A model generated the notes under the pieces. It saw only the letters and a program-made list of their open reading frames with translations, ran no database searches and was not told where the DNA came from. DNA of 55,027 nucleotides from Ruminococcus sp. Lineage in GTDB: Bacteria; Bacillota; Clostridia; Oscillospirales; Acutalibacteraceae. The stretch lies in NCBI GenBank assembly GCA_017457955.1, contig JAFTGL010000003.1, positions 1-55,027 of the forward strand. The letters run 5' to 3'. The position numbers and the translations under genes were made by a program. Each line of letters opens with the position of its first letter. Position 1 is the first letter of the stretch. Shown here in pieces: positions 1 to 55,027 of this stretch.

Positions 1-1
1 T

Positions 2-637
2 ACTGTCAATATCTATTATTGGTCTGATGATGATCAGCCTGTCGAATGGCCCGGCGTTCCGATGACCTATCTCGACACCAACGACTACGGTGAGGATCGC
101 TACTACTTCGAAATGCCTGACGGCATGACCAACTACATCATCAACGATGGTACTCAGCAGACGGTCGACATTCCGTTCACCGGCGCTACAGGCGTTTACA
201 TGACCGATAAGGACTCTGAGGGTCACTACATGGTAGATTTCTACGAGATCACCGACGATCCTACTCCGGATCCCACAACGCCTCAGCCGACCACTCCGAA
301 TCCCACGACGCCTGCTCCGACTACCGCTCCCGCGACCAATGACGTTGTCTTTGAGCCGGGCGAAGCTGCTACCGGTTCTCCTGCGTGGTTCGCGTGGGTA
401 TACAGCGGCAGCGCGGCTGACCAGTGGATCCAGGGCACGACCGATTCTTCCGGCAACGTAACCTTTGCCGGCGCAGGCGATTTCGGTGGTATGGTCATTG
501 TCAGAATGCCTACCGGTTCCACCTCCGGCGCATGGAGCGGCTACTGGAACCGTACCGGCGATATCACGATCCAGAGCGGAAAAACACTGTATTTCACAGG
601 TTGGAACAACGATTACTTCAACACCGCATGGAAATAA
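2..637 (+). CDS. Starch-binding (CBM26-like) secreted protein, 3' end
   Basis: The frame is open from base 2, so the 5' part (probably signal peptide and catalytic or further binding modules) lies outside the window. The first ~80 residues read as a CBM25/26-type starch-binding module: an opening strand VNIYYWSDDD, a W-P-G turn and the stretch MTNYIINDG. A Pro/Thr linker made of repeated PTTP units follows (about residues 88-112). The last ~95 residues form a second compact Trp/Gly-rich beta domain (WFAWVYSGS, YWNRTGDITI, LYFTGW) that I do not recognise; it may be another carbohydrate module. Such proteins are extracellular amylases or amylosome parts in ruminococci. A strong terminator follows the stop. 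The starch-binding call is good for the first domain; the enzyme itself cannot be inferred. Confidence 0.7.
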   Translation, partial: TVNIYYWSDDDQPVEWPGVPMTYLDTNDYGEDRYYFEMPDGMTNYIINDGTQQTVDIPFTGATGVYMTDKDSEGHYMVDFYEITDDPTPDPTTPQPTTPNPTTPAPTTAPATNDVVFEPGEAATGSPAWFAWVYSGSAADQWIQGTTDSSGNVTFAGAGDFGGMVIVRMPTGSTSGAWSGYWNRTGDITIQSGKTLYFTGWNNDYFNTAWK

Positions 638-658
638 ATAAATGAAATAACCTTTCAT

Positions 659-686
659 AAGGGGCAGGCTTCGGCTTGCCCCTTTT
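659..686 (+). terminator. Rho-independent terminator of the starch-binding protein gene
   Basis: The arms AAGGGGCAGGC and GCTTGCCCCTT form a stem with one G-U pair around a TTCG tetraloop, followed by TTTT. It separates the secreted protein gene from the rqcP promoter. Confidence 0.9.
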
Positions 687-693
687 GCCGCAC

Positions 694-722
694 TTGACGA
701 GTTGCCGCATGACGGGTATAAT
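694..722 (+). promoter_or_regulatory. Sigma-A promoter of rqcP
   Basis: TTGACG at 694-699 and TATAAT at 717-722 are separated by 17 bp. The box lies 29 bp upstream of the rqcP start and just after a terminator. Confidence 0.8.
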
Positions 723-750
723 GAATAAAATAGTTATTTTGGAGGCAGTT

Positions 751-993
751 ATGCGATTAGATAAATTTTTGAAGGTTTCGAGGATCATCAAGCGCCGTAC
801 TGTCGCGAACGAGGTTTGCGACGCGGGAAAGGCAGTCGTCAACGGCAAGGTCGCCCGCGCTTCTTACGACGTAAAGGTCGGCGACGTAGTAGAGCTCCAT
901 TTTGAGTCCCGTTCGGTGAGATTCCGCGTAGATAAGGTGGTGGAGACCATCCGCAAGGAGGATGTTTCCACCATGTACACGCCGTTATCGTGA
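751..993 (+). CDS. rqcP: S4-domain RNA-binding protein RqcP (YabO)
   Basis: An 80-residue basic protein with an N-terminal S4 fold (RLDKFLKVSRIIKRR, then the G-K-A-V-V-N-G-K turn), the size and layout of B. subtilis RqcP/YabO and the Hsp15 family. RqcP works with RqcH in bacterial ribosome-associated quality control, holding the peptidyl-tRNA on stalled 50S subunits while alanine tails are added. The start at 751 is set by GGAGG at 740-744. The downstream order yabP-yabQ-divIC-yabR is the one seen in Bacillus and Clostridia, which supports orthology. It has its own sigma-A promoter. Confidence 0.88.
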   Translation: MRLDKFLKVSRIIKRRTVANEVCDAGKAVVNGKVARASYDVKVGDVVELHFESRSVRFRVDKVVETIRKEDVSTMYTPLS

Positions 994-1012
994 GCGTTTC
1001 GCGGTGACAGAA

Positions 1013-1477
1013 ATGTGTTTTATCTGCGACAGGATCGCTATGATACAGCGGGGTGAGAACCCTTACTTTGTCAGGGAGCTGGAAACAGGCTATGTCGTCA
1101 TCGGCGACCACCAGCATTTCAAGGGATATACGTTGTTTTTATGCAAGGAGCATGTCACGGAGCTGCATCACCTTGACCGTGAGACGAAAGTCAGATTTCT
1201 TGAAGAAATGTCACAGGTCGCAGAGTCTGTGCAAAGAGCTTTCGGTGCGGAGAAGATGAACTGCGAACTTCTCGGCAACGGCGAAGCACATGTGCACTGG
1301 CATATCTTTCCGCGCAGGGCAGGGGATATCGGCGACTGCGGCAACAACGGCAAGGGTCCCGTATGGTGGTATCCTATGGAAAAGATGTATGATGACGCAA
1401 AGCGTCCTTCGGTGGACGAATTGGAGCACATGAGATCCCGCCTTGCCGCCGCGCTGGATGAAACTGTACATTCATAA
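1013..1477 (+). CDS. HIT family nucleotide hydrolase/transferase
   Basis: The protein carries the histidine triad HVHWHIFPR (HxHxHxxP) near residues 99-107, with an N-terminal CFIC pair that often binds zinc in this family. HIT proteins hydrolyse nucleotide phosphoramidates or dinucleoside polyphosphates, the middle or last His acting as nucleophile. It follows rqcP by 19 bp and is probably co-transcribed. ATG 1013 is chosen because the family begins near MCFIC; an in-frame GTG at 1004 is possible and neither has a strong SD. Its position between rqcP and yabP is an insertion relative to Bacillus. The exact substrate cannot be told. Confidence 0.85.
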   Translation: MCFICDRIAMIQRGENPYFVRELETGYVVIGDHQHFKGYTLFLCKEHVTELHHLDRETKVRFLEEMSQVAESVQRAFGAEKMNCELLGNGEAHVHWHIFPRRAGDIGDCGNNGKGPVWWYPMEKMYDDAKRPSVDELEHMRSRLAAALDETVHS

Positions 1478-1500
1478 TCAGAAAAGCCCCCTCATATAAT
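1472..1500 (+). promoter_or_regulatory. Candidate sigma-E promoter of yabPQ
   Basis: TCATAAT at 1472-1478 matches the sigma-E -35 (KMATATT, 6/7) and CATATAAT at 1493-1500 matches the -10 (CATACAMT, 7/8), with a 14 bp spacer. B. subtilis yabPQ is known to be sigma-E dependent. The -35 overlaps the stop codon of the HIT gene and the -10 lies in the 5' arm of the hairpin at 1483-1531. Confidence 0.6.
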
Positions 1501-1531
1501 CTATTGATAAAGGTTATATGGGGGTATCTTT
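1483..1531 (+). promoter_or_regulatory. Hairpin sequestering the yabP Shine-Dalgarno
   Basis: CATATAA (1493-1499) pairs with TTATATG (1514-1520) and CCCC (1488-1491) with GGGG (1521-1524); AAAG (1483-1486) can extend it with CTTT (1528-1531). The 3' arm is the G-rich SD of yabP (1520-1524, 7 nt before ATG). There is no long T run, so it is more an SD lock than a full terminator. Transcription from the sigma-E promoter would begin in the loop and leave the SD free. Confidence 0.6.
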
Positions 1532-1801
1532 ATGCCTGAAAATATGGGAAAACGACCGCATCTGCTCACGCTGGATAACCGCAGGCTGCTGACGCTCACG
1601 GGGGTAGAGGATGTGCCGGGCTTTGACGAGCAGACCATCAACGTAAAGCTCAGCGACGCGACGCTGGTGGTGAAGGGATCGTCCCTGCATATCAGTAAGC
1701 TGAATCTGGAGAGTGGCGACGTAGTGATCGACGGGAACATCAGCTCTTTGCAGTATCTCGGTGCGTCATCAGGCTCTCTGCGCTCCCGTCTGTTCCGCTG
1801 A
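1532..1801 (+). CDS. yabP: Sporulation protein YabP
   Basis: An 89-residue protein of the YabP/YqfC family: N-terminal basic stretch, then HLLTLDNRRLLTLTGVEDV and a beta-rich core ending SSLQYLG. In Bacillus YabP and YabQ are made in the mother cell and are needed for spore cortex formation; the molecular action is not settled. ATG 1532 follows a G-rich SD that is part of a hairpin. The stop overlaps the yabQ start by one base (TGATG), so the two are translationally coupled. Assignment rests on sequence and on the conserved gene order. Confidence 0.88.
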   Translation: MPENMGKRPHLLTLDNRRLLTLTGVEDVPGFDEQTINVKLSDATLVVKGSSLHISKLNLESGDVVIDGNISSLQYLGASSGSLRSRLFR

Positions 1802-2394
1802 TGGGCTTCTCGCTGTCTGACCAGACCGCCTATTTTCTGTGGTCACTGGTATTGGGCGCGGCGCTTGCCGTTCTGTATGACGTCGTCAGAGCAGTCCGCA
1901 TGACCGTGCGCGCGGGCAGGGTGCACGTGATGATCTCCGATATCCTGTTCTTCACTGTGTGCGGCGTGATCACCTCGCTGTTCGCGCTGCCGTTCAACAA
2001 GGGCGACGTCAGGGCGTTCATCCTCTTCGGCGAGGCGGTCGGATTTTTGGCATATCGGCTGACGCTGGGCGCGATTATGGGAAAGGTGTATGCTTTTTTT
2101 GCGCGCGTCATACGTGGTTTTGTACAAAAAACACGAAAACTTTTAGAAAAAATTTTCAATTTCCTATTGAAAGCCATAGTCAGTATAGTGTATAATGTAG
2201 GTGTAGTAATAGATAAGTCGCGAAAAAAGGCGGCTGAAAACAAAAAGAAGAAACGTGCCGCGAAAGCAAAAGCAAAGCGACAGCGGCGGTTATATAAGGA
2301 AAGACAAAATGAGCAAAAGAAGAAACACCAAAAAGCCGGACACCGCGGCAAAGACAGCGCGCGAAAGAAAAGACGAGGCGCAGGGCGAAGGTAG
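1801..2394 (+). CDS. yabQ: Spore cortex biosynthesis membrane protein YabQ
   Basis: A 197-residue protein with about four hydrophobic segments (near residues 8-30, 43-63, 70-92, 118-140) followed by a highly basic Lys/Arg tail of ~55 residues. The N-terminal FLWSLVLGAALAVLYDVVRA is typical of YabQ, an integral protein of the outer forespore membrane required for cortex assembly in Bacillus. The start overlaps the yabP stop. The 3' end overlaps divIC by 86 bp in another frame. The long basic tail probably stays in the mother-cell cytoplasm (inference). Expected to be sigma-E controlled through the yabP promoter. Confidence 0.85.
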   Translation: MGFSLSDQTAYFLWSLVLGAALAVLYDVVRAVRMTVRAGRVHVMISDILFFTVCGVITSLFALPFNKGDVRAFILFGEAVGFLAYRLTLGAIMGKVYAFFARVIRGFVQKTRKLLEKIFNFLLKAIVSIVYNVGVVIDKSRKKAAENKKKKRAAKAKAKRQRRLYKERQNEQKKKHQKAGHRGKDSARKKRRGAGRR

Positions 2395-2686
2395 GAGAGT
2401 GCTCTCCCGCCCCGCTTTTGTGCTGATCGCGCTGGTCGCGGTGGCTTTTTTGATATATTCCATGGTATCGATCATCGGTATCCAGGCGCAGATCCGTGAG
2501 CGGAAAGCGGAGCTGGACGACCTCAAGGAGCAGATCACGGTACAGGAGATCAAAAACGAGGATATTCAAAAGCTGTATGATTCGACCGGTTCGGACTTTT
2601 CGGCGCTTGCGGAACAGATCGCGCGCGATGATCTCGATTATATCAAAGAGGGCGAGAGAGTCTTTGTCAACGTAGCCGGCGATTAA
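2309..2686 (+). CDS. divIC: Septum formation initiator, DivIC/FtsB family
   Basis: A 125-residue bitopic protein: basic cytoplasmic tail (residues 1-33), one membrane span (~34-58, FVLIALVAVAFLIYSM) and an extracytoplasmic coiled coil with heptads (RERKAELDDLKEQI). DivIC pairs with FtsL and DivIB/FtsQ in the divisome to activate septal wall synthesis. AAGGA at 2297-2301 eight bases before ATG 2309 decides the start, which lies inside the 3' part of yabQ. Position between yabQ and the S1 gene is the conserved one for divIC. Confidence 0.85.
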   Translation: MSKRRNTKKPDTAAKTARERKDEAQGEGRRVLSRPAFVLIALVAVAFLIYSMVSIIGIQAQIRERKAELDDLKEQITVQEIKNEDIQKLYDSTGSDFSALAEQIARDDLDYIKEGERVFVNVAGD

Positions 2687-2742
2687 AAAGCATATTACCG
2701 AGTTATCGGTCGTATAGATAAGATTAAGGGGTTAAAATCTGA

Positions 2743-3231
2743 ATGTCATTAAGTGTAGGCACAATTGTAAACGGTAAGGTAACAGGCATCACCAATTTCG
2801 GCGCGTTTGTCGAGACCGAGGACGGCTCCAAAGGGATGATCCATATCTCTGAGGTATCCCGCTCCTATGTCGAGGATATCAAGTCGGTCCTCAAGGTGGG
2901 ACAGGCAGTGACCGTGAAGGTGATCTCGGTTGCCGATGACGGTAAGATCGCGCTGTCATTAAAACAGCTCGAAAAAGCGGATGACTCTAAGAAGCCCGCG
3001 GCAAACCGCAAGCCGCGGACGCGCGAACCCCAAAAACCGAGAAAGAAGTATGAGCCGGCTCCTCCGGTCACCTCACCCGGTGACTTTGAGTGGCAGAGCT
3101 CTTCGGCGGGCGGCTCCTTCGAGGATATGATGAGTAAGTTCAAGCGCACCTCGGAGGATAAGATGTCCGACCTCAAACGTGGCGAGAGCCGCGGCTATTC
3201 CCGCAGGGGGAACGGCGGCGGTCGTAAATAA
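2743..3231 (+). CDS. yabR: S1 domain RNA-binding protein, YabR-like
   Basis: A 162-residue protein with one S1 OB-fold domain at residues 1-76 (G-K-V-T-G-I-T-N-F-G-A-F-V and GMIHISEVS motifs, closing KIALSLKQL). It is followed by a charged, proline-rich, probably disordered tail ending in an Arg/Gly patch. It resembles B. subtilis YabR, also downstream of divIC, and the general stress S1 protein YugI. It should bind RNA or ribosomes in the cytoplasm; the precise role is unknown. The GGGG SD at 2729-2732 is somewhat far from the ATG. Confidence 0.85.
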   Translation: MSLSVGTIVNGKVTGITNFGAFVETEDGSKGMIHISEVSRSYVEDIKSVLKVGQAVTVKVISVADDGKIALSLKQLEKADDSKKPAANRKPRTREPQKPRKKYEPAPPVTSPGDFEWQSSSAGGSFEDMMSKFKRTSEDKMSDLKRGESRGYSRRGNGGGRK

Positions 3232-3253
3232 ATTATTGCTGGGAGGCATTACT

Positions 3254-3787
3254 ATGAAGATTACCTATACTGAGCGCAAGGTTAATCTGAGGGACAACTT
3301 CAAACAGAGAGTTGAGAAGAAGCTTTCAAAATTTGACAAGATCTTCTCCGATGATGCTCAGGCGTTTGTTGTCGTTACCCTTGATAAAAACTCTCAGACC
3401 GTAGAAATCACCATCCGTGATAAGTCTATGGTCTACAGAGCTGAGAAAACAATGCCTGAGATGAATGACGCGGTAGATAAGTGTGTCGATGTCCTCGGCC
3501 GTCAGCTGAGAAAGAATAAGGCGAAGCTCGAGAAACGCCTCAGACAGGGCTCTCTCGAGGAGCTTGTCGCTCCGGTGGACGAGCCTGTTGAGGAAGAGGA
3601 CTACACCATCGTGCGCACCAAGGAGATCCCCGTAAAGCCGATTTCGGTCGACGAGGCGATCCTGCAGATGAATATGGTAGGGCACAAGTTCTATGTATTC
3701 ACCAACGCCGAGACCAATGAGGTGAACGTGGTCTACCTGCGCGACGACGGCAAGTACGGCTTACTGGTACCGACTGTCGGAGAATGA
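3254..3787 (+). CDS. hpf: Long-form ribosome hibernation promoting factor
   Basis: A 177-residue protein with the N-terminal HPF/YfiA fold (residues 1-105, MKITYTERKVNLRDNFKQRV) and the C-terminal dimerisation domain (about 120-177, KPISVDEAILQMNMVGHKFYVF) that defines long HPF. In Firmicutes long HPF dimerises 70S ribosomes into 100S particles in stationary phase and blocks the mRNA channel. GGGAGG at 3241-3246 decides the start at 3254; an upstream in-frame ATG lies inside the S1 gene and has no SD. A strong terminator follows. Confidence 0.93.
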   Translation: MKITYTERKVNLRDNFKQRVEKKLSKFDKIFSDDAQAFVVVTLDKNSQTVEITIRDKSMVYRAEKTMPEMNDAVDKCVDVLGRQLRKNKAKLEKRLRQGSLEELVAPVDEPVEEEDYTIVRTKEIPVKPISVDEAILQMNMVGHKFYVFTNAETNEVNVVYLRDDGKYGLLVPTVGE

Positions 3788-3821
3788 TTTTCCGATAGAG
3801 AATTAAGAGAAGCATAACAAC

Positions 3822-3856
3822 AAGCGGACAGCGTTTCTGCTGTCCGCTTACTTTTT
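3822..3856 (+). terminator. Terminator after hpf
   Basis: AAGCGGACAGC (3822-3832) and GCTGTCCGCTT (3839-3849) form a perfect 11 bp stem with a 6 nt loop, followed by ACTTTTT. Confidence 0.93.
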
Positions 3857-3894
3857 AAGATAAAGATCGTTTTCCGCGAATTGGAGATGGTAGT

Positions 3895-5004
3895 ATGGAA
3901 TTTGTCGCGCCCTGCCTGTTGGGCCTGGAGGGGCTTGCCGCCAACGATTTAAAGTTCAAAGGGATAGAGAACGTCCGTGCCGAAAACGGCAGAGTGCTGT
4001 TCAGCGGGGACGAAACGACGCTGATACGCGCTAACCTCTGCTCAAGCCTGTGCGCAAGGATCGGGATTTTGCTTGCCGAATTTGAAGCGCGGGATTTTGA
4101 TACATTGTTTGAAGGCGTCAAGGCAGTCGACTGGAGCCGTTACATCGGGGAGCGCGACGCTTTTCCCGTTAAGGGCAACAGCCTCGATTCCGTGCTGACG
4201 TCCATTCCCGCTTGCCAGAAAATCATCAAAAAAGCGGTCGTTGAAAAACTCAAGGCGCATTATCATACCTCGTGGTTTGAAGAGGACGGCGGTGTGCACC
4301 AGATCCAGTTCCGTATCTTCAAAAACCGTGTGACCATCATGCTGGATACAACAGGATCTGCGCTGAATAAGCGCGGCTATCGGGAGCTGTCGGGCGGCGC
4401 GCCGATCAAAGAGACCCTCGCCGCGGCGATGGCGGAGCTCAGTCGGATACGCTCCAATCATACGGTGATCGACCCCTTCTGCGGCAGCGGTACGATTCTG
4501 ATCGAAGCGGCGAGAAAGGCGCTGCGTATCATGCCCGGTATCGACCGCGGCTTTGCGTTTGAAAGCTGGTCACAGATCGATCCTGTGTTGATCGAGACCG
4601 AACGGCAGAGGGCGAGAGACGAAGAACTCCGTGACGCGGAATTTATTGCCTACGGTTATGATATTGATGACGAATCGCTTCAGATCGCGCGCCGCAACGC
4701 GGAGCTTGGCAGGGTCGCTGGCAGGATCGTTTTTGAAAAGCGTGATATCCGGGATTATGCCGAGTCCTTTGAGCGGGCGAGTATCATCACCAACCCGCCC
4801 TACGGCGAACGCATGCTGGATGTGCAGGAGGCAAGGGCGCTGTATCAGGTGATGGGCAGGGCATTTGAAAAGAAGCCGTATCACTCATATACCGTTATCT
4901 CGCCCGACGAGCAGTTCGAGCGCTGTTTCGGCAGAGAAGCGGATAAACGCCGCAAGCTCTACAACGGCACATTGCGGTGTAATGTATTTATGTTTTACAA
5001 ATAA
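3895..5004 (+). CDS. THUMP-domain class I SAM-dependent rRNA methyltransferase (RlmL N-like, YpsC)
   Basis: A 369-residue protein with an N-terminal ferredoxin-like/THUMP region (about 1-155) and a Rossmann methyltransferase domain carrying DPFCGSGT (~194) for SAM binding and the N6/N2-type motif NPPYGERM (~302). This is the layout of the 23S rRNA guanine-N2 methyltransferase family (the RlmL N-terminal half; B. subtilis YpsC). The expected product is a methylated guanine in 23S rRNA, but the position cannot be read from sequence. The ATG follows GGAG at 3882-3885. It stands alone between a terminator and the next promoter. Confidence 0.85.
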   Translation: MEFVAPCLLGLEGLAANDLKFKGIENVRAENGRVLFSGDETTLIRANLCSSLCARIGILLAEFEARDFDTLFEGVKAVDWSRYIGERDAFPVKGNSLDSVLTSIPACQKIIKKAVVEKLKAHYHTSWFEEDGGVHQIQFRIFKNRVTIMLDTTGSALNKRGYRELSGGAPIKETLAAAMAELSRIRSNHTVIDPFCGSGTILIEAARKALRIMPGIDRGFAFESWSQIDPVLIETERQRARDEELRDAEFIAYGYDIDDESLQIARRNAELGRVAGRIVFEKRDIRDYAESFERASIITNPPYGERMLDVQEARALYQVMGRAFEKKPYHSYTVISPDEQFERCFGREADKRRKLYNGTLRCNVFMFYK

Positions 5005-5033
5005 TTCTGTTTTAGAATAATAATCCCTCTAAT

Positions 5034-5062
5034 TTGACATTTAGCGTAAAATACACTATTAT
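5034..5062 (+). promoter_or_regulatory. Sigma-A promoter of the orphan binding-protein gene
   Basis: TTGACA at 5034-5039 and TATTAT at 5057-5062 with 17 bp spacing, 51 bp before the start. Confidence 0.75.
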
Positions 5063-5113
5063 ATAAGCGACAGCAAATTCATTGAGGCGCTTTACGCTTC
5101 CAAGGAGGTTTGC

Positions 5114-6235
5114 ATGAAGAAAAATTTATTGATTACCCTTATGGTGATTCTGATTATCGCAGTTTTGGGCGCGGTCATCTATATCACCGTTTTCTCGGCA
5201 GGAAACATCCGCGGCGACGACAGTACGGTCGCGACAAACGACAGCGCCTTGCCGACTACCGCGGAAAATGAAACGCTCTACAGTGAGAGCTTCAAGGTCG
5301 GCGTGATACAGACGGGCTTAGGCAGCGCCAGCAAAGACTGCTACGGCGGTTTTATGATGGAACTTGACGAACGTCAGCTGATGAACAATCTCGAAATCGT
5401 CTATGTCGTAGAGGATAACGAGGATCTCTGCCGCCAGAAGATCAAGGAGCTGGTCGACGACGGCTGTGACGTTCTGTATACGATCGGGCGTTTTGCCTCT
5501 GAGTCCGCCGCGCAGATCACGACAGATATCCCGATCGTTTTCGGCGCCGTGAACAGTCCGGATGAAGTCGGTCTGGTTGAGAGCAACGAGGCGCCCGGCG
5601 GCAACGTGACCGGTGTGTCGAGCTACACTCCCTGCTTTGAACAGATCGATCTGATCAATATTCTGATGCCGCAGGCAAAAAAGGTCGCGGCGTTGTACAG
5701 TGCGACCGATGAAGACGCCGTGTTGCAGGGTATTATTGCGGCGCGTGAGGCGGAGAACATCGGGCTCAGCTGTACCCAGTATCCGATCGAGGATAAAAAA
5801 GCGCTGGAAAGCACCCTTACCAAGATCAAAGATGAGAAGTTCGACGTTATCTATATTCCCGTGGACAAATTCCTCAGCTCCAATATCGCGACGATCACCG
5901 AGTTTTCGTATGAGAACAAGATACCTGTTATCTGCGGCGACGAAGCTACTTTGGCGCAGGGAGCGCTGGCTACCAGCGAGATCAACTATGAGTCCATCGG
6001 CAGAAAGGCTGCCGGCATGGTGTGCGATATCCTTTTTGAGAAAAAGGACCCCGCGACATTATCGGTTATGTACAAGCATGACTGCACCAACCTCGTCAAC
6101 AAGGCTGTGAGGGATAAGCTGGGGCTGGAGATTCCTGCGACCGCTTTGGGCGAGATCGAGCTGTGGGAGACTCCCACCGAGCCGCCGACAGAAGCCCCCG
6201 CTCCGACCGCGGCGCCCACAGAGAAAGAAGAATGA
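5114..6235 (+). CDS. Membrane-anchored ABC-type substrate-binding protein (TrpX/ABC_sub_bind family)
   Basis: A 373-residue protein with an uncleaved-looking N-terminal membrane span (residues 4-28) and no lipobox cysteine. A ~300-residue periplasmic-binding fold of the TrpX/ABC_sub_bind family follows (FKVGVIQTGLGSAS, IPIVFGAVNSPDEV, GGNVTGVSSY). It is clearly related to the TrpX-like lipoprotein at 33745-34788. It ends in a Pro/Thr/Glu tail (PTEPPTEAPAPT). No ATPase or permease gene is adjacent: it lies between its own promoter and terminator, so it is either an orphan partner of the transporter at 31.8-34.8 kb or a membrane sensor. The ligand is unknown; aromatic amino acids are a guess from the family. 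Confidence 0.8.
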   Translation: MKKNLLITLMVILIIAVLGAVIYITVFSAGNIRGDDSTVATNDSALPTTAENETLYSESFKVGVIQTGLGSASKDCYGGFMMELDERQLMNNLEIVYVVEDNEDLCRQKIKELVDDGCDVLYTIGRFASESAAQITTDIPIVFGAVNSPDEVGLVESNEAPGGNVTGVSSYTPCFEQIDLINILMPQAKKVAALYSATDEDAVLQGIIAAREAENIGLSCTQYPIEDKKALESTLTKIKDEKFDVIYIPVDKFLSSNIATITEFSYENKIPVICGDEATLAQGALATSEINYESIGRKAAGMVCDILFEKKDPATLSVMYKHDCTNLVNKAVRDKLGLEIPATALGEIELWETPTEPPTEAPAPTAAPTEKEE

Positions 6236-6241
6236 TTCTTG

Positions 6242-6275
6242 ATACCGCTTGATGAAAGTCAGGCGGTATTTTTTG
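6242..6275 (+). terminator. Terminator after the orphan binding protein
   Basis: ATACCGCTTGA (6242-6252) pairs with TCAGGCGGTAT (6259-6269) including one G-U pair, followed by TTTTTT. Confidence 0.9.
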
Positions 6276-6345
6276 TGTGAACACGCTGACAGGGAGGTGT
6301 TACGGCGATAATTTATTAACATTTTGTGAAATCGCAAATTCCCCC

Positions 6346-6374
6346 TTGATTTTTTCCATATTATGGGTTACAAT
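6346..6374 (+). promoter_or_regulatory. Sigma-A promoter of groESL
   Basis: TTGATT at 6346-6351 and TACAAT at 6369-6374 with 17 bp spacing, ending four bases before the CIRCE operator. Confidence 0.85.
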
Positions 6375-6378
6375 AGAT

Positions 6379-6405
6379 TTAGCACTCGGGGTTCAAGAGT
6401 GCTAA
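6379..6405 (+). promoter_or_regulatory. CIRCE operator (HrcA binding site)
   Basis: TTAGCACTC (6379-6387), nine bases, then GAGTGCTAA (6397-6405): a perfect match to the CIRCE inverted repeat. It overlaps the transcription start of groESL, so the operon should be repressed by HrcA and induced by heat. hrcA itself is not in the window. Confidence 0.98.
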
Positions 6406-6438
6406 TCGATTCGTTTTCATTATTAAGGAGGAATAGAT

Positions 6439-6723
6439 ATGACCATCAAGCCCTTACTCGATAAGGTAGTATTAAAGCTCGACGACGCTGAGGAAACCAC
6501 CGCTTCCGGCATCGTTCTGTCGACCGCTGCTCAGGAGAAGCCCCAGTATGCGAATGTTGTCGCTGTCGGCCCCGGCGGTATGGTAGACGGCAACGAGGTA
6601 CAGATGTACGTCAAGGTAGGCGACAAGGTCATCGCGTCCAAGTACGCGGGCACCGACGTCAAGGTCGACGGCGAGGATTACACCATCGTTCGCCAGAGCG
6701 ATATTCTCGCGATCGTAGAATAA
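6439..6723 (+). CDS. groES: Co-chaperonin GroES
   Basis: A 94-residue protein with the GroES pattern: N-terminal IKPLLDKVVLK, a mobile loop with the GIVL segment (ETTASGIVLST) that docks on GroEL, and a C-terminal IVRQSDILAIVE. The heptamer caps the GroEL folding chamber in the cytoplasm. AAGGAGG at 6425-6431 precedes the ATG. It is the first gene of the CIRCE-controlled operon, 18 bp before groEL. Ordinary in every respect. Confidence 0.97.
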   Translation: MTIKPLLDKVVLKLDDAEETTASGIVLSTAAQEKPQYANVVAVGPGGMVDGNEVQMYVKVGDKVIASKYAGTDVKVDGEDYTIVRQSDILAIVE

Positions 6724-8367
<1,644 letters not shown>

Positions 8368-8387
8368 TATCTATTCAACGCAATAAA

Positions 8388-8421
8388 ACAGCGGCACAGC
8401 GAAAATGCTGTGCCGCTTTTG
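8388..8421. terminator. Bidirectional terminator between groEL and tarJ
   Basis: AGCGGCACAGC (8390-8400) and GCTGTGCCGCT (8407-8417) form a perfect 11 bp stem. TTTT follows on the plus strand and TGTTTTATTG on the minus strand, so it serves both convergent operons. Confidence 0.93.
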
Positions 8422-8431
8422 CTATATGTGT

Positions 8432-9454
8432 TTAAATGTTCCAGTGCAGGATGGTCTTGCCGAAGGCCTTTTTGATATCTGTCTCAAAGGCTTCTTTGAT
8501 ATCGGCGAATTGGTTGATTTCTACAGTGTTGCCGACAAGGCGGCTGAGATAGATCGGGATCTCGGGATATTCCCTGTACAGCTCTATGGTACGGCGAAAA
8601 TCCGCCTGACCCGAACGGCTGGTGCCGAAAAGGCGAAGTCCCTTTTCCAATATCATTCTGGTATTCACCGCAACGGGGTATTCGCTGACGCCGAGGATGG
8701 AGATGGTTCCCTCGGGACGGATCACGCCGATGATCTGCTCGATGGCGATCGGCGAGCCGTTGCCGCCGACACACTCAAAGGCGTGATCGAGCTGCATGTC
8801 CGCGGGGATTTCGGTCGTTAGATAAGTCCCGTCCGCAAAGGAGAAGTCAGAGAGCTTCTCGCGGTTAATACCAAAGACATAGATCTTGCTGTGCGGAAGC
8901 GATTTTTTCAGCAGCAGCGAGGTGATGAACGCCAGATTGCCGTCGCCCCATACGCCGATGGTTTCACGGCGGTTGTGGGCGATAGCCTTAAAGCGGGTGA
9001 TGGCGTGCGTGCTGACCGATACCAGCTCGGTAAACGCTGCAACGTCAAGGTCGATTCCCTCGGGAAGCATGACAAGACGTTCGGGCGCAAGCTGATAATA
9101 TTCCTGCATGAAGCCGTCCGCGGAGCTTCCGCAGAACTTGCTGGATCTCAGGTAGTTTTCGGCGATATATTCGTCGGTCTCGGTCGGAATATTCGGCACC
9201 ATGACCACGCGGTCGCCCGGGGTGAACTGACCGCTGTTGTCAAAGACGACCTGACCGATCCCTTCGTGGATCAGCGCCATCGGGAGCTTTTCTTTCAGCA
9301 CCTTGATATCGCGCGTACCCTGATAGTAGCGCTGATCGGCGTTGCAGATGGACAGGTGCGTCGGGCGTACAATGACGCCCTCGGTCACGTCGATGTCACT
9401 GAACGCGATTTCGAATCTGCGCGGTGCGCACAGACGGTAAACTGTATTGATCAT
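8432..9454 (-). CDS. tarJ: Ribitol-5-phosphate (or related polyol) dehydrogenase, TarJ-like
   Basis: A 340-residue medium-chain alcohol dehydrogenase: zinc-site region with HLSICNADQRYYQG and HEGIGQVV, and a nucleotide-binding domain (GVWGDGNLAFI). TarJ makes ribitol-5-phosphate from ribulose-5-phosphate with NADPH to feed CDP-ribitol synthesis. The start overlaps the tarI stop by 4 bp, and tarI-tarJ pairing is the hallmark of ribitol-phosphate polymers. It is the last gene of the tagGH-licD-tarIJ operon. Substrate is inferred from context; another polyol phosphate is possible. Confidence 0.83.
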   Translation of the reverse strand: MINTVYRLCAPRRFEIAFSDIDVTEGVIVRPTHLSICNADQRYYQGTRDIKVLKEKLPMALIHEGIGQVVFDNSGQFTPGDRVVMVPNIPTETDEYIAENYLRSSKFCGSSADGFMQEYYQLAPERLVMLPEGIDLDVAAFTELVSVSTHAITRFKAIAHNRRETIGVWGDGNLAFITSLLLKKSLPHSKIYVFGINREKLSDFSFADGTYLTTEIPADMQLDHAFECVGGNGSPIAIEQIIGVIRPEGTISILGVSEYPVAVNTRMILEKGLRLFGTSRSGQADFRRTIELYREYPEIPIYLSRLVGNTVEINQFADIKEAFETDIKKAFGKTILHWNI

Positions 9455-10158
9455 TCTGTTTCCTCATCTAAGAGCGAGCGCGCTATCTTTAAGTCGTAGG
9501 GATAGGTGATCTTGATGTTGAAGGTCTCACCCTGCACAAGGCGGACATCCATGCCCTTCATGACGAGGATCTTCGCCGCGTCGGTGAGGATGTTCTTTTC
9601 CTCGGCAGAAAGGCTGTTGTAGGTATCGCGCAGGAGCTTTGCCTTGAAACTCTGGGGCGTCTGACCCTGATACATCCGTCTGCGGTCGGGAATAGCGGTA
9701 ATGACCTTGCCATCGCCCTCGACGATGGTGTCGGTAGCGGGGATGACGGTATCACACGCGCCGCAGCTGAGAGCTGTTTTTATATTCTCATCGATGATCC
9801 GATGCGTGACGAAAGGACGGACGCTGTCGTGGGTGACGATCACGGTCTCGTCGTCAAGACCGTATTCTCTGTCGATGTAAGCGATCGAATTCATGATGGT
9901 CTCGTTGCGTGTGAAACCGCCCTCGATGACGGCGATCCTGTCGCTCGTACCTGTGAATTTGCGGATGATCTCCTTGGTGTGACCGATCCACGCCTTGGGG
10001 GAGAGGACGATGATCTTCTCGAAGCGGGGATTGGGTAAGAATTTTTCGATGGTGTGGTTGAGGATGGGCTTGCCCTTGATCTCTAAAAACTGCTTGGGCA
10101 TATCGGTGGAGCCCATACGCGAGCCGGTGCCGCCCGCGAGGATGACCGCGAATATCAT
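9451..10158 (-). CDS. tarI: Ribitol-5-phosphate cytidylyltransferase, TarI/IspD family
   Basis: A 235-residue nucleotidyltransferase with the N-terminal LAGGTGSRMG loop, PKQFLEIKGKPI and VTHDSVRPF motifs of the IspD/TarI family. TarI joins CTP and ribitol-5-phosphate to CDP-ribitol. The start at 10158 is decided by AAAGGAG just upstream (minus strand). The 4 bp overlap with tarJ argues for TarI rather than the isoprenoid enzyme IspD. Product expected to feed the LicD-type transferase encoded upstream. Confidence 0.85.
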   Translation of the reverse strand: MIFAVILAGGTGSRMGSTDMPKQFLEIKGKPILNHTIEKFLPNPRFEKIIVLSPKAWIGHTKEIIRKFTGTSDRIAVIEGGFTRNETIMNSIAYIDREYGLDDETVIVTHDSVRPFVTHRIIDENIKTALSCGACDTVIPATDTIVEGDGKVITAIPDRRRMYQGQTPQSFKAKLLRDTYNSLSAEEKNILTDAAKILVMKGMDVRLVQGETFNIKITYPYDLKIARSLLDEETE

Positions 10159-10174
10159 GTGTATCTCTCCTTTG

Positions 10175-11896
10175 CTATTTGAGTTCGCCCATGTAGTCGA
10201 AGTGACTGTCACTTTCGGGCTGTATATGACTGCCTAGATCCAAGCGGTAGTAGTCATGAAACGGATTCTGCTCGCACAGCGGGAGCATATCCATATAATC
10301 ATCGGTGTACCATGCCTTGAGGAAGTCCTCATATCCCTTAGGGATAAAGGTATCAACGTCGTCGAAGCGATAGGGGATGACCTCAGAGAAGGTCTCGGTC
10401 GGGAAGGTGCCGCGGTAGATGTGGTCGGATGACGCGGGCATGACCCAGCCCGTATTTTTGTGCTCGAACTTCCGCACGGCTTTTTCGTAAGAGCGGGAGT
10501 AGCTGTCCATACTGCGCAGGCGCAGAAAAGGCAGGAGCAGCTTGCTGAGCAGATACGCCTTGCCGTGGCGGGCGGTGTTTTTCCATCGTACGTTCATCAA
10601 CATGCGGCGGCGCATAAGCCCTTTCCAGAAGCGGTAAGCCGCTTTCGGGTCGGCAGGAACGCTGTCCGCGACAAAGATGTCGATGGAAATGCCCTTGTGC
10701 ATATCGTAGCCGTCAGAATACTTCGACGCAAAGTAGGTGTCCTTCGCCGTGATACGGTCGAAGAAGTAGTGGTAGCCGTCGTTGTTTGTATGACTTTCGT
10801 AGCTGAAACGCTCGTTTAATTCTTTTGGAGCAATTTTACGGAACTTTTCAAACTCAGACCGCAGCATTTCGACGTCGACGTCGTCGTCCCACGGGATGAA
10901 GCCGCCGTGGCGTACCGCGCCGAGCATGGTGCCGTAGCAGATAAAGTATTTGATGTCATGCTTGCGGCAGATACGGTCGATCTCGCGGAGCATGTCTTTT
11001 TCGATCTCGCGCAGCAGATGGAGCTTGCCGCTGTAGCCGTCGTGGATGCGGTCGGTCTGGATGCTGAACCGCTGCAGATGATGGAGCAGGGTGTAGCGCA
11101 GCGCGTCAGAGAAGGAGCAGACGTTTTCGTAGCCCAGCGATCTTAGCTTGCCGTTGCTGAGCGCCGCGTAAAGCGGAGCGTCGCTATCGCCGCTGATCTG
11201 CAAGCTGACGCCGTGGCGGGACAGCATGGTGTAGATCTCGGAGCGCACATCGTATTCGCTCAGATAGAACGACGACGCGTTATAGGCGTTGCCCGCCTTT
11301 CCGAGCTTGCTGACGGTGAAAGCGGCGTCGATGGCGTCGCTGATGTACAGCGCGGAGGTGTAGCGGTTCGCCATGTCCTGCGTGATGCTGACGGTTTTGC
11401 TGTCCTGTGCTTCTTTGGCGACAGCCGACAGCTGAAAGCAGTCGAAGTCAGCACTGAAAATTCTGTCAAAGAATAATAAGCTGACGTTATCCTGACCGCT
11501 CAGGATAGTTCTGATTTCGCCCAGTTCATCGTCCATGACAGTGAACAGCTCCATTTCGGCATATTTTTCAATGGTCGGATTTACTTTAATATTCGATAAA
11601 AGAACAATAACAAGGAGCTTCGCGTTATTGTTCTTACAGATATCGAGTGCCGTTCTGAGGTCGTCCGCGTCATAATCCTCTGCTTTGAGCACATACCACA
11701 GATGGGTGAAGCTGCCGCTGACCTCTGCGGCGGCAGGGAAGAGGGGAGCCTCAGCGCCGAGCTGTTTTGTCGCGGCTTTGAGGTATTCGCATACCCTGTG
11801 GGCGCCGACAAGGACAATGCCGTCCTGCGTCAGCCCCTTCTCTTTGATGTAGCGGGTACTCTGGTATATTTCGTTTTTGATGACGCTTTCTATCAT
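10175..11896 (-). CDS. LicD-family phosphotransferase with degenerate epimerase-like N-terminal domain
   Basis: A 573-residue two-part protein. The C-terminal half (from ~300) is a LicD domain: YGTMLGAVRHGGFIPWDD near residue 320 with the acidic D-D-D-V-D metal site, as in phosphocholine- and phosphoribitol-type transferases. The N-terminal ~290 residues look like a decayed SDR/nucleotide-sugar epimerase: YISDAIDAAFTVSKLGKAG near 185 resembles the late part of that fold, but no Gly-rich NAD loop or YxxxK is visible, so it is unlikely to be catalytic. Upstream of tarI by 16 bp. Likely transfers a CDP-activated alcohol phosphate onto a wall polymer (inference from context). Confidence 0.8.
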   Translation of the reverse strand: MIESVIKNEIYQSTRYIKEKGLTQDGIVLVGAHRVCEYLKAATKQLGAEAPLFPAAAEVSGSFTHLWYVLKAEDYDADDLRTALDICKNNNAKLLVIVLLSNIKVNPTIEKYAEMELFTVMDDELGEIRTILSGQDNVSLLFFDRIFSADFDCFQLSAVAKEAQDSKTVSITQDMANRYTSALYISDAIDAAFTVSKLGKAGNAYNASSFYLSEYDVRSEIYTMLSRHGVSLQISGDSDAPLYAALSNGKLRSLGYENVCSFSDALRYTLLHHLQRFSIQTDRIHDGYSGKLHLLREIEKDMLREIDRICRKHDIKYFICYGTMLGAVRHGGFIPWDDDVDVEMLRSEFEKFRKIAPKELNERFSYESHTNNDGYHYFFDRITAKDTYFASKYSDGYDMHKGISIDIFVADSVPADPKAAYRFWKGLMRRRMLMNVRWKNTARHGKAYLLSKLLLPFLRLRSMDSYSRSYEKAVRKFEHKNTGWVMPASSDHIYRGTFPTETFSEVIPYRFDDVDTFIPKGYEDFLKAWYTDDYMDMLPLCEQNPFHDYYRLDLGSHIQPESDSHFDYMGELK

Positions 11897-11915
11897 AAAA
11901 ACCTCTATGCTATTA

Positions 11916-11942
11916 TAGGGACGTCGGTAATCGCCGTCCCTA
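11916..11942. repeat. Small palindromic intergenic repeat
   Basis: TAGGGACG (11916-11923) and CGTCCCTA (11935-11942) flank an 11 nt loop, in the 54 bp gap between tagH and the licD gene. It resembles the GTAGGGACG-type palindromes scattered in ruminococcal genomes. Only one copy was noticed here, so repeat status is an inference; it may just act as an mRNA hairpin between the genes. Confidence 0.45.
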
Positions 11943-11950
11943 CATCGATA

Positions 11951-12715
11951 TTATTGCTTCTTTTTCTTAGCTTTTGCCTTCGCGAGGTCCTCTTCCTTGT
12001 ACTTGGTGTACATCGCGTAGGCTTCCTTGACGTCGCCGTCATACATCAGCTGACCCTTGCGCATGTACAGCGCGCGGTCACAGATCTCGGCGACCGATTC
12101 GGCGTTGTGGCTGACGTACAGGACGGTGGTGCCGCTGTCGATGATGTCGTTGATCTTGTCCTTACACTTGCGCTTGAAGGACGCGTCGCCGACAGACAGC
12201 GCTTCGTCAACAACGAGGATATCGGGGTCGATATTGACGTTGATCGCGAAGCCTAAGCGCATTTTCATACCGCTCGAATAGGTACGGACGGGCTGGTCGA
12301 TATAGTCGCCCAGCTGCGCGAAGTCGATGATCCTTTCCTCGATCTCCTTGATGTAGTTGTCCTTCAGACCGAGGATATAGCCCTTAAGGTAGATGTTTTC
12401 TCTGCCGGTCATTTCGGTGGAGAAGCCCGCGGTCAGCTCTAGCAGCGCCGCGACCTTGCCGCCGACATAAACCTCGCCCTCGGAGGGGAAGGCGACGCCG
12501 GTGATCATCTTGAGGATGGTGGATTTGCCCGCGCCGTTGTCGCCGATGATACCGATGGATTCCCCGCGCTTTACGTCGAAGGTGACGTTTTTCAGCGCCT
12601 TGTTGATCTTGGCGTTGCGGGGTTTGATGAAGAGTGCGCGGAAGCGTTCTCTGTCGCTTTTATACAGCGTATATTCTTTTGATACGTTCTTAAAGGAAAT
12701 AATCGCGTCAGACAT
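11951..12715 (-). CDS. tagH: Teichoic-acid/polysaccharide ABC exporter ATPase, TagH/TarH-like
   Basis: A 254-residue ABC ATPase with Walker A GDNGAGKST, signature YSSGM (the degenerate form typical of TagH/Wzt exporters), Walker B DILVVDEALSVGD and a switch His in VLYVSHNAES. With TagG it exports lipid-linked wall teichoic acid or O-antigen-like polymer. The C-terminus is a short Lys-rich tail instead of the larger extracytoplasmic domain of Bacillus TagH. It lies 10 bp after tagG, with GGAGGG just upstream of its start. Confidence 0.9.
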   Translation of the reverse strand: MSDAIISFKNVSKEYTLYKSDRERFRALFIKPRNAKINKALKNVTFDVKRGESIGIIGDNGAGKSTILKMITGVAFPSEGEVYVGGKVAALLELTAGFSTEMTGRENIYLKGYILGLKDNYIKEIEERIIDFAQLGDYIDQPVRTYSSGMKMRLGFAINVNIDPDILVVDEALSVGDASFKRKCKDKINDIIDSGTTVLYVSHNAESVAEICDRALYMRKGQLMYDGDVKEAYAMYTKYKEEDLAKAKAKKKKQ

Positions 12716-12725
12716 AGCACCCTCC

Positions 12726-13640
12726 TTACAGCACGTCGGGCAGTCTCTTGCGCAGGCGGTTATAGTTGAAGATACCCAGCGCGATGATGACCGCCAGCTC
12801 GATCAGAAAGACATAAAGCTCAGTTTTATACTCCCAGAACCAGCGATGATACAAAAAGCAGTTGCGGTAGCCGTTGGCAAAGAAGTTGATCGGGTTGCAG
12901 AGCATAGCGTGTCTGACCCACGAAGGAGCAGGGTCTTTGCCGTAAAGGAGGTAGGAGTCGTAGATGATACCCGACAGCCAGAAGATACCCGACATGACGG
13001 AGATGATCATGTTCTCAAAGTCGCGGGAGAACGCCGACATCGGCGCCGTCGACCACGATAAGACGAGGAAGAAGATGAACATCAGCGGCAGGTAAAACAG
13101 GATCTGGATATTGTAGATGCTCGGAGAGATCCCCCCGCTCGCGATGACGGTTTCCACATCGCCCAGCTTATGTGTGATGACCTTATCGCCGGTGCCGATA
13201 AAGGTGACATAAAGATACATCAATCCCATCAGGAAGATATGTACATAGAGTCTCGCGACAGAGGTGTAGGTCATGATGGTGGAGACAGGGAAACTGACCT
13301 TGTTGACGAACTGTCGGTTCAGACGGATGGACTTTGCGCCTTCGACGATGCTCTCGTTGATGAAGAACCACGGGATAAAGCCGATCAGCATGAACAGGAA
13401 ACGGGGATATACGAACGTGCCGCCGCTTTTGCCGAGCTCGGGGAAAATGACCGATACATTACCGGCGTTCCTCAGACCGACTTCAAACGCGAACCAGTAT
13501 ACGAACAGGGTGAACAGGGGCTTGACGACCGACCACAACGGACCGATGACAGCGCCCTTATATTTTTTGATGAGCTCGTTTTTGGCGAGCAGAAGGATCT
13601 GTTTGCCAAAGCCCTTATGTTCTTTTGCTATCTGGAACAT
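12726..13640 (-). CDS. tagG: ABC-2 type exporter permease, TagG-like
   Basis: A 304-residue polytopic protein with about six membrane spans and the TagG/Wzm N-terminal pattern (NELIKKYKGAVIGPLWSVVKPLF). It forms the channel half of a teichoic-acid or polysaccharide exporter with the adjacent TagH. The start at 13640 (MFQIAKEH) is preferred: AAAGGAG sits 7 nt upstream, whereas an ATG two codons earlier is too close and a further in-frame GTG lies inside the leader hairpin. It is the first gene of the five-gene minus-strand operon. Confidence 0.88.
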   Translation of the reverse strand: MFQIAKEHKGFGKQILLLAKNELIKKYKGAVIGPLWSVVKPLFTLFVYWFAFEVGLRNAGNVSVIFPELGKSGGTFVYPRFLFMLIGFIPWFFINESIVEGAKSIRLNRQFVNKVSFPVSTIMTYTSVARLYVHIFLMGLMYLYVTFIGTGDKVITHKLGDVETVIASGGISPSIYNIQILFYLPLMFIFFLVLSWSTAPMSAFSRDFENMIISVMSGIFWLSGIIYDSYLLYGKDPAPSWVRHAMLCNPINFFANGYRNCFLYHRWFWEYKTELYVFLIELAVIIALGIFNYNRLRKRLPDVL

Positions 13641-13656
13641 TATCATTCTCCTTTTA

Positions 13657-13695
13657 GACGCCGTGACAGGAAAAAACCGCATAATGAACGGCGTC
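13657..13695 (-). promoter_or_regulatory. Leader hairpin of the tag operon
   Basis: GACGCCGT (13657-13664) and ACGGCGTC (13688-13695) are a perfect 8 bp inverted repeat with a 23 nt loop in the 5' leader, starting near the +1 and ending just before the tagG SD. It could stabilise the mRNA or control translation; no known motif recognised. Confidence 0.5.
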
Positions 13696-13709
13696 ACATA
13701 GATACTAAT

Positions 13710-13737
13710 ATTATATCTTACCCACGGAAAAAGTCAA
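13710..13737 (-). promoter_or_regulatory. Sigma-A promoter of the tagGH-licD-tarIJ operon
   Basis: On the minus strand TTGACT (13737-13732) and TATAAT (13715-13710) are spaced by 16 bp. It diverges from the pot promoter at 13816. Confidence 0.8.
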
Positions 13738-13815
13738 TATAAGATGATTCTATATAAATGAAGAAAATGAACGATTATTTTAGTGAATTTTTTATCTGTT
13801 TTTTCCGTCAGTTTA

Positions 13816-13844
13816 TTGACAAATATTGACACGGCAGATATAAT
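13816..13844 (+). promoter_or_regulatory. Sigma-A promoter of potABCD
   Basis: TTGACA (13816-13821) and TATAAT (13839-13844) at 17 bp, a consensus promoter. It gives a leader of ~100 nt before the TTG start of potA. A second TTGACA at 13826 is too near the -10 to be used. Confidence 0.88.
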
Positions 13845-13948
13845 TTGTTATTGTACGCGTGCTTTATTGTACCGCAGTAAAGCGTAAAAGCGGTAGAGCC
13901 GGCAGAGGTCTTGTAGGCTGGCGGTTCTAAACTAAGGAGGTTAGATAG

Positions 13949-15355
13949 TTGAAGCAAAATGCAGTCGTATCCTTGAAGGATATCAATTTCAAGTATTCGA
14001 ACGAGGTGATATTGAACAATATCAGCCTCGACATTTTCGACAAAGAGTTCATCACCCTGCTGGGTCCCTCGGGCTGCGGCAAGACGACGACTCTGCGCAT
14101 CATCGCGGGCTTTGAAACGCCCCAGAGCGGTGAAGTGTACTTTGAAGGCAAGGACGTCAAGTCCCTTCCGCCCTATAAGCGGAACGTCAATACCGTCTTT
14201 CAGAAGTACGCGCTGTTCCCGCATCTTAACGTATTTGATAATGTAGCCTTCGGCTTGAAGCTGAAGAAGCTGTCGAAATCCGAAATCGAGCAAAAGGTGA
14301 AGCAGATGCTCGCGATCGTTGACCTCAAGGGCTATGAAAAGCGCCCTGTCAAGAATTTGTCCGGCGGTCAGCAGCAGCGTGTCGCCATCGCGCGCGCACT
14401 GGTCTGTGACCCGAAGGTCGTATTGCTCGACGAGCCGCTCGGCGCGCTCGACTTGAAGCTGAGAAAAGACATGCAGATAGAATTAAAGCAGCTTCAACAA
14501 AAAACCCAAAAGACTTTTGTATATGTTACCCATGATCAGGAGGAAGCGCTGACGATGTCTGACCGCGTATGCGTCATGAACAACGGCGTGATCGCCCAGG
14601 TCGGCACTCCCGAGGATATCTATAATGAGCCTGCCAACGCTTTTGTCGCCGACTTCATCGGCGAGGCGAATATCATCAACGGTATCATGCTTGAGGACTG
14701 CAAGGTGCGGCTGCTCGGCGTGGAGCTCGATTGCGTGGACAAGGGCTTCGCGCATAACCAGCCTGTCGACGTTGTTATCCGTCCCGAGGATATCGAGGTC
14801 GTCGCTCCCGAAGAAGCCAAGCTCAACGGCATCGTCGAGGACGTCATTTTCAAGGGCGTACACTTCGAGATGTCCGTGCGCTGCAACAACTGCCAGTGGC
14901 TGATCCACTCCACCGTATCGCAGAAGGTGGGGGACACCATCGGCATGCGCGTCGATCCGTTCAATATCCATATCATGGACAAGATGTTCCTCAATCCCAC
15001 GAACGATATCATCACAGAAGTTTATTATTCTGATTTAGAAAATAACACAACGACCATTCTCCTGGAGGGCAGCGAGGTGACCATCCCCGATACCTTCTAT
15101 GAGGAGGGCGCAAAGATCAAGATCGCTCTGCCGCCCGAGGCGCTGTATATCGCGGGCGACGGCGTCGGTCAGCTCGACGAGGTCTATATCGAGTCGGTCA
15201 TCTGGAAGGGTGAGCACAACGAGATCATCCTCGAGTCCGACGAGCGCAAGTGGATCATGCAGAGTGATATCGACGAGCAGGTAGCGACCTACGTGCCGCT
15301 TTGCTTCGATTTCAGCAAGGCTGAGATCAGCGAGGTATCAGCCGATGAAGAGTAA
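13949..15355 (+). CDS. potA: Spermidine/putrescine ABC transporter ATPase PotA
   Basis: A 468-residue ABC ATPase with Walker [11 protein letters not shown], the Q-loop [10 protein letters not shown], signature LSGGQQQR and Walker [13 protein letters not shown], then TOBE-type beta domains. PotA is usually ~350-380 residues; here an additional ~100-residue beta-rich C-terminal stretch follows the first TOBE (from ~350), suggesting a second regulatory module. The start is TTG at 13949, eight bases after AAGGAGG; no in-frame ATG is near. The 3' end overlaps potB by 11 bp. It powers polyamine import with PotBCD. Confidence 0.92.
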
Positions 15356-16133
15356 ACGTCCCGCTGTCCCGTACATCGGCTGGATGCTGATTTTCACCAT
15401 CGTGCCGCTGATCATGGTGGTGTACTACGCTTTCACGGATTCGAAGGGGCACTTTTCGCTTGAGCCGTTCGAGAACGCGTCTGTCTACAGTGAAGTTTTT
15501 CTATACTCGCTGCTGATCGCGCTGATCTCTACCTTCATCTGTCTGGTGCTGGCGTATCCGCTCGCGTTTTCCATCTCGCGCTGCTCCGATCGTGCCCAGA
15601 GCATGATCATCATGTTCCTGATGGTGCCGATGTGGATGAACTTTTTGCTCCGCATTTACGCGTGGGTGCTGATTTTACAGAACTACGGTCCGCTGGATAT
15701 GATCCTGAACTGGTTCGGCATCGACGTTACGCTGATCGGTAACTCGGGCGCGGTCGTTGTCGGCATGGTATACGAATTCCTGCCCTTCATGATCCTGCCC
15801 CTGCACACCGTCATGAGCAAGATCGACTCGTCGCTGATCGAGGCGGCGCAGGATCTGGGCTGCAGCGGCTTCCATGTGTTCCGCAAGGTCATTTTCCCGC
15901 TGTCCGTACCGGGCATCATTTCCGGCGTGACGATGGTATTCGTCCCGACGGCTTCCACGTTCTTGGTCGCTCAGTATCTCGGCGGCACCCAGTTCATGAT
16001 AGGCGACGTGATCGAGCGCGTGTTCCAGAGCGACCATCACACCGGCTCGGCGATCGCTGTCGTGCTGATGGTGGTCATCCTCGGCTTCCTCGTCTTTATG
16101 AACCGATTCGGAGATAAGGAGGCGGTGAACTGA
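15345..16133 (+). CDS. potB: Spermidine/putrescine ABC transporter permease PotB
   Basis: A 262-residue membrane protein with about six spans and the EAA loop [20 protein letters not shown] that couples to PotA. It is the first of the two permeases of the polyamine importer. It overlaps potA upstream (11 bp) and touches potC by one base (TGATG), so the operon is tightly coupled. Family and order potA-B-C-D make the assignment firm; preference between spermidine and putrescine cannot be read. Confidence 0.92.
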
Positions 16134-16924
16134 TGAAAAAACTGCGCTCCAAGATCTATTTTATCATCATCATGGCGTTCCTCTATCTGCCGATCATCTA
16201 CCTGATCGCCTATTCCTTCAACGACGGCAAGACGTCCGTCTGGAAGGGCTTTACCCTCAAGTGGTATGAGGCGCTGTTCAACGACGCCCAGATCATGGGC
16301 AGTCTGTATAATACCCTGATCGTCGCGATCCTCGCTTCGGTCATTTCGACCATCCTCGGCACCCTCGCCGCCATCGGTATCTATAACTTTAAGGGCGGCG
16401 TACGCTCCGCTTTGCAGAATGTTTCCAACATCCCGATCATTAACCCCGAGATCGTCACGGGCGTCTCGCTGATGCTTCTGTTCACCTTCGCGGGCGTGAT
16501 GATGGGCTTTGAGATGGGCTTCTGGACGGTTCTGCTGGCGCACATCGGCTTCTGTACGCCGTACGTCATCCTGAACGTCACCCCGCGTATCCGTCAGATG
16601 GATTCGTCGCTTTACGAGGCGGCGCTTGACTTGGGCTGTTCGCCGATACAGGCGTTCTTCAAGGTGGTGTTCCATGAACTGCTGCCGGGAATCCTGTCGG
16701 GCTTTTTGATCAGCTTCACCTATTCGCTCGACGACTTCGTTATCACCTACTTCACCCGCGGCTCGCGTTTCCAGACCCTGCCGATCCAGATCTACACCAT
16801 GACCCACCAGCGTATCAACCCGAAGGCGAATGCGCTCTCGGCGCTGATGTTTGTGGTCATCATCGTGATCCTGATGATTTCGAACTTCGCTTCTATGCGT
16901 AAGAGCAAGGAGGCGGCACGATGA
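16133..16924 (+). CDS. potC: Spermidine/putrescine ABC transporter permease PotC
   Basis: A 263-residue membrane protein with about six spans and the EAA loop EAALDLGCSPIQAFFKVVF. It pairs with PotB to form the polyamine channel. The start overlaps the potB stop, and its stop overlaps potD by four bases (ATGA). Standard length and composition. Confidence 0.92.
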   Translation: MKKLRSKIYFIIIMAFLYLPIIYLIAYSFNDGKTSVWKGFTLKWYEALFNDAQIMGSLYNTLIVAILASVISTILGTLAAIGIYNFKGGVRSALQNVSNIPIINPEIVTGVSLMLLFTFAGVMMGFEMGFWTVLLAHIGFCTPYVILNVTPRIRQMDSSLYEAALDLGCSPIQAFFKVVFHELLPGILSGFLISFTYSLDDFVITYFTRGSRFQTLPIQIYTMTHQRINPKANALSALMFVVIIVILMISNFASMRKSKEAAR

Positions 16925-18210
16925 AGAAATGCATTTCATTGATCCTTGCTGTATTGATGTTCAGCTGTATCGCATTGCTCTCTGCCTGCTCATCCGATCC
17001 CGTCGATTCAGATGCCGGTGAGGGGGATGGAAAAAGCACCACCGGTGCTTACCAGGGCGAGGTCAACGTCTATAACTGGGGCGAGTATATCTCACCCGGC
17101 GACGACGGTACGATGGACGTTATCGACGCGTTCGAGAAGAAGTACAACATCAAGGTGAACTACACCAACTTCGAGACGAATGAGGAGCTGTATAACGTTC
17201 TGACCAACTCCAACTCCACCTACGACGTCATCATTCCCTCCGACTATATGATCGAGCGTCTGCGCTCGGAGGGCTTGCTCGAAAAGATCGACTTTTCGAA
17301 TATCCCGAACTACAAATATATCTCCGACCGCTTCAAAGGCATGTCCTACGACCCGACCGACGAGTATTCCGTTCCGTATACCTGGGGCATTGTAGCGATC
17401 GGCTACAACACCGACATGATCGAGGAAGGCTCTATCACCGGCTTCAAGGATCTGTGGGACAGCGAGTATAAGGACAGCGGTATTCTGATGTTCAACAACT
17501 CGCGCGACGCGATGGCGATCGCCATGCAGCTGTGCGATCCGCCGATCGATCCCGGCTCCGAGAGCTTTACCCGCGAGGATATCGACCGCGCGACAAACAA
17601 GCTGATCGAGCAGAAATCCGTGCTGAAAAAGTATGTCATGGATCAGGTGTTCACCGAAATGGAAGGCAGCCAGTCGGGACTGGCTCCGTACTACGCAGGC
17701 GATATCATGACCATGATGGACAACAACGAGGCGCTCAGTTATTGCCTGCCCGAGGAAGGCTCCAACCTCTTTGTCGACGCGCTGTGTATCCCGACGACCT
17801 GCAAGAACAAGGAGAACGCGGAGCTGTTCATCGACTTCATGTGCGAGCCTGAGATCGCCGCCGCCAACGCGGAGTATATCTGCTACGGTACGCCGAACGA
17901 GGGTGCGCTGGAGCTCGTGGATGAAGAAATGCTCGAGTCCGAGCTGTTCAATCCTCCCGACGAGTATCTTGATAAGTGCTACACCTTCTCGAACATCGAC
18001 GACGATATTTACGCGTATATGCAGAAGCGCTTTGTCGAAGCGTGCTCCGCATCCGCCGAGGTCAGCGAGGTCGAGAAAAAGACCGTGAACCCCGCGGCTG
18101 TCTGGGGCGTCGGCATTATCCTCCTGATCATCATTATCGCGACGCTGGTGATCATCGTGCTCGATATCCGCCGTGCGGTGAAGAACCGAGGACGTATCAA
18201 CAAAATATAG
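16921..18210 (+). CDS. potD: Spermidine/putrescine-binding lipoprotein PotD with C-terminal membrane span
   Basis: A 429-residue binding protein. The N-terminus is a lipoprotein signal with lipobox LLSAC (Cys ~23). The body is the PotD/PotF fold (VNVYNWGEYISPG, NYTNFETNEELY, YDVIIPSDYMIERL). Unlike usual PotD (~350 residues), a strongly hydrophobic segment at about residues 395-417 (VWGVGIILLIIIIATLVIIV) is followed by a basic tail, so the protein appears tethered at both ends. It captures polyamines and delivers them to PotBC. The terminator at 18218-18245 closes the operon. Confidence 0.92.
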   Translation: MKKCISLILAVLMFSCIALLSACSSDPVDSDAGEGDGKSTTGAYQGEVNVYNWGEYISPGDDGTMDVIDAFEKKYNIKVNYTNFETNEELYNVLTNSNSTYDVIIPSDYMIERLRSEGLLEKIDFSNIPNYKYISDRFKGMSYDPTDEYSVPYTWGIVAIGYNTDMIEEGSITGFKDLWDSEYKDSGILMFNNSRDAMAIAMQLCDPPIDPGSESFTREDIDRATNKLIEQKSVLKKYVMDQVFTEMEGSQSGLAPYYAGDIMTMMDNNEALSYCLPEEGSNLFVDALCIPTTCKNKENAELFIDFMCEPEIAAANAEYICYGTPNEGALELVDEEMLESELFNPPDEYLDKCYTFSNIDDDIYAYMQKRFVEACSASAEVSEVEKKTVNPAAVWGVGIILLIIIIATLVIIVLDIRRAVKNRGRINKI

Positions 18211-18217
18211 ATGATTC

Positions 18218-18245
18218 AAGGCGCCTCTCATGAGGTGCCTTTGTT
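18218..18245 (+). terminator. Terminator of the pot operon
   Basis: AAGGCGCCTC (18218-18227) and GAGGTGCCTT (18232-18241) form a 10 bp stem with one G-U pair around TCAT, followed by a short T-rich tail. Confidence 0.8.
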
Positions 18246-18247
18246 CA

Positions 18248-18277
18248 TTGGACAATTCATGTTTCATATGCTATAAT
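18248..18277 (+). promoter_or_regulatory. Sigma-A promoter of the DUF2974 gene
   Basis: TTGGAC (18248-18253) and TATAAT (18272-18277) with an 18 bp spacer, 24 bp upstream of the start. Confidence 0.65.
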
Positions 18278-18301
18278 ATAAACAGATATGGAAGTGATCG
18301 G

Positions 18302-19426
18302 ATGAATCTATTGGAATATCTGGACAGATACGGCGGCTATACCTTTGACGATCTTGCGTTCAATGAGGTCGACAACCTTGTCTTTGCCGAGCTTGCGTAT
18401 GTGAAGATGGACGGCGTTGTCGGCGCAGACAGCAACCGCGCGCTGACGATCTCACAGATGGCTGAGATCGTTTTGGAGCAGGCGGAACCTAACGCGCCGC
18501 ACCCTCTGATCAACGACCCTCTGCCGCTGTTGAAAAAGACTGCTGTCACACCGCGCTTCAAAAACGTGCTCTGCTGTTTTTATCAAAGCACGTTTGATGA
18601 GGAAGAGCATACCCAGTTTGCCGCGGTGACCTTTCTCTTCAGCAGGAGCGAGGCATACATCGCCTACCGCGGCACAGATGATACGATCGTCGGATGGCGA
18701 GAGGATTTCAACCTCACCTTTTTGGACGAAACGCCCGGTCAGCGCTTGGCGGTCGCTTATCTTGAGGACGTCGCCCGCCAGACCAACGGCAGGCTGACCT
18801 TAGGCGGTCACAGCAAGGGCGGCAATCTTGCCGTATATGCCGCCGCGTTCTGCGACAGCAGTATTCGCGACGATCGCATCGTCCGCGTGTATTCAAACGA
18901 CGGTCCCGGCTTCCGCCCCGAGGTGGCTGAGAGAGAGGGATATCTTGCCGTCAGGGATAAGATCGTCAAGTATATCCCCGACTCGTCCATCGTCGGCGTA
19001 TTGCTGGTGGATGTGGAGGAGCACCGCTATATCAAGAGCAGCGCGAAGTCGCTTGCCCAGCATGATCCCTTCACGTGGAGTATCGTCGATACCCATTTTG
19101 AAGAAGCCGAAAGCCGCGCTCCGCTGAGCGTTTTTCTCAGCGATACCCTCAGCCGATGGCTCAGCGGTCTTGAGGACGACAAGCGCCGCACGATGGTCAA
19201 CGTGTTCTTTGATTATCTTTCCGCCGACGGCGCGCAGAAGATGGATAATATCAATCTGAATCCCTTTGCGGCTTACCACGCTTTTTCCAAGGCAGTCGCC
19301 GAGACGGACGAGGACAGCCGTGCCGAGATCCAGCAGATGGTCAGACAGCTGCTCGCGACGGGCGTCGACGTGATGTGGTCGGGCGGGAAGAAGGAGATAT
19401 CCTCTGCTGATGATATACATGAATAG
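18302..19426 (+). CDS. DUF2974 (Mbeg1-like) alpha/beta hydrolase
   Basis: A 374-residue soluble protein of the DUF2974/Mbeg1-like family, an alpha/beta-hydrolase relative of lipases. The N-terminus has FNEVDNLVFAELAY; the core has AYRGTDDTIVGWREDF and the nucleophile elbow GGHSKGGN (Ser ~164), a family hallmark. A lipase or esterase activity on an unknown lipid is likely but untested. It is clearly paralogous to the N-terminal half of the protein at 51300-52913, which carries the same motifs. No signal peptide. The start at 18302 follows GGAAG and fits the paralog's N-terminus. Confidence 0.82.
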   Translation: MNLLEYLDRYGGYTFDDLAFNEVDNLVFAELAYVKMDGVVGADSNRALTISQMAEIVLEQAEPNAPHPLINDPLPLLKKTAVTPRFKNVLCCFYQSTFDEEEHTQFAAVTFLFSRSEAYIAYRGTDDTIVGWREDFNLTFLDETPGQRLAVAYLEDVARQTNGRLTLGGHSKGGNLAVYAAAFCDSSIRDDRIVRVYSNDGPGFRPEVAEREGYLAVRDKIVKYIPDSSIVGVLLVDVEEHRYIKSSAKSLAQHDPFTWSIVDTHFEEAESRAPLSVFLSDTLSRWLSGLEDDKRRTMVNVFFDYLSADGAQKMDNINLNPFAAYHAFSKAVAETDEDSRAEIQQMVRQLLATGVDVMWSGGKKEISSADDIHE

Positions 19427-19436
19427 ACGCAACAAG

Positions 19437-19470
19437 AAAACGCAGTTCAAGATGAACTGCGTTAATTCTT
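19437..19470. terminator. Bidirectional terminator between DUF2974 and HAD genes
   Basis: AACGCAGTTCA (19439-19449) and TGAACTGCGTT (19453-19463) form an 11 bp perfect stem with a 3 nt loop; T-rich on both sides. Confidence 0.88.
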
Positions 19471-19491
19471 TATCAGAAATATAATAAACAT

Positions 19492-20340
19492 TTATTCAGC
19501 GGAGAGCGCCGCAAGCTGACGGGCATTTTCTTTGTTCAGCTCGTCACTGATCGCCATTTTTTTGATGATGTTATGCACGGTTTTGTTCAGCCTGCTCTGT
19601 TCGCGGTAGTCGGCGGGGAAGATGAAGTCGACCCTGTCGCCTAAGAGAAGCTCCTCGACCTTGCCGCGGTTGGAGTCCTGATACACCGCGATGGCGCATC
19701 CGCCGTAGGCTTTCATCATCTTCATGCACGGCACGTCGCTCAGTCCGTCGCCGATATAGATCATGTTGGTGAACGGGACGCGCTTAGAGTCGTCGGGCAT
19801 GGAGCGGTTGAGGTCGGTATCGTTGGAGATATCGAGGACCCCCTTGTTGATACGGTAGACGAACTGGGTCTTGTTGGTGTAGTTGACCGCGGTTTTCGGC
19901 CACAGCGCGTTGCCGTTTTCGTCGTACAGGAATTCACAGGCAAAGATCTTGGTGAATTTATCCGCGATCCCCGAGCCTTCGATGATCTCCTTGAGTCCCG
20001 ACGAGATGACGTAGTGCTCGATCTGGACGCCCTGCGCCGCGCCGTAGAGGTTGATGCGGTCAAACCATTCTCTCACGCCCGGATACAGCTCGATCCCTCT
20101 GCCGTTATCGACCAGCTTCTCGCGCGTCAGGGAGATTCCCTTGCGCTTACATTCCTCTATCATGGTGTAGAGATAGGCAAGTATCCCGTCCATCTCAGCC
20201 GCGCCGCCGAAGTCGTTCGCCCTCTGCCAGAATTCGCTCGGCTGCATGCTGAGACTAGGGATGAAGCCGTAGTCCTGCATATCCTTGGTGCACAGGGTTT
20301 TATCGAAGTCATACATGATGGCGATAACAGGTCTTTCCAT
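19492..20340 (-). CDS. HAD-superfamily phosphatase
   Basis: A 282-residue protein with HAD motif I DFDKTLC (near residue 11; nucleophile Asp 11, acid/base Asp 13), motif II around VISSGL and motif IV GDGLSDVPCM. A ~100-residue alpha-helical cap lies between motifs I and II, as in the PSP/SerB-like branch. It probably dephosphorylates a small metabolite in the cytoplasm; the substrate is not deducible. AAAGGAG lies before the ATG on the minus strand. Downstream of the cyclophilin pair but separated from it by a terminator-like hairpin. Confidence 0.85.
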   Translation of the reverse strand: MERPVIAIMYDFDKTLCTKDMQDYGFIPSLSMQPSEFWQRANDFGGAAEMDGILAYLYTMIEECKRKGISLTREKLVDNGRGIELYPGVREWFDRINLYGAAQGVQIEHYVISSGLKEIIEGSGIADKFTKIFACEFLYDENGNALWPKTAVNYTNKTQFVYRINKGVLDISNDTDLNRSMPDDSKRVPFTNMIYIGDGLSDVPCMKMMKAYGGCAIAVYQDSNRGKVEELLLGDRVDFIFPADYREQSRLNKTVHNIIKKMAISDELNKENARQLAALSAE

Positions 20341-20368
20341 AAGAGCTCCTTTGTTTGGTGAATGATGA

Positions 20369-20402
20369 AAGAATTGTGCCGCCTTGACAGGCAGGGCGGC
20401 AC
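20369..20402 (-). terminator. Terminator after the cyclophilin pair
   Basis: GTGCCGCC (20376-20383) and GGCGGCAC (20395-20402) form an 8 bp stem; on the minus strand it is followed by AATTCTTT. Moderate terminator, partial read-through into the HAD gene is possible. Confidence 0.65.
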
Positions 20403-20408
20403 AGTGGT

Positions 20409-21065
20409 TTATTCGTATTCGTAGACTTCTACGCTTTCGAGAACAACGTCGTTGACAGGCTTGTCACGCATGTCGGTGTCGACCTGCTCGATATCGTTGA
20501 CAACGTCCATGCCGTCAAACACCTGCGCGAACACGGTGTAGCTGCCGTCGAGGTAGGTGTTGTTGACTTGATTGATGTAGAACTGCGAGCCGTTTGTGCC
20601 GGGACCGCGGTTAGCCATCGCGACAGCGCCCTCGATGTTGGAGAGGTACTGTGTGACTTCCAGGTTGAACTCGTCGCCGTAGATAGACTCGCCGCCGGTG
20701 CCGTTGAAGTTGGTGTAGTCGCCGCCCTGGATCATGAAGTTGTTGATGACGCGGTGGAAGATGGTGTCGTCATACCTGCCCGCTTTTGCCAGCGCGATAA
20801 AGTTGTTGACAGCGATCGGAGCCGCTTCGGGGAAGAAGCGGATGGAGATGTCGCCGTAGTTGGTGTGCAGGGTCGCGATCGTCTCGCCCTTGACGGGGTC
20901 TTTGTGCTGATACTCGGCGTCGACGTTGCTGAGATCAGCTGCGGGAACGTCGGTAATATTGGTGTAACTGCCTAAAAGAACCATAGAATATACCTCCTTG
21001 CCGCAGCCTGCTAAAGCGGCGGCGATCATGATCACGCACAGGAACAATGCGGATGATCGTTTCAT
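20409..21065 (-). CDS. Cyclophilin-type peptidyl-prolyl isomerase lipoprotein (second copy)
   Basis: A 218-residue exported lipoprotein: signal peptide with lipobox LAGC (Cys 20), then a cyclophilin domain with FHRVINNFMIQGGD, GTGGESIYG and SQFYINQ, which include the catalytic Arg and the Phe/Gln of the PPIase site. It should speed prolyl isomerisation in proteins outside the membrane. The start at 21065 (MKRSSAL) is set by AGAGGAA; a longer frame upstream would overlap the neighbour. It lies 22 bp after a close paralog, so this is a tandem duplication. It lacks the Thr/Ser-rich linker of the first copy. Confidence 0.9.
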   Translation of the reverse strand: MKRSSALFLCVIMIAAALAGCGKEVYSMVLLGSYTNITDVPAADLSNVDAEYQHKDPVKGETIATLHTNYGDISIRFFPEAAPIAVNNFIALAKAGRYDDTIFHRVINNFMIQGGDYTNFNGTGGESIYGDEFNLEVTQYLSNIEGAVAMANRGPGTNGSQFYINQVNNTYLDGSYTVFAQVFDGMDVVNDIEQVDTDMRDKPVNDVVLESVEVYEYE

Positions 21066-21087
21066 ATTTCCTCTGTCAAATACGCTC

Positions 21088-21822
21088 TTATTCCGCGTAT
21101 TCAATGATCTCAACGCTCTTTAATACAACATCCTCGACAGGCATGTCGTTGGCGCCGGTCTGTACATTGGCGATGGTGTTGACGACATCCATACCGTCGT
21201 ATACCTGACCGAAAACGGTGTAGTTGCCGTCCAGATAGTTGTTGTTGATCTGATTGATGTAGAACTGGGAGCCGTTGGAATTAGGTGCTCCTGTGTTCGC
21301 CATTGCGACAGAGCCTTCAATGTTGGTCAGATAGTCGGAGAGCTCCAGCCCGTAGGACTGTCCGTAAGCGGATTCGCCGCCGGTGCCGTTGAAGTTGGTG
21401 TAGTCGCCGCCCTGGATCATGAAGTTGTTGATGACGCGATGGAAGAGGGTGTTGTCATATCTGCCCGCTTTCGCAAGAGCTTTGAAGGAGTAGACCGCCT
21501 TGGGCGCGACCTCGGGGAAGAACTTGAAGGAGATATCGCCGTAGTTGGTGTGGAGGACGGCGACCTCTTCGCCCGCGACGGGAGCCTTCTTCTGATAATC
21601 GGCGTCTGCCGCGTCTAAGTCTGCCGCGGGTACGTCATTGATGTCCAGCAGGGCGTCGGTGGATTTTGCCTCCAAAGACGCTGTTTCATCTGTTTTGGAC
21701 GCGGCGTCATTGGCGACGACGGTGGTTTCGGTGGTTCCCGAGCCGACGACTTTCTGACCGCAGCCCGCAAACGCGGCGGCGATCATCAGAACGCTCAGGA
21801 TAATAGCTAAAGTACGTTTCAT
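21088..21822 (-). CDS. Cyclophilin-type peptidyl-prolyl isomerase lipoprotein (first copy)
   Basis: A 244-residue exported lipoprotein with lipobox FAGC (Cys 21), a ~45-residue Thr/Ser/Ala-rich spacer, then a cyclophilin domain nearly identical in motif to the downstream copy (FHRVINNFMIQGGD, SQFYINQINNNYLDG). Catalytic Arg, Phe and Gln are present. Acts on folding of surface proteins. It is the first gene of a two-gene operon with the promoter at 21897-21925. The two copies differ mostly in their N-terminal spacer, suggesting a different reach from the membrane. Confidence 0.92.
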   Translation of the reverse strand: MKRTLAIILSVLMIAAAFAGCGQKVVGSGTTETTVVANDAASKTDETASLEAKSTDALLDINDVPAADLDAADADYQKKAPVAGEEVAVLHTNYGDISFKFFPEVAPKAVYSFKALAKAGRYDNTLFHRVINNFMIQGGDYTNFNGTGGESAYGQSYGLELSDYLTNIEGSVAMANTGAPNSNGSQFYINQINNNYLDGNYTVFGQVYDGMDVVNTIANVQTGANDMPVEDVVLKSVEIIEYAE

Positions 21823-21896
21823 ATTCTTTCCTTTCCGCCGGTATGTTATCTCCGGCTTGACAGAGCTGTTGGATCAACAGCCCGAATTACCTTTCT

Positions 21897-21925
21897 ATTG
21901 TAATATAATCGGTTCATTTTTTCAA
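21897..21925 (-). promoter_or_regulatory. Sigma-A promoter of the cyclophilin operon
   Basis: On the minus strand TTGAAA (21925-21920) and TACAAT (21902-21897) at 17 bp. A CTGTTG/CAACAG hairpin at about 21866-21880 lies in the leader. Confidence 0.75.
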
Positions 21926-22016
21926 TAGCTGCAGGCAAATTTGTCATATCGCCGACGGTGTTTTCATAGATTCTATTATGGAATATCATATGGAAACCAA
22001 AATACAGGAGGATGTT

Positions 22017-22940
22017 ATGACTTCGTTTCTGCCTGAGGGAAAGAGAATCCATACAGCAGAGAATCAGGCTGCGCTGAGCACCTGCGAAAGCCTGCGCGCG
22101 GCGATGGAGCGCGGGACGATCTTAGAGGCGCGTGCCGCTTTGTGTGATCACGAACATAATTTGATCGTCGATTTGCCGTGTATGCGCGGCATTATCCCGC
22201 GTGAGGAAGGCGCTCTGGGGATCCGCGAGGGAAATGTGCGCGACATTGCTGTGATCTCCCGCGTAGGGCGGGCGGTGTGCTTTGTGGTCAGGAATATCGT
22301 GTATGAGGACGACCGTCTGACTGCCGTGCTGTCCCGTGCCGACGCCCAAAAGCGCTGTGCACAAGAGTATCTCAGCACATTGGTACCCGGCGACGTGATC
22401 CCTGCGAAGGTGACGCACCTCGAGCCGTTCGGCGCCTTCTGCGACATCGGCTGCGGGCTGGTGGCGCTGATGCCGATCGACACGATCTCCGTGTCGCGCA
22501 TCGAGCATCCCGACGAGCGGTTCACGGTCGGGATGGATATTTTTGCGGTGATCAAATCCAGGATCGGGAGCCGCATCACGCTCAGCGGCAAGGAACTGTT
22601 GGGCAGCTGGCAGGAGAATGTCGACCGCTTCGCGGTAGGCGAGACGGTCACAGGCGTCATCCGCTCTATCGAAAACTACGGTGCGTTTGTCGAACTGACG
22701 CCGAATTTGGCGGGACTTGCCGAGCTGAGGGACAATATCCACGTCGGCGATACCGCGGCAGTCTATATCAAAAGCATCCTGCCGCAGAAAATGAAGATCA
22801 AGCTGATCATCGTCGACAACTTCTCTGAACCGCATGTGCCGTCTGTGCCGGATTATTTCATCACCTCGGGCCGTATCGACCGCTTTGTCTACTCGCCCGA
22901 GGAATGTGACAAGTACATATATACCGATTTCGGGTCATGA
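22017..22940 (+). CDS. Multi-S1-domain RNA-binding protein (RpsA-like)
   Basis: A 307-residue protein with three S1-like OB folds: a degenerate first (about 30-100), a second (~120-190, GDVIPAKVTHLEPFGAFCDI) and a third (~205-265, GETVTGVIRSIENYGAFVEL). It resembles the short S1-type ribosomal protein homologues of Clostridia, often annotated as S1 or 4-hydroxy-3-methylbut-2-enyl diphosphate reductase-linked RpsA. It is likely to bind mRNA or ribosomes. The start at 22017 is fixed by AGGAGG at 22005-22010. Alone in its transcription unit; function beyond RNA binding unknown. Confidence 0.8.
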   Translation: MTSFLPEGKRIHTAENQAALSTCESLRAAMERGTILEARAALCDHEHNLIVDLPCMRGIIPREEGALGIREGNVRDIAVISRVGRAVCFVVRNIVYEDDRLTAVLSRADAQKRCAQEYLSTLVPGDVIPAKVTHLEPFGAFCDIGCGLVALMPIDTISVSRIEHPDERFTVGMDIFAVIKSRIGSRITLSGKELLGSWQENVDRFAVGETVTGVIRSIENYGAFVELTPNLAGLAELRDNIHVGDTAAVYIKSILPQKMKIKLIIVDNFSEPHVPSVPDYFITSGRIDRFVYSPEECDKYIYTDFGS

Positions 22941-22941
22941 A

Positions 22942-22971
22942 TTGACAAGATAAGGCGGTTAGTGATACAAT
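22942..22971 (+). promoter_or_regulatory. Sigma-A promoter of rmuC
   Basis: TTGACA (22942-22947) and TACAAT (22966-22971) with an 18 bp spacer, immediately after the stop of the S1 gene. Confidence 0.8.
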
Positions 22972-23001
22972 AAGCACATCATATTGTTATGAGGTGCTCA
23001 T

Positions 23002-24249
23002 ATGGAAATGTACCAGTTTATCATCCTTGCCGTTTTCGCCGTTATCGCGATCGCTGTCGGAGTAGCGGCAATTATTATTATTCCGAAAAAGAATAAATCC
23101 AACAGTGAGGAGCTCGCCGCTCTGCGCACGGAGATCGTCAACTCGACTCAGAATTCCGTCAAGAACATGGGTGAGATGATCGCGACCAACCAGCAGAGCT
23201 TTTCCGCTTCCCAAAGCGAGAAGCTCAGCCACTTTGAAGAGCGGTTAAAGACCTTTTCCCTTGAGAATGAACAGAAGCTCGAGAACATCCGCCGCTCGAT
23301 GGAAAACAAGCTCTCCGATATCCGCGAGGATAACAACAAACAGCTGACCGAAATGCGTGCGACCGTTGACGAAAAGCTGCAAAAGACGCTTGAAGAAAAG
23401 ATGAACCAGAGCTTTGCGCTTGTTAGCGAACGGCTCGAACAGGTATATAAGGGACTCGGCGAAATGCAGACGCTTGCCGTCGGCGTAGGCGACCTGAAAA
23501 AGGTGCTGTCTAACGTCAAGACCCGCGGTATCGTGGGTGAGATCCAGCTCGGCAATATCTTGGAAGAGATCCTCAGTCCCGATCAGTATGACACCAACGT
23601 CGCGACCAAGAAAGGCTCGCGCGATGTGGTCGAGTTTGCAATCAAGCTGCCTGCGCGCGACGACGGCTTCATCTACCTGCCGATCGATTCCAAATTCCCC
23701 GGCGACAGCTACGCCGCTCTGCGCGACGCTTATGAAAGCGGCTCCAAGGAGGCTGTGGACGCCGCCGCCAAGACGCTGATCAACACCATCCGCCGCGAGG
23801 CGAAGGACATCCGCGACAAGTATATCGACCCGCCGAATACGACGGAGTTCGCGGTGATGTTCCTGCCGTTCGAGGGCTTATACAGCGAGGTTGTCAACCG
23901 CGGCATGGTAGAGCTGCTGCAGCGGGATTATAAGGTGAACATCGCGGGGCCGTCCACGATGGCGGCGCTGCTGAATTCGATCCAGATGGGCTTCAAGACC
24001 CTTGCCGTCCAGAAGCGCTCTGCCGAGGTCTGGAACCTCTTAGGTTCTGTCAAAAAGGAATTCGAAACCTTCAACACCGTTCTCGTCGCGACCCAGACAA
24101 AGCTCGATCAGGCGAACAAGGAGTTGGATAAGCTCGTCGGCGTCCGCTCCAGACAGATCAGCCGCAAGCTCAGCGCCGTCGAAAGCAACGATACGCCGAT
24201 CGAAGCGTATTTTTCTACTGTAGAAAAATATACCGACGGCGAAAGTTAA
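23002..24249 (+). CDS. rmuC: DNA recombination protein RmuC
   Basis: A 415-residue protein: N-terminal membrane span (residues 4-28), a long coiled coil (~35-150) and the RmuC domain (~165-390) with GEIQLGNILEEIL, YLPIDSKFPGDSY and EFAVMFLPFEGLYSEV. The domain has a restriction-endonuclease-like core; RmuC limits inversions at short repeats, though the mechanism is not known. GAGGTG before ATG 23002. It is followed by sigG with a hairpin terminator in between. Normal length. Confidence 0.92.
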   Translation: MEMYQFIILAVFAVIAIAVGVAAIIIIPKKNKSNSEELAALRTEIVNSTQNSVKNMGEMIATNQQSFSASQSEKLSHFEERLKTFSLENEQKLENIRRSMENKLSDIREDNNKQLTEMRATVDEKLQKTLEEKMNQSFALVSERLEQVYKGLGEMQTLAVGVGDLKKVLSNVKTRGIVGEIQLGNILEEILSPDQYDTNVATKKGSRDVVEFAIKLPARDDGFIYLPIDSKFPGDSYAALRDAYESGSKEAVDAAAKTLINTIRREAKDIRDKYIDPPNTTEFAVMFLPFEGLYSEVVNRGMVELLQRDYKVNIAGPSTMAALLNSIQMGFKTLAVQKRSAEVWNLLGSVKKEFETFNTVLVATQTKLDQANKELDKLVGVRSRQISRKLSAVESNDTPIEAYFSTVEKYTDGES

Positions 24250-24253
24250 ATCA

Positions 24254-24283
24254 GAATGAAAGTCCCCTCTTATGACAATACTA
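24254..24283 (+). promoter_or_regulatory. Candidate sigma-G/sigma-F promoter of sigG
   Basis: GAATG (24254-24258) fits the sigma-G -35 (GMATR) and AATACTA (24277-24283) fits the -10 (CATWMTA, 6/7) with an 18 bp spacer. sigG is known to be made first by sigma-F and then by itself in Bacillus. The -10 lies at the top of the hairpin at 24266-24305. Confidence 0.55.
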
Positions 24284-24312
24284 CTATCAGTATAGTCATG
24301 GGGGGATTTTTT
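24264..24312 (+). terminator. Terminator/SD-locking hairpin between rmuC and sigG
   Basis: ATGAC (24272-24276) pairs with GTCAT (24295-24299), ATAC (24278-24281) with GTAT (24290-24293), and CCTCTT (24266-24271) with the G run 24300-24305 using G-U pairs. T6 follows at 24307-24312 and runs into the TTG start codon. It would end rmuC transcripts and lock the GGGGGG ribosome site of sigG in read-through RNA. A transcript from the sigma-G promoter would start near 24290, lacking the 5' arm. Confidence 0.7.
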
Positions 24313-25093
24313 GCAGTATAACAAAGTCGAGCTGTGCGGGGTGGATACCTCAAAGCTGCCGGTGCTCAAAGAGGAACAGAAGAAAGAACTGCTCCTCAAA
24401 ATGCACAACGGCTCTCCTGCCGAGCGCAAGCGTGCGCGGGAAGAGCTGATCAACGGCAATCTGCGGCTGGTGCTCAGCGTGATCCAGCGGTTTACCGGCA
24501 GGGGAGAGAACCTCGACGATCTGTTTCAGGTCGGGGTCATCGGGCTGATTAAAGCGATCGATAACTTTGACGTCAATTTGGATGTACGTTTCTCCACGTA
24601 CGGGGTGCCGATGATTATGGGTGAGCTGCGCCGCCACCTGCGCGACAGCGGCAGTATCCGTGTATCGCGTTCCATGCGCGACACCGCCTACCATGCGATG
24701 AAGGCGAAGGAGGAGCTGACCGCTCAGCTCAACCGCGAGCCGACTGTGGAGGAGATCGCGAAAGCGCTCGACACCGACAAGGAAAGCGTGGTGCTGGCGC
24801 TCGAGGCGATCGTCGAGCCTGTGTCGCTGTATGAGCCTGTCTTTTCCGACGGCGTCGATACGGTCTATGTGATGGATCAGGTGGGGGACAAGAGCGACGA
24901 CCGCGACTGGCTGGAGGAGATCGCGTTCAAAGAAGCGCTCAAAAAACTCAGCGACCGCGAGAAGCGTATCCTTGCCCTGCGCTACTTCCGCGGAAAAACC
25001 CAGACAGAGGTCGCCGAGGAGATCGGTATCAGTCAGGCGCAGGTCAGCCGTATTGAGAAAGGCGCGATCGACTCGATCAAGCGGGAGCTGTAA
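24311..25093 (+). CDS. sigG: Forespore RNA polymerase sigma factor SigG
   Basis: A 260-residue sigma-70 family protein. The N-terminus NKVELCGVDTSKLPVL is diagnostic of sigma-G. Region 2 (GNLRLVLSVIQRF, DLFQVGVIGLIKAIDNFD, FSTYGVPMIMGELRR) and the region 4 HTH (KTQTEVAEEIGISQAQVSRIEK) are intact. Sigma-G drives late forespore genes such as small acid-soluble proteins. The start is TTG at 24311: the diagnostic N-terminus begins right there and no in-frame ATG exists nearby. The weak start plus the SD hairpin should keep translation low until the right promoter fires. Unlike Bacillus, spoIIGA-sigE is not next to it; rmuC is. Confidence 0.95.
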   Translation: MQYNKVELCGVDTSKLPVLKEEQKKELLLKMHNGSPAERKRAREELINGNLRLVLSVIQRFTGRGENLDDLFQVGVIGLIKAIDNFDVNLDVRFSTYGVPMIMGELRRHLRDSGSIRVSRSMRDTAYHAMKAKEELTAQLNREPTVEEIAKALDTDKESVVLALEAIVEPVSLYEPVFSDGVDTVYVMDQVGDKSDDRDWLEEIAFKEALKKLSDREKRILALRYFRGKTQTEVAEEIGISQAQVSRIEKGAIDSIKREL

Positions 25094-25123
25094 GGAATAA
25101 TATTAATTATCAAGGATTAGTGT

Positions 25124-25190
25124 AAGGCGGTCAAAACGCATGGAAAAGAGCTTGCTTTTAGTGATTTTCCATGCATAGACCGCCTTTTGA
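25124..25190 (+). terminator. Long terminator hairpin after sigG
   Basis: AAGGCGGTC (25124-25132) pairs with GACCGCCTT (25178-25186), and GCATGGAAAA (25138-25147) with TTTTCCATGC (25165-25174), with small internal loops, followed by TTGATT. The remaining part of the 210 bp gap to 25303 is AT-rich and contains two similar TGACGATT...TATTA stretches; no clear promoter was found for ald. Confidence 0.8.
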
Positions 25191-25303
25191 TTGTATAATT
25201 TGACGATTTTATTACTTTTTTCTTTTTCGGAAAATTATTAATCTGACGATTCTGTATTATTAGCACATGGCATTTTAAGACATTAATACACTGAAAGGTT
25301 GGT

Positions 25304-26422
25304 ATGCAAATGAAAATCGGATGCGTAAAAGAAATCAAAAACAATGAGTTCCGCGTCGGCTTGACGCCGGATAACGTCGCTTCTTATGTTGCGGCAGGTC
25401 ATCACGTTTATATCGAGAAGGGCGCCGGCGTCGGCTCGGGCTTTTCTGACACCGAATATGTTGAAGCGGGCGCTTCGCTGATCGACAACGCGGCTGACGT
25501 CTGGAATCTCGTCGATATGATGGTCAAGGTCAAAGAACCGCTCGAGGAAGAATACGCTTTCTTCCGCGAGGGACTCATCCTCTATACATATCTCCATCTT
25601 GCAGCTGACAAGAAGCAGATGGACGCCCTGCTTGACGGCAAGGTCAAGGCGGTCGCTTACGAGACCTTACAGGAGACCGACCGCTCGCTGCCTCTCTTGG
25701 CTCCGATGTCCCAGATCGCGGGTCGTCTGTCGATCCAGGAAGGCGCGAAGTATCTGGAGAAGCGCTTCGGCGGCGAGGGTATCCTGCTCGCGGGCGTTCC
25801 CGGTACTCCCAAGGCGAACGTCGTGATCCTCGGCGGCGGCACGGTAGGTCTGAACGCCTGCAAGATCGCTGTCGGTATGGGCGCGAACGTTACCATCCTC
25901 GATATCAACCTCAAACGTCTTGAAGAGCTGGATAACCTCTTCGGCGCGCATATTCAGACCCTCGTCAGCAGTGAGAGCAACATCGAGCGCGTATTGAAAG
26001 ATGCTGACCTTGTGATCGGCTCCGTGCTGATCCCCGGCGCTTCCACCCCGAAGCTGTTCAAGAAAAAGTATCTGTCCGAGATGAAGGACGGCGCGGTTTT
26101 TGTCGACGTCGCGATCGACCAGGGCGGCTGCGGCGAGACCAGCCGTGTCACCACCCATGACGAGCCGGTATACATCGAAGAGGGCGTTGTCCATTACTGT
26201 GTCGGCAACATGCCCGGCGCTGTTCCGAGAACCAGCACCATCGCGCTGACCAACGCTACCCTGCGTTACGGCTTGCAGATCGCTGAGAACGGTCTTGAGG
26301 AAGCCTGCAAAAAGAGCGGCGTCATCGCTTCGGGCGTGAACTGCTACCTCGGCAAGATCACCAATGAGAATGTCGCGAAGGCGCACGACGGCGAGTATGT
26401 CGATCTTAACACCTTGATTTAA
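25304..26422 (+). CDS. ald: Alanine dehydrogenase
   Basis: A 372-residue enzyme with the Ald N-terminal MKIGCVKEIKNNEFRVGLTP, the VKVKEP lysine and YLHLAADK histidine of the active site, and the NAD-binding loop VVILGGGTVGLNACKIA. It interconverts L-alanine and pyruvate plus ammonia with NAD(H). Alanine metabolism supports spore development and germination in Bacillus, which makes the place next to sigG suggestive, but it has its own transcription unit. ATG 25304 is favoured by AAAGG five bases upstream; ATG 25310 is the alternative. Closed by the bidirectional terminator at 26437-26473. Confidence 0.96.
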   Translation: MQMKIGCVKEIKNNEFRVGLTPDNVASYVAAGHHVYIEKGAGVGSGFSDTEYVEAGASLIDNAADVWNLVDMMVKVKEPLEEEYAFFREGLILYTYLHLAADKKQMDALLDGKVKAVAYETLQETDRSLPLLAPMSQIAGRLSIQEGAKYLEKRFGGEGILLAGVPGTPKANVVILGGGTVGLNACKIAVGMGANVTILDINLKRLEELDNLFGAHIQTLVSSESNIERVLKDADLVIGSVLIPGASTPKLFKKKYLSEMKDGAVFVDVAIDQGGCGETSRVTTHDEPVYIEEGVVHYCVGNMPGAVPRTSTIALTNATLRYGLQIAENGLEEACKKSGVIASGVNCYLGKITNENVAKAHDGEYVDLNTLI

Positions 26423-26436
26423 CAGAATACCGCATA

Positions 26437-26473
26437 CAAAAACTCCCCGATTCGGTGAATCGGGGAGTTGATT
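26437..26473. terminator. Bidirectional terminator between ald and the aquaporin gene
   Basis: AACTCCCCGATTC (26441-26453) and GAATCGGGGAGTT (26457-26469) form a perfect 13 bp stem with a 3 nt loop; A-rich before and T-rich after. Confidence 0.92.
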
Positions 26474-26486
26474 GCTTTATAGGGGA

Positions 26487-27149
26487 TTATTCAGCTTCTT
26501 TGCTCTTGATGAGGAATCTGTAAACCAGAGCCGCCAGAGCGCCGCCAACCAGCGGAGCTACGAGGAATACCCAGTAGCAGGCGAGAGCGTCGCCGCCCTT
26601 GAGGATAGCAGGACCGAAGGAACGCGCGGGGTTGACAGAAGTGCCGGTGAAGTAGATGCCGAAGATGTGGACCAGCGTCAGGGTCAGACCGATGACGACG
26701 CCGGCGATCTTCTCATACTTCTTCTTCGAGGTAACGCTCAGGATAACCAGAACGAATACGAAGGTCAGGATGCACTCGATGATCAGGGACTTGATCACAC
26801 TGCTGTCATACAGGGCATTGGTGCCGAGGCTTGTGTCAAAGCCGACCAGCGCGCCGAGAACAGCCGCGCCCGCGGTAGCGCCCGCAAACTGAGCGATGAT
26901 GTAGATGATGAAGTCAACAAAGCTCATGCCGCCGCTCAGCAGAACGCCGATGGAAACAGCGGGGTTGATGTGGCAGCCGGAAACGTTGCCGATGGAATAC
27001 GCCATCGCTACGATGACCAGACCGAACGCCAGAGCGGTCAGGATGTACGCGCCGGGATGCTCGGGGGAGCACTCCAGAACGGTAGCGGTGCCGCATGCGA
27101 ACAGTACCAGCACGAAGGTGCCGATAAATTCTGCACAGAATTTTTTCAT
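26487..27149 (-). CDS. Aquaporin (MIP family)
   Basis: A 220-residue channel with six spans and both NPA half-helices, HINPAVS (~65) and SVNPARS (~185). The selectivity filter looks like AqpZ (Arg after the second NPA, Thr in TGTSVNPARS, His in the preceding helix), so orthodox water transport is more likely than glycerol. The start at 27149 is fixed by AAAGGAGAG. It has its own promoter (27202-27230) and stands convergent to ald. Role in osmotic balance is inferred. Confidence 0.93.
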   Translation of the reverse strand: MKKFCAEFIGTFVLVLFACGTATVLECSPEHPGAYILTALAFGLVIVAMAYSIGNVSGCHINPAVSIGVLLSGGMSFVDFIIYIIAQFAGATAGAAVLGALVGFDTSLGTNALYDSSVIKSLIIECILTFVFVLVILSVTSKKKYEKIAGVVIGLTLTLVHIFGIYFTGTSVNPARSFGPAILKGGDALACYWVFLVAPLVGGALAALVYRFLIKSKEAE

Positions 27150-27201
27150 TTTTGTCTCTCCTTTGATTTTGGTTTCTGAATGACTAAAAGTCATCATCTA
27201 T

Positions 27202-27230
27202 ATCATAACAGAGCTTTCGGTTAAAATCAA
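27202..27230 (-). promoter_or_regulatory. Sigma-A promoter of the aquaporin gene
   Basis: On the minus strand TTGATT (27230-27225) and TATGAT (27207-27202) at 17 bp. Confidence 0.75.
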
Positions 27231-27268
27231 CTATAAATTTATCGAAATATGTGTATTATTTATTATTT

Positions 27269-27847
27269 TTACACGGAAATGACTCCGGTGTAACCAAAAA
27301 TGATGCCGATCACAGCGGAGCCGACAATAATCAGGATCGGATTGAGCTTTTTATACAGCAGGAGAAAAAGCGCCGCGGCAAAGATCCCCAAGGATACATA
27401 GAAGTTTGCCGAGAGAAAGGTCTCCGTTTTAATTCCTCCTGAGAAAAATACTTCCAAGCCGACCGACATTACCGTAGCGGCGATCAGTCCGACAACGGTG
27501 CTTTTCAGTCCGAGCATCGCTCCCTGCACGATAGTGCTCTGCTTGAATTTCTCGTAGACCTTCGCGATCAGGATGATGATGATAAACGGCGGCAGAACCA
27601 GTCCTAATGTCGAGAGTACCGCGCCGGGGAAGCCGCCGACCTCACTGCCGATGTAGGTGGAGATATTCACCGCGAACGCGCCGGGGGTGCTCTCGGAGAC
27701 GGCGATGAAGTCGACCAGCTCGCGGGTCGTCATCCATCCGTGTCGGAGCACGGTCTCTTCGATAAAGGGGATCATCGCGTAGCCGCCGCCGAAGGTCAGC
27801 GCGCCCATCTTGAAGAATTCGAGGAACAGCAGTAAAAAGATACTCAT
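27269..27847 (-). CDS. Chromate transporter family protein, second half
   Basis: A 192-residue membrane protein of the short-chain CHR family, with the signature FFKMGALTFGGGYAMIPF at the N-terminus and SESTPGAFAVN in the first loop; about five to six spans. Short CHR proteins work in pairs of opposite topology. It overlaps the upstream partner by four bases. The physiological substrate is unknown; chromate or sulfate is only the family name. Confidence 0.88.
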   Translation of the reverse strand: MSIFLLLFLEFFKMGALTFGGGYAMIPFIEETVLRHGWMTTRELVDFIAVSESTPGAFAVNISTYIGSEVGGFPGAVLSTLGLVLPPFIIIILIAKVYEKFKQSTIVQGAMLGLKSTVVGLIAATVMSVGLEVFFSGGIKTETFLSANFYVSLGIFAAALFLLLYKKLNPILIIVGSAVIGIIFGYTGVISV

Positions 27848-28407
27848 AGCTTTTTCCCCGCTTTCTTCGCGATCAGCGTCGCCGCCAGTCCAATGACCGC
27901 CGCGGATACGATGACGATGATGACGTTTGCCGAGAAGAACGCGACCGTCGCGAAGGACGCCGCCATGATGATATAGGCGACGATATTCTTCGGGGCTTTT
28001 TTGAACATCGAGACGACCGCCTTGATCAGCAGCGCCAGCACGCCTGCGCGGATACCGAAGAAGGCGTATTTGATGACCTGCAGTTCTTCAAAGGTGCGCA
28101 GGAACAGCGAGATGATGTAGATGATGACGAACGACGGAAGCACAACGCCGAAGGTCGCCGCAAACGCGCCGCAAACGCCCGCAATCTTGTAGCCGATGAA
28201 GGTTGCGGAGCAGATGGCGATCGGTCCGGGGGTCGTTTCCGAGATCGCGACGACCTCAAGCAGGTCGTCCGCGTCGATCCATCCCTTTTTGTCGGTGATC
28301 TCATTTTCGATGATCGGGATCATCGCGTAGCCGCCGCCGAAGGTGACCACGCCGATTTTCATAAAGGTGAGAAAAAGCTGTAAGCACAGCTTGAACTTTT
28401 GTTTCAT
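27844..28407 (-). CDS. Chromate transporter family protein, first half
   Basis: A 187-residue short-chain CHR protein with FMKIGVVTFGGGYAMIPI and AISETTPGPIAI, about five to six spans. It forms the pair with the overlapping downstream gene. Upstream, a frame with plausible protein-like sequence runs into the start codon (TGA overlapping ATG) but has no start of its own; see findings. No clear terminator for the pair was seen. Confidence 0.88.
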   Translation of the reverse strand: MKQKFKLCLQLFLTFMKIGVVTFGGGYAMIPIIENEITDKKGWIDADDLLEVVAISETTPGPIAICSATFIGYKIAGVCGAFAATFGVVLPSFVIIYIISLFLRTFEELQVIKYAFFGIRAGVLALLIKAVVSMFKKAPKNIVAYIIMAASFATVAFFSANVIIVIVSAAVIGLAATLIAKKAGKKL

Positions 28408-28528
28408 AATATTTCACTCTTGGTAATGATGTGTTTCTCTTTCAAATAGTGATAAGGTACGGATCCGCCGTTAATGCCGGTGATGGACCACGCCTGCGGG
28501 GCAAAAGGCGGAAAAATAGACGCGCGCG

Positions 28529-28711
28529 TCAGTTTTGTTTTTCGACTATCTTGTAATCGTCGCTGAAGCGAAAGTAGGGACAGCTTGAATCGCTCCCGCT
28601 CATGAATCGTGCGAGGTCGTCCTCGTCGAGATTGACCGAACACTCATAGTCGTCGTAGTATTCGTTATAGTTGTAGTATGCGCAGAATTCACAGCTTGTT
28701 TTCCCTGCCAT
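28529..28711 (-). CDS. Small Cys-rich DUF6472-like protein
   Basis: A 60-residue acidic protein with four cysteines: CEFC at the N-terminus, one in YECSVNLDEDD and one in SSCPYF. It is the kind of short conserved clostridial protein annotated as DUF6472 (C-x2-C...CxVNLDED...CPYF). The cysteines probably bind one zinc or an iron-sulfur cluster. AGGAG precedes the ATG, and a good divergent promoter lies at 28739-28767. It is divergent from the flavodiiron gene. Function unknown. Confidence 0.75.
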   Translation of the reverse strand: MAGKTSCEFCAYYNYNEYYDDYECSVNLDEDDLARFMSGSDSSCPYFRFSDDYKIVEKQN

Positions 28712-28738
28712 AGTATCACTCCTGTTCGTTGTCTAAAT

Positions 28739-28767
28739 AGTATAACAAAAGTGCGAAAAATTTTCAA
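28739..28767 (-). promoter_or_regulatory. Sigma-A promoter of the DUF6472-chr unit
   Basis: On the minus strand TTGAAA (28767-28762) and TATACT (28744-28739) at 17 bp. It sits back to back with the promoter of the flavodiiron gene. Confidence 0.75.
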
Positions 28768-28774
28768 TATGTTG

Positions 28775-28803
28775 TTGCTTTTTTACTGTATTTCCGCTAT
28801 ACT
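28775..28803 (+). promoter_or_regulatory. Sigma-A promoter of the flavodiiron gene
   Basis: TTGCTT (28775-28780) and TATACT (28798-28803) at 17 bp, 31 bp before the start. Confidence 0.6.
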
Positions 28804-28834
28804 TGATTTAACTATTTATAAGGAGATGATTCCT

Positions 28835-30625
28835 ATGTTCATTACAAACGATATCAAGTACATCGGCGTCAACGACCACGACATCGATCTGTTCGAGGGT
28901 CAGTACATCGTGCCGAACGGTATGGCATACAATTCCTATGCCATCGTCGATGATAAGATCGCGATCATGGACTCCGTCGATCAGCACTTCGGCGATCAGT
29001 GGCTCGGCAACATCAAAGCCGCTTTGGGAGACCGCAAGCCCGATTATCTGGTGGTACAGCATATGGAGCCCGACCACAGCGCGAATATCGATAACTTCCT
29101 GAAAGCCTATCCCGAGGCGACCGTCGTCTCATCCGTCAAAGCGTTCAATATGATGATGAATTTCTTCGGCACCGATTACGCCGACAGACGCATCGTCGTC
29201 AAAGAGGGCGACACCCTCGAGCTCGGCAAGCATGTGCTGAACTTCGTCGGCGCACCGATGGTGCATTGGCCCGAGGTATTGATGACCTACGACAGCACCG
29301 ACAAGGTCCTGTTCTCCGCGGATGGCTTCGGCAAATTCGGCGCTCTTGACGTCGACGAGGACTGGGCGTGTGAAGCCCGTCGTTACTACATCGGCATCGT
29401 GGGCAAGTACGGTCCCCAGGTACAGAACGTTCTGAAAAAGGCTGCGGGTCTGGATATTCAGATCATCTGCCCGCTTCACGGTCCCGTGCTTTCCGAGAAC
29501 CTCGGTTACTACATCGATCTGTATAACACCTGGTCAAGCTACGGCGTAGAGACCGACGGCATCATGATCGCCTACACCTCCGTTTACGGTCACACCAAAA
29601 AGGCGGTCGAGATCCTTGCCGAAAAACTGCGCGCTGCAGGCTGTCCGAAGGTAGCGGTTAACGACCTCGCCCGTGAGGATATGGCGGAGTGTGTTGAGGA
29701 CGCGTTCCGTTACGGCAAGATCGTCCTTGCCACCACCACCTACAACGCGGATATCTTCCCGTTTATGCGCGAGTTTATCAACCACCTCACCGAACGCAAC
29801 TTCCAGAACAAGACCGTCGCGTTTATCGAGAACGGTTCCTGGGCGCCTCTGGCTGAAAAAACCATGCGCAAAATGCTTGAAGGCTGCAAGCACATCACCT
29901 ATACCGACAACAATGTTCATATCAAGTCCGCTCTGAACGACCTCAACATGGAAGAGATCGACGCTTTGTGCGAAGAGCTGACCATGGATTATGTCGCGAA
30001 AGATAATGAGAAGGCGGATAAGAACGACCTGACCGCGCTGTTCAATATCGGCTACGGTCTGTATGTCGTTACCGCAAAGGACGGCGCGAAGGACAACGGC
30101 TGTATCGTCAACACCGTTTCCCAGGTCACCAACACCCCGAACCGTATCGCCGTCTGTATCAACAAGAAGAACCTGACTCACGACATGGTCTTAAAGACCG
30201 GCGTGATGAACGTCAACTGCCTGTCTACCGACGCGCCGTTCAGCGTGTTTGAGCACTTCGGCTTCCAGAGCGGCAGAGATGTCAACAAAATCATCGGCGA
30301 AGGTATCCTGCGTTCCGACAACGGCGTCGCGTTCCTTGGTCAGTACATCAACTCCTTCATGTCGCTGAAGGTGGAGCAGACCGTCGACCTCGACACCCAC
30401 ACCATGTTCATCTGCGCGGTCACCGAAGCGCGCGTCATCACCGACGTCGAGACCATGACCTACACCTACTACCAGAACAACGTCAAGCCCAAGCCCGAGA
30501 CTGACGGCAAGAAGGGCTGGGTCTGCAAGGTCTGCGGCTACGTCTACGAGGGCGAGGAACTGCCCGACGACTTCATCTGCCCGCTGTGTAAGCACGGCGC
30601 AGCGGACTTTGAGCCGATCGAATGA
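28835..30625 (+). CDS. Flavodiiron protein fused to flavin reductase and rubredoxin
   Basis: A 596-residue multidomain enzyme. Residues 1-250: metallo-beta-lactamase diiron domain with HMEPDH (76-81). About 255-395: flavodoxin with YTSVYGHTKK. About 420-550: flavin-reductase-like domain. About 560-596: rubredoxin with CKVCGY and CPLC. It reduces O2 to water and/or NO to N2O, with electrons fed internally by the fused reductase and rubredoxin; it protects anaerobes from oxygen. The start at 28835 follows AAGGAGATG. Next to a second, free rubredoxin gene. O2 versus NO preference cannot be read. Confidence 0.93.
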   Translation: MFITNDIKYIGVNDHDIDLFEGQYIVPNGMAYNSYAIVDDKIAIMDSVDQHFGDQWLGNIKAALGDRKPDYLVVQHMEPDHSANIDNFLKAYPEATVVSSVKAFNMMMNFFGTDYADRRIVVKEGDTLELGKHVLNFVGAPMVHWPEVLMTYDSTDKVLFSADGFGKFGALDVDEDWACEARRYYIGIVGKYGPQVQNVLKKAAGLDIQIICPLHGPVLSENLGYYIDLYNTWSSYGVETDGIMIAYTSVYGHTKKAVEILAEKLRAAGCPKVAVNDLAREDMAECVEDAFRYGKIVLATTTYNADIFPFMREFINHLTERNFQNKTVAFIENGSWAPLAEKTMRKMLEGCKHITYTDNNVHIKSALNDLNMEEIDALCEELTMDYVAKDNEKADKNDLTALFNIGYGLYVVTAKDGAKDNGCIVNTVSQVTNTPNRIAVCINKKNLTHDMVLKTGVMNVNCLSTDAPFSVFEHFGFQSGRDVNKIIGEGILRSDNGVAFLGQYINSFMSLKVEQTVDLDTHTMFICAVTEARVITDVETMTYTYYQNNVKPKPETDGKKGWVCKVCGYVYEGEELPDDFICPLCKHGAADFEPIE

Positions 30626-30651
30626 TCGGATGATTGTAACAGGAGGTCAAG

Positions 30652-31545
30652 ATGGGACTGTTTGATAAAAAATACTGTGATGTCTGCGGGAACAAGATCG
30701 GACTCTTGGGCAACCGCAAGTTAGAGGACGGTAATCTCTGCAAGGACTGCGCGAAGAAGCTCTCTCCGTGGTTCAGCGAACGCCGCCACAGCACGCTTTC
30801 CGAGATCAAAGCACAGCTCGATTACCGCGAAGCGAACAAGGCGAAGGTCGCCGCGTTCTACGCCCATAAGACGCTCGGCAACAGAACAAAGCTGATGATC
30901 GATCGTCAGAAGCGTCAGTTCATGGTCGCAAAGACGTCCAACATCAATGAGGAAAACCCCGACGTACTGGACTTCTCCATGGCGCGCGGGTGTGAGACGA
31001 TCATCGACGAGCACCGCAATGAGAAGAAGCAAAGAAATGCCGACGGCAGCTATGTCAGCTACCATCCGCCCCGCTATGAGTATTCCTATACCATGAAGGT
31101 CAAGATCTTTGTCGACAATCCCTACTTTGATGAGATCAGCTTTGACATCAGCGACGGCTACATCAATACCGGTGAGGTCAGCATGACCGGCAACGGTAAT
31201 TGGACAGTCAACCGCGTCGGCGTGGGCTTTACCGACAGCAGGAACATTCAGAAGTATAACGAGTGCGTTCAGCTGGGCAACGAGATCAAGGCGGAGATCG
31301 ACAGCATGCAGGGCAGCGGTTATATGGGTCAGCAGGATCCGATCGCGCAGGCTATGCAGACTGCCGCTGAGGTGAATCGTATGCGTGAACAGGCGATGGG
31401 TAACGGCGCGATGCAGTTTGGCAGTCAGCAGTACGGCGCACAGCCTGCGGCTCAGCCCGCCATGAACGCGACATGGACATGCCCCTTCTGCGATACCGTC
31501 AATAACGGAAAATTCTGTGAGGGCTGCGGCGCGAAGCGTCCGTGA
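30652..31545 (+). CDS. DUF4428 protein with two zinc ribbons
   Basis: A 297-residue protein. The N-terminus is a treble-clef/zinc ribbon (YCDVCGNKIG, then LCKDC), matching DUF4428. The middle ~190 residues are a beta-rich domain of unknown role followed by a Gln/Met/Gly-rich linker, and the C-terminus is another ribbon (CPFCDTVNNGKFCEGCG). It has no signal peptide or membrane span. It lies between two rubredoxin-bearing genes in a probable operon and has an AGGAGG SD. Function unknown; perhaps a scaffold or sensor. Confidence 0.75.
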   Translation: MGLFDKKYCDVCGNKIGLLGNRKLEDGNLCKDCAKKLSPWFSERRHSTLSEIKAQLDYREANKAKVAAFYAHKTLGNRTKLMIDRQKRQFMVAKTSNINEENPDVLDFSMARGCETIIDEHRNEKKQRNADGSYVSYHPPRYEYSYTMKVKIFVDNPYFDEISFDISDGYINTGEVSMTGNGNWTVNRVGVGFTDSRNIQKYNECVQLGNEIKAEIDSMQGSGYMGQQDPIAQAMQTAAEVNRMREQAMGNGAMQFGSQQYGAQPAAQPAMNATWTCPFCDTVNNGKFCEGCGAKRP

Positions 31546-31580
31546 TGGCTTTTGCAGGTAAAAAATAAAGGAGACCGAAT

Positions 31581-31718
31581 ATGAAAACTTATGTATGCAA
31601 CGTTTGCGGTTATGTTTACGATCCCGCTGAGAACAACGGCATAGCCTTCGAGGATCTGCCCGACGATTATGTCTGCCCCCTCTGCGGCGTAGGCAAAGAA
31701 GATTTCAGCGAAGAATAA
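31581..31718 (+). CDS. Rubredoxin
   Basis: A 45-residue protein not longer than a typical rubredoxin core: [15 protein letters not shown] at the start and [12 protein letters not shown] near the end, giving the two CxxC knuckles that bind one iron. It is a small cytoplasmic electron carrier, likely donor to the flavodiiron enzyme two genes upstream. AAAGGAG at 31567-31573 precedes ATG 31581. A terminator follows at once. Confidence 0.95.
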
Positions 31719-31736
31719 TCACGCAAAAGCATGATG

Positions 31737-31767
31737 AAAGCCCTGTCCAAATCGGACAGGGCTTTTG
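31737..31767. terminator. Terminator after rubredoxin, shared with the trp operon
   Basis: AAAGCCCTGTCC (31737-31748) and GGACAGGGCTTT (31754-31765) form a 12 bp stem with TTTT on the plus side; on the minus strand the tail is shorter. Confidence 0.88.
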
Positions 31768-31783
31768 CTATGTTTAGTATCAA

Positions 31784-32572
31784 TCAGTTACCGAGTAACA
31801 TTCTGTCGTTGTCGAGTGCTTTGCCCGCGGCTTCCTTGAACTTGTCAAGCAGGTCGTTGACGGTCAGTCCCGCACGTTCTTCGCCCTCGGTATCGTAGAT
31901 GATGTTGCCTTGGTTCATCATGATGGTACGGTTGCCCAGCTCCAAGGCGCTCTGCATGTTGTGGGTGATCATCATACAGGTCAGCTTGTGTTCCTCGACG
32001 ATCTTCTTCGTCAGCTCCAGCACCTTTTCCGCAGTGGCAGGGTCGAGAGCGGCAGTGTGCTCATCAAGCAGGAGCAGCTTCGGCGGGTTGATGGTCGCCA
32101 TCATCAGCGTCAGCGCCTGACGCTGTCCGCCCGACAGCAGTCCGACAGGCTGCTGCATCCTGTCCTCAAGCCCCATGTCAAGGGGTCTGAGGCACTCCTT
32201 AAAGCGTTCCTTATCCTTTTTGGAGATGGAGCTCAGCCAGCCGCCGTGTCCCGCGGCAAGGGCTAAGTTTTCCTCGATCGTCATGCCCGGCGCGGAGCCC
32301 TTCATCGGGTCCTGGAACAGCCGTCCGATACTGCGGGCGCGTTTGTGCTCGGGCGTCAGGGTGATATCCTCTCCGTCCAGCACGATCCGTCCCTCGTCGG
32401 AGATAAAGGTGCCGCCGATCACGTTGAACAGCGTGCTCTTGCCTGCGCCGTTCGCGCCGATGATGGTGATGAAATCGCCCTTTTTGACGTGCAGGCTCAG
32501 GTCTTTGACAGCGGTTTTTTCATTGATCGTGCCCTTGTTGAAGGTCAGGGAAATATTCTCGATCTTAAGCAT
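31784..32572 (-). CDS. trpZ: ABC transporter ATPase of a TrpXYZ-type system
   Basis: A 262-residue ABC ATPase: Walker A GANGAGKST, signature LLSGGQRQAL, Walker B LLLLDEHTAALDP, switch MITHNMQS. It belongs to the LivG/F-like branch that goes with TrpX-type binding proteins. It is the last gene of the T-box-controlled trpB-trpX-trpY-trpZ unit and overlaps the permease gene by 8 bp. Predicted role: energising uptake of tryptophan or a precursor. Family is sure, substrate is inferred from the T-box. Confidence 0.85.
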   Translation of the reverse strand: MLKIENISLTFNKGTINEKTAVKDLSLHVKKGDFITIIGANGAGKSTLFNVIGGTFISDEGRIVLDGEDITLTPEHKRARSIGRLFQDPMKGSAPGMTIEENLALAAGHGGWLSSISKKDKERFKECLRPLDMGLEDRMQQPVGLLSGGQRQALTLMMATINPPKLLLLDEHTAALDPATAEKVLELTKKIVEEHKLTCMMITHNMQSALELGNRTIMMNQGNIIYDTEGEERAGLTVNDLLDKFKEAAGKALDNDRMLLGN

Positions 32573-33560
32573 TGTCTCTGCCCGCCTTTCTGTGCTTTAA
32601 TCTGCGCACGAACATCGGGTATTTGCTCTTGAGGTAAGGTCCCGTGATCGCAATGATGACGATGACGGAGGATACCAGCTTGAGCATGAACGACGGCATA
32701 TGGAAACGCAGGGCGATGGTGTATACGATACGGAAGATGACCGCGCCGATGACCGCGCCGATCGCGCGTGTCGGGATCTTGCCCCTGCCCATGAACGCGC
32801 CGCCGATCAGCAGCGCCGCCAAGGCGACCGTGACCATGCCCGTGCCGACGTCGATCGACATGCTTTTCTGGCTCTGGGCGAACAGACAGCCCGAAAGCGC
32901 GGTGAAGGAGTTCGAAATACATAAGCCGACGATAGTGGTCATCGTGGGATTGATCGAGGAGGAGCGCACCATATCGGGATTGTTGCCCGTCGCGCGGATC
33001 GCAAGACCCAGACGCGTGCGCAGGAAGAGGGAAAGGAAGAGGATGACCAGCGCGACCGCGACCAGACCGATCACGATCTCGTTGCTGAAGAAGGCGAGGA
33101 TCTTCGCAATCACGGAGTTCTTATCCGCGCCGAACAGCCCGAGGATCCCGTTCTGTACGCTGTCGTTGACGGGCTTGAGCTTGGTGAAGATGGTTTCGGT
33201 CTTGTTGAGGTTCAAAAGCGACTTGTTGCCCATGATGGCGATGTTGATGGAGTACAGTCCCGTGTTGACGATAATACCTGCGAGCAGGCTGTCGACGCCC
33301 ATCTTTGTTTGCAGGATCGCGGTGACAAAGCCCGAGATCAGACCCGCCAGCATGGCGACCGGCAGCGACAGATAGGGGTGACCCGCTATCGCGACCATTG
33401 CTCCGACCGCCGCACCGAGGGTGTAACAGCCGTCGGTGGAAAGGTCGCAGACGTTGAGCATGCTGTAGCTCAGAAACAGCGCCAATACGACCAATGCGTT
33501 GAATAGTCCCAGCTCAAACGCTGTGGGCAGCGAGCTGAGCAGTCCTGAGAAGAATCCCAT
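32565..33560 (-). CDS. trpY: ABC transporter permease of a TrpXYZ-type system
   Basis: A 331-residue polytopic protein (about eight to nine spans) of the branched-chain amino acid/ribose permease family, with LSYSMLNVCDLSTDGCYTLG and GRGKIPTRAIGAVIGA segments typical of TrpY-like permeases. The start at 33560 (MGFFSGLL) is set by AAAGGATG. It is 184 bp downstream of the binding-protein gene, a gap that holds an inverted repeat and a GC-rich hairpin. Forms the membrane channel with the ATPase encoded next. Confidence 0.85.
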   Translation of the reverse strand: MGFFSGLLSSLPTAFELGLFNALVVLALFLSYSMLNVCDLSTDGCYTLGAAVGAMVAIAGHPYLSLPVAMLAGLISGFVTAILQTKMGVDSLLAGIIVNTGLYSINIAIMGNKSLLNLNKTETIFTKLKPVNDSVQNGILGLFGADKNSVIAKILAFFSNEIVIGLVAVALVILFLSLFLRTRLGLAIRATGNNPDMVRSSSINPTMTTIVGLCISNSFTALSGCLFAQSQKSMSIDVGTGMVTVALAALLIGGAFMGRGKIPTRAIGAVIGAVIFRIVYTIALRFHMPSFMLKLVSSVIVIIAITGPYLKSKYPMFVRRLKHRKAGRDNA

Positions 33561-33587
33561 GTTATCATCCTTTCTGTGCAATGAGAA

Positions 33588-33649
33588 ATTAGGAATTAGG
33601 AATGAGGAACATCAGCCGTGTTCATGATTTCTCATTCCTAATTCTTAAT
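33588..33649. repeat. AT-rich palindromic repeat within the trp operon
   Basis: AATTAGGAATGAG (33594-33606) is the exact reverse complement of CTCATTCCTAATT (33631-33643), and the match continues with one mismatch outward to 33588 and 33649. The left arm also holds a short direct repeat of AATTAGG. Such ATTAGGAAT palindromes look like small non-coding mobile or REP-like repeats; only this copy was seen in the window. Confidence 0.6.
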
Positions 33650-33661
33650 CATAACGCTGTT

Positions 33662-33691
33662 GACAGGACTGCCCCGCGGAGCAGTCCTGTC
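33662..33691. other. GC-rich hairpin between trpX and trpY
   Basis: GACAGGACTGC (33662-33672) and GCAGTCCTGTC (33681-33691) form an 11 bp perfect stem with an 8 nt loop. Without a T run on the minus strand it is probably an mRNA-stabilising or partial attenuating element that lets the binding protein be made in excess over the permease. Confidence 0.7.
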
Positions 33692-33744
33692 TTACTGAGT
33701 ATATCACGTTTTTACTGCGGTGACAAGCGCCGCGCAGAGGTTTA

Positions 33745-34788
33745 TCAGAATTCCTCTGCGGTCTGGATCTCGACGATCTGGGTGCAGTGGGGCTCGAATG
33801 CCGCCTTGATCTCGTCAAGGTCGAAGCCCAGCGCTTCGGCTGTCTCGGTGTTGACGGTAGCGATACCGTTGTCAAAGGTCTTGACAGCCGTTGTCGCGGG
33901 ATCGGCGCCGTCGATCAGGATGTCGACGACGGTGTTCGCGGTCTCGGTGCCGAGAACGACATAGTCAACGCCGTAGCCGAGGAACGCGCCGTTCAGCGCG
34001 AAGGAGTCAGCGCCCGCGTAATGGGGGATACCCGCTTCGGTGAAGATCTCGTAGATGGAAAGCTCACATTCCTGAATGGTGTTGTCGGTGGGGGTGAATA
34101 CCGCGTCTACCTTGTCGTCAGCCAGAGCCTGCGCCGCCAGCTTGACTTCCTCGGCGGTGGTGCCGGTCTGCTCGACGATCTCTACGCCCTTGCCGGTCAG
34201 ATAGACCTTTGCTTCTTCGATTGCGCCGGTAGAGGCGTCCTGACCGAGGTCATACAGCAGACCGACCTTTTCTGTGTCGGGATTTGCCGCGAAGATCAGG
34301 TCTATGATGGCGTTGGTGTTGAGATAGTCGGAGGTGCCGGTGATGTTGGCGCCGGGTGCTTCCATGCTCCCGATCAGGCTGACCGCCTCGGGATCGGATA
34401 CCGCCGCGAAAACGACGGGGATATCGGTGCCCTCGGTAGCGGACTGCATCGCCATCGCGACAGGGGTCGCGATACCGACCATCAGATCGACGTTTTCCGC
34501 GATGAAGTTCGCGATGATCTGGTTCATGACGTCGGCGTCGGCGTTGGCGTTCTCTTCGAGGATCTTGAACTCGACGTTGTTGTCCTCGCCGAGGATCTCC
34601 AGCTCGGTTTTTACGGATTCTACGATCTGGTTGAGAGAGGGATGGTCGACATAGTTGCAGATACCGATGGTGTAGGTGGCTGATACAGCCGCGCTGTCTT
34701 TGGTGGCTGTGGAAGTGCCGGAGCCGCCGCATGCCGCAAGGCTTGCAACCAGCATGATCGCTAAAAGAACTGCTAAGATTTTTTTCAT
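33745..34788 (-). CDS. trpX: TrpX-like substrate-binding lipoprotein
   Basis: A 347-residue lipoprotein (lipobox SLAAC, Cys 20) with the ABC_sub_bind fold: YTIGICNYVDHPSLNQIV at the start of the mature protein, IPVVFAAVSDPEA and GANITGTSDYLN in the middle. It should bind tryptophan or a related compound outside the cell for the TrpYZ transporter. It follows trpB by 27 bp in the T-box operon. It is paralogous to the membrane-anchored protein at 5114-6235. Confidence 0.88.
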   Translation of the reverse strand: MKKILAVLLAIMLVASLAACGGSGTSTATKDSAAVSATYTIGICNYVDHPSLNQIVESVKTELEILGEDNNVEFKILEENANADADVMNQIIANFIAENVDLMVGIATPVAMAMQSATEGTDIPVVFAAVSDPEAVSLIGSMEAPGANITGTSDYLNTNAIIDLIFAANPDTEKVGLLYDLGQDASTGAIEEAKVYLTGKGVEIVEQTGTTAEEVKLAAQALADDKVDAVFTPTDNTIQECELSIYEIFTEAGIPHYAGADSFALNGAFLGYGVDYVVLGTETANTVVDILIDGADPATTAVKTFDNGIATVNTETAEALGFDLDEIKAAFEPHCTQIVEIQTAEEF

Positions 34789-34815
34789 TGTAATTACCTT
34801 CCTTTTATTAGTATA

Positions 34816-36198
34816 TCATTCCTGATCGGGAACCTGCGGCAGGGAGCTCAGTCCCTTCGCAAGGTCTTCGTCGGTGGGGATATAGTCGGTCATTTCGCCG
34901 TCGTTGAACTTCTGGTACGCGACCAGGTCAAAGTAGCCTGTACCGGTCAAGCCGAAGAGGATGGTCTTTTCTTCGCCGGTCTCCTTGCACTTGAGTGCTT
35001 CGTTGATCGCGGCGCGGATCGCGTGGCTCGACTCGGGAGCGGGGAGGATGCCCTCAATGCGGGCAAACTGCTCAGCCGCCTCAAAGACGTCGGTCTGCTC
35101 GACAGAGACAGCCTCCATGTAGCCGTCGTGATAGAGCTGTGAAAGCGTGGTGGACATGCCGTGGAATCTCAGACCGCCCGCGTGGTTCGCGGAGGGGATG
35201 AAGCCGGAGCCGAGGGTGTACATCTTCGCGAGCGGGCAGATCATGCCGGTGTCGCAGAAGTCATACGCGAACTTGCCTCTGGTGAAGCTCGGGCAGGACG
35301 CGGGCTCTACAGCGATGATGCGGTAGTCGTTTTCACCGCGGAGCTTTTCGCCCATGAACGGAGCGATCAGACCGCCGAGGTTGGAGCCGCCGCCCGCGCA
35401 GCCGATGATAATGTCGGGCTTTACGCCGTACTTGTCAAGAGCGGCTTTCGCTTCGAGACCGATGACAGACTGGTGCAGAAGCACCTGATTGAGCACGGAG
35501 CCGAGGACGTAGCGGTAGCCGGGATTGGTAACGGCGACCTCGACCGCTTCACTGATCGCGCAGCCGAGAGAACCGGTGGTGCCGGGATGTTCGGCGAGGA
35601 TCTTCTTGCCGACCTCGGTTGTCATGGACGGGGAGGGGGTGACCTGCGCGCCGTAGGTTCTCATGACCTCGCGGCGGAAGGGCTTCTGCTCATAGCTGAC
35701 CTTGACCATGTAGACCTTGCAGTCGAGTCCGAGGTACGCGCAGGCCATAGAGAGCGCGGTGCCCCACTGACCGGCGCCGGTCTCGGTGGTAACGCCCTTT
35801 AAACCCTGCTTTTTCGCGTAGTATGCCTGTGCGATCGCGGAGTTGAGCTTATGGCTGCCGGAGGTGTTGTTGCCTTCAAATTTGTAGTAGATCTTCGCGG
35901 GAGTACCCAGCGCCTTTTCCAGGCAGTAAGCGCGTACTAAGGGAGCGGGACGGTACATTTTGTAGAAGTCCCGGATCTCCTGCGGGATGTCGATGTAAGG
36001 GGTGGTGTCGTCCAGCTCCTGCTGAACCAGTTCTTCGCAGAATACGCCGCCGAGCTCTTCGGCAGTCATAGGCTGACAGGTGCCCGGATTGAGCAAAGGA
36101 GCGGGCTTATTCTTCATATCCGCGCGCAGGTTATACCATTGCTTCGGAATTTCATCCTCACTCAGATAGATTTTATAGGGGATTTTGTTTTCAGACAT
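34816..36198 (-). CDS. trpB: Tryptophan synthase beta-like protein (TrpB2 type)
   Basis: A 460-residue PLP enzyme of the TrpB2 subfamily (longer N-terminus than TrpB1): EGNNTSGSHKLNSA with the PLP lysine, ETGAGQWGTALS, and the phosphate loop GCAGGGSNLGG. It joins indole and serine to tryptophan. No trpA is in the window, so it may use free indole or imported precursor, consistent with the transporter genes just downstream. AAGGAG precedes the ATG. Expression is under the tryptophan T-box. Confidence 0.92.
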   Translation of the reverse strand: MSENKIPYKIYLSEDEIPKQWYNLRADMKNKPAPLLNPGTCQPMTAEELGGVFCEELVQQELDDTTPYIDIPQEIRDFYKMYRPAPLVRAYCLEKALGTPAKIYYKFEGNNTSGSHKLNSAIAQAYYAKKQGLKGVTTETGAGQWGTALSMACAYLGLDCKVYMVKVSYEQKPFRREVMRTYGAQVTPSPSMTTEVGKKILAEHPGTTGSLGCAISEAVEVAVTNPGYRYVLGSVLNQVLLHQSVIGLEAKAALDKYGVKPDIIIGCAGGGSNLGGLIAPFMGEKLRGENDYRIIAVEPASCPSFTRGKFAYDFCDTGMICPLAKMYTLGSGFIPSANHAGGLRFHGMSTTLSQLYHDGYMEAVSVEQTDVFEAAEQFARIEGILPAPESSHAIRAAINEALKCKETGEEKTILFGLTGTGYFDLVAYQKFNDGEMTDYIPTDEDLAKGLSSLPQVPDQE

Positions 36199-36330
36199 AG
36201 TAGGTTCTCCTTTATAGTGATGATTTTAATTCTTGATTGGTTTTCAGCGACTATACAATTGGTTGTTCCGCCATCGCTTACTCATAAGGAATGGATTCAT
36301 GGTTCCTCCGAAAAGATTAATAGTAAAACA

Positions 36331-36607
36331 AAAAACCTGTCCCTGCATTTCTGCCGGGACAGGAAAATTCCTGCGGTGCCACCCTGCTTGACGCTTGCGC
36401 GTCCTCTCACACGTACTTTCATACGCTGACCGTATCACGTTCGGTCACTCGTCTCACATACTCTGTTTTTGACATTTCTGCTCGCCCTCCGAAGTCCATT
36501 CAGCCTGATATCATCTGCCGCGATCTCACCGTCCGCGGCTCTCTGCAAGATGAGGGAAAAGACCTACTCACTCTTCGTCATCGGTTTGTGGGGTATTCAT
36601 TTGTACT
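36331..36607 (-). promoter_or_regulatory. T-box riboswitch, tryptophan type
   Basis: On the minus strand the leader has a Stem I region with an AGAGAG segment and a specifier loop containing GAATGGAC, so the specifier reads TGG (Trp) at 36498-36496. The T-box sequence AGGGTGGCACCGC lies at 36385-36373, and a terminator CCTGTCCC/GGGACAGG follows at 36363-36336 with T6. Uncharged tRNA-Trp should stabilise the antiterminator and turn on trpB-trpXYZ. Confidence 0.95.
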
Positions 36608-36613
36608 GTTTGC

Positions 36614-36642
36614 ATTTTAGCGCAAGAAAAACCGTTTGTCAA
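36614..36642 (-). promoter_or_regulatory. Sigma-A promoter of the T-box trp operon
   Basis: On the minus strand TTGACA (36642-36637) and TAAAAT (36619-36614) at 17 bp, directly upstream of the T-box leader. Confidence 0.88.
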
Positions 36643-36694
36643 TAGGTTTTGAAAAAAAGTTTAATAAATTACCGCTTTAAAATGCGAAACCGCC

Positions 36695-38461
36695 TTATTG
36701 TTCTGTTTGCAGCTTCTTTTTTTCGTTCTGTTCTTCTTTGATGGGAGGGATGAAGTTGCGGAATGCCTGCACCATTTTCTTGTGATGGATGACAAAGTGT
36801 ATGGTCGGGTATTTGTTTTTGGATACGATCACCTGCTGATTCCCGATGACCGAATAGGTGATGTTGCGGAAGGTGGGAGTGGGGTCTCGGGTGACGGTGA
36901 GGTTTTCGTGCTTTTCGGCAAATTCCTCTGTCTCATGCAGGTGCGCGTTATATTCCTCGTACAGATAGGGAATATCTGTCTCAAAGAAGATCTCAGACAA
37001 CGCGAGGTTCAGCGGGGAAGCGGCAAACTGTTCGGCGGTCAGATCGGGGACTGTGATCAGGATGCGGTGCTGTTCCAACAGCTTTTCCACCGCGGCGCGG
37101 TACTCTTCGCGGAAGGCAAGGATCTGCGCGGAGGCTTTTTTGCCGATACGGCTTCGGCTGAGGATTTGGCTGAGCAGTTTTTCGGAGACGGTATAGATCG
37201 GCAGACTGCTGTAGGTGATCTGTCTGTCGTCCTTTTGCAGCAGCTTATGAAGCGTTTCGTGATATGCTTCCTTTCTGTCGCTGCGGTAAATATCCATCAG
37301 CGGCAGTGCCTGCGACAGCAGGTGCTTTGCGCGCAGGCGGTAGTGCTGTACATCGTCCTTAGCCTTATACAGCGTATACTTGCCGTCCTTCTGGTGCCCT
37401 GAAATCGCGTGACCCTCCAGTGCAGCAGCGCCCGATACCTTCAGCAGATGGTTGAACACCCCGCCCTGCGGCGAGCTGAGGTAGTAGGGCGAGATCTGTC
37501 CCGTCATATAAAGAGGAATGTTGCCCTCCAGTCCCAGCATCATTTCGTGAAAGGGACGGTTGACGTCATGGATCAGATGAAGGTGCAGACCCTTTTTCAG
37601 CATCATCGCCAGACCGAACATATACTTTTTCGGAAACTCGGGATCCTTCGCCATATCCTCCAGCGGCATGTCGCTGTACAGAATACAGCTTTCACGCGAT
37701 TTAGAGAGAACGGTCGCCTTGATAAAGTCCAGCTCGCTCTCCATCATTTCGTCGATACCGGTATAGGTCTTGGTCGTAGGCAGCAGAAAGGGCGCTGTCG
37801 GGACCTTGATATCATTGAAACGGATGGTGTTGATGAATTCATTGAGGTTGAAATCATCCAGCTTATCCAGAAAGTGCCCCACGGGGTCATTCTCTTTGCG
37901 GACGGTATTGGTACCCAGCCAGCTTGCGACCGTCTCGCTTACCGCGCGCGGCGTGTTCAGATCGCTTACGGGAATCGACATCAGGGAAGAGAGCGCTTTG
38001 ATGTTCTGTTCATCGGCGTAATGGCGTGAGATATAAGAAGCGATCTTTTGCGTGAAGTCATAGATGTGCCCGGGGCGCCGCTGTCCGGAAAGGATCTTTG
38101 ATACATGCGAGGGGTCAAAGGACAGCGACCTTGCCAGCGGAGTGACGCGGATATCCAGCGCCTTTAACAGTATATTCAGGTTGGCGATGTAGGTGTCATA
38201 GTCGACGCTCAGACCGTCGCTGACCGTCACCCGCAGTGTGGTCAGAAGCTCTTCTTCTGTTACCGCAAAGCCCTGTTCTTTTGCATAGAGAAACAAGCCC
38301 TTCGCGATCTTTAAGATCTGCTCGCTGTCATAGGCAGGCTCCCGCTCGCCGCTTTTGTATCTTGCGACGGCGCTGACGCTGATGCCCGAGTACCTCGCAA
38401 GCGTCGACGCCGACAAATGATATTCTTCCAAATACAGATTCAACTGTTCGCTGAACGTCAC
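36695..38461 (-). CDS. Large two-HTH (Xre-like) regulator of unknown class
   Basis: A 588-residue protein whose first ~140 residues hold two helix-turn-helix units: one near 10-50 (STLARYSGISVSAVARYKSG) and one near 90-130 (TPLARSLSFDPSHVSKILSG). The remaining ~450 residues form a large alpha/beta region without motifs I know, possibly a ligand-sensing part. GTG 38461 is preferred, eight bases after AGGAAG; another in-frame GTG at 38470 overlaps that SD. A promoter with a partial palindrome between -35 and -10 precedes it. It diverges from a small conserved gene and a dockerin protein, which it may control (inference). Confidence 0.7.
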   Translation of the reverse strand: MTFSEQLNLYLEEYHLSASTLARYSGISVSAVARYKSGEREPAYDSEQILKIAKGLFLYAKEQGFAVTEEELLTTLRVTVSDGLSVDYDTYIANLNILLKALDIRVTPLARSLSFDPSHVSKILSGQRRPGHIYDFTQKIASYISRHYADEQNIKALSSLMSIPVSDLNTPRAVSETVASWLGTNTVRKENDPVGHFLDKLDDFNLNEFINTIRFNDIKVPTAPFLLPTTKTYTGIDEMMESELDFIKATVLSKSRESCILYSDMPLEDMAKDPEFPKKYMFGLAMMLKKGLHLHLIHDVNRPFHEMMLGLEGNIPLYMTGQISPYYLSSPQGGVFNHLLKVSGAAALEGHAISGHQKDGKYTLYKAKDDVQHYRLRAKHLLSQALPLMDIYRSDRKEAYHETLHKLLQKDDRQITYSSLPIYTVSEKLLSQILSRSRIGKKASAQILAFREEYRAAVEKLLEQHRILITVPDLTAEQFAASPLNLALSEIFFETDIPYLYEEYNAHLHETEEFAEKHENLTVTRDPTPTFRNITYSVIGNQQVIVSKNKYPTIHFVIHHKKMVQAFRNFIPPIKEEQNEKKKLQTEQ

Positions 38462-38481
38462 TTTTATCACTTCCTGTCCTC

Positions 38482-38509
38482 ATTATAATACCGCTACCCG
38501 TATTGTCAA
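38482..38509 (-). promoter_or_regulatory. Promoter of the two-HTH regulator with palindromic spacer
   Basis: On the minus strand TTGACA (38509-38504) and TATAAT (38487-38482) with a 16 bp spacer. The spacer begins ATAC and ends GTAT and is symmetric at 12 of 16 positions, so it may be an operator for the regulator itself. Confidence 0.75.
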
Positions 38510-38528
38510 GGCGAAATCGGAGAATCTA

Positions 38529-38557
38529 TTGAATGACAAAATGTGAAGTGTTATGAT
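38529..38557 (+). promoter_or_regulatory. Sigma-A promoter of the small protein and dockerin genes
   Basis: TTGAAT (38529-38534) and TATGAT (38552-38557) at 17 bp, divergent from the regulator promoter. Confidence 0.7.
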
Positions 38558-38597
38558 AAAAATGTAGAACTATGTGCGCAAGAAAGGAGAATGTATC

Positions 38598-38771
38598 ATG
38601 TCAGAACGCAAAGATTCATGGAAGCAGACAGGCGTAGGTTTAGGTCACGCGTTCCGCGGCCTCAGCAAGATGCTGATCAAAACAGGCAAGAAGGGCGTCG
38701 ATAAGGAAGTTTTGTCATGGACGCGACTCTTTTATCCAAAAGTACTTGACAGAGATGAAAACACCATATAA
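38598..38771 (+). CDS. Small conserved protein of unknown function
   Basis: A 57-residue basic protein beginning MSERKDSWKQTGVGLGHAF and continuing RGLSKMLIKTGKKGVDK. Short clostridial proteins starting with a similar WKQTG-GLGHAF pattern are familiar but uncharacterised. The C-terminal ~20 residues (SWTRLFYPKV) look less like those relatives, so a frameshift near the end is possible. AAAGGAG is well placed before ATG 38598. It is 39 bp upstream of the dockerin protein and divergent from the two-HTH regulator. Confidence 0.65.
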   Translation: MSERKDSWKQTGVGLGHAFRGLSKMLIKTGKKGVDKEVLSWTRLFYPKVLDRDENTI

Positions 38772-38810
38772 GATTGGATCAGAGATAGAATAAACAGAAA
38801 GGAGTTATCT

Positions 38811-41387
38811 ATGATGAAATCTTTTGGCAAAAAAACATTGGCTCTGCTGCTGACGGCGGTACTGCTGCTGAGCATGCTGAGTGTGACGGCGTTCGCGGCT
38901 GACGAGAAGCCCGAGCCAACCGTCGGACCCACCGAGGACGCGTTCCTCTACGGCGGCGCGCGCCTTGGGACGTATGAGCCTTCAACATCCCGTACCCGTT
39001 ATATCGTCAATTATAACTACAGCGAGGGCGGCGGTTTGTTGATCAATAATGAAGCCGTTTCCGGCGCGACCTACGACCGTGAGTCCAACACGCTGACGAT
39101 CGACAATGTCCATCAAAAGGCGAACCAGCTCTTCATCTGGTACATGGGCGACGATTTCAAGCTCAATGTCGTGGGTGAGAATGAGTTCGGCATCATCTAT
39201 GTCTACAACTATTTCAATTTCCACAGCACCAGCCTGAACATCATCGGCACCGGTACTCTTACGGTGAATCAGGAGCTGATCAACAAGGATGCTATCCATA
39301 TGGTTGCGGACGGCGACAGCACGATGCACCTCGATATCGCCGATTCCGTGAACGTTCACCTCTATTCCAAGGAGGATGAGAGCGGTGAGCAGGCTCCCGT
39401 TGTCACTCTGCACGAAACGACCATTACTCCCAAAGAGGACGGCGCGATCACCGTGGGCGGCAAGACCGCTCCCGAGGCGCAGAATGAGCAGATCATGTAT
39501 GAGGACTTCGACTATGTCCCTGTTGTCAAGGTTGAGGATCTTGACCGTGACGTTATCCACGGCACACAGCTCAAGTCCAAATCCGATCCCGACGGCGTTT
39601 ACGCGGTGGTGGACGTCATGGACGGCGTGACCTATGTTGTTGTCCGCTTTATCTATGTGGATGAGCTCGGCGCGTGGGCACGCGACCCTGCTTTCGCCGA
39701 AGATTGGTATGCCGGTCAACGTTACACCAAGGCGGAATTAGAAGCCGAATTTGATTACGTCTACGGTCAGGCGCCCACACCCATCCGGTATATGCCCGAG
39801 TACAGGATCGAATCGCGCGGCAATGAAGGTGTGAAGATGCTTAAGGACGACGAACCGGACGCGGTCTATATCGGTCAGCCCACCGGCGCGATCTGGGATT
39901 GGGATGATACCCATCCCTATTCCGGCAACTATGAGATCCACAGGGTCATTTGGGATGACAGCCAGGCGATCTATGTCGAGGATACGAGCTTCAAGGAGAT
40001 CGACCTCGTAGTGGCTGAGCTGGAAGAAAACGGCTTCCATGTTGTTGAGGAGAGCCGCGATGAGCATTTGACGCTCACGGTATGGACCTCCGACGATCCC
40101 GAGGATACTTCCCGCTTTGATATCATGGCTGATTCCATGAAGCGCAAGTCCGACCCCGACGGGCTTTATGTCAAGCTCGGCACCTACGGGTATGAATCCG
40201 GTGATCCCTCTGAGAACGGTATCCTTGTCTATAAAGTACATTATAACCCCGAGACCGACGAGCATTATGTGATGTATAACAGCTATGATGAACCGGAGTG
40301 CTTCTTTGTCTCCTACGGATCGCTCGAAAGCGGCGAGGGCGATTTCTCCTATGAGACCGAGACGGTCACAGAGCCGGTATGGGCGAACTATCTCCCCGAG
40401 GATTACAGCGTCGAATGGGATCTGCACACTGCCGTTCAGCTCAAAAAGAACGAAGATCCCGACGCGGTCTATGCCTATACTCATTCGACGCATTATTTTG
40501 AGGACGATACCACGCGCGAAGAATACGGTCTCATGAAGCTGCAATATAACGAAGCGTTCGGCTGCTATGTCGAGGACACCGATTTTGACGAGATCGTGTT
40601 CTACGATCTGAATGACCTTGCCTCCATGGGCTATGAGATCGTGATGAGCGAACAGCCCCTCGACTTCGTTACCAAGGGCAGCGTCTACTTCAGTGAATAT
40701 CCCGCCTATACCGATAACGACGGCGGCACCTATTATGCCGATTATAGTGAAAATGTTTACAGCTATACGGATGAGGATCTTATCACCATCGGCGGTGAGC
40801 AGTATTATTACGGTACCCCGATGCCTGAGATGAGCACCGACGATCTGAACGATACCATCCATGAGACCCTCTCCGATAACTACAACTATTGGATCTCCGG
40901 TCCCGAGTATCATCATGCCGGCACAGATGTTCCCGCTCCTCAGAATTATACGCTCAGCGGTAAACTGACCAGCTACCTTGATGATGAAGAATATGTGCGG
41001 ATCACCCTGCTGAATACCGAGGAAAACCGGAAAATCAATTATACTACCAGAAGCGGCGACGGTGCCTATCAGATCGATAACGTTCCCGCAGGAACGTATA
41101 CGATGACTGTTGAAAAGAAGAGTCATGTGACCCGCGACTATGAGATCACCGTATCCGGCAACACCGTTCAGGACGTCAAGATCTGCCCGATCGGCGACGT
41201 CAACGGTAACGGCAGAGTACAGTCTAACGACGGTATGTTTGCATACAAGCACGCGCAGGGCGGCGCCGCTGATAAGCTGGAAGGCTATGCGTTCAAGTGC
41301 GCTGACGTCAACAACAACGGCAGAGTACAGTCCAACGATGCAATGGCGATTTATAAGCAGGCATCGGGTGAGCACAATTTGTTCTGA
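38811..41387 (+). CDS. Secreted repeat protein with CnaB-like domain and dockerin
   Basis: An 858-residue exported protein. Signal peptide 1-30 (LLLTAVLLLSMLSVTAFAA). After a ~200-residue beta-rich region come four diverged repeats of ~95-100 residues, each centred on an LK-x-x-x-DPD-(G/A)-VY motif near residues 253, 343, 443 and 542. About 713-785 is a carboxypeptidase-regulatory/CnaB-like beta sandwich (LSGKLTSYL, YQIDNVPAGTYTMTV). The last ~62 residues are a type I dockerin with two Ca-binding DVNGNGRVQSND-like loops (796 onward, and again near 835). It should dock onto a cohesin scaffold at the cell surface. The repeats are unknown; no catalytic motif seen. Confidence 0.85.
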   Translation: MMKSFGKKTLALLLTAVLLLSMLSVTAFAADEKPEPTVGPTEDAFLYGGARLGTYEPSTSRTRYIVNYNYSEGGGLLINNEAVSGATYDRESNTLTIDNVHQKANQLFIWYMGDDFKLNVVGENEFGIIYVYNYFNFHSTSLNIIGTGTLTVNQELINKDAIHMVADGDSTMHLDIADSVNVHLYSKEDESGEQAPVVTLHETTITPKEDGAITVGGKTAPEAQNEQIMYEDFDYVPVVKVEDLDRDVIHGTQLKSKSDPDGVYAVVDVMDGVTYVVVRFIYVDELGAWARDPAFAEDWYAGQRYTKAELEAEFDYVYGQAPTPIRYMPEYRIESRGNEGVKMLKDDEPDAVYIGQPTGAIWDWDDTHPYSGNYEIHRVIWDDSQAIYVEDTSFKEIDLVVAELEENGFHVVEESRDEHLTLTVWTSDDPEDTSRFDIMADSMKRKSDPDGLYVKLGTYGYESGDPSENGILVYKVHYNPETDEHYVMYNSYDEPECFFVSYGSLESGEGDFSYETETVTEPVWANYLPEDYSVEWDLHTAVQLKKNEDPDAVYAYTHSTHYFEDDTTREEYGLMKLQYNEAFGCYVEDTDFDEIVFYDLNDLASMGYEIVMSEQPLDFVTKGSVYFSEYPAYTDNDGGTYYADYSENVYSYTDEDLITIGGEQYYYGTPMPEMSTDDLNDTIHETLSDNYNYWISGPEYHHAGTDVPAPQNYTLSGKLTSYLDDEEYVRITLLNTEENRKINYTTRSGDGAYQIDNVPAGTYTMTVEKKSHVTRDYEITVSGNTVQDVKICPIGDVNGNGRVQSNDGMFAYKHAQGGAADKLEGYAFKCADVNNNGRVQSNDAMAIYKQASGEHNLF

Positions 41388-41465
41388 TATCAGTGCTGCT
41401 GTAAAAACAGACTCAAAAGATCAATGCTTTGTCCTGAGCACATCCGGTCAAAGCGGATAACAGTA

Positions 41466-41504
41466 CCCCCTTATGGCAGAAAAACTGCCATAAGGGGGAT
41501 TTTT
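41466..41504 (+). terminator. Terminator after the dockerin protein
   Basis: CCCCCTTATGGCAG (41466-41479) and CTGCCATAAGGGGG (41485-41498) form a perfect 14 bp stem followed by ATTTTT. The rest of the gap to 41595 holds only a weak CTGTCC/GGACAG hairpin that may end the DUF11 gene on the minus strand. Confidence 0.95.
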
Positions 41505-41595
41505 ACAATGCGGGGCTTTTGCGCTGTCCACACAATTAGGGACAGTCCGCTTTCATGCCCTCGGGCGTCTTAGTTCAGAGGGAAAATATTATTGC

Positions 41596-42477
41596 TTACG
41601 GAGTGTTAAGGTCGCAGACGGTTCCGACGGTGCCTGTCACGACGAGGGCAGCAGAGCCGGGAGTCACCGTCCATGCGCCTGTCGCCGCGTCCTGGGTGAA
41701 GGTCGCGGCAGGGATGGTGATAGCGCTCGGTAAGGTCTCGAATACGCCTGTCGTTTCATTATAGGTGTAGTCGGTGCCGGCGGTGAGCGCTGCGCCGTCC
41801 AGCGTGACGCTGATATCGCTCAGCAGCGGATCGAAGGTGTCGGTGATGACCGCGTTGTCTGCCGCCATTACCTCGGTGTTGCCTGTATTCTGCATCTGGA
41901 AGGTATAGGTCAGCTCACTGTTTTCTGTAACGGGGATGGGTGTGACAGACTTGATCACAGAGAGCAGAGCGGTTTCGACCGCTTCGACGGTTTCGGTCGC
42001 GGTGACGTCGCAGATGCCCGTACCGGTTACGGTCACTGTGTTTTCGATTGCAGCGTTAGTGTCGAGCGGAGCAAATTCATTGACGGTCGCCGAGTAGACG
42101 ATGAGGGTGTTGCTGTCGGCAGGTACGGTGACGCCGCTGATCACCAGACTGTTTGCTGTGCTGACAGCAGGATCGGGCTGCAATTCGCCGTCTTGATAGT
42201 ACTGCACGCTGCCGTCGATATAGGTCAGCGGCTGTACGGTACCGGTGTTGAAGATATACGCACCCAGATCATCGGTGACGGTCAGATCAGTCACGGCGGC
42301 TTCGCCGTTATTGACGATGCTGACCACATAGGTGAGGGTGTCGCCGACGCGGTATTCATCGGCAAGGGCATTTTTGGAAACGCTCAGTACGCCCTCGATC
42401 ACGCCGACCGCGATATTCGACTGTACGGTGTTGCCGTTGTAGCTTAAGGTTGCCTGATTGGTAAATGTTGTAGCCAT
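41596..42477 (-). CDS. DUF11-repeat protein without signal peptide
   Basis: A 293-residue acidic, Thr/Val-rich protein with two DUF11 (Ig-like) units: the first from ~30 (LSVSKNALADEYRVGDTLTYVV), the second from ~165 (LLSVIKSVTPIPVTENSELTYTF). DUF11 repeats normally occur in surface proteins, but here no signal peptide, anchor or sorting motif is seen; the protein starts MATTFTNQATLSYNG. AAAGGAAA before the ATG, with a GGGAGAA/TTCTCCC leader hairpin at 42503-42519. Function unknown; possibly structural, or secreted by a non-classical route. Confidence 0.75.
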   Translation of the reverse strand: MATTFTNQATLSYNGNTVQSNIAVGVIEGVLSVSKNALADEYRVGDTLTYVVSIVNNGEAAVTDLTVTDDLGAYIFNTGTVQPLTYIDGSVQYYQDGELQPDPAVSTANSLVISGVTVPADSNTLIVYSATVNEFAPLDTNAAIENTVTVTGTGICDVTATETVEAVETALLSVIKSVTPIPVTENSELTYTFQMQNTGNTEVMAADNAVITDTFDPLLSDISVTLDGAALTAGTDYTYNETTGVFETLPSAITIPAATFTQDAATGAWTVTPGSAALVVTGTVGTVCDLNTP

Positions 42478-42559
42478 ATTTTTTCCTTTCCTGTGTTTTA
42501 GGGAGAAGGTTTCTCCCGCTTTATCTTATGTGAAAGAAGAAAAGATGTGAAAAAACACT

Positions 42560-42588
42560 TGATTTTTTGAAAGGAATGTGGTAAAGTA
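42560..42588 (+). promoter_or_regulatory. Promoter of tRNA-Val
   Basis: TTGATT (42560-42565) and TAAAGT (42583-42588) at 17 bp, 18 bp before the tRNA. Confidence 0.65.
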
Positions 42589-42606
42589 TATGAGTCAGCC
42601 GAATAC

Positions 42607-42683
42607 GGAGGCTTAGCTCAGCTGGTTAGAGTACCTGCTTGACGTGCAGGGGGTCATTGGTTCGATTCCAATAGTCTCCACCA
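42607..42683 (+). tRNA. tRNA-Val(GAC)
   Basis: The acceptor arms GGAGGCT (42607-42613) and AGTCTCC (42673-42679) pair with one G-U; D-arm GCTCAGCTGGTTAGAGT, anticodon stem CCTGC/GCAGG with loop TTGACGT, so the anticodon is GAC at 42641-42643. The T-loop GGTTCGATTCC is intact and CCA is encoded. It reads GTC and GTT codons. Confidence 0.96.
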
Positions 42684-42687
42684 ATGA

Positions 42688-42723
42688 CAGAACAGGGAGT
42701 ACCATTCGGTACTCCCTGTTCTG
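42688..42723 (+). terminator. Hairpin terminator after tRNA-Val
   Basis: CAGAACAGGGAGTACC and GGTACTCCCTGTTCTG form a perfect 16 bp stem around ATTC. No long T run follows, so it may be leaky. Confidence 0.8.
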
Positions 42724-42802
42724 CACATATGATAATGGGTAACAGAGTATATAACTTTGAAAAAGTTTATACTATCTATGAAGTCAAATAAGGAAGATGT
42801 AT

Positions 42803-43780
42803 ATGGAAATGGTGTTGCAGATCGTGCTGCTGATCGCGGGCTTTGTCGCGCTGATCAAAGGCGCGGATATTTTTGTGGACGGCAGCTCGTCGCTTGCGGC
42901 GATCTTCAAGGTGCCGACGGTCATCATCGGGCTGACCATCGTAGCGCTCGGGACAAGCGCTCCGGAGCTTGCGGTCAGTACTTCTGCGGCGCTGAAAGGA
43001 TCCAACGAGATCGCGCTGAGCAACGTTGTAGGTTCGAACCTGTTTAATCTTTTGATGGTACTCGGCGTGTGCGCCGTGATCAAGCCTGTTCCCATCGAGC
43101 CTGTGATCAAAAAGAGAGATTTCCCATTCTCGATCATCACGACCTTACTGCTGTTCATCGCTTTGGGTATCACAGTAGTCTCCACAGTGGATTTCTCCGC
43201 GGTGCAGATGAGCGATAATGTCTCTGAGGTGAGCCGCATCATCGGGATCATCCTGCTGGTCGTATTCATCGCTTATATCGCTGTTCTGATTATCTCGGCA
43301 AAGAAAAACCCGTCCGAGGAAGAGCCTGTTAAGGTGATGTCGCCGCTGAAAAGCGTTCTTTTCATTATATTGGGCGTTGCGCTGATCATCGCGGGCGGTC
43401 AGTTTGTCGTTAATTCCGCGAAGTATATCGCCGCGGCATTTGGCATGAGCGAAACGCTGATCGGTCTGACGGTCGTCGCTTTCGGTACGTCGCTTCCCGA
43501 GCTGGTGACCTCGATTGTCGCTTCCCGCAAAGGGGAGAACGGTCTGGCTGTCGGCAACGTTGTCGGCTCCAATATCTTCAACCTGCTGTTCATCCTCGGC
43601 GTATCTGCGGCGCTCCATCCGATCCCCGTCAATTTTGCGTCAATGATCGACTTCGCCATCCTGATCGTGACGTCCGCTATCGTATATGTTTTCTCACTGA
43701 CAAAGAAGATCAACCGCTTGGAAGGCATCGCGATGATCCTGATGTACGCCGCGACGGTTGTTTTCGCCGCTCTGAGATAA
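42803..43780 (+). CDS. Calcium/sodium antiporter (CaCA family)
   Basis: A 325-residue protein with about ten spans and the two alpha repeats of the CaCA family: GTSAPELAVS...SNVVGSNLFNLL and GTSLPELVTS...GNVVGSNIFNLL, each holding the ion-binding Glu. It resembles YrbG-type exchangers that export Ca2+ in exchange for Na+ or H+. ATG 42803 is preferred, six bases after AGGAAG; ATG 42797 touches the SD and ATG 42809 is further. The next gene begins 66 bp on, with a terminator hairpin between. Confidence 0.9.
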   Translation: MEMVLQIVLLIAGFVALIKGADIFVDGSSSLAAIFKVPTVIIGLTIVALGTSAPELAVSTSAALKGSNEIALSNVVGSNLFNLLMVLGVCAVIKPVPIEPVIKKRDFPFSIITTLLLFIALGITVVSTVDFSAVQMSDNVSEVSRIIGIILLVVFIAYIAVLIISAKKNPSEEEPVKVMSPLKSVLFIILGVALIIAGGQFVVNSAKYIAAAFGMSETLIGLTVVAFGTSLPELVTSIVASRKGENGLAVGNVVGSNIFNLLFILGVSAALHPIPVNFASMIDFAILIVTSAIVYVFSLTKKINRLEGIAMILMYAATVVFAALR

Positions 43781-43798
43781 ATAATTCTGCCGCAAATT

Positions 43799-43828
43799 GA
43801 ATAACAAATCACGCCTCTGTTCATAATA
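43799..43828 (+). promoter_or_regulatory. Candidate sigma-G/sigma-F promoter of the spoIIQ-like gene
   Basis: GAATA (43799-43803) and CATAATA (43822-43828) with an 18 bp spacer match the sigma-G consensus GMATR-N18-CATWMTA fully; sigma-F recognises similar sites. spoIIQ is a sigma-F gene in Bacillus. The -10 forms the loop of the terminator hairpin at 43811-43841. Confidence 0.7.
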
Positions 43829-43846
43829 GGAACGGAGGCGTTTTTT
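43811..43846 (+). terminator. Terminator of the antiporter gene overlapping the spoIIQ-like SD
   Basis: ACGCCTCTGTTC (43811-43822) pairs with GAACGGAGGCGT (43830-43841) over 12 bp with one U-G, 7 nt loop, then T6 (43841-43846) directly before the ATG. The 3' arm contains the SD GGAGG (43834-43838). A transcript started from the sporulation promoter near 43835 would lack the 5' arm. Confidence 0.88.
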
Positions 43847-44635
43847 ATGAAGAATTATAAGCACGCAAAAGAGAAAAGACCGACAGAGCGCGTGAGCTTT
43901 TACATCGCTCTGTCTATCTGCATGATGGCAGTAGGCTTCGCCGTATGGTCGGCGTACTCTACCCTGAACGGCACGACAGAGCCGGAGAGCAATACCTATT
44001 TTTCCTCGCTGTCTACCGAGAACGCGGCGGTAGCGCAGGAGATGACCGGCATCACCGAGCCCCAGCCGCAGACGCAAGCTCCCACGTCCGCGCCGACAGA
44101 ACCCCCGACGCAGGCTCAGACGGAGGCGGAAAGCAGATTGTTCATCAGTGAGACAAAGCCCGCGGATACAGAGGACGTTGACCGTGAAGCGGAGCCGGAC
44201 GCGCTGCAGGCAGTGCTGAAGATCAACGACAGTCTGGTCTATCCCGTCAAAAGCCATCACGTGACTAAGCCCTACAGCGAGAACGGTGTATACAGCAGTA
44301 CCCTTCACGATTACCGTGCCCATACGGGCTGTGACTTTGCCGCCGAAGAGGGCGAAAATGTCTATGCGATGTGCAAAGGAACGGTCAAGGATATTTCTGT
44401 ATCAGAATTATACGGAGTGATCATCGAGGTTGACTGCGGTGATTTTTCGGTATATTACTGCGGACTGGACACAGACTTTCTGGTAGAAAAAGAGGATGAG
44501 ATCAACACCGGCGATACGATCGGAACAGTGGGGCAGATCCCCTGTGAAAGCGGAGACGATACGCATATCCACATCGAGATCCGCGTCGGCAGCCGATTGA
44601 TCGATCCCCTGAGCGTTATTGAAAACAACGGTTGA
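43847..44635 (+). CDS. spoIIQ: LytM/M23 peptidase-domain protein, SpoIIQ-like
   Basis: A 262-residue bitopic protein: short basic cytoplasmic tail, one span (~17-38), a Pro/Thr/Gln-rich linker (~65-100) and a C-terminal LytM (M23) domain from ~125. The zinc ligands look complete: HTGCDF (His/Asp ~160) and HIHIEI (~241), as in clostridial SpoIIQ and unlike the decayed Bacillus protein. SpoIIQ in the forespore membrane binds SpoIIIAH across the septum during engulfment. The SpoIIQ call rests on size, topology and the forespore-type promoter; an ordinary M23 endopeptidase remains possible. No spoIIIAH is in the window. Confidence 0.72.
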   Translation: MKNYKHAKEKRPTERVSFYIALSICMMAVGFAVWSAYSTLNGTTEPESNTYFSSLSTENAAVAQEMTGITEPQPQTQAPTSAPTEPPTQAQTEAESRLFISETKPADTEDVDREAEPDALQAVLKINDSLVYPVKSHHVTKPYSENGVYSSTLHDYRAHTGCDFAAEEGENVYAMCKGTVKDISVSELYGVIIEVDCGDFSVYYCGLDTDFLVEKEDEINTGDTIGTVGQIPCESGDDTHIHIEIRVGSRLIDPLSVIENNG

Positions 44636-44696
44636 GAATAAACGAACCCGCAAAAGCATATGATAGTAGCGAACTGCCCTCGACCCGTTCAGGGGC

Positions 44697-44734
44697 AAAA
44701 GAACGGATGCGTCAGTGAACGTATCTGTTCTTTT
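44697..44734 (+). terminator. Terminator after the spoIIQ-like gene
   Basis: AAAAGAACGGATGCGT (44697-44712) and ACGTATCTGTTCTTTT (44719-44734) form a 16 bp stem with two G-U pairs; the T run is part of the 3' arm. Confidence 0.85.
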
Positions 44735-44791
44735 ATGCCTGTGAAAAAACAGGGAGAGAATGACGGCTGAAAATTTCTTCCGCATGAAGTA

Positions 44792-44820
44792 TTGACAATC
44801 GCCGCGGCATTTGTTATAAT
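44792..44820 (+). promoter_or_regulatory. Strong sigma-A promoter of tRNA-Leu
   Basis: TTGACA (44792-44797) and TATAAT (44815-44820) at 17 bp, full consensus. A ~65 nt leader precedes the mature tRNA. Confidence 0.92.
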
Positions 44821-44892
44821 AACGCTTGTGGATTAAGCGATACGCTCCGCCTCGGCTACTCTCGCCGTGTAAAATATAGAGAGAACAGAATT

Positions 44893-44980
44893 GCAGGTAT
44901 GGCGGAATAGGCAGACGCGCATGGTTCAGGTCCATGTGAGCATTACGCTCATGCAGGTTCAACTCCTGTTACCTGCACCA
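44893..44980 (+). tRNA. tRNA-Leu(CAG)
   Basis: Class II tRNA of 88 nt with acceptor GCAGGTA (44893-44899)/TACCTGC (44970-44976), anticodon stem CATGG/CCATG, loop TTCAGGT, anticodon CAG at 44927-44929, a long variable arm (GAGCATTACGCTC) and T-loop GGTTCAACTCC; CCA encoded. It decodes CTG. Confidence 0.96.
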
Positions 44981-44981
44981 C

Positions 44982-45018
44982 AAAAAGGTATATCCGAATC
45001 TCGGATATACCTTTTTGT
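44982..45018 (+). terminator. Terminator after tRNA-Leu
   Basis: AAAAAGGTATATCCGA (44982-44997) and TCGGATATACCTTTTT (45001-45016) form a perfect 16 bp stem ending in T5. Confidence 0.93.
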
Positions 45019-45083
45019 TATTCTGTAATAAGCAGCAGAAATTGGAAGGCTGAAAAAAACACCCCGTTGCTTCGATTCCTTTG

Positions 45084-45112
45084 TTGACAGATTTTCTCTC
45101 AGATCATATAAT
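45084..45112 (+). promoter_or_regulatory. Sigma-A promoter of the flavoprotein gene
   Basis: TTGACA (45084-45089) and TATAAT (45107-45112) at 17 bp, full consensus, 35 bp before the start. Confidence 0.92.
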
Positions 45113-45147
45113 AATAACAGATGATTTTTGGAAAAGAAGGGTGAATC

Positions 45148-45765
45148 ATGAAAGTATTAATGATCAACGGCTCGCCTCGGATCGGCGGCAATACCTCTGT
45201 CGCGCTTGCCGAGATGGAAAAGACCTTTGCAAAGAATGGGATCGAAACCGAGATCATGCAGATCGGCAACAAAGCGATCCGCGGTTGTATCGCCTGCGGT
45301 ACATGCATGAAGAAGGGACAGTGCGTTTTTGATGACGCGGTGAATGAAGCCGCGCCGAAGTTTGAAGCGGCTGACGGCTTGGTGATCGCTTCTCCCGTCT
45401 ATTATGCTTCCGCGAACGCGACGCTGATCGCGTTTTTAGACAGACTGTTTTACTCGACCGGCTTTGACAAGCGCATGAAGGTCGGCGCGTCTGTCGTTGT
45501 TGCGCGCAGGGGAGGACTCTCCGCGACCTTTGACGAGCTGAACAAGTATTTTACCATCAGCTCCATGCCGATCGCGTCCAGTCAGTATTGGAACAGCGTA
45601 CACGGTCGTGAAAAGGGCGAAGCAGAGCAGGACCTTGAAGGCTTGCAGACGATGCGCGCCCTTGCGGACAACATGAGCTTTTTGATGAAGAGCATCGCGC
45701 TGGGCAAGGAGCAGTTCGGTCTGCCTGAGCAGGAACCGCATGTATTTACCCATTTTATCCGTTAA
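45148..45765 (+). CDS. NADPH-dependent FMN reductase/iron-sulfur flavoprotein
   Basis: A 205-residue flavodoxin-fold protein: FMN phosphate loop NGSPRIGGNTSVAL at the N-terminus, the cysteine cluster GCIACGTCMKKGQC near residues 47-60, and SPVYYASANATLIAFLDR. It fits the iron-sulfur flavoprotein/NADPH-dependent FMN reductase group, used by anaerobes for electron transfer or peroxide and O2 defence. The cysteines could hold a 4Fe-4S cluster. GAAGGG-type SD before ATG 45148. Probably co-transcribed with the small membrane protein 10 bp downstream. Confidence 0.88.
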   Translation: MKVLMINGSPRIGGNTSVALAEMEKTFAKNGIETEIMQIGNKAIRGCIACGTCMKKGQCVFDDAVNEAAPKFEAADGLVIASPVYYASANATLIAFLDRLFYSTGFDKRMKVGASVVVARRGGLSATFDELNKYFTISSMPIASSQYWNSVHGREKGEAEQDLEGLQTMRALADNMSFLMKSIALGKEQFGLPEQEPHVFTHFIR

Positions 45766-45775
45766 GGGGATCGGT

Positions 45776-46216
45776 ATGTACGAAAGCAAGATAAGCGATA
45801 AAAGGTGGCTGATATTGGGATTGCTGTCGGATATCGGATGGATCATGCTGTTTGCGGGGATTGTGATATACATGGTGAACGGCGCCGACGGTCTCGGTAC
45901 CGTGGCGATATCTGCGTTATTCCTTGTTACACTCCTGTCAGCAGTATTTGTGCTGTTCGGCGTGATCGCTCTGATAACGCAGAGGATACGGAAGATCGAC
46001 CGAGTGCTCACAAAGCGTCAGTTGGTTATCAGCTTCGGCTTTGTTGTATTCGGCGCGCTCACAGCGGCTGCGGCGTCAATGGGTTCGGTATTTGTCGATG
46101 CCCTTTGGCATTATGAGACGGGTGTATGTTTCATCGCCCAGTGTCTGATGTATGCGGGCGGGCTGATATGCTTTGCCTTTGGCTATCCCATTTTCAAATC
46201 CTTTAAAAGACAATAA
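45776..46216 (+). CDS. Four-span membrane protein of unknown function
   Basis: A 146-residue hydrophobic protein with four predicted spans (about 10-32, 42-66, 82-104, 116-138) and no motif I recognise. AAGGGG lies 8 bases before ATG 45776, only 10 bp after the flavoprotein gene, so the two likely form an operon. The function may relate to the flavoprotein (membrane partner), but this is only context. Confidence 0.6.
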   Translation: MYESKISDKRWLILGLLSDIGWIMLFAGIVIYMVNGADGLGTVAISALFLVTLLSAVFVLFGVIALITQRIRKIDRVLTKRQLVISFGFVVFGALTAAAASMGSVFVDALWHYETGVCFIAQCLMYAGGLICFAFGYPIFKSFKRQ

Positions 46217-46217
46217 T

Positions 46218-46260
46218 AAACTCCTCAAGCAGTGCGCAAACTGCCTGAGGAGTTGTTTTT
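46218..46260. terminator. Bidirectional terminator between the membrane protein and sufB/D
   Basis: AACTCCTCAAGCAGT (46219-46233) and ACTGCCTGAGGAGTT (46240-46254) form a 15 bp stem with one A-C mismatch, followed by GTTTTT. It slightly overlaps the 3' end of the sufB/D gene. Confidence 0.88.
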
Positions 46261-47182
46261 ATCTCAAAAATCCGTTGATGATCTGTTCTTCCGCTTCGGA
46301 TTCTGTCAGACCGAGGGTCATCAGCTTGACGATCTGGTCGCCCGCGATCTTGCCGATCGCCGCTTCATGCACCAGCGACGCGTCGACGTCGTTCGCCTCC
46401 AGCGCGGGCACAGCCAAAATCTTGCCGTTGTCCATGATGATGGAGTCACATTCCGTGTGACCCTTACAGGCGGCGTTGCCGACGATCTTTAAGTCGAGCT
46501 TTTGGTAGGAATCGTCGCGCGCGACGCCGCGGGAGACGACGTCAGCGTTCGCGCCCTCGCCGTTAAGGCTGACCGCGTAATCGCTCAGCGCCTGCTGTAA
46601 GCCGTGGGTCATCAGACGTTCTCTGACGATCAGCTTCGCGCCCGCTTTCAGCTCTGCGACGGTCTTGCGGGAGGTGTCGTCGACGCCCTTGATCTGCACC
46701 ATTTCCATCTCGCAGGTGCTGCCTTCTTCCATATAGACCTCGGTGACAGGGTTAAGGATGCGTTTGCCTGTTCCTTCGCCTGAGCCGAAGTGTTTTTCAA
46801 CATATTTGACCTTAGCGTTTTTGCCGACGTAAAAGCGATGGATACCGTCGTGCTCGGAGTCATGGTTGCCGCAGTTGTCGATACCGCAGCCCGCGACGAT
46901 CTCGATGTCGGCGTTGTCGCCGATGAAAAAGTCGTTGTAGACGGTCTCTTTCAAGCCGCTCTGCGTCATCACGACAGGAATGTGAACGCTTTCGCCTTTG
47001 GTGTCGGGTTTGATGAAGATGTCCATGCCGCTGACCCCTGTCTTAGAAACGATCTCCACATTCTCGGTCGACTGTCTGCCGATGGACATGCTGTCGGAGC
47101 GGATATTGTAAGCGCCCTTGATCTCGCCGTCGATATCGGCGATCTCTCTGAGCAGGTATTGCTGTATGCTGTTCAGTTCCAT
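46259..47182 (-). CDS. sufB: SufB/SufD-like Fe-S cluster assembly protein
   Basis: A 307-residue beta-helix-type protein of the SufB/SufD family, with the late conserved stretch GHTECDSIIMDNG and the C-terminal VHEAAIGKI...QIVKLMTLGLTESEAEE. It is shorter than classic SufB (~470) and SufD (~400) and is paired only with sufC, resembling the minimal SufBC (SMS) systems of anaerobes and archaea. It builds Fe-S clusters with the SufC ATPase. ATG 47182 is preceded by AAGGAG that overlaps the ancestral sufC stop. No sufS or sufU nearby. Confidence 0.85.
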   Translation of the reverse strand: MELNSIQQYLLREIADIDGEIKGAYNIRSDSMSIGRQSTENVEIVSKTGVSGMDIFIKPDTKGESVHIPVVMTQSGLKETVYNDFFIGDNADIEIVAGCGIDNCGNHDSEHDGIHRFYVGKNAKVKYVEKHFGSGEGTGKRILNPVTEVYMEEGSTCEMEMVQIKGVDDTSRKTVAELKAGAKLIVRERLMTHGLQQALSDYAVSLNGEGANADVVSRGVARDDSYQKLDLKIVGNAACKGHTECDSIIMDNGKILAVPALEANDVDASLVHEAAIGKIAGDQIVKLMTLGLTESEAEEQIINGFLR

Positions 47183-47186
47183 ATTC

Positions 47187-47261
47187 TCACTCCTTTGCCG
47201 TAATACCCTGACAGTTTTTGACCGCCGCGGGTGTGCCGATCAGCTGGGGCAGGATCTCGTC
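47187..47261 (-). pseudogene. sufC: Cut-off 3' end of sufC (24 codons plus stop)
   Basis: In-frame continuation of sufC after the amber codon, ending in TGA that overlaps the sufB SD region. It still reads as a normal SufC C-terminus, so the stop is recent or is a sequencing error. Confidence 0.75.
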
Positions 47262-47924
47262 CTAGCCGCCCTGCTTTTCAATCACGCCGCTGTTCAGCAC
47301 GACGATCTCGTCGGCGATATTCAAAATACGTTCCTGGTGAGAGATGATGAGGATGGAACGGTCGGCGATCTCCTCGCGCTGTTTTTGGAATACGTCGATC
47401 AGGTTGCTGAAGCTCCACAGGTCGATCCCCGCCTCCGGCTCGTCAAAGAGGGTCAGCAGTGATTTTCTGGCGAGAACGGTAGCGATCTCGATGCGCTTCA
47501 GCTCGCCGCCCGAGAGGGAAGCGTTGACCTCGCGGCTGATGTATTCTCTCGCGCACAGTCCGACCATGCTCAGGTAGACGCACGCGTCAGCGATAGACAG
47601 CTCCCGTCCCGCCGCGAGACGGATCAGGTCGAGGACTTGGATGCCCTTGAACTTGACCGGCTGCTGGAACGCGAAAGCGATACCCTTCTTCGCTCTTTCG
47701 GTGATACTCAGCCCCGTGATGTCCTCGCCGTTGAAGATGATCTGACCCGAGGTGGGCTTTTCGATACCCGCGATGAGCTTCGCAAGCGTAGATTTACCGC
47801 CGCCGTTCGGGCCTGTAATGACGATCAGCTTGCCGTCGGGGATGCTGAGACTGATATCCTTGATGATCTCTTTGCCCGCGGATTCATCCTCTACCGCGAA
47901 GGAAAGATGCTTGATTTCTAACAT
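47262..47924 (-). CDS. sufC: SufC ATPase, ended early by an in-frame amber codon
   Basis: A 220-residue ABC ATPase with Walker A GPNGGGKST, signature LSGGELKR and Walker B LLTLFDEPEAGIDL plus ISHQE, as in SufC. The reading frame stops at TAG 47264-47262 after IEKQGG. Without that codon it would continue 24 more codons (DEILPQLIGTP...) to TGA 47189-47187, right at the sufB SD, giving the normal ~244 residues; DEILPQL matches the usual SufC C-terminus. All ATPase motifs are upstream of the stop, so a shortened protein may work. GGAGAA precedes the ATG. Confidence 0.88.
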   Translation of the reverse strand: MLEIKHLSFAVEDESAGKEIIKDISLSIPDGKLIVITGPNGGGKSTLAKLIAGIEKPTSGQIIFNGEDITGLSITERAKKGIAFAFQQPVKFKGIQVLDLIRLAAGRELSIADACVYLSMVGLCAREYISREVNASLSGGELKRIEIATVLARKSLLTLFDEPEAGIDLWSFSNLIDVFQKQREEIADRSILIISHQERILNIADEIVVLNSGVIEKQGG

Positions 47925-48015
47925 AGGAATTCTCCTTTATCTGCACATTACCCAATATTATACCGCATTTTATCCTCGATAGCAACCGATAGTTGTAAAT
48001 TTTATGTGATGAATA

Positions 48016-48045
48016 TTGCAAATGGTTTTTATTATATGTTATACT
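48016..48045 (+). promoter_or_regulatory. Sigma-A promoter of the TMEM175-like gene
   Basis: TTGCAA (48016-48021) and TATACT (48040-48045) with an 18 bp spacer. Confidence 0.55.
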
Positions 48046-48064
48046 CGTCAAAGAGGTGATAGAT

Positions 48065-48649
48065 ATGAGTAAAGACAGACTTGCCGCGTTCATGGATGCG
48101 GTGTTAGCCATCATCATGACGATTCTGGTATTGGAGCTGCCGAAGCCCGATCCGCTGAGCCTGCAGGGCGTTTTGGCTTTGGGCAATACCTACGTGACCT
48201 ATATCCTGTCGTTCTTCTGGCTGGGAACGATGTGGGTGAACCTGCACAACGAGTGGCACCATATCAAGGTCATCAACAAAAAGATCGTCTGGCTGGGGAT
48301 CGTCCACCTGTTTGTGACCTCGTGGATCCCCTACAGCATGAGCGTCGTCGCGACCAATCCAATGAGCCGTATCGGTCAGGTATTGTACGGCATGTCGGTA
48401 CTCTTGGTGACCTTTGCGAATCTTGCGCTGTCTGTGGCGCTGTACAAATGTCATTTTGATCTGGAAGAGTGTAATTCCCATCAGCACGCTTGGTTACTCA
48501 GAGTCAAGTACATCCCCGATATCATCATCAAGCTGATCGGCATGGCGCTGGCGGCGTTCGTCTACCCGCCCGCGATGGTGTATTCCGTCCTGCTCGCGAT
48601 GCTGTGGATGTTCGTACCGGTCGAAAAATTATATAAGCCCCACAATTAG
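48065..48649 (+). CDS. TMEM175-family (DUF1211) membrane protein, possible K+ channel
   Basis: A 194-residue protein with six spans. The first helix has DRLAAFMDAVLAIIMTILVLEL, a version of the TMEM175 signature (R/K-x3-F-S-D-x2-x-A-I-x2-T) in which the Ser is replaced by Met. Bacterial TMEM175 proteins are tetrameric leak K+ channels in which this helix lines the pore. ATG 48065 follows AGAGGTGA. Single gene. The ion selectivity of this variant is unknown. Confidence 0.82.
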   Translation: MSKDRLAAFMDAVLAIIMTILVLELPKPDPLSLQGVLALGNTYVTYILSFFWLGTMWVNLHNEWHHIKVINKKIVWLGIVHLFVTSWIPYSMSVVATNPMSRIGQVLYGMSVLLVTFANLALSVALYKCHFDLEECNSHQHAWLLRVKYIPDIIIKLIGMALAAFVYPPAMVYSVLLAMLWMFVPVEKLYKPHN

Positions 48650-48693
48650 TATTTGTCCCCGATCGCGGTATACTAATGAACAGAGGTGAAGAT

Positions 48694-49650
48694 ATGGAAA
48701 AACTGATTTGTATTCTGATGATTTGCACTTTGGCAGTTACGCTGTTCGCGTGCGGCGCAAAGGAAGAAGCTGTCCCCACCGAGAAAGAGATACCCCCGAC
48801 TGCGGCTGAGACAATACCTGCCGAAACGACCTTAGCGGCGTCTCAGTCAAGGGTCGCGCGCGACCATGATGTGACGTATGAGGTCGAAATGCGCGAGATA
48901 TGGTGCGAGAACAACGGCAATCGTATTTACGGGGAGGCGTATATCCCCGTCAGCGATACCGAAACACGCTTCCCGCTGATCATCCATGCCCACGGCATGG
49001 GCTCGAACCATGAAGCAGGCGCGGCATACCTGAAGCGGTACGCCGAAAAGGGCTATGCGGGTTATACCTTTGATTTCCCCGGCGGCAGCCGTCCGACGAC
49101 CGAGAACCTCAGCGACGGCGATCCTATGCAAAACTCCGCCGTCACCGAAGCGTCCGATCTGCAGACGATCCTTGACACCGCTCTGACATGGGACTTTGTC
49201 GATACCGATTATGTCTTTTTGGAAGGCGGCAGTATGGGCGGTCTGGTTGCAACGATGGTCGGGCTCGACAACGTCGATACCGTAGCGGGCATGATCCTGC
49301 ATTATCCCGCGCTGTATATGCCTCAGGCGATAATCTCTCGCTACAGTTCTCCCCACGATGTGCCCGATACCATGTCCTTTGGTGATGATTACGAGCTCGG
49401 CAGTAGGTTCGCGACCGATCTGTGGGATGTGGATGTGATCAGCTGGCTGCATACGTTCAACAAGCCTGTGACGATCATCCAGGGCTCCGACGATAACTTA
49501 GTCGCGGCTTCTTCAATCGAGGAAGCGTCACACCTGTTCCCGAACGCCGAGTTCCATTTGATCGACGGCGCTGGTCACGGCTTTTCCGGCGACGACTTCG
49601 ATACCGCCGTACAGTACGGACTCGATTATCTTTTTACAAACGCATATTGA
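48694..49650 (+). CDS. Exported alpha/beta-hydrolase lipoprotein
   Basis: A 318-residue lipoprotein (lipobox LFAC, Cys ~20) with a Thr/Glu spacer and an alpha/beta-hydrolase domain. PLIIHAHGMGSNHE is the oxyanion-hole region, EGGSMGG the nucleophile elbow (Ser ~181), QGSDDNLV the acid and GAGHGF the catalytic His. It resembles surface esterases or dipeptidyl-peptidase-like hydrolases; substrate unknown, perhaps acyl groups on polysaccharides. The start at 48694 follows AGAGGTGAA. Own terminator downstream. Confidence 0.85.
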   Translation: MEKLICILMICTLAVTLFACGAKEEAVPTEKEIPPTAAETIPAETTLAASQSRVARDHDVTYEVEMREIWCENNGNRIYGEAYIPVSDTETRFPLIIHAHGMGSNHEAGAAYLKRYAEKGYAGYTFDFPGGSRPTTENLSDGDPMQNSAVTEASDLQTILDTALTWDFVDTDYVFLEGGSMGGLVATMVGLDNVDTVAGMILHYPALYMPQAIISRYSSPHDVPDTMSFGDDYELGSRFATDLWDVDVISWLHTFNKPVTIIQGSDDNLVAASSIEEASHLFPNAEFHLIDGAGHGFSGDDFDTAVQYGLDYLFTNAY

Positions 49651-49655
49651 TATCA

Positions 49656-49688
49656 GAAAGCCCTGCGGTTTTTGCCGCAGGGCTTTTG
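49656..49688. terminator. Bidirectional terminator between the hydrolase and veg
   Basis: AAAGCCCTGCGG (49657-49668) and CCGCAGGGCTTT (49675-49686) form a 12 bp stem with TTTT on both sides. Confidence 0.93.
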
Positions 49689-49709
49689 TCTGTGTATTCT
49701 GATGTTGGA

Positions 49710-49967
49710 TCACGGTAATCCGACTTCACTGATTTTGACCTTGTTGATCAGCAGATCGGTATATTGCAGAGTATGAAAATGTTTTGCGGTGCCGTCGTCT
49801 ACCTTGATGCGAAAGAGGTTCTTGTAGATGCCGACGATCTCTGCAGGCTGATTGTGAATGTCGATCCGCGGGTTCGTACTGCTGACCGAAACGTGGATGT
49901 TCGGGTCGGTCTGATACAGACGGTTGATTTTTGATTTGATGATATCCAAGCGGCTTTGACCCTGCAC
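49710..49967 (-). CDS. veg: Veg family protein
   Basis: An 85-residue protein matching the Veg family (DUF1021): N-terminal IIKSKINRL helix, then EIVGIYKNLFRIKV and LQYTDLLINKVKI in a small beta barrel. In Bacillus Veg stimulates biofilm matrix genes by acting against SinR; how it acts elsewhere is unknown. The start codon is GTG at 49967 with AGGAGG seven bases upstream. It is a single gene. Confidence 0.88.
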   Translation of the reverse strand: MQGQSRLDIIKSKINRLYQTDPNIHVSVSSTNPRIDIHNQPAEIVGIYKNLFRIKVDDGTAKHFHTLQYTDLLINKVKISEVGLP

Positions 49968-50139
49968 GGTAACACCTCCTTCTACGCAGGATGTAAGGGC
50001 ATCCGTGGCATTATTCCGCTTTTATTATATCACATCTTTCCGAAAATTTCATGCGAAAAATCAGAAAAAATCTGCGGGAATGTTGACTTGCTCCGTGCTT
50101 TGGAGTAATCTTATAATGACTAAATTCGGAGTATCGCTT

Positions 50140-51303
50140 ATGGCTGAAAATGTTTCTGAGATCACAATTGAAGAGTTAGCCGACCTGCCCGAGAGCGGCT
50201 ATCAGCTGTATGATGTGCGCAGTGAAATGTCGTTCTCATACGGCAGTATCCCGCGTGCCGTCAGCTGTCCCGATGTCGCGGAAAGAGCCGGCAGGGGAGA
50301 TCTGCCGCGCGATAAAAAGCTCATCCTTTTCTGCATGCACGGAACACAGAGTGCGGAGTGCGCCGCTGTCTTAACAAAGCTCGGCTATGACGCTTACAGC
50401 TTGCAGGGCGGCTATGAAGCATGGCTGCGAAAGCACATGGACAGCGCCGACCGTTCCCGTGAGGTGGAACAGAGCCTGACCAAACGCCGCCGCTTCAAGG
50501 AGAACATCTTCCACCGCTTTACGAAAGCCATCGTCGAATTCGACATGATCCAACCTGGTGATAAGATCGCTGTATGCATTTCGGGCGGCAAGGACAGCAT
50601 GCTGATGGCAAAGCTCTTTCAGGAACTGAAGCGCCATGATAAATTCCCCTTTGAGCTGGTATTCCTCGTTATGGACCCGGGCTATAATGAGATCAACCGT
50701 CTGCTGATCGAGAACAACGCCCGCGCTTTGGGGATCCCGATCACGATCTTCGAGACCTCTATTTTTGACGCGGTGTATAAGGTTGAGAAATCTCCCTGCT
50801 ACTTGTGCGCCCGCATGCGCCGCGGTCATTTGTACAAGCAGGCGCAGGAGCTGGGCTGCAACAAGATCGCCCTCGGTCACCACTACGACGATGTGATCGA
50901 GACCATCCTGATGGGCATGCTCTGGGGCGGTCAGGTGCAGACGATGATGCCCAAGCTCCACAGCACCAATTACAAAGGCATGGAGCTGATCCGCCCGCTT
51001 TACTACATCCGCGAGGATGAGATCAAGGCGTGGCGCGATTATAACCATCTGCATTTCATCCAGTGCGCCTGCCGATTCACCGATACCTGCAGCTCCTGCC
51101 GCGACGACGGCACCTCCGCTTCCAAGCGCATGGATACCAAGCTGCTGATACAGAGTCTCAAAAAGGCCAATCCGCATATCGAGGCGAATATCTTCAACAG
51201 CATGCACAACGTGAATGTCGATACCGTCATCGCCTATAAAAAGGACGGTATCGTGCACCATTTTCTTGATGAGTATGAGAATGAGAACGGGGGTGACCTA
51301 TGA
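50140..51303 (+). CDS. Rhodanese-TtcA fusion, tRNA thiolation ATPase-like
   Basis: A 387-residue fusion. Residues ~8-100 are a rhodanese domain (QLYDVRSEMSFSYGSIPRA; active-site loop FCMHGTQS with Cys ~66). From ~125 a PP-loop domain of the TtcA family follows: SGGKDSML (~148), first pair CYLCARMRRGHL and later CRFTDTCSSC. TtcA makes 2-thiocytidine-32 in tRNA using an Fe-S cluster; the fused rhodanese could deliver the sulfur. The start at 50140 is chosen from GGAG eight bases upstream; ATG 50116 lies on a TATAAT-like sequence. It overlaps the next gene by 4 bp (ATGA). Confidence 0.85.
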   Translation: MAENVSEITIEELADLPESGYQLYDVRSEMSFSYGSIPRAVSCPDVAERAGRGDLPRDKKLILFCMHGTQSAECAAVLTKLGYDAYSLQGGYEAWLRKHMDSADRSREVEQSLTKRRRFKENIFHRFTKAIVEFDMIQPGDKIAVCISGGKDSMLMAKLFQELKRHDKFPFELVFLVMDPGYNEINRLLIENNARALGIPITIFETSIFDAVYKVEKSPCYLCARMRRGHLYKQAQELGCNKIALGHHYDDVIETILMGMLWGGQVQTMMPKLHSTNYKGMELIRPLYYIREDEIKAWRDYNHLHFIQCACRFTDTCSSCRDDGTSASKRMDTKLLIQSLKKANPHIEANIFNSMHNVNVDTVIAYKKDGIVHHFLDEYENENGGDL

Positions 51304-52913
51304 GTTCTCTGACCGATTATATCCGATGGTATGCCGATTTTTCATTCTATGAAAAGCCGTTCAACGAGGTCGACAACCTTGTCCTCAGCACGCTGGCTTA
51401 CTATCAGTTCGATGTAAAAAGACCTGCCGCCGTTCGCCGCTGCTGTACCAATTCAGCGGCAAAGGACAGCTTCCTGAAAGCGGTGATGGATTCCCGACGC
51501 TTCGGCAGTCTGATGGTATCCGAGTATTCGGAGGTATTCAGCCGCGACACGGGGACGCAGTTCGCGGCAATGATGTTTCATCTGCACGATAACGTCTACT
51601 ATATTTCCTTCCGCGGAACCGACAATTCCCTTGTCGGTTGGCGTGAGGACTTCGTGATGAGTTATCAGATGACACAGGGGCAAAAAACCGCCGTAGAGTA
51701 TCTGGAACGTGTGATCGAAGAAGGCGGCGAGTATTTCGTCGGCGGTCACAGCAAGGGCGGCAATCTGGCAATCTACGGAACCTGTCACCTCAGCGAAGCC
51801 AAGCTCAGGCGCGTCAAGCATATTTTCAACAACGACGGACCGGGACTCTGCCCCGAGGTCAGCGACGTCACCCTGATCGACAGGATCAAAAGCCGCCTGA
51901 CGGTCATCCTGCCGCAGTACTGCGTGTTCGGCAAGATCTTTGAGCACGATGTCCCCGACGTCCGGATCGTCACCAGCTCCAATAAAGGGCTTATGCAGCA
52001 CGATATCGTCAGCTGGGGCGTCAAATACGGAAAGCTCGACATGGTTTCATCCCTCGATCCCGCGTGTCACTGGATCGACGATGTGACCGACCGCTGGCTC
52101 GAGGATGTTTCGCCCGCAGAGCGCGAAAAGCTCGTCAACAGTATTTTCGATTCTGTCCAGTCAGGCGGAGCCGATACATACACCGAGGCGCTGTCAGGCG
52201 GCGTCGACGGCGCGGAGGATCTGTTGAAAAACATGGTCGAATCCGACAGCCTCAAAACCGTAGCCAAAATCCCCGAAAAAGCGCTGTTCGGCGACTTTAT
52301 GGAACGCCTGCGCAAGGGCAAGCTCGCCGCTTTTATCAACGCTAATCAGCTTGTCGAGGGTATCATCTTTGTCGTGATCGGTGTTTTGATGCTGATATTC
52401 CGTCAGTGGTCGTTCCAGATCATTATTACCGTTCTGCTCGGCGGATTGGTTCTGTTCCAGCTGATTTATACGATCAAGAAGCTCTATGAAAGTCATTGGG
52501 ACTTTAACGGCGAAAGGGTACGTTTCTATATCTTTTTCGCCATGCTGGCGGTATTCGCGATCATTCTGGTAAAGCAGCAGGCGATTTTTATTGTCGGCAG
52601 CGCGATCGCGGGCGTATGGCTGTTGGTGACAGCCTACAAGAGCTTTTTAGCCCTTAAAGAAAACCCCGAGAAGGACTTTGCCTTTTGGAAGAACCTCGTC
52701 AAAGGTATCCTGTACGCGGGGTGCGGCATTTTCATTATGCTTGCTCCGATCGAGACGCTGAAGTGGTTTGTGCTGACGCTTGGTGCGATCATGGCGATCG
52801 ACGGCGTCTGTACGATCGTTTATTCCTTTATACAGGCAAACGAGAAGTATTCGCGCAAGTACGATCATATCAAAGAAAAGGTAAGAAAAACCAAAGGAGA
52901 TAAAGAATCATGA
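51300..52913 (+). CDS. DUF2974 hydrolase fused to HdeD-like membrane domain
   Basis: A 537-residue two-part protein. Residues 1-~290: DUF2974/Mbeg1-like alpha/beta hydrolase with FNEVDNLVLSTLAYY, RGTDNSLVGWREDF and GGHSKGGNLAIYG (Ser ~154), paralogous to 18302-19426. Residues ~350-510: six membrane spans in pairs (LVEGIIFVVIGVLMLIF, IIITVLLGGLVLF, IFFAMLAVFAIILV...), like HdeD/DUF308 proteins. So the hydrolase is tethered to the inner face of the membrane, perhaps acting on phospholipids (inference). It overlaps the rhodanese-TtcA gene and the PAP2 gene by 4 bp each. Confidence 0.82.
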   Translation: MSSLTDYIRWYADFSFYEKPFNEVDNLVLSTLAYYQFDVKRPAAVRRCCTNSAAKDSFLKAVMDSRRFGSLMVSEYSEVFSRDTGTQFAAMMFHLHDNVYYISFRGTDNSLVGWREDFVMSYQMTQGQKTAVEYLERVIEEGGEYFVGGHSKGGNLAIYGTCHLSEAKLRRVKHIFNNDGPGLCPEVSDVTLIDRIKSRLTVILPQYCVFGKIFEHDVPDVRIVTSSNKGLMQHDIVSWGVKYGKLDMVSSLDPACHWIDDVTDRWLEDVSPAEREKLVNSIFDSVQSGGADTYTEALSGGVDGAEDLLKNMVESDSLKTVAKIPEKALFGDFMERLRKGKLAAFINANQLVEGIIFVVIGVLMLIFRQWSFQIIITVLLGGLVLFQLIYTIKKLYESHWDFNGERVRFYIFFAMLAVFAIILVKQQAIFIVGSAIAGVWLLVTAYKSFLALKENPEKDFAFWKNLVKGILYAGCGIFIMLAPIETLKWFVLTLGAIMAIDGVCTIVYSFIQANEKYSRKYDHIKEKVRKTKGDKES

Positions 52914-53458
52914 TTTGGGAAGCTGAATTTTTATCCTCACTGCAAAGTATCCGCACACCGTTTTTGGATGCGGTGATGAAATATCTGTCTTTGCTCGGAG
53001 AGCACGGTATCGTCGCGATCGCACTGAGCATCATTCTGATCATCTTCGCGAAGACCCGCCGCACGGGCTTTGAGGTGTTCCTGGCTATCGCTCTCGCGTA
53101 TCTTGTAGCGAATTTGATCATCAAGAACGCTGTCGCCCGTGTGCGTCCGTATGACGCGTATCCGTATTTAGAGGCGCTGGTGACAAAGCCGCACGACTGG
53201 TCGTTCCCCTCGGGACATTCGGTCAATGTATTTGCCGCCGCGACCGCGGTTTTCATGAATCACAAAAAGACAGGTATCATTGCTTTGATCATCGCCGCAC
53301 TGGTAGCCTTCTCCCGCCTGTATAACTGCGTCCATTATCCGACCGATGTGCTTGCGGGCGCGATCATCGGTATCGGTTTTGCGATTTTGGTGCATTATCT
53401 TGTCTATCCTGCCTGCGAGAAGGGCGTGCGCAAACTGCGCCGTCAAAAAGAGAATTGA
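52910..53458 (+). CDS. PAP2 family membrane phosphatase
   Basis: A 182-residue protein with five to six spans and the three PAP2 motifs: KNAVARVRPY (KX6RP), PSGHS and SRLYNCVHYPTDVLAG (SRX5HX3D). It dephosphorylates lipid phosphates such as undecaprenyl pyrophosphate or phosphatidate. It overlaps the hydrolase gene by 4 bp, so a joint role in membrane lipid turnover is plausible. Followed four bases later by the MmcQ gene. Confidence 0.92.
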   Translation: MIWEAEFLSSLQSIRTPFLDAVMKYLSLLGEHGIVAIALSIILIIFAKTRRTGFEVFLAIALAYLVANLIIKNAVARVRPYDAYPYLEALVTKPHDWSFPSGHSVNVFAAATAVFMNHKKTGIIALIIAALVAFSRLYNCVHYPTDVLAGAIIGIGFAILVHYLVYPACEKGVRKLRRQKEN

Positions 53459-53462
53459 TACT

Positions 53463-53855
53463 ATGACGGTGACAGAAGAATTGTTTGCTTACGCACAGAA
53501 CACCTACGGCGTTGTGCCCGATTATCCGTTCAGCACCGCGCCGACCTATGCTGTCCTTCGCCATCTGAGCAACCGCAAGTGGTTTGCGCTGTTTATGGAT
53601 GTACCGCGATCCCGATTGGGACTTGACGGAGAAGAGAAGGTCGATATCCTCAACATCAAGTGCGATCCTATCCTCAGCGGATCACTGCGTTTGCAGGAGG
53701 GCTATTTCCCCGCTTACCACATGAACCACGACGGCTGGCTTACGATCCTGCTCGATGGTACCGTTCCGACGGAGGAGATCATCCCTCTGCTCGACATGAG
53801 CTTTGAACTGACGATGGTCAAGCCGAAACGATCGAAAAAGAAAAACAAAGAATAA
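53463..53855 (+). CDS. MmcQ/YjbR family protein
   Basis: A 130-residue protein with the MmcQ/YjbR fold: TAPTYAVLRHLSNRKWFALF, then VDILNIKCDP and HMNHDGWLTILLDG. YjbR-type proteins resemble a double-wing DNA-binding domain and often accompany other enzymes; the role is unknown. The start at 53463 follows the PAP2 stop with no good SD, so translation is probably coupled. Ends with a Lys-rich tail. Confidence 0.88.
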   Translation: MTVTEELFAYAQNTYGVVPDYPFSTAPTYAVLRHLSNRKWFALFMDVPRSRLGLDGEEKVDILNIKCDPILSGSLRLQEGYFPAYHMNHDGWLTILLDGTVPTEEIIPLLDMSFELTMVKPKRSKKKNKE

Positions 53856-53857
53856 GA

Positions 53858-53902
53858 AAAGCCGCTGTATTCCACACGGATACAGCGGCTGAAGTTTTTT
53901 AA
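53858..53902. terminator. Bidirectional terminator between mmcQ-like and kinase genes
   Basis: AGCCGCTGTAT (53860-53870) and ATACAGCGGCT (53880-53890) form a perfect 11 bp stem; T6 follows a few bases later on the plus strand and CTTTTCTT on the minus strand. Confidence 0.88.
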
Positions 53903-53905
53903 CGT

Positions 53906-54520
53906 TTATCTCATTTTGATATACTCCGCGATCAGATCGACGATCTTATCCTCGCTCAGCTTGGATGAATCGATACACAGGTCATAGTTTTCCGCCATGC
54001 CCCATTTCTGACCGGAGTAAAAGCTGTAGTAATTGGCTCTGCTCTTATCGGTCTTGTTGATGATGTGCTCCGCCCTGACTGCGTCGATACCGTGCTTTTG
54101 CACGCTCTGTTCTTTTCTGTACGCCATATCCGCGTATACAAATATATTAACGCAGTTGGGGTTGTCGCGCAGGACATAGTCAGCACAGCGGCCGACGATA
54201 ACACAGTTCTCTTTCTCGGCGATCTCCTTGATGATTTTGTGCTGCAGCAGATACAGCTTGTCATTGACAGGCAGATCGCCCATCGCGGAGAAGCCGCTGC
54301 CGAAGCTGTACAATCCCATCGACAGGGAATAGAGTAAACTGTTTGCGGCTTTCTCATCGACGTCCTTGAAAACGTCCGGATCCATACCGCTTTCTTTCGC
54401 GGCAATGGAGATCAGCTCCTTATCATAAAAAGATATCCCGAGTTTAGCCGCGAGCTTCTGTCCGATGGAGCGGCCGCCGCTGCCGAATTTTCTGCCGATC
54501 GTAATAATGTACTTGTCCAT
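53906..54520 (-). CDS. Cytidylate kinase-like family protein
   Basis: A 204-residue P-loop kinase of the cytidylate_kin2 family: ITIGRKFGSGGRSIGQKLA with the G-x2-GSGGR-S nucleotide loop, then ISFYDKELI, VIVGRCADYVL and an arginine-rich lid (MAYRKEQSVQKHG). These proteins resemble CMP kinase but their substrate is unproven. The ATG follows AGAGGTAT. Single gene, with its start facing the rRNA promoter region. Confidence 0.85.
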   Translation of the reverse strand: MDKYIITIGRKFGSGGRSIGQKLAAKLGISFYDKELISIAAKESGMDPDVFKDVDEKAANSLLYSLSMGLYSFGSGFSAMGDLPVNDKLYLLQHKIIKEIAEKENCVIVGRCADYVLRDNPNCVNIFVYADMAYRKEQSVQKHGIDAVRAEHIINKTDKSRANYYSFYSGQKWGMAENYDLCIDSSKLSEDKIVDLIAEYIKMR

Positions 54521-54626
54521 ATCTATACCTCTTATTAAAATATAGCTATATCATGTATATTTGATATTATAATACCACAAAATAAGGAAAAGTAAATTAC
54601 AACTTTGTAATTTCTGCGAGTTTTAC

Positions 54627-54655
54627 TTGACCATTGTGAAAAAATGTGGTATAAC
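54627..54655 (+). promoter_or_regulatory. rRNA operon upstream promoter (P1)
   Basis: TTGACC (54627-54632) and TATAAC (54650-54655) at 17 bp, 178 bp upstream of a second promoter with the same orientation. Confidence 0.7.
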
Positions 54656-54660
54656 ATAAC

Positions 54661-54746
54661 TCGCGCCCGTCATATGGCGCCCGGAACCGCTTAGAAATCA
54701 AGTTGTTTCCCAAGTTCAGCGATACTTGATGGACGAGCGATTTTTT
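54661..54746 (+). ncRNA. Candidate structured leader or small RNA between rRNA promoters
   Basis: Starting at about the +1 of P1, two mutually exclusive folds are possible. One is GCGCC (54663-54667)/GGCGC (54676-54680). The other is TCGC (54661-54664)/GCGA (54737-54740) with CGTC (54668-54671)/GACG (54732-54735), next to a perfect ATCAAGT (54697-54703)/ACTTGAT (54724-54730) stem, followed by T6. This looks like a small attenuator; I do not recognise a known riboswitch. Confidence 0.35.
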
Positions 54747-54804
54747 GAGCCATTTTTCTTTAATAGGAATTTGAAAATTTTTTCAAAAAATTTCAAATTT
54801 CTTC

Positions 54805-54833
54805 TTGACATTTGCGCTCAGTTCGGATATAAT
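54805..54833 (+). promoter_or_regulatory. rRNA operon main promoter (P2) with AT-rich UP element
   Basis: TTGACA (54805-54810) and TATAAT (54828-54833) at 17 bp, full consensus. It is preceded by a strongly AT-rich stretch (54750-54803) that looks like an UP element. Confidence 0.9.
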
Positions 54834-55027
54834 ATGACTTACGCTGAGTAGCGAATGATTACACAAATGTAACTTTCGCTGGCGGCACAAAGGACCTTGA
54901 AAATTAAACAACGAAGAAGATAACCCGTAATTACTTTGAGAGCATTTGTGGAGACACAAAGAGTACTCAAGAAATTACAGATGTAAATTTACATCTAAGG
55001 TAATCTGGAAAACAGATTATTCCAAGA
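54834..55027 (+). other. Leader of an rRNA operon, 16S rRNA expected just beyond the window
   Basis: After P2 comes CCTTGAAAATTAAACAA (54895-54911), the phrase typical of Firmicutes rrn leaders, and several hairpins: AGCGAA/TTCGCT (54849-54880), TTTGTG/CACAAA (54945-54960), an 18 bp perfect palindrome (54979-54996) and TAATCTG/CAGATTA (55001-55019). No mature 16S sequence is present. Confidence 0.8.

Follow-up and report, generated by a model that had tools for sequence, protein, structure and literature searches.

Predicted hairpins that would hide the Shine-Dalgarno sequence of read-through RNA at several sporulation genes of a clostridial family

The transposase mRNAs of IS10 and IS50 are subject to fold-back inhibition, in which read-through RNA from outside the element hides the start region whereas the element's own transcript does not; there the arrangement protects a transposon, whereas here a developmental gene is concerned. 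In phage T4, long early transcripts of gene e fold so that the Shine-Dalgarno sequence (SD) is hidden, while adjacent upstream late promoters give efficiently translated RNAs without the 5' strand; in related phages the promoter is found in the 5'-strand region, and soc, 49 and I-TevI are named alongside gene e (excerpts of PMC3014915). In B. subtilis sigG (spoIIIG), a hairpin of the read-through RNA cannot form in the RNA made from PsigG (excerpts of PMC5942855), and the initial annotation was right that occlusion of read-through sigG transcripts is known in Bacillus. It also suggested that repeated use at unrelated sporulation genes may be a general insulation device not yet described; the device itself has been published in these two accounts. 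Among the titles and abstract openings listed by searches of open-access literature, the layout was recognised only in these two cases, and not in excerpts of PMC12445088 or PMC11736430.

Gene e, as far as the excerpts go, combines phage late promoters with a lysis gene and its effect on translation was measured, whereas here bacterial sporulation-type promoters are found at several genes and the effect is predicted for the leaders of our window (the whole stretch of 55,027 nucleotides of Ruminococcus sp. DNA that was analysed). The B. subtilis sigG hairpin is large (20 or more pairs) and joins the SD with sequence before +1; the sigG leader of the window has 22 predicted pairs and a predicted +1. 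However, the unit upstream is the sporulation unit spoIIGA-sigE in B. subtilis and the vegetative-type gene rmuC here, and the layout occurs here also at a spoIIQ-like gene, at yabP and at a ClpP-like gene. The three loci of the window comprise the following features.

1472..1500, + strand: putative sigma-E-like promoter of yabP (-35-like TCATAAT 1472-1478, 14-nt spacer, -10-like CATATAAT 1493-1500)
1489..1524, + strand: yabP hairpin (5' arm 1489-1502, loop 1503-1510, 3' arm 1511-1524)
1532..1801, + strand: yabP (ATG 1532; TIGR02892 at 72.5 bits, cut-off 75.4)
1801-2394: yabQ, after yabP
23002-24249: rmuC, a vegetative-type gene upstream of sigG
24254..24283, + strand: putative sigma-F/G-like promoter of sigG (GAATG 24254-24258, 17-nt spacer, CAATACTA 24276-24283)
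24258..24312, + strand: 22-pair hairpin at sigG (5' side 24258-24282, loop 24283-24288, 3' side 24289-24311)
24311..25093, + strand: sigG (TTG start 24311; NF006071 at 401.7 bits, cut-off 372)
42797-43780: Na/Ca exchanger gene upstream of the spoIIQ-like gene
43799..43828, + strand: putative sigma-F/G-like promoter of the spoIIQ-like gene (GAATA 43799-43803, 18-nt spacer, CATAATA 43822-43828)
43811..43846, + strand: spoIIQ-like hairpin (5' arm 43811-43822, loop 43823-43829, 3' arm 43830-43841)
43847..44635, + strand: spoIIQ-like M23 peptidase gene (ATG 43847; SpoIIQ match of 49.2, far below the cut-off of 250)

By the list of open reading frames, the HIT gene upstream of yabP stops at 1477 and the yabP -35 overlaps its end. 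The 3' part of each hairpin includes the SD: GGGGG at 1520-1524 in yabP, where the 5' arm holds the -10; GGGGGG at 24300-24305 in sigG; and GGAGG at 43834-43838 in the spoIIQ-like gene, where nearly the whole -10 lies in the loop. Six T residues follow the sigG hairpin (24307-24312) and the spoIIQ-like hairpin (43841-43846), and no U-tract follows that of yabP. We scored each leader by the energy needed to open the SD in the stretch from -70 to +6 (O70) and in the same leader cut at -30 (O30). The predicted folds have an MFE of -21.7 (z = -3.7) with O70 15.8 and O30 3.3 kcal/mol for yabP, -25.9 (z = -4.65) with 18.1 and 1.2 for sigG, and -20.6 (z = -4.2) with 16.6 and 5.8 for the spoIIQ-like gene. 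Sequence and folding thus bear out the claim of the initial annotation that an SD-hiding hairpin is combined with a nested sporulation-type -10 at all three genes. Its promoter type for the two forespore-type genes, GMATR-N18-CATWMTA, fits the spoIIQ-like gene (GAATA-N18-CATAATA); at sigG the best fit is CAATACTA at 17 nt and not CATWMTA at 18. The promoter calls rest on the sigma consensus sequences of B. subtilis.

The reading that we favour, at a probability of roughly three in four, is a translational firewall against read-through at vegetative-to-sporulation gene boundaries, for which we infer the transcript starts, the read-through RNA and the loss of translation. A polymerase reading through from the upstream vegetative gene would make RNA with both arms, and their pairing would mask the sporulation gene's SD; in some copies the U-tract may also end the read-through transcript. 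The sporulation promoter would be nested in the hairpin, whose 5' arm falls within or next to the -35/-10 spacer and whose arm or loop holds the -10, and RNA made with sigma-E, -F or -G would start past the 5' arm and leave the SD free. At the spoIIQ-like gene the predicted start lies about 7 nt past the -10, at the SD's own second G, which would leave the short mRNA with almost no leader. On these folding predictions, stray messages read through from the upstream everyday gene are probably untranslatable at several sporulation genes. We see even odds for a wider version: that there is a regulon-level firewall in this clostridial family wherever a sporulation unit closely follows a vegetative gene, the promoter spacer evolving into a complement of the gene's own SD, across sigma-E mother-cell and sigma-F/G forespore genes and with no need of a terminator. 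If the favoured reading holds, a device of T4 and of a single Bacillus gene would be reused at unrelated developmental genes, a promoter spacer would double as an anti-SD arm, there would be a simple reason why sporulation genes can stand some tens of bases behind housekeeping genes without misfiring, and insulated gene boundaries could be predicted from sequence by rule.

In a sample of the host genome (821,835 bases, 45% of the genome, window included), sigG, the spoIIQ-like gene and yabP have the three highest O70 values among 339 scored leaders, followed by a value of 11.5; the median leader has 3.4 kcal/mol. As the loci had been picked for their hairpins, we rejected this ranking as sole proof of enrichment. 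Fourth place went to spoIIP on a miscalled start, its O70 being 7.2 with the start corrected, and sixth to the ClpP-like gene. That no vegetative gene of the window has the layout, as first noted, holds for the 31 window leaders scored; the next-highest there is rmuC (O70 9.8), whose occlusion lies entirely within -30.

We call a hairpin strong at an O70 of at least 9 kcal/mol, a line set after the distributions were seen. It was reached by 29/67 sigG, 16/48 spoIIQ-like and 31/70 yabP orthologs, so that a strong hairpin is absent from more than half, and by 0/185 of the same leaders cut at -30. Each of the 30-locus sets used throughout takes the 30 top-scoring loci out of about 100 matches, not a random draw; enlargement took in the next 40 sigG, the next 40 yabP and 20 further spoIIQ-like loci of those that remained. 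Five gpr loci and one spoIIQ locus were left out of the 30-locus sets for an unusable start or frame, and 3/40 sigG and 1/20 spoIIQ loci were omitted on enlargement. Several sigG starts, those in L289, L304 and L313, lack an SD and are open to doubt; these loci were counted as not strong.

When upstream halves were exchanged among orthologs and the pairing of natural and swapped leaders was compared, a join 24 nt before the start weakened pairing (sigG p = 7e-6, spoIIQ-like 1.5e-4, yabP 1.6e-4), as did a join at 30 nt (1.2e-5, 3e-3 and 1.1e-3, respectively). All p values are raw, with adjustment neither for the number of tests nor for kinship of the genomes. The effect was missing in the controls, 85 neighbour genes (p = 0.86) and 336 own leaders (p = 0.35; L001 and L031 excluded). 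The neighbour control initially comprised 92 genes, 9 of them strong, including sporulation genes (spoIIP after gpr, and a gene after sigG in the locus L028); after the loci L028, L157, L158, L165, L166 and L170 had been dropped it comprised 85, with 3 strong. In a sigG alignment of 8 chosen genomes, GAAT and ATACT are invariant and the arms variable. Predicted pairing is retained across relatives despite change in arm sequence. The expected conservation of the hairpins at orthologous loci was found at sigG, the spoIIQ-like gene and yabP, but not at yabP across the phylum, where only 7/30 best-scoring loci were strong and no swap effect appeared (p = 0.33), although 29/30 of these loci have a co-directional upstream gene; we rejected a phylum-wide layout for yabP on these figures.

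Insulation is supported, since the layout varies with the orientation and proximity of the upstream gene in the way expected of an insulator. Among sigG, spoIIQ-like and yabP orthologs, strong hairpins occur in 63/131 copies with a co-directional and 6/36 with a divergent upstream gene (p = 4.5e-4), and in 31/46 with a gap below 80 nt and 15/55 with one above 150 nt. Leaders of ordinary genes seldom reach the line with any kind of neighbour. Against the firewall, 13/197 other leaders in the genome G007 reach 9 kcal/mol, more often with a co-directional (11/136) than with a divergent neighbour (2/61). The direction effect is weaker when the ClpP-like gene is added (68/132 against 12/42, p = 0.007). 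In a sample of another genome, scanned without bias, this gene came top among 198 leaders. In its first set, 19/30 orthologs were strong (swap p = 6.5e-8), and in its second, from titled records, 35/79 loci (swap p = 1.3e-9; 1/80 left out), with 1/79 still reaching 9 when cut at -30. Where its upstream gene is divergent, the first set has the hairpin in 6/8 copies, which speaks against insulation, and the second in 4/20.

The association with a short gap and a co-directional neighbour would also be expected if the hairpins simply served the upstream vegetative genes as intrinsic terminators, overlapping the promoter and SD of the next gene for want of intergenic space and occluding the SD as a by-product. 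The hairpins of the window resemble terminators, with T6 in two of three cases, and a U-tract (at least 5 T among the 8 nt that follow the hairpin) is commoner in strong cases (18/90) than in weak cases (2/92) or other leaders (13/297) with a hairpin; this analysis left out 18/70 yabP loci, including 5 strong ones, where no CATA occurs in the stretch scanned. However, the U-tract is missing in most strong relatives, 65/90 having at most 3 T, and the 3' arm serves as SD for the gene that follows. Without the other 25 cases and the ClpP-like gene the direction effect stays (38/95 against 4/32, p = 0.003), and ordinary leaders with a co-directional neighbour 40-80 nt away are rarely strong (own genome 1/49, G007 2/28). 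We therefore rejected terminators as the whole account on the T counts and the persisting direction effect, and think this explanation unlikely. Termination of read-through RNA, part of the original proposal, may apply to sigG and the spoIIQ-like gene with their T6 but would be a minority feature among the strong cases.

Constitutive damping, in which the hairpin would also limit translation of the sporulation transcript itself, seems quite improbable to us. It has a precedent in the small hairpin at the ribosome-binding site of B. subtilis sigG, which cuts translation 2-4-fold (excerpts of PMC5942855), but in 90/90 strong cases the short RNA is predicted to need less than 9 kcal/mol to free its SD (gene medians 0.2-2.6), and 0/185 leaders cut at -30 reach this line; weaker hairpins of about 6 kcal/mol in the short RNA are compatible with this result. 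In favour of the firewall, the best-matching -10 overlaps the hairpin in 88/90 strong cases, and in 85/90 the start is predicted beyond the 5' arm; a sigma-E score of at least 10 is found in 23/70 yabP orthologs against 12/534 leaders of the two genome samples. Against it, the boxes were picked by best match, and the score reached by 41/67 sigG and 32/48 spoIIQ-like orthologs is also reached by 93/535 leaders of these samples. It is very unlikely that the DNA palindrome is an operator through which a dimeric regulator acts on the promoter, for although the arms are inverted repeats around the -10, they vary between orthologs while promoter boxes and SD persist, the layout is common to genes with boxes of different sigma classes, and the swap effect follows pairing rather than sequence identity. 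Just as improbable is chance complementarity of pyrimidine-rich spacers with purine-rich SDs: even after swapping, the leaders of the three genes show medians of 4.5-5.4 kcal/mol, with 50/348, 54/336 and 37/360 of them reaching 9, but at four genes the natural leaders score higher than the swapped, and neighbour genes, own leaders and recA (p = 0.11) show no swap effect.

The translational firewall would not serve every sporulation gene. Strong hairpins are rare in the ortholog loci of spoIVA (0/30), gpr (1/25), ylbJ (family TIGR02871; 2/30) and spoIVB (3/30), and we rejected a layout common to all sporulation genes on this ground; the idea of a general insulation device survives as recurrence at unrelated sporulation genes and fails as a rule for all sporulation units. 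In favour of the firewall, SipL, itself a sporulation gene, precedes spoIVA in 10/10 loci scanned out of 23 with a co-directional upstream frame. Against it, spoIIP, often found after gpr, was strong in only 5/28 loci (2/30 had no usable start) and had no swap effect. The layout is not equally frequent in the two vegetative ortholog sets examined, the comparison that the initial annotation had called for: strong hairpins occur in 0/30 recA and 1/29 lexA loci (1/30 dropped), or 1/59 together. On the other side, swapping has a small effect at lexA (p = 0.0026, medians 3.5 and 3.4), and a vegetative lexA in L040, outside the 29, has an O70 of 13.1 and is one of the 3 strong neighbour genes.

Upstream of hairpin-bearing copies, 7/10 scanned genes gave vegetative-type families (rmuC three times, an rpoD-type sigma, an mfd-type gene, a phosphopantetheinyl transferase and an S4 domain); 2/10 gave a weak DUF2229 match below the cut-off and 1/10 no family. 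In one relative, a sporulation gene lies about 100 bases after an rpoD-type sigma gene.

The initial annotation held that one arrangement recurs before yabP, sigG and the spoIIQ-like gene, and direct reading together with folding bears this out. In all three leaders the Shine-Dalgarno (SD) sequence lies within the 3' arm of a predicted hairpin whose 5' arm or loop includes a sporulation-type -10 box. Promoter boxes were judged against the Bacillus subtilis sigma consensus sequences. The leaders of yabP, sigG and the spoIIQ-like gene fold better than shuffled sequence (z -3.7, -4.65 and -4.2), with an equally good fold in 0/200, 0/200 and 1/200 shuffles, respectively. RNA reading through from an upstream vegetative gene would hide the SD, and RNA from the gene's own sporulation promoter would start past the 5' arm and leave it free. 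The upstream neighbours are a HIT-domain gene (yabP), rmuC (sigG) and a Na/Ca exchanger gene (spoIIQ-like). While sigG was identified by NF006071, yabP matches TIGR02892 at a score slightly under the cut-off, and the product of the spoIIQ-like gene is an M23 peptidase that matches SpoIIQ weakly; the predicted transcript start of this gene falls inside the SD.

SD occlusion was expressed as O70, the free energy needed to open the SD within the -70 to +6 leader, and as O30, the same quantity for -30 to +6; hairpins with an O70 of at least 9 kcal/mol are called strong, a line picked once the data were seen. The own-genome sample comprised the window and 40 further stretches, together 821,835 bases or 45% of the assembly (1.83 Mb). 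It yielded 339 leaders that have an SD and a gap of 40 nt or more. By O70, sigG (18.1 kcal/mol), the spoIIQ-like gene (16.6) and yabP (15.8) ranked first to third, followed by a leader at 11.5 and set against a median of 3.4, a ranking that is not independent evidence because the three genes had been selected by their hairpins. The ClpP-like gene of this genome ranked sixth and the SipL gene 21st. The SD of rmuC (window 22972-23004) lies within a small local hairpin in which no promoter was recognised (O70 and O30 both 9.8); from the modelled fold we read this as a vegetative gene with a locally occluded SD. The window also holds a TMEM175-like potassium channel gene at 48056-48649.

Among the relatives, 120 genomes of the taxonomic family, O70 reaches at least 9 in 29/67 sigG, 16/48 spoIIQ-like and 31/70 yabP orthologs, and in none of these 185 leaders when cut at -30. 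When the upstream half was replaced by that of another ortholog, with the join 24 nt before the start, median pairing fell from 7.6 to 4.5 for sigG (p 7e-6; 1.2e-5 with the join at 30 nt), from 8.2 to 5.4 for spoIIQ-like (p 1.5e-4; 3e-3) and from 8.3 to 4.8 for yabP (p 1.6e-4; 1.1e-3), all p values here being nominal and ignoring multiple testing and genome kinship. Pairing is therefore conserved at the orthologous loci of all three genes. When eight chosen sigG leaders are aligned, invariant positions fall mainly in the GAAT and ATACT boxes, and the arms vary. The swap effect was not significant for 85 neighbour genes (p 0.86), 336 own leaders (p 0.35), or spoIIP (0.19), spoIVB (0.37), ylbJ (0.33), gpr (0.76) and spoIVA (0.095). 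Nor is the hairpin equally frequent at the two vegetative genes used as controls: 0/30 recA loci (swap p 0.11) and 1/29 lexA loci were strong, lexA showing a small swap effect (p 0.0026). A lexA gene outside that set (L040, a locus in the relative G119) has an O70 of 13.1 and a TATAAT-like box inside the hairpin, and may be a vegetative example of the same layout. Phylum-wide, the best-scoring 30 of about 100 yabP matches showed the layout in 7/30 with no swap effect, and we therefore confine the claim to the family of 120 genomes.

The promoter geometry is consistent with this reading. Strong hairpins precede 90 of 197 sigG, spoIIQ-like, yabP and ClpP-like loci; with boxes taken as best matches and starts as predicted, the -10 overlaps the hairpin in 88/90, 85/90 have their start beyond the 5' arm, and opening the SD of the short RNA takes less than 9 kcal/mol in 90/90 (gene medians 0.2-2.6). 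A sigma-F/G score threshold was reached by 41/67 sigG, 32/48 spoIIQ-like and 37/79 ClpP-like leaders, and also by 93/535 leaders of the two genome samples and 10/59 of recA/lexA.

Insulation is further suggested by the neighbours, although starts and neighbours were script-called and some are doubtful. Among sigG, spoIIQ-like and yabP loci, 63/131 with a co-directional upstream gene have the hairpin vs 6/36 whose upstream gene is divergent (Fisher p 4.5e-4); by gap length, 31/46 loci below 80 nt have it vs 15/55 above 150 nt. Ordinary leaders are seldom strong, whether co-directional (9/221 in the own genome; 11/136 in the relative G007), divergent (3/115; 2/61) or co-directional with a gap of 40-80 nt (1/49; 2/28). 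Upstream of hairpin-bearing copies, 7/10 scanned genes belong to vegetative-type families:

rmuC, three times
an rpoD-type sigma factor
an mfd-type helicase
a phosphopantetheinyl transferase
an S4-domain gene

Two of the ten match DUF2229 below cut-off and one has no match. In two relatives a spoIIQ-like gene with a strong hairpin follows an rpoD-type sigma gene at 103 nt (L033, G106) or an mfd-type gene at 59 nt (L048, G071); in another, spoIIQ-like and sigG are adjacent on the same strand, with spoIIQ-like leading (G086:C28:75981-77575).

A 400-kb, evenly spaced sample of G007 (198 leaders) gave its highest SD occlusion at a ClpP-like protease gene with a sigma-F/G-like promoter inside the hairpin, which, as judged from sequence, would be an independent discovery of the layout. 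We take this gene to be tepA, which is expressed in the forespore in B. subtilis. The role described for TepA in PMC12445088 is in precursor protein processing. The layout occurs in 19/30 of a first ortholog set (the best-scoring 30 of about 100 matches; swap p 6.5e-8) and 35/79 of a second, of titled records (p 1.3e-9), the two sharing some identical leaders. It is present in Caproiciproducens galactitolivorans, Massiliimalia timonensis and one Ruminococcus flavefaciens strain, and absent, among the 79 titled loci, from Neobittarella massiliensis and Ammonifex thiophilus. The first set runs against insulation, with the hairpin in 6/8 divergent and 10/17 co-directional loci; pooled with the other genes it gives 68/132 co-directional vs 12/42 divergent (p 0.007), and the second set has 26/49 co-directional and 4/20 divergent. 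The rest of the G007 top ten comprises three small sigma-70 region 4 proteins, a ferritin-like, an M23, an AbiEi-type and an HTH protein, and two without Pfam match. The region 4 proteins (ranks 2-4; L398:1024-1458, L398:6080-6550, below cut-off, and L390:9216-9638) may sit in mobile elements. At L028 in G007, the SD of a 100-aa gene downstream of sigG, presumably of the ylmC/ymxH sporulation type, is paired in a hairpin (19.8 kcal/mol) whose arm and loop include CATATATA.

The hairpins might instead act as terminators, read-through having been proposed to be terminated and/or untranslatable. SD hiding stands in the predicted folds, but only 18/90 strong hairpins are followed by a U-tract, taken as at least 5 T among the next 8 nt, and 65/90 have at most 3 T there. 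Since U-tracts are few and the direction effect persists without the 25 T-rich cases and the ClpP-like gene (38/95 vs 4/32, p 0.003), SD hiding is the common feature and termination is added in a minority, two of the three window cases included.

The device itself is in print. The T4 gene e leader functions likewise (PMC3014915), the present layout being known from sequence and predicted folds; for B. subtilis sigG, PMC5942855 proposes that a hairpin of 20 or more pairs blocks translation of read-through RNA, a hairpin that transcripts started at the sigG promoter are unable to form. The present case would be another instance of this mechanism. Its novelty seems to lie in the repeated use, with pairing conserved, before sporulation genes that are unrelated and whose promoter boxes belong to different sigma classes; we recognised no description of this in open-access titles and abstract starts.

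The other sporulation genes compared mostly lack the hairpin. The layout occurs in 5/28 spoIIP loci; gpr and ylbJ mostly have divergent neighbours (17/25 and 22/30), and spoIVB has large upstream gaps. None of 30 spoIVA loci is strong, though often tightly co-directional; the gene immediately upstream in 10/10 loci scanned (L171-L200) is that of SipL, another sporulation gene, which suggests a sipL-spoIVA operon in the family.
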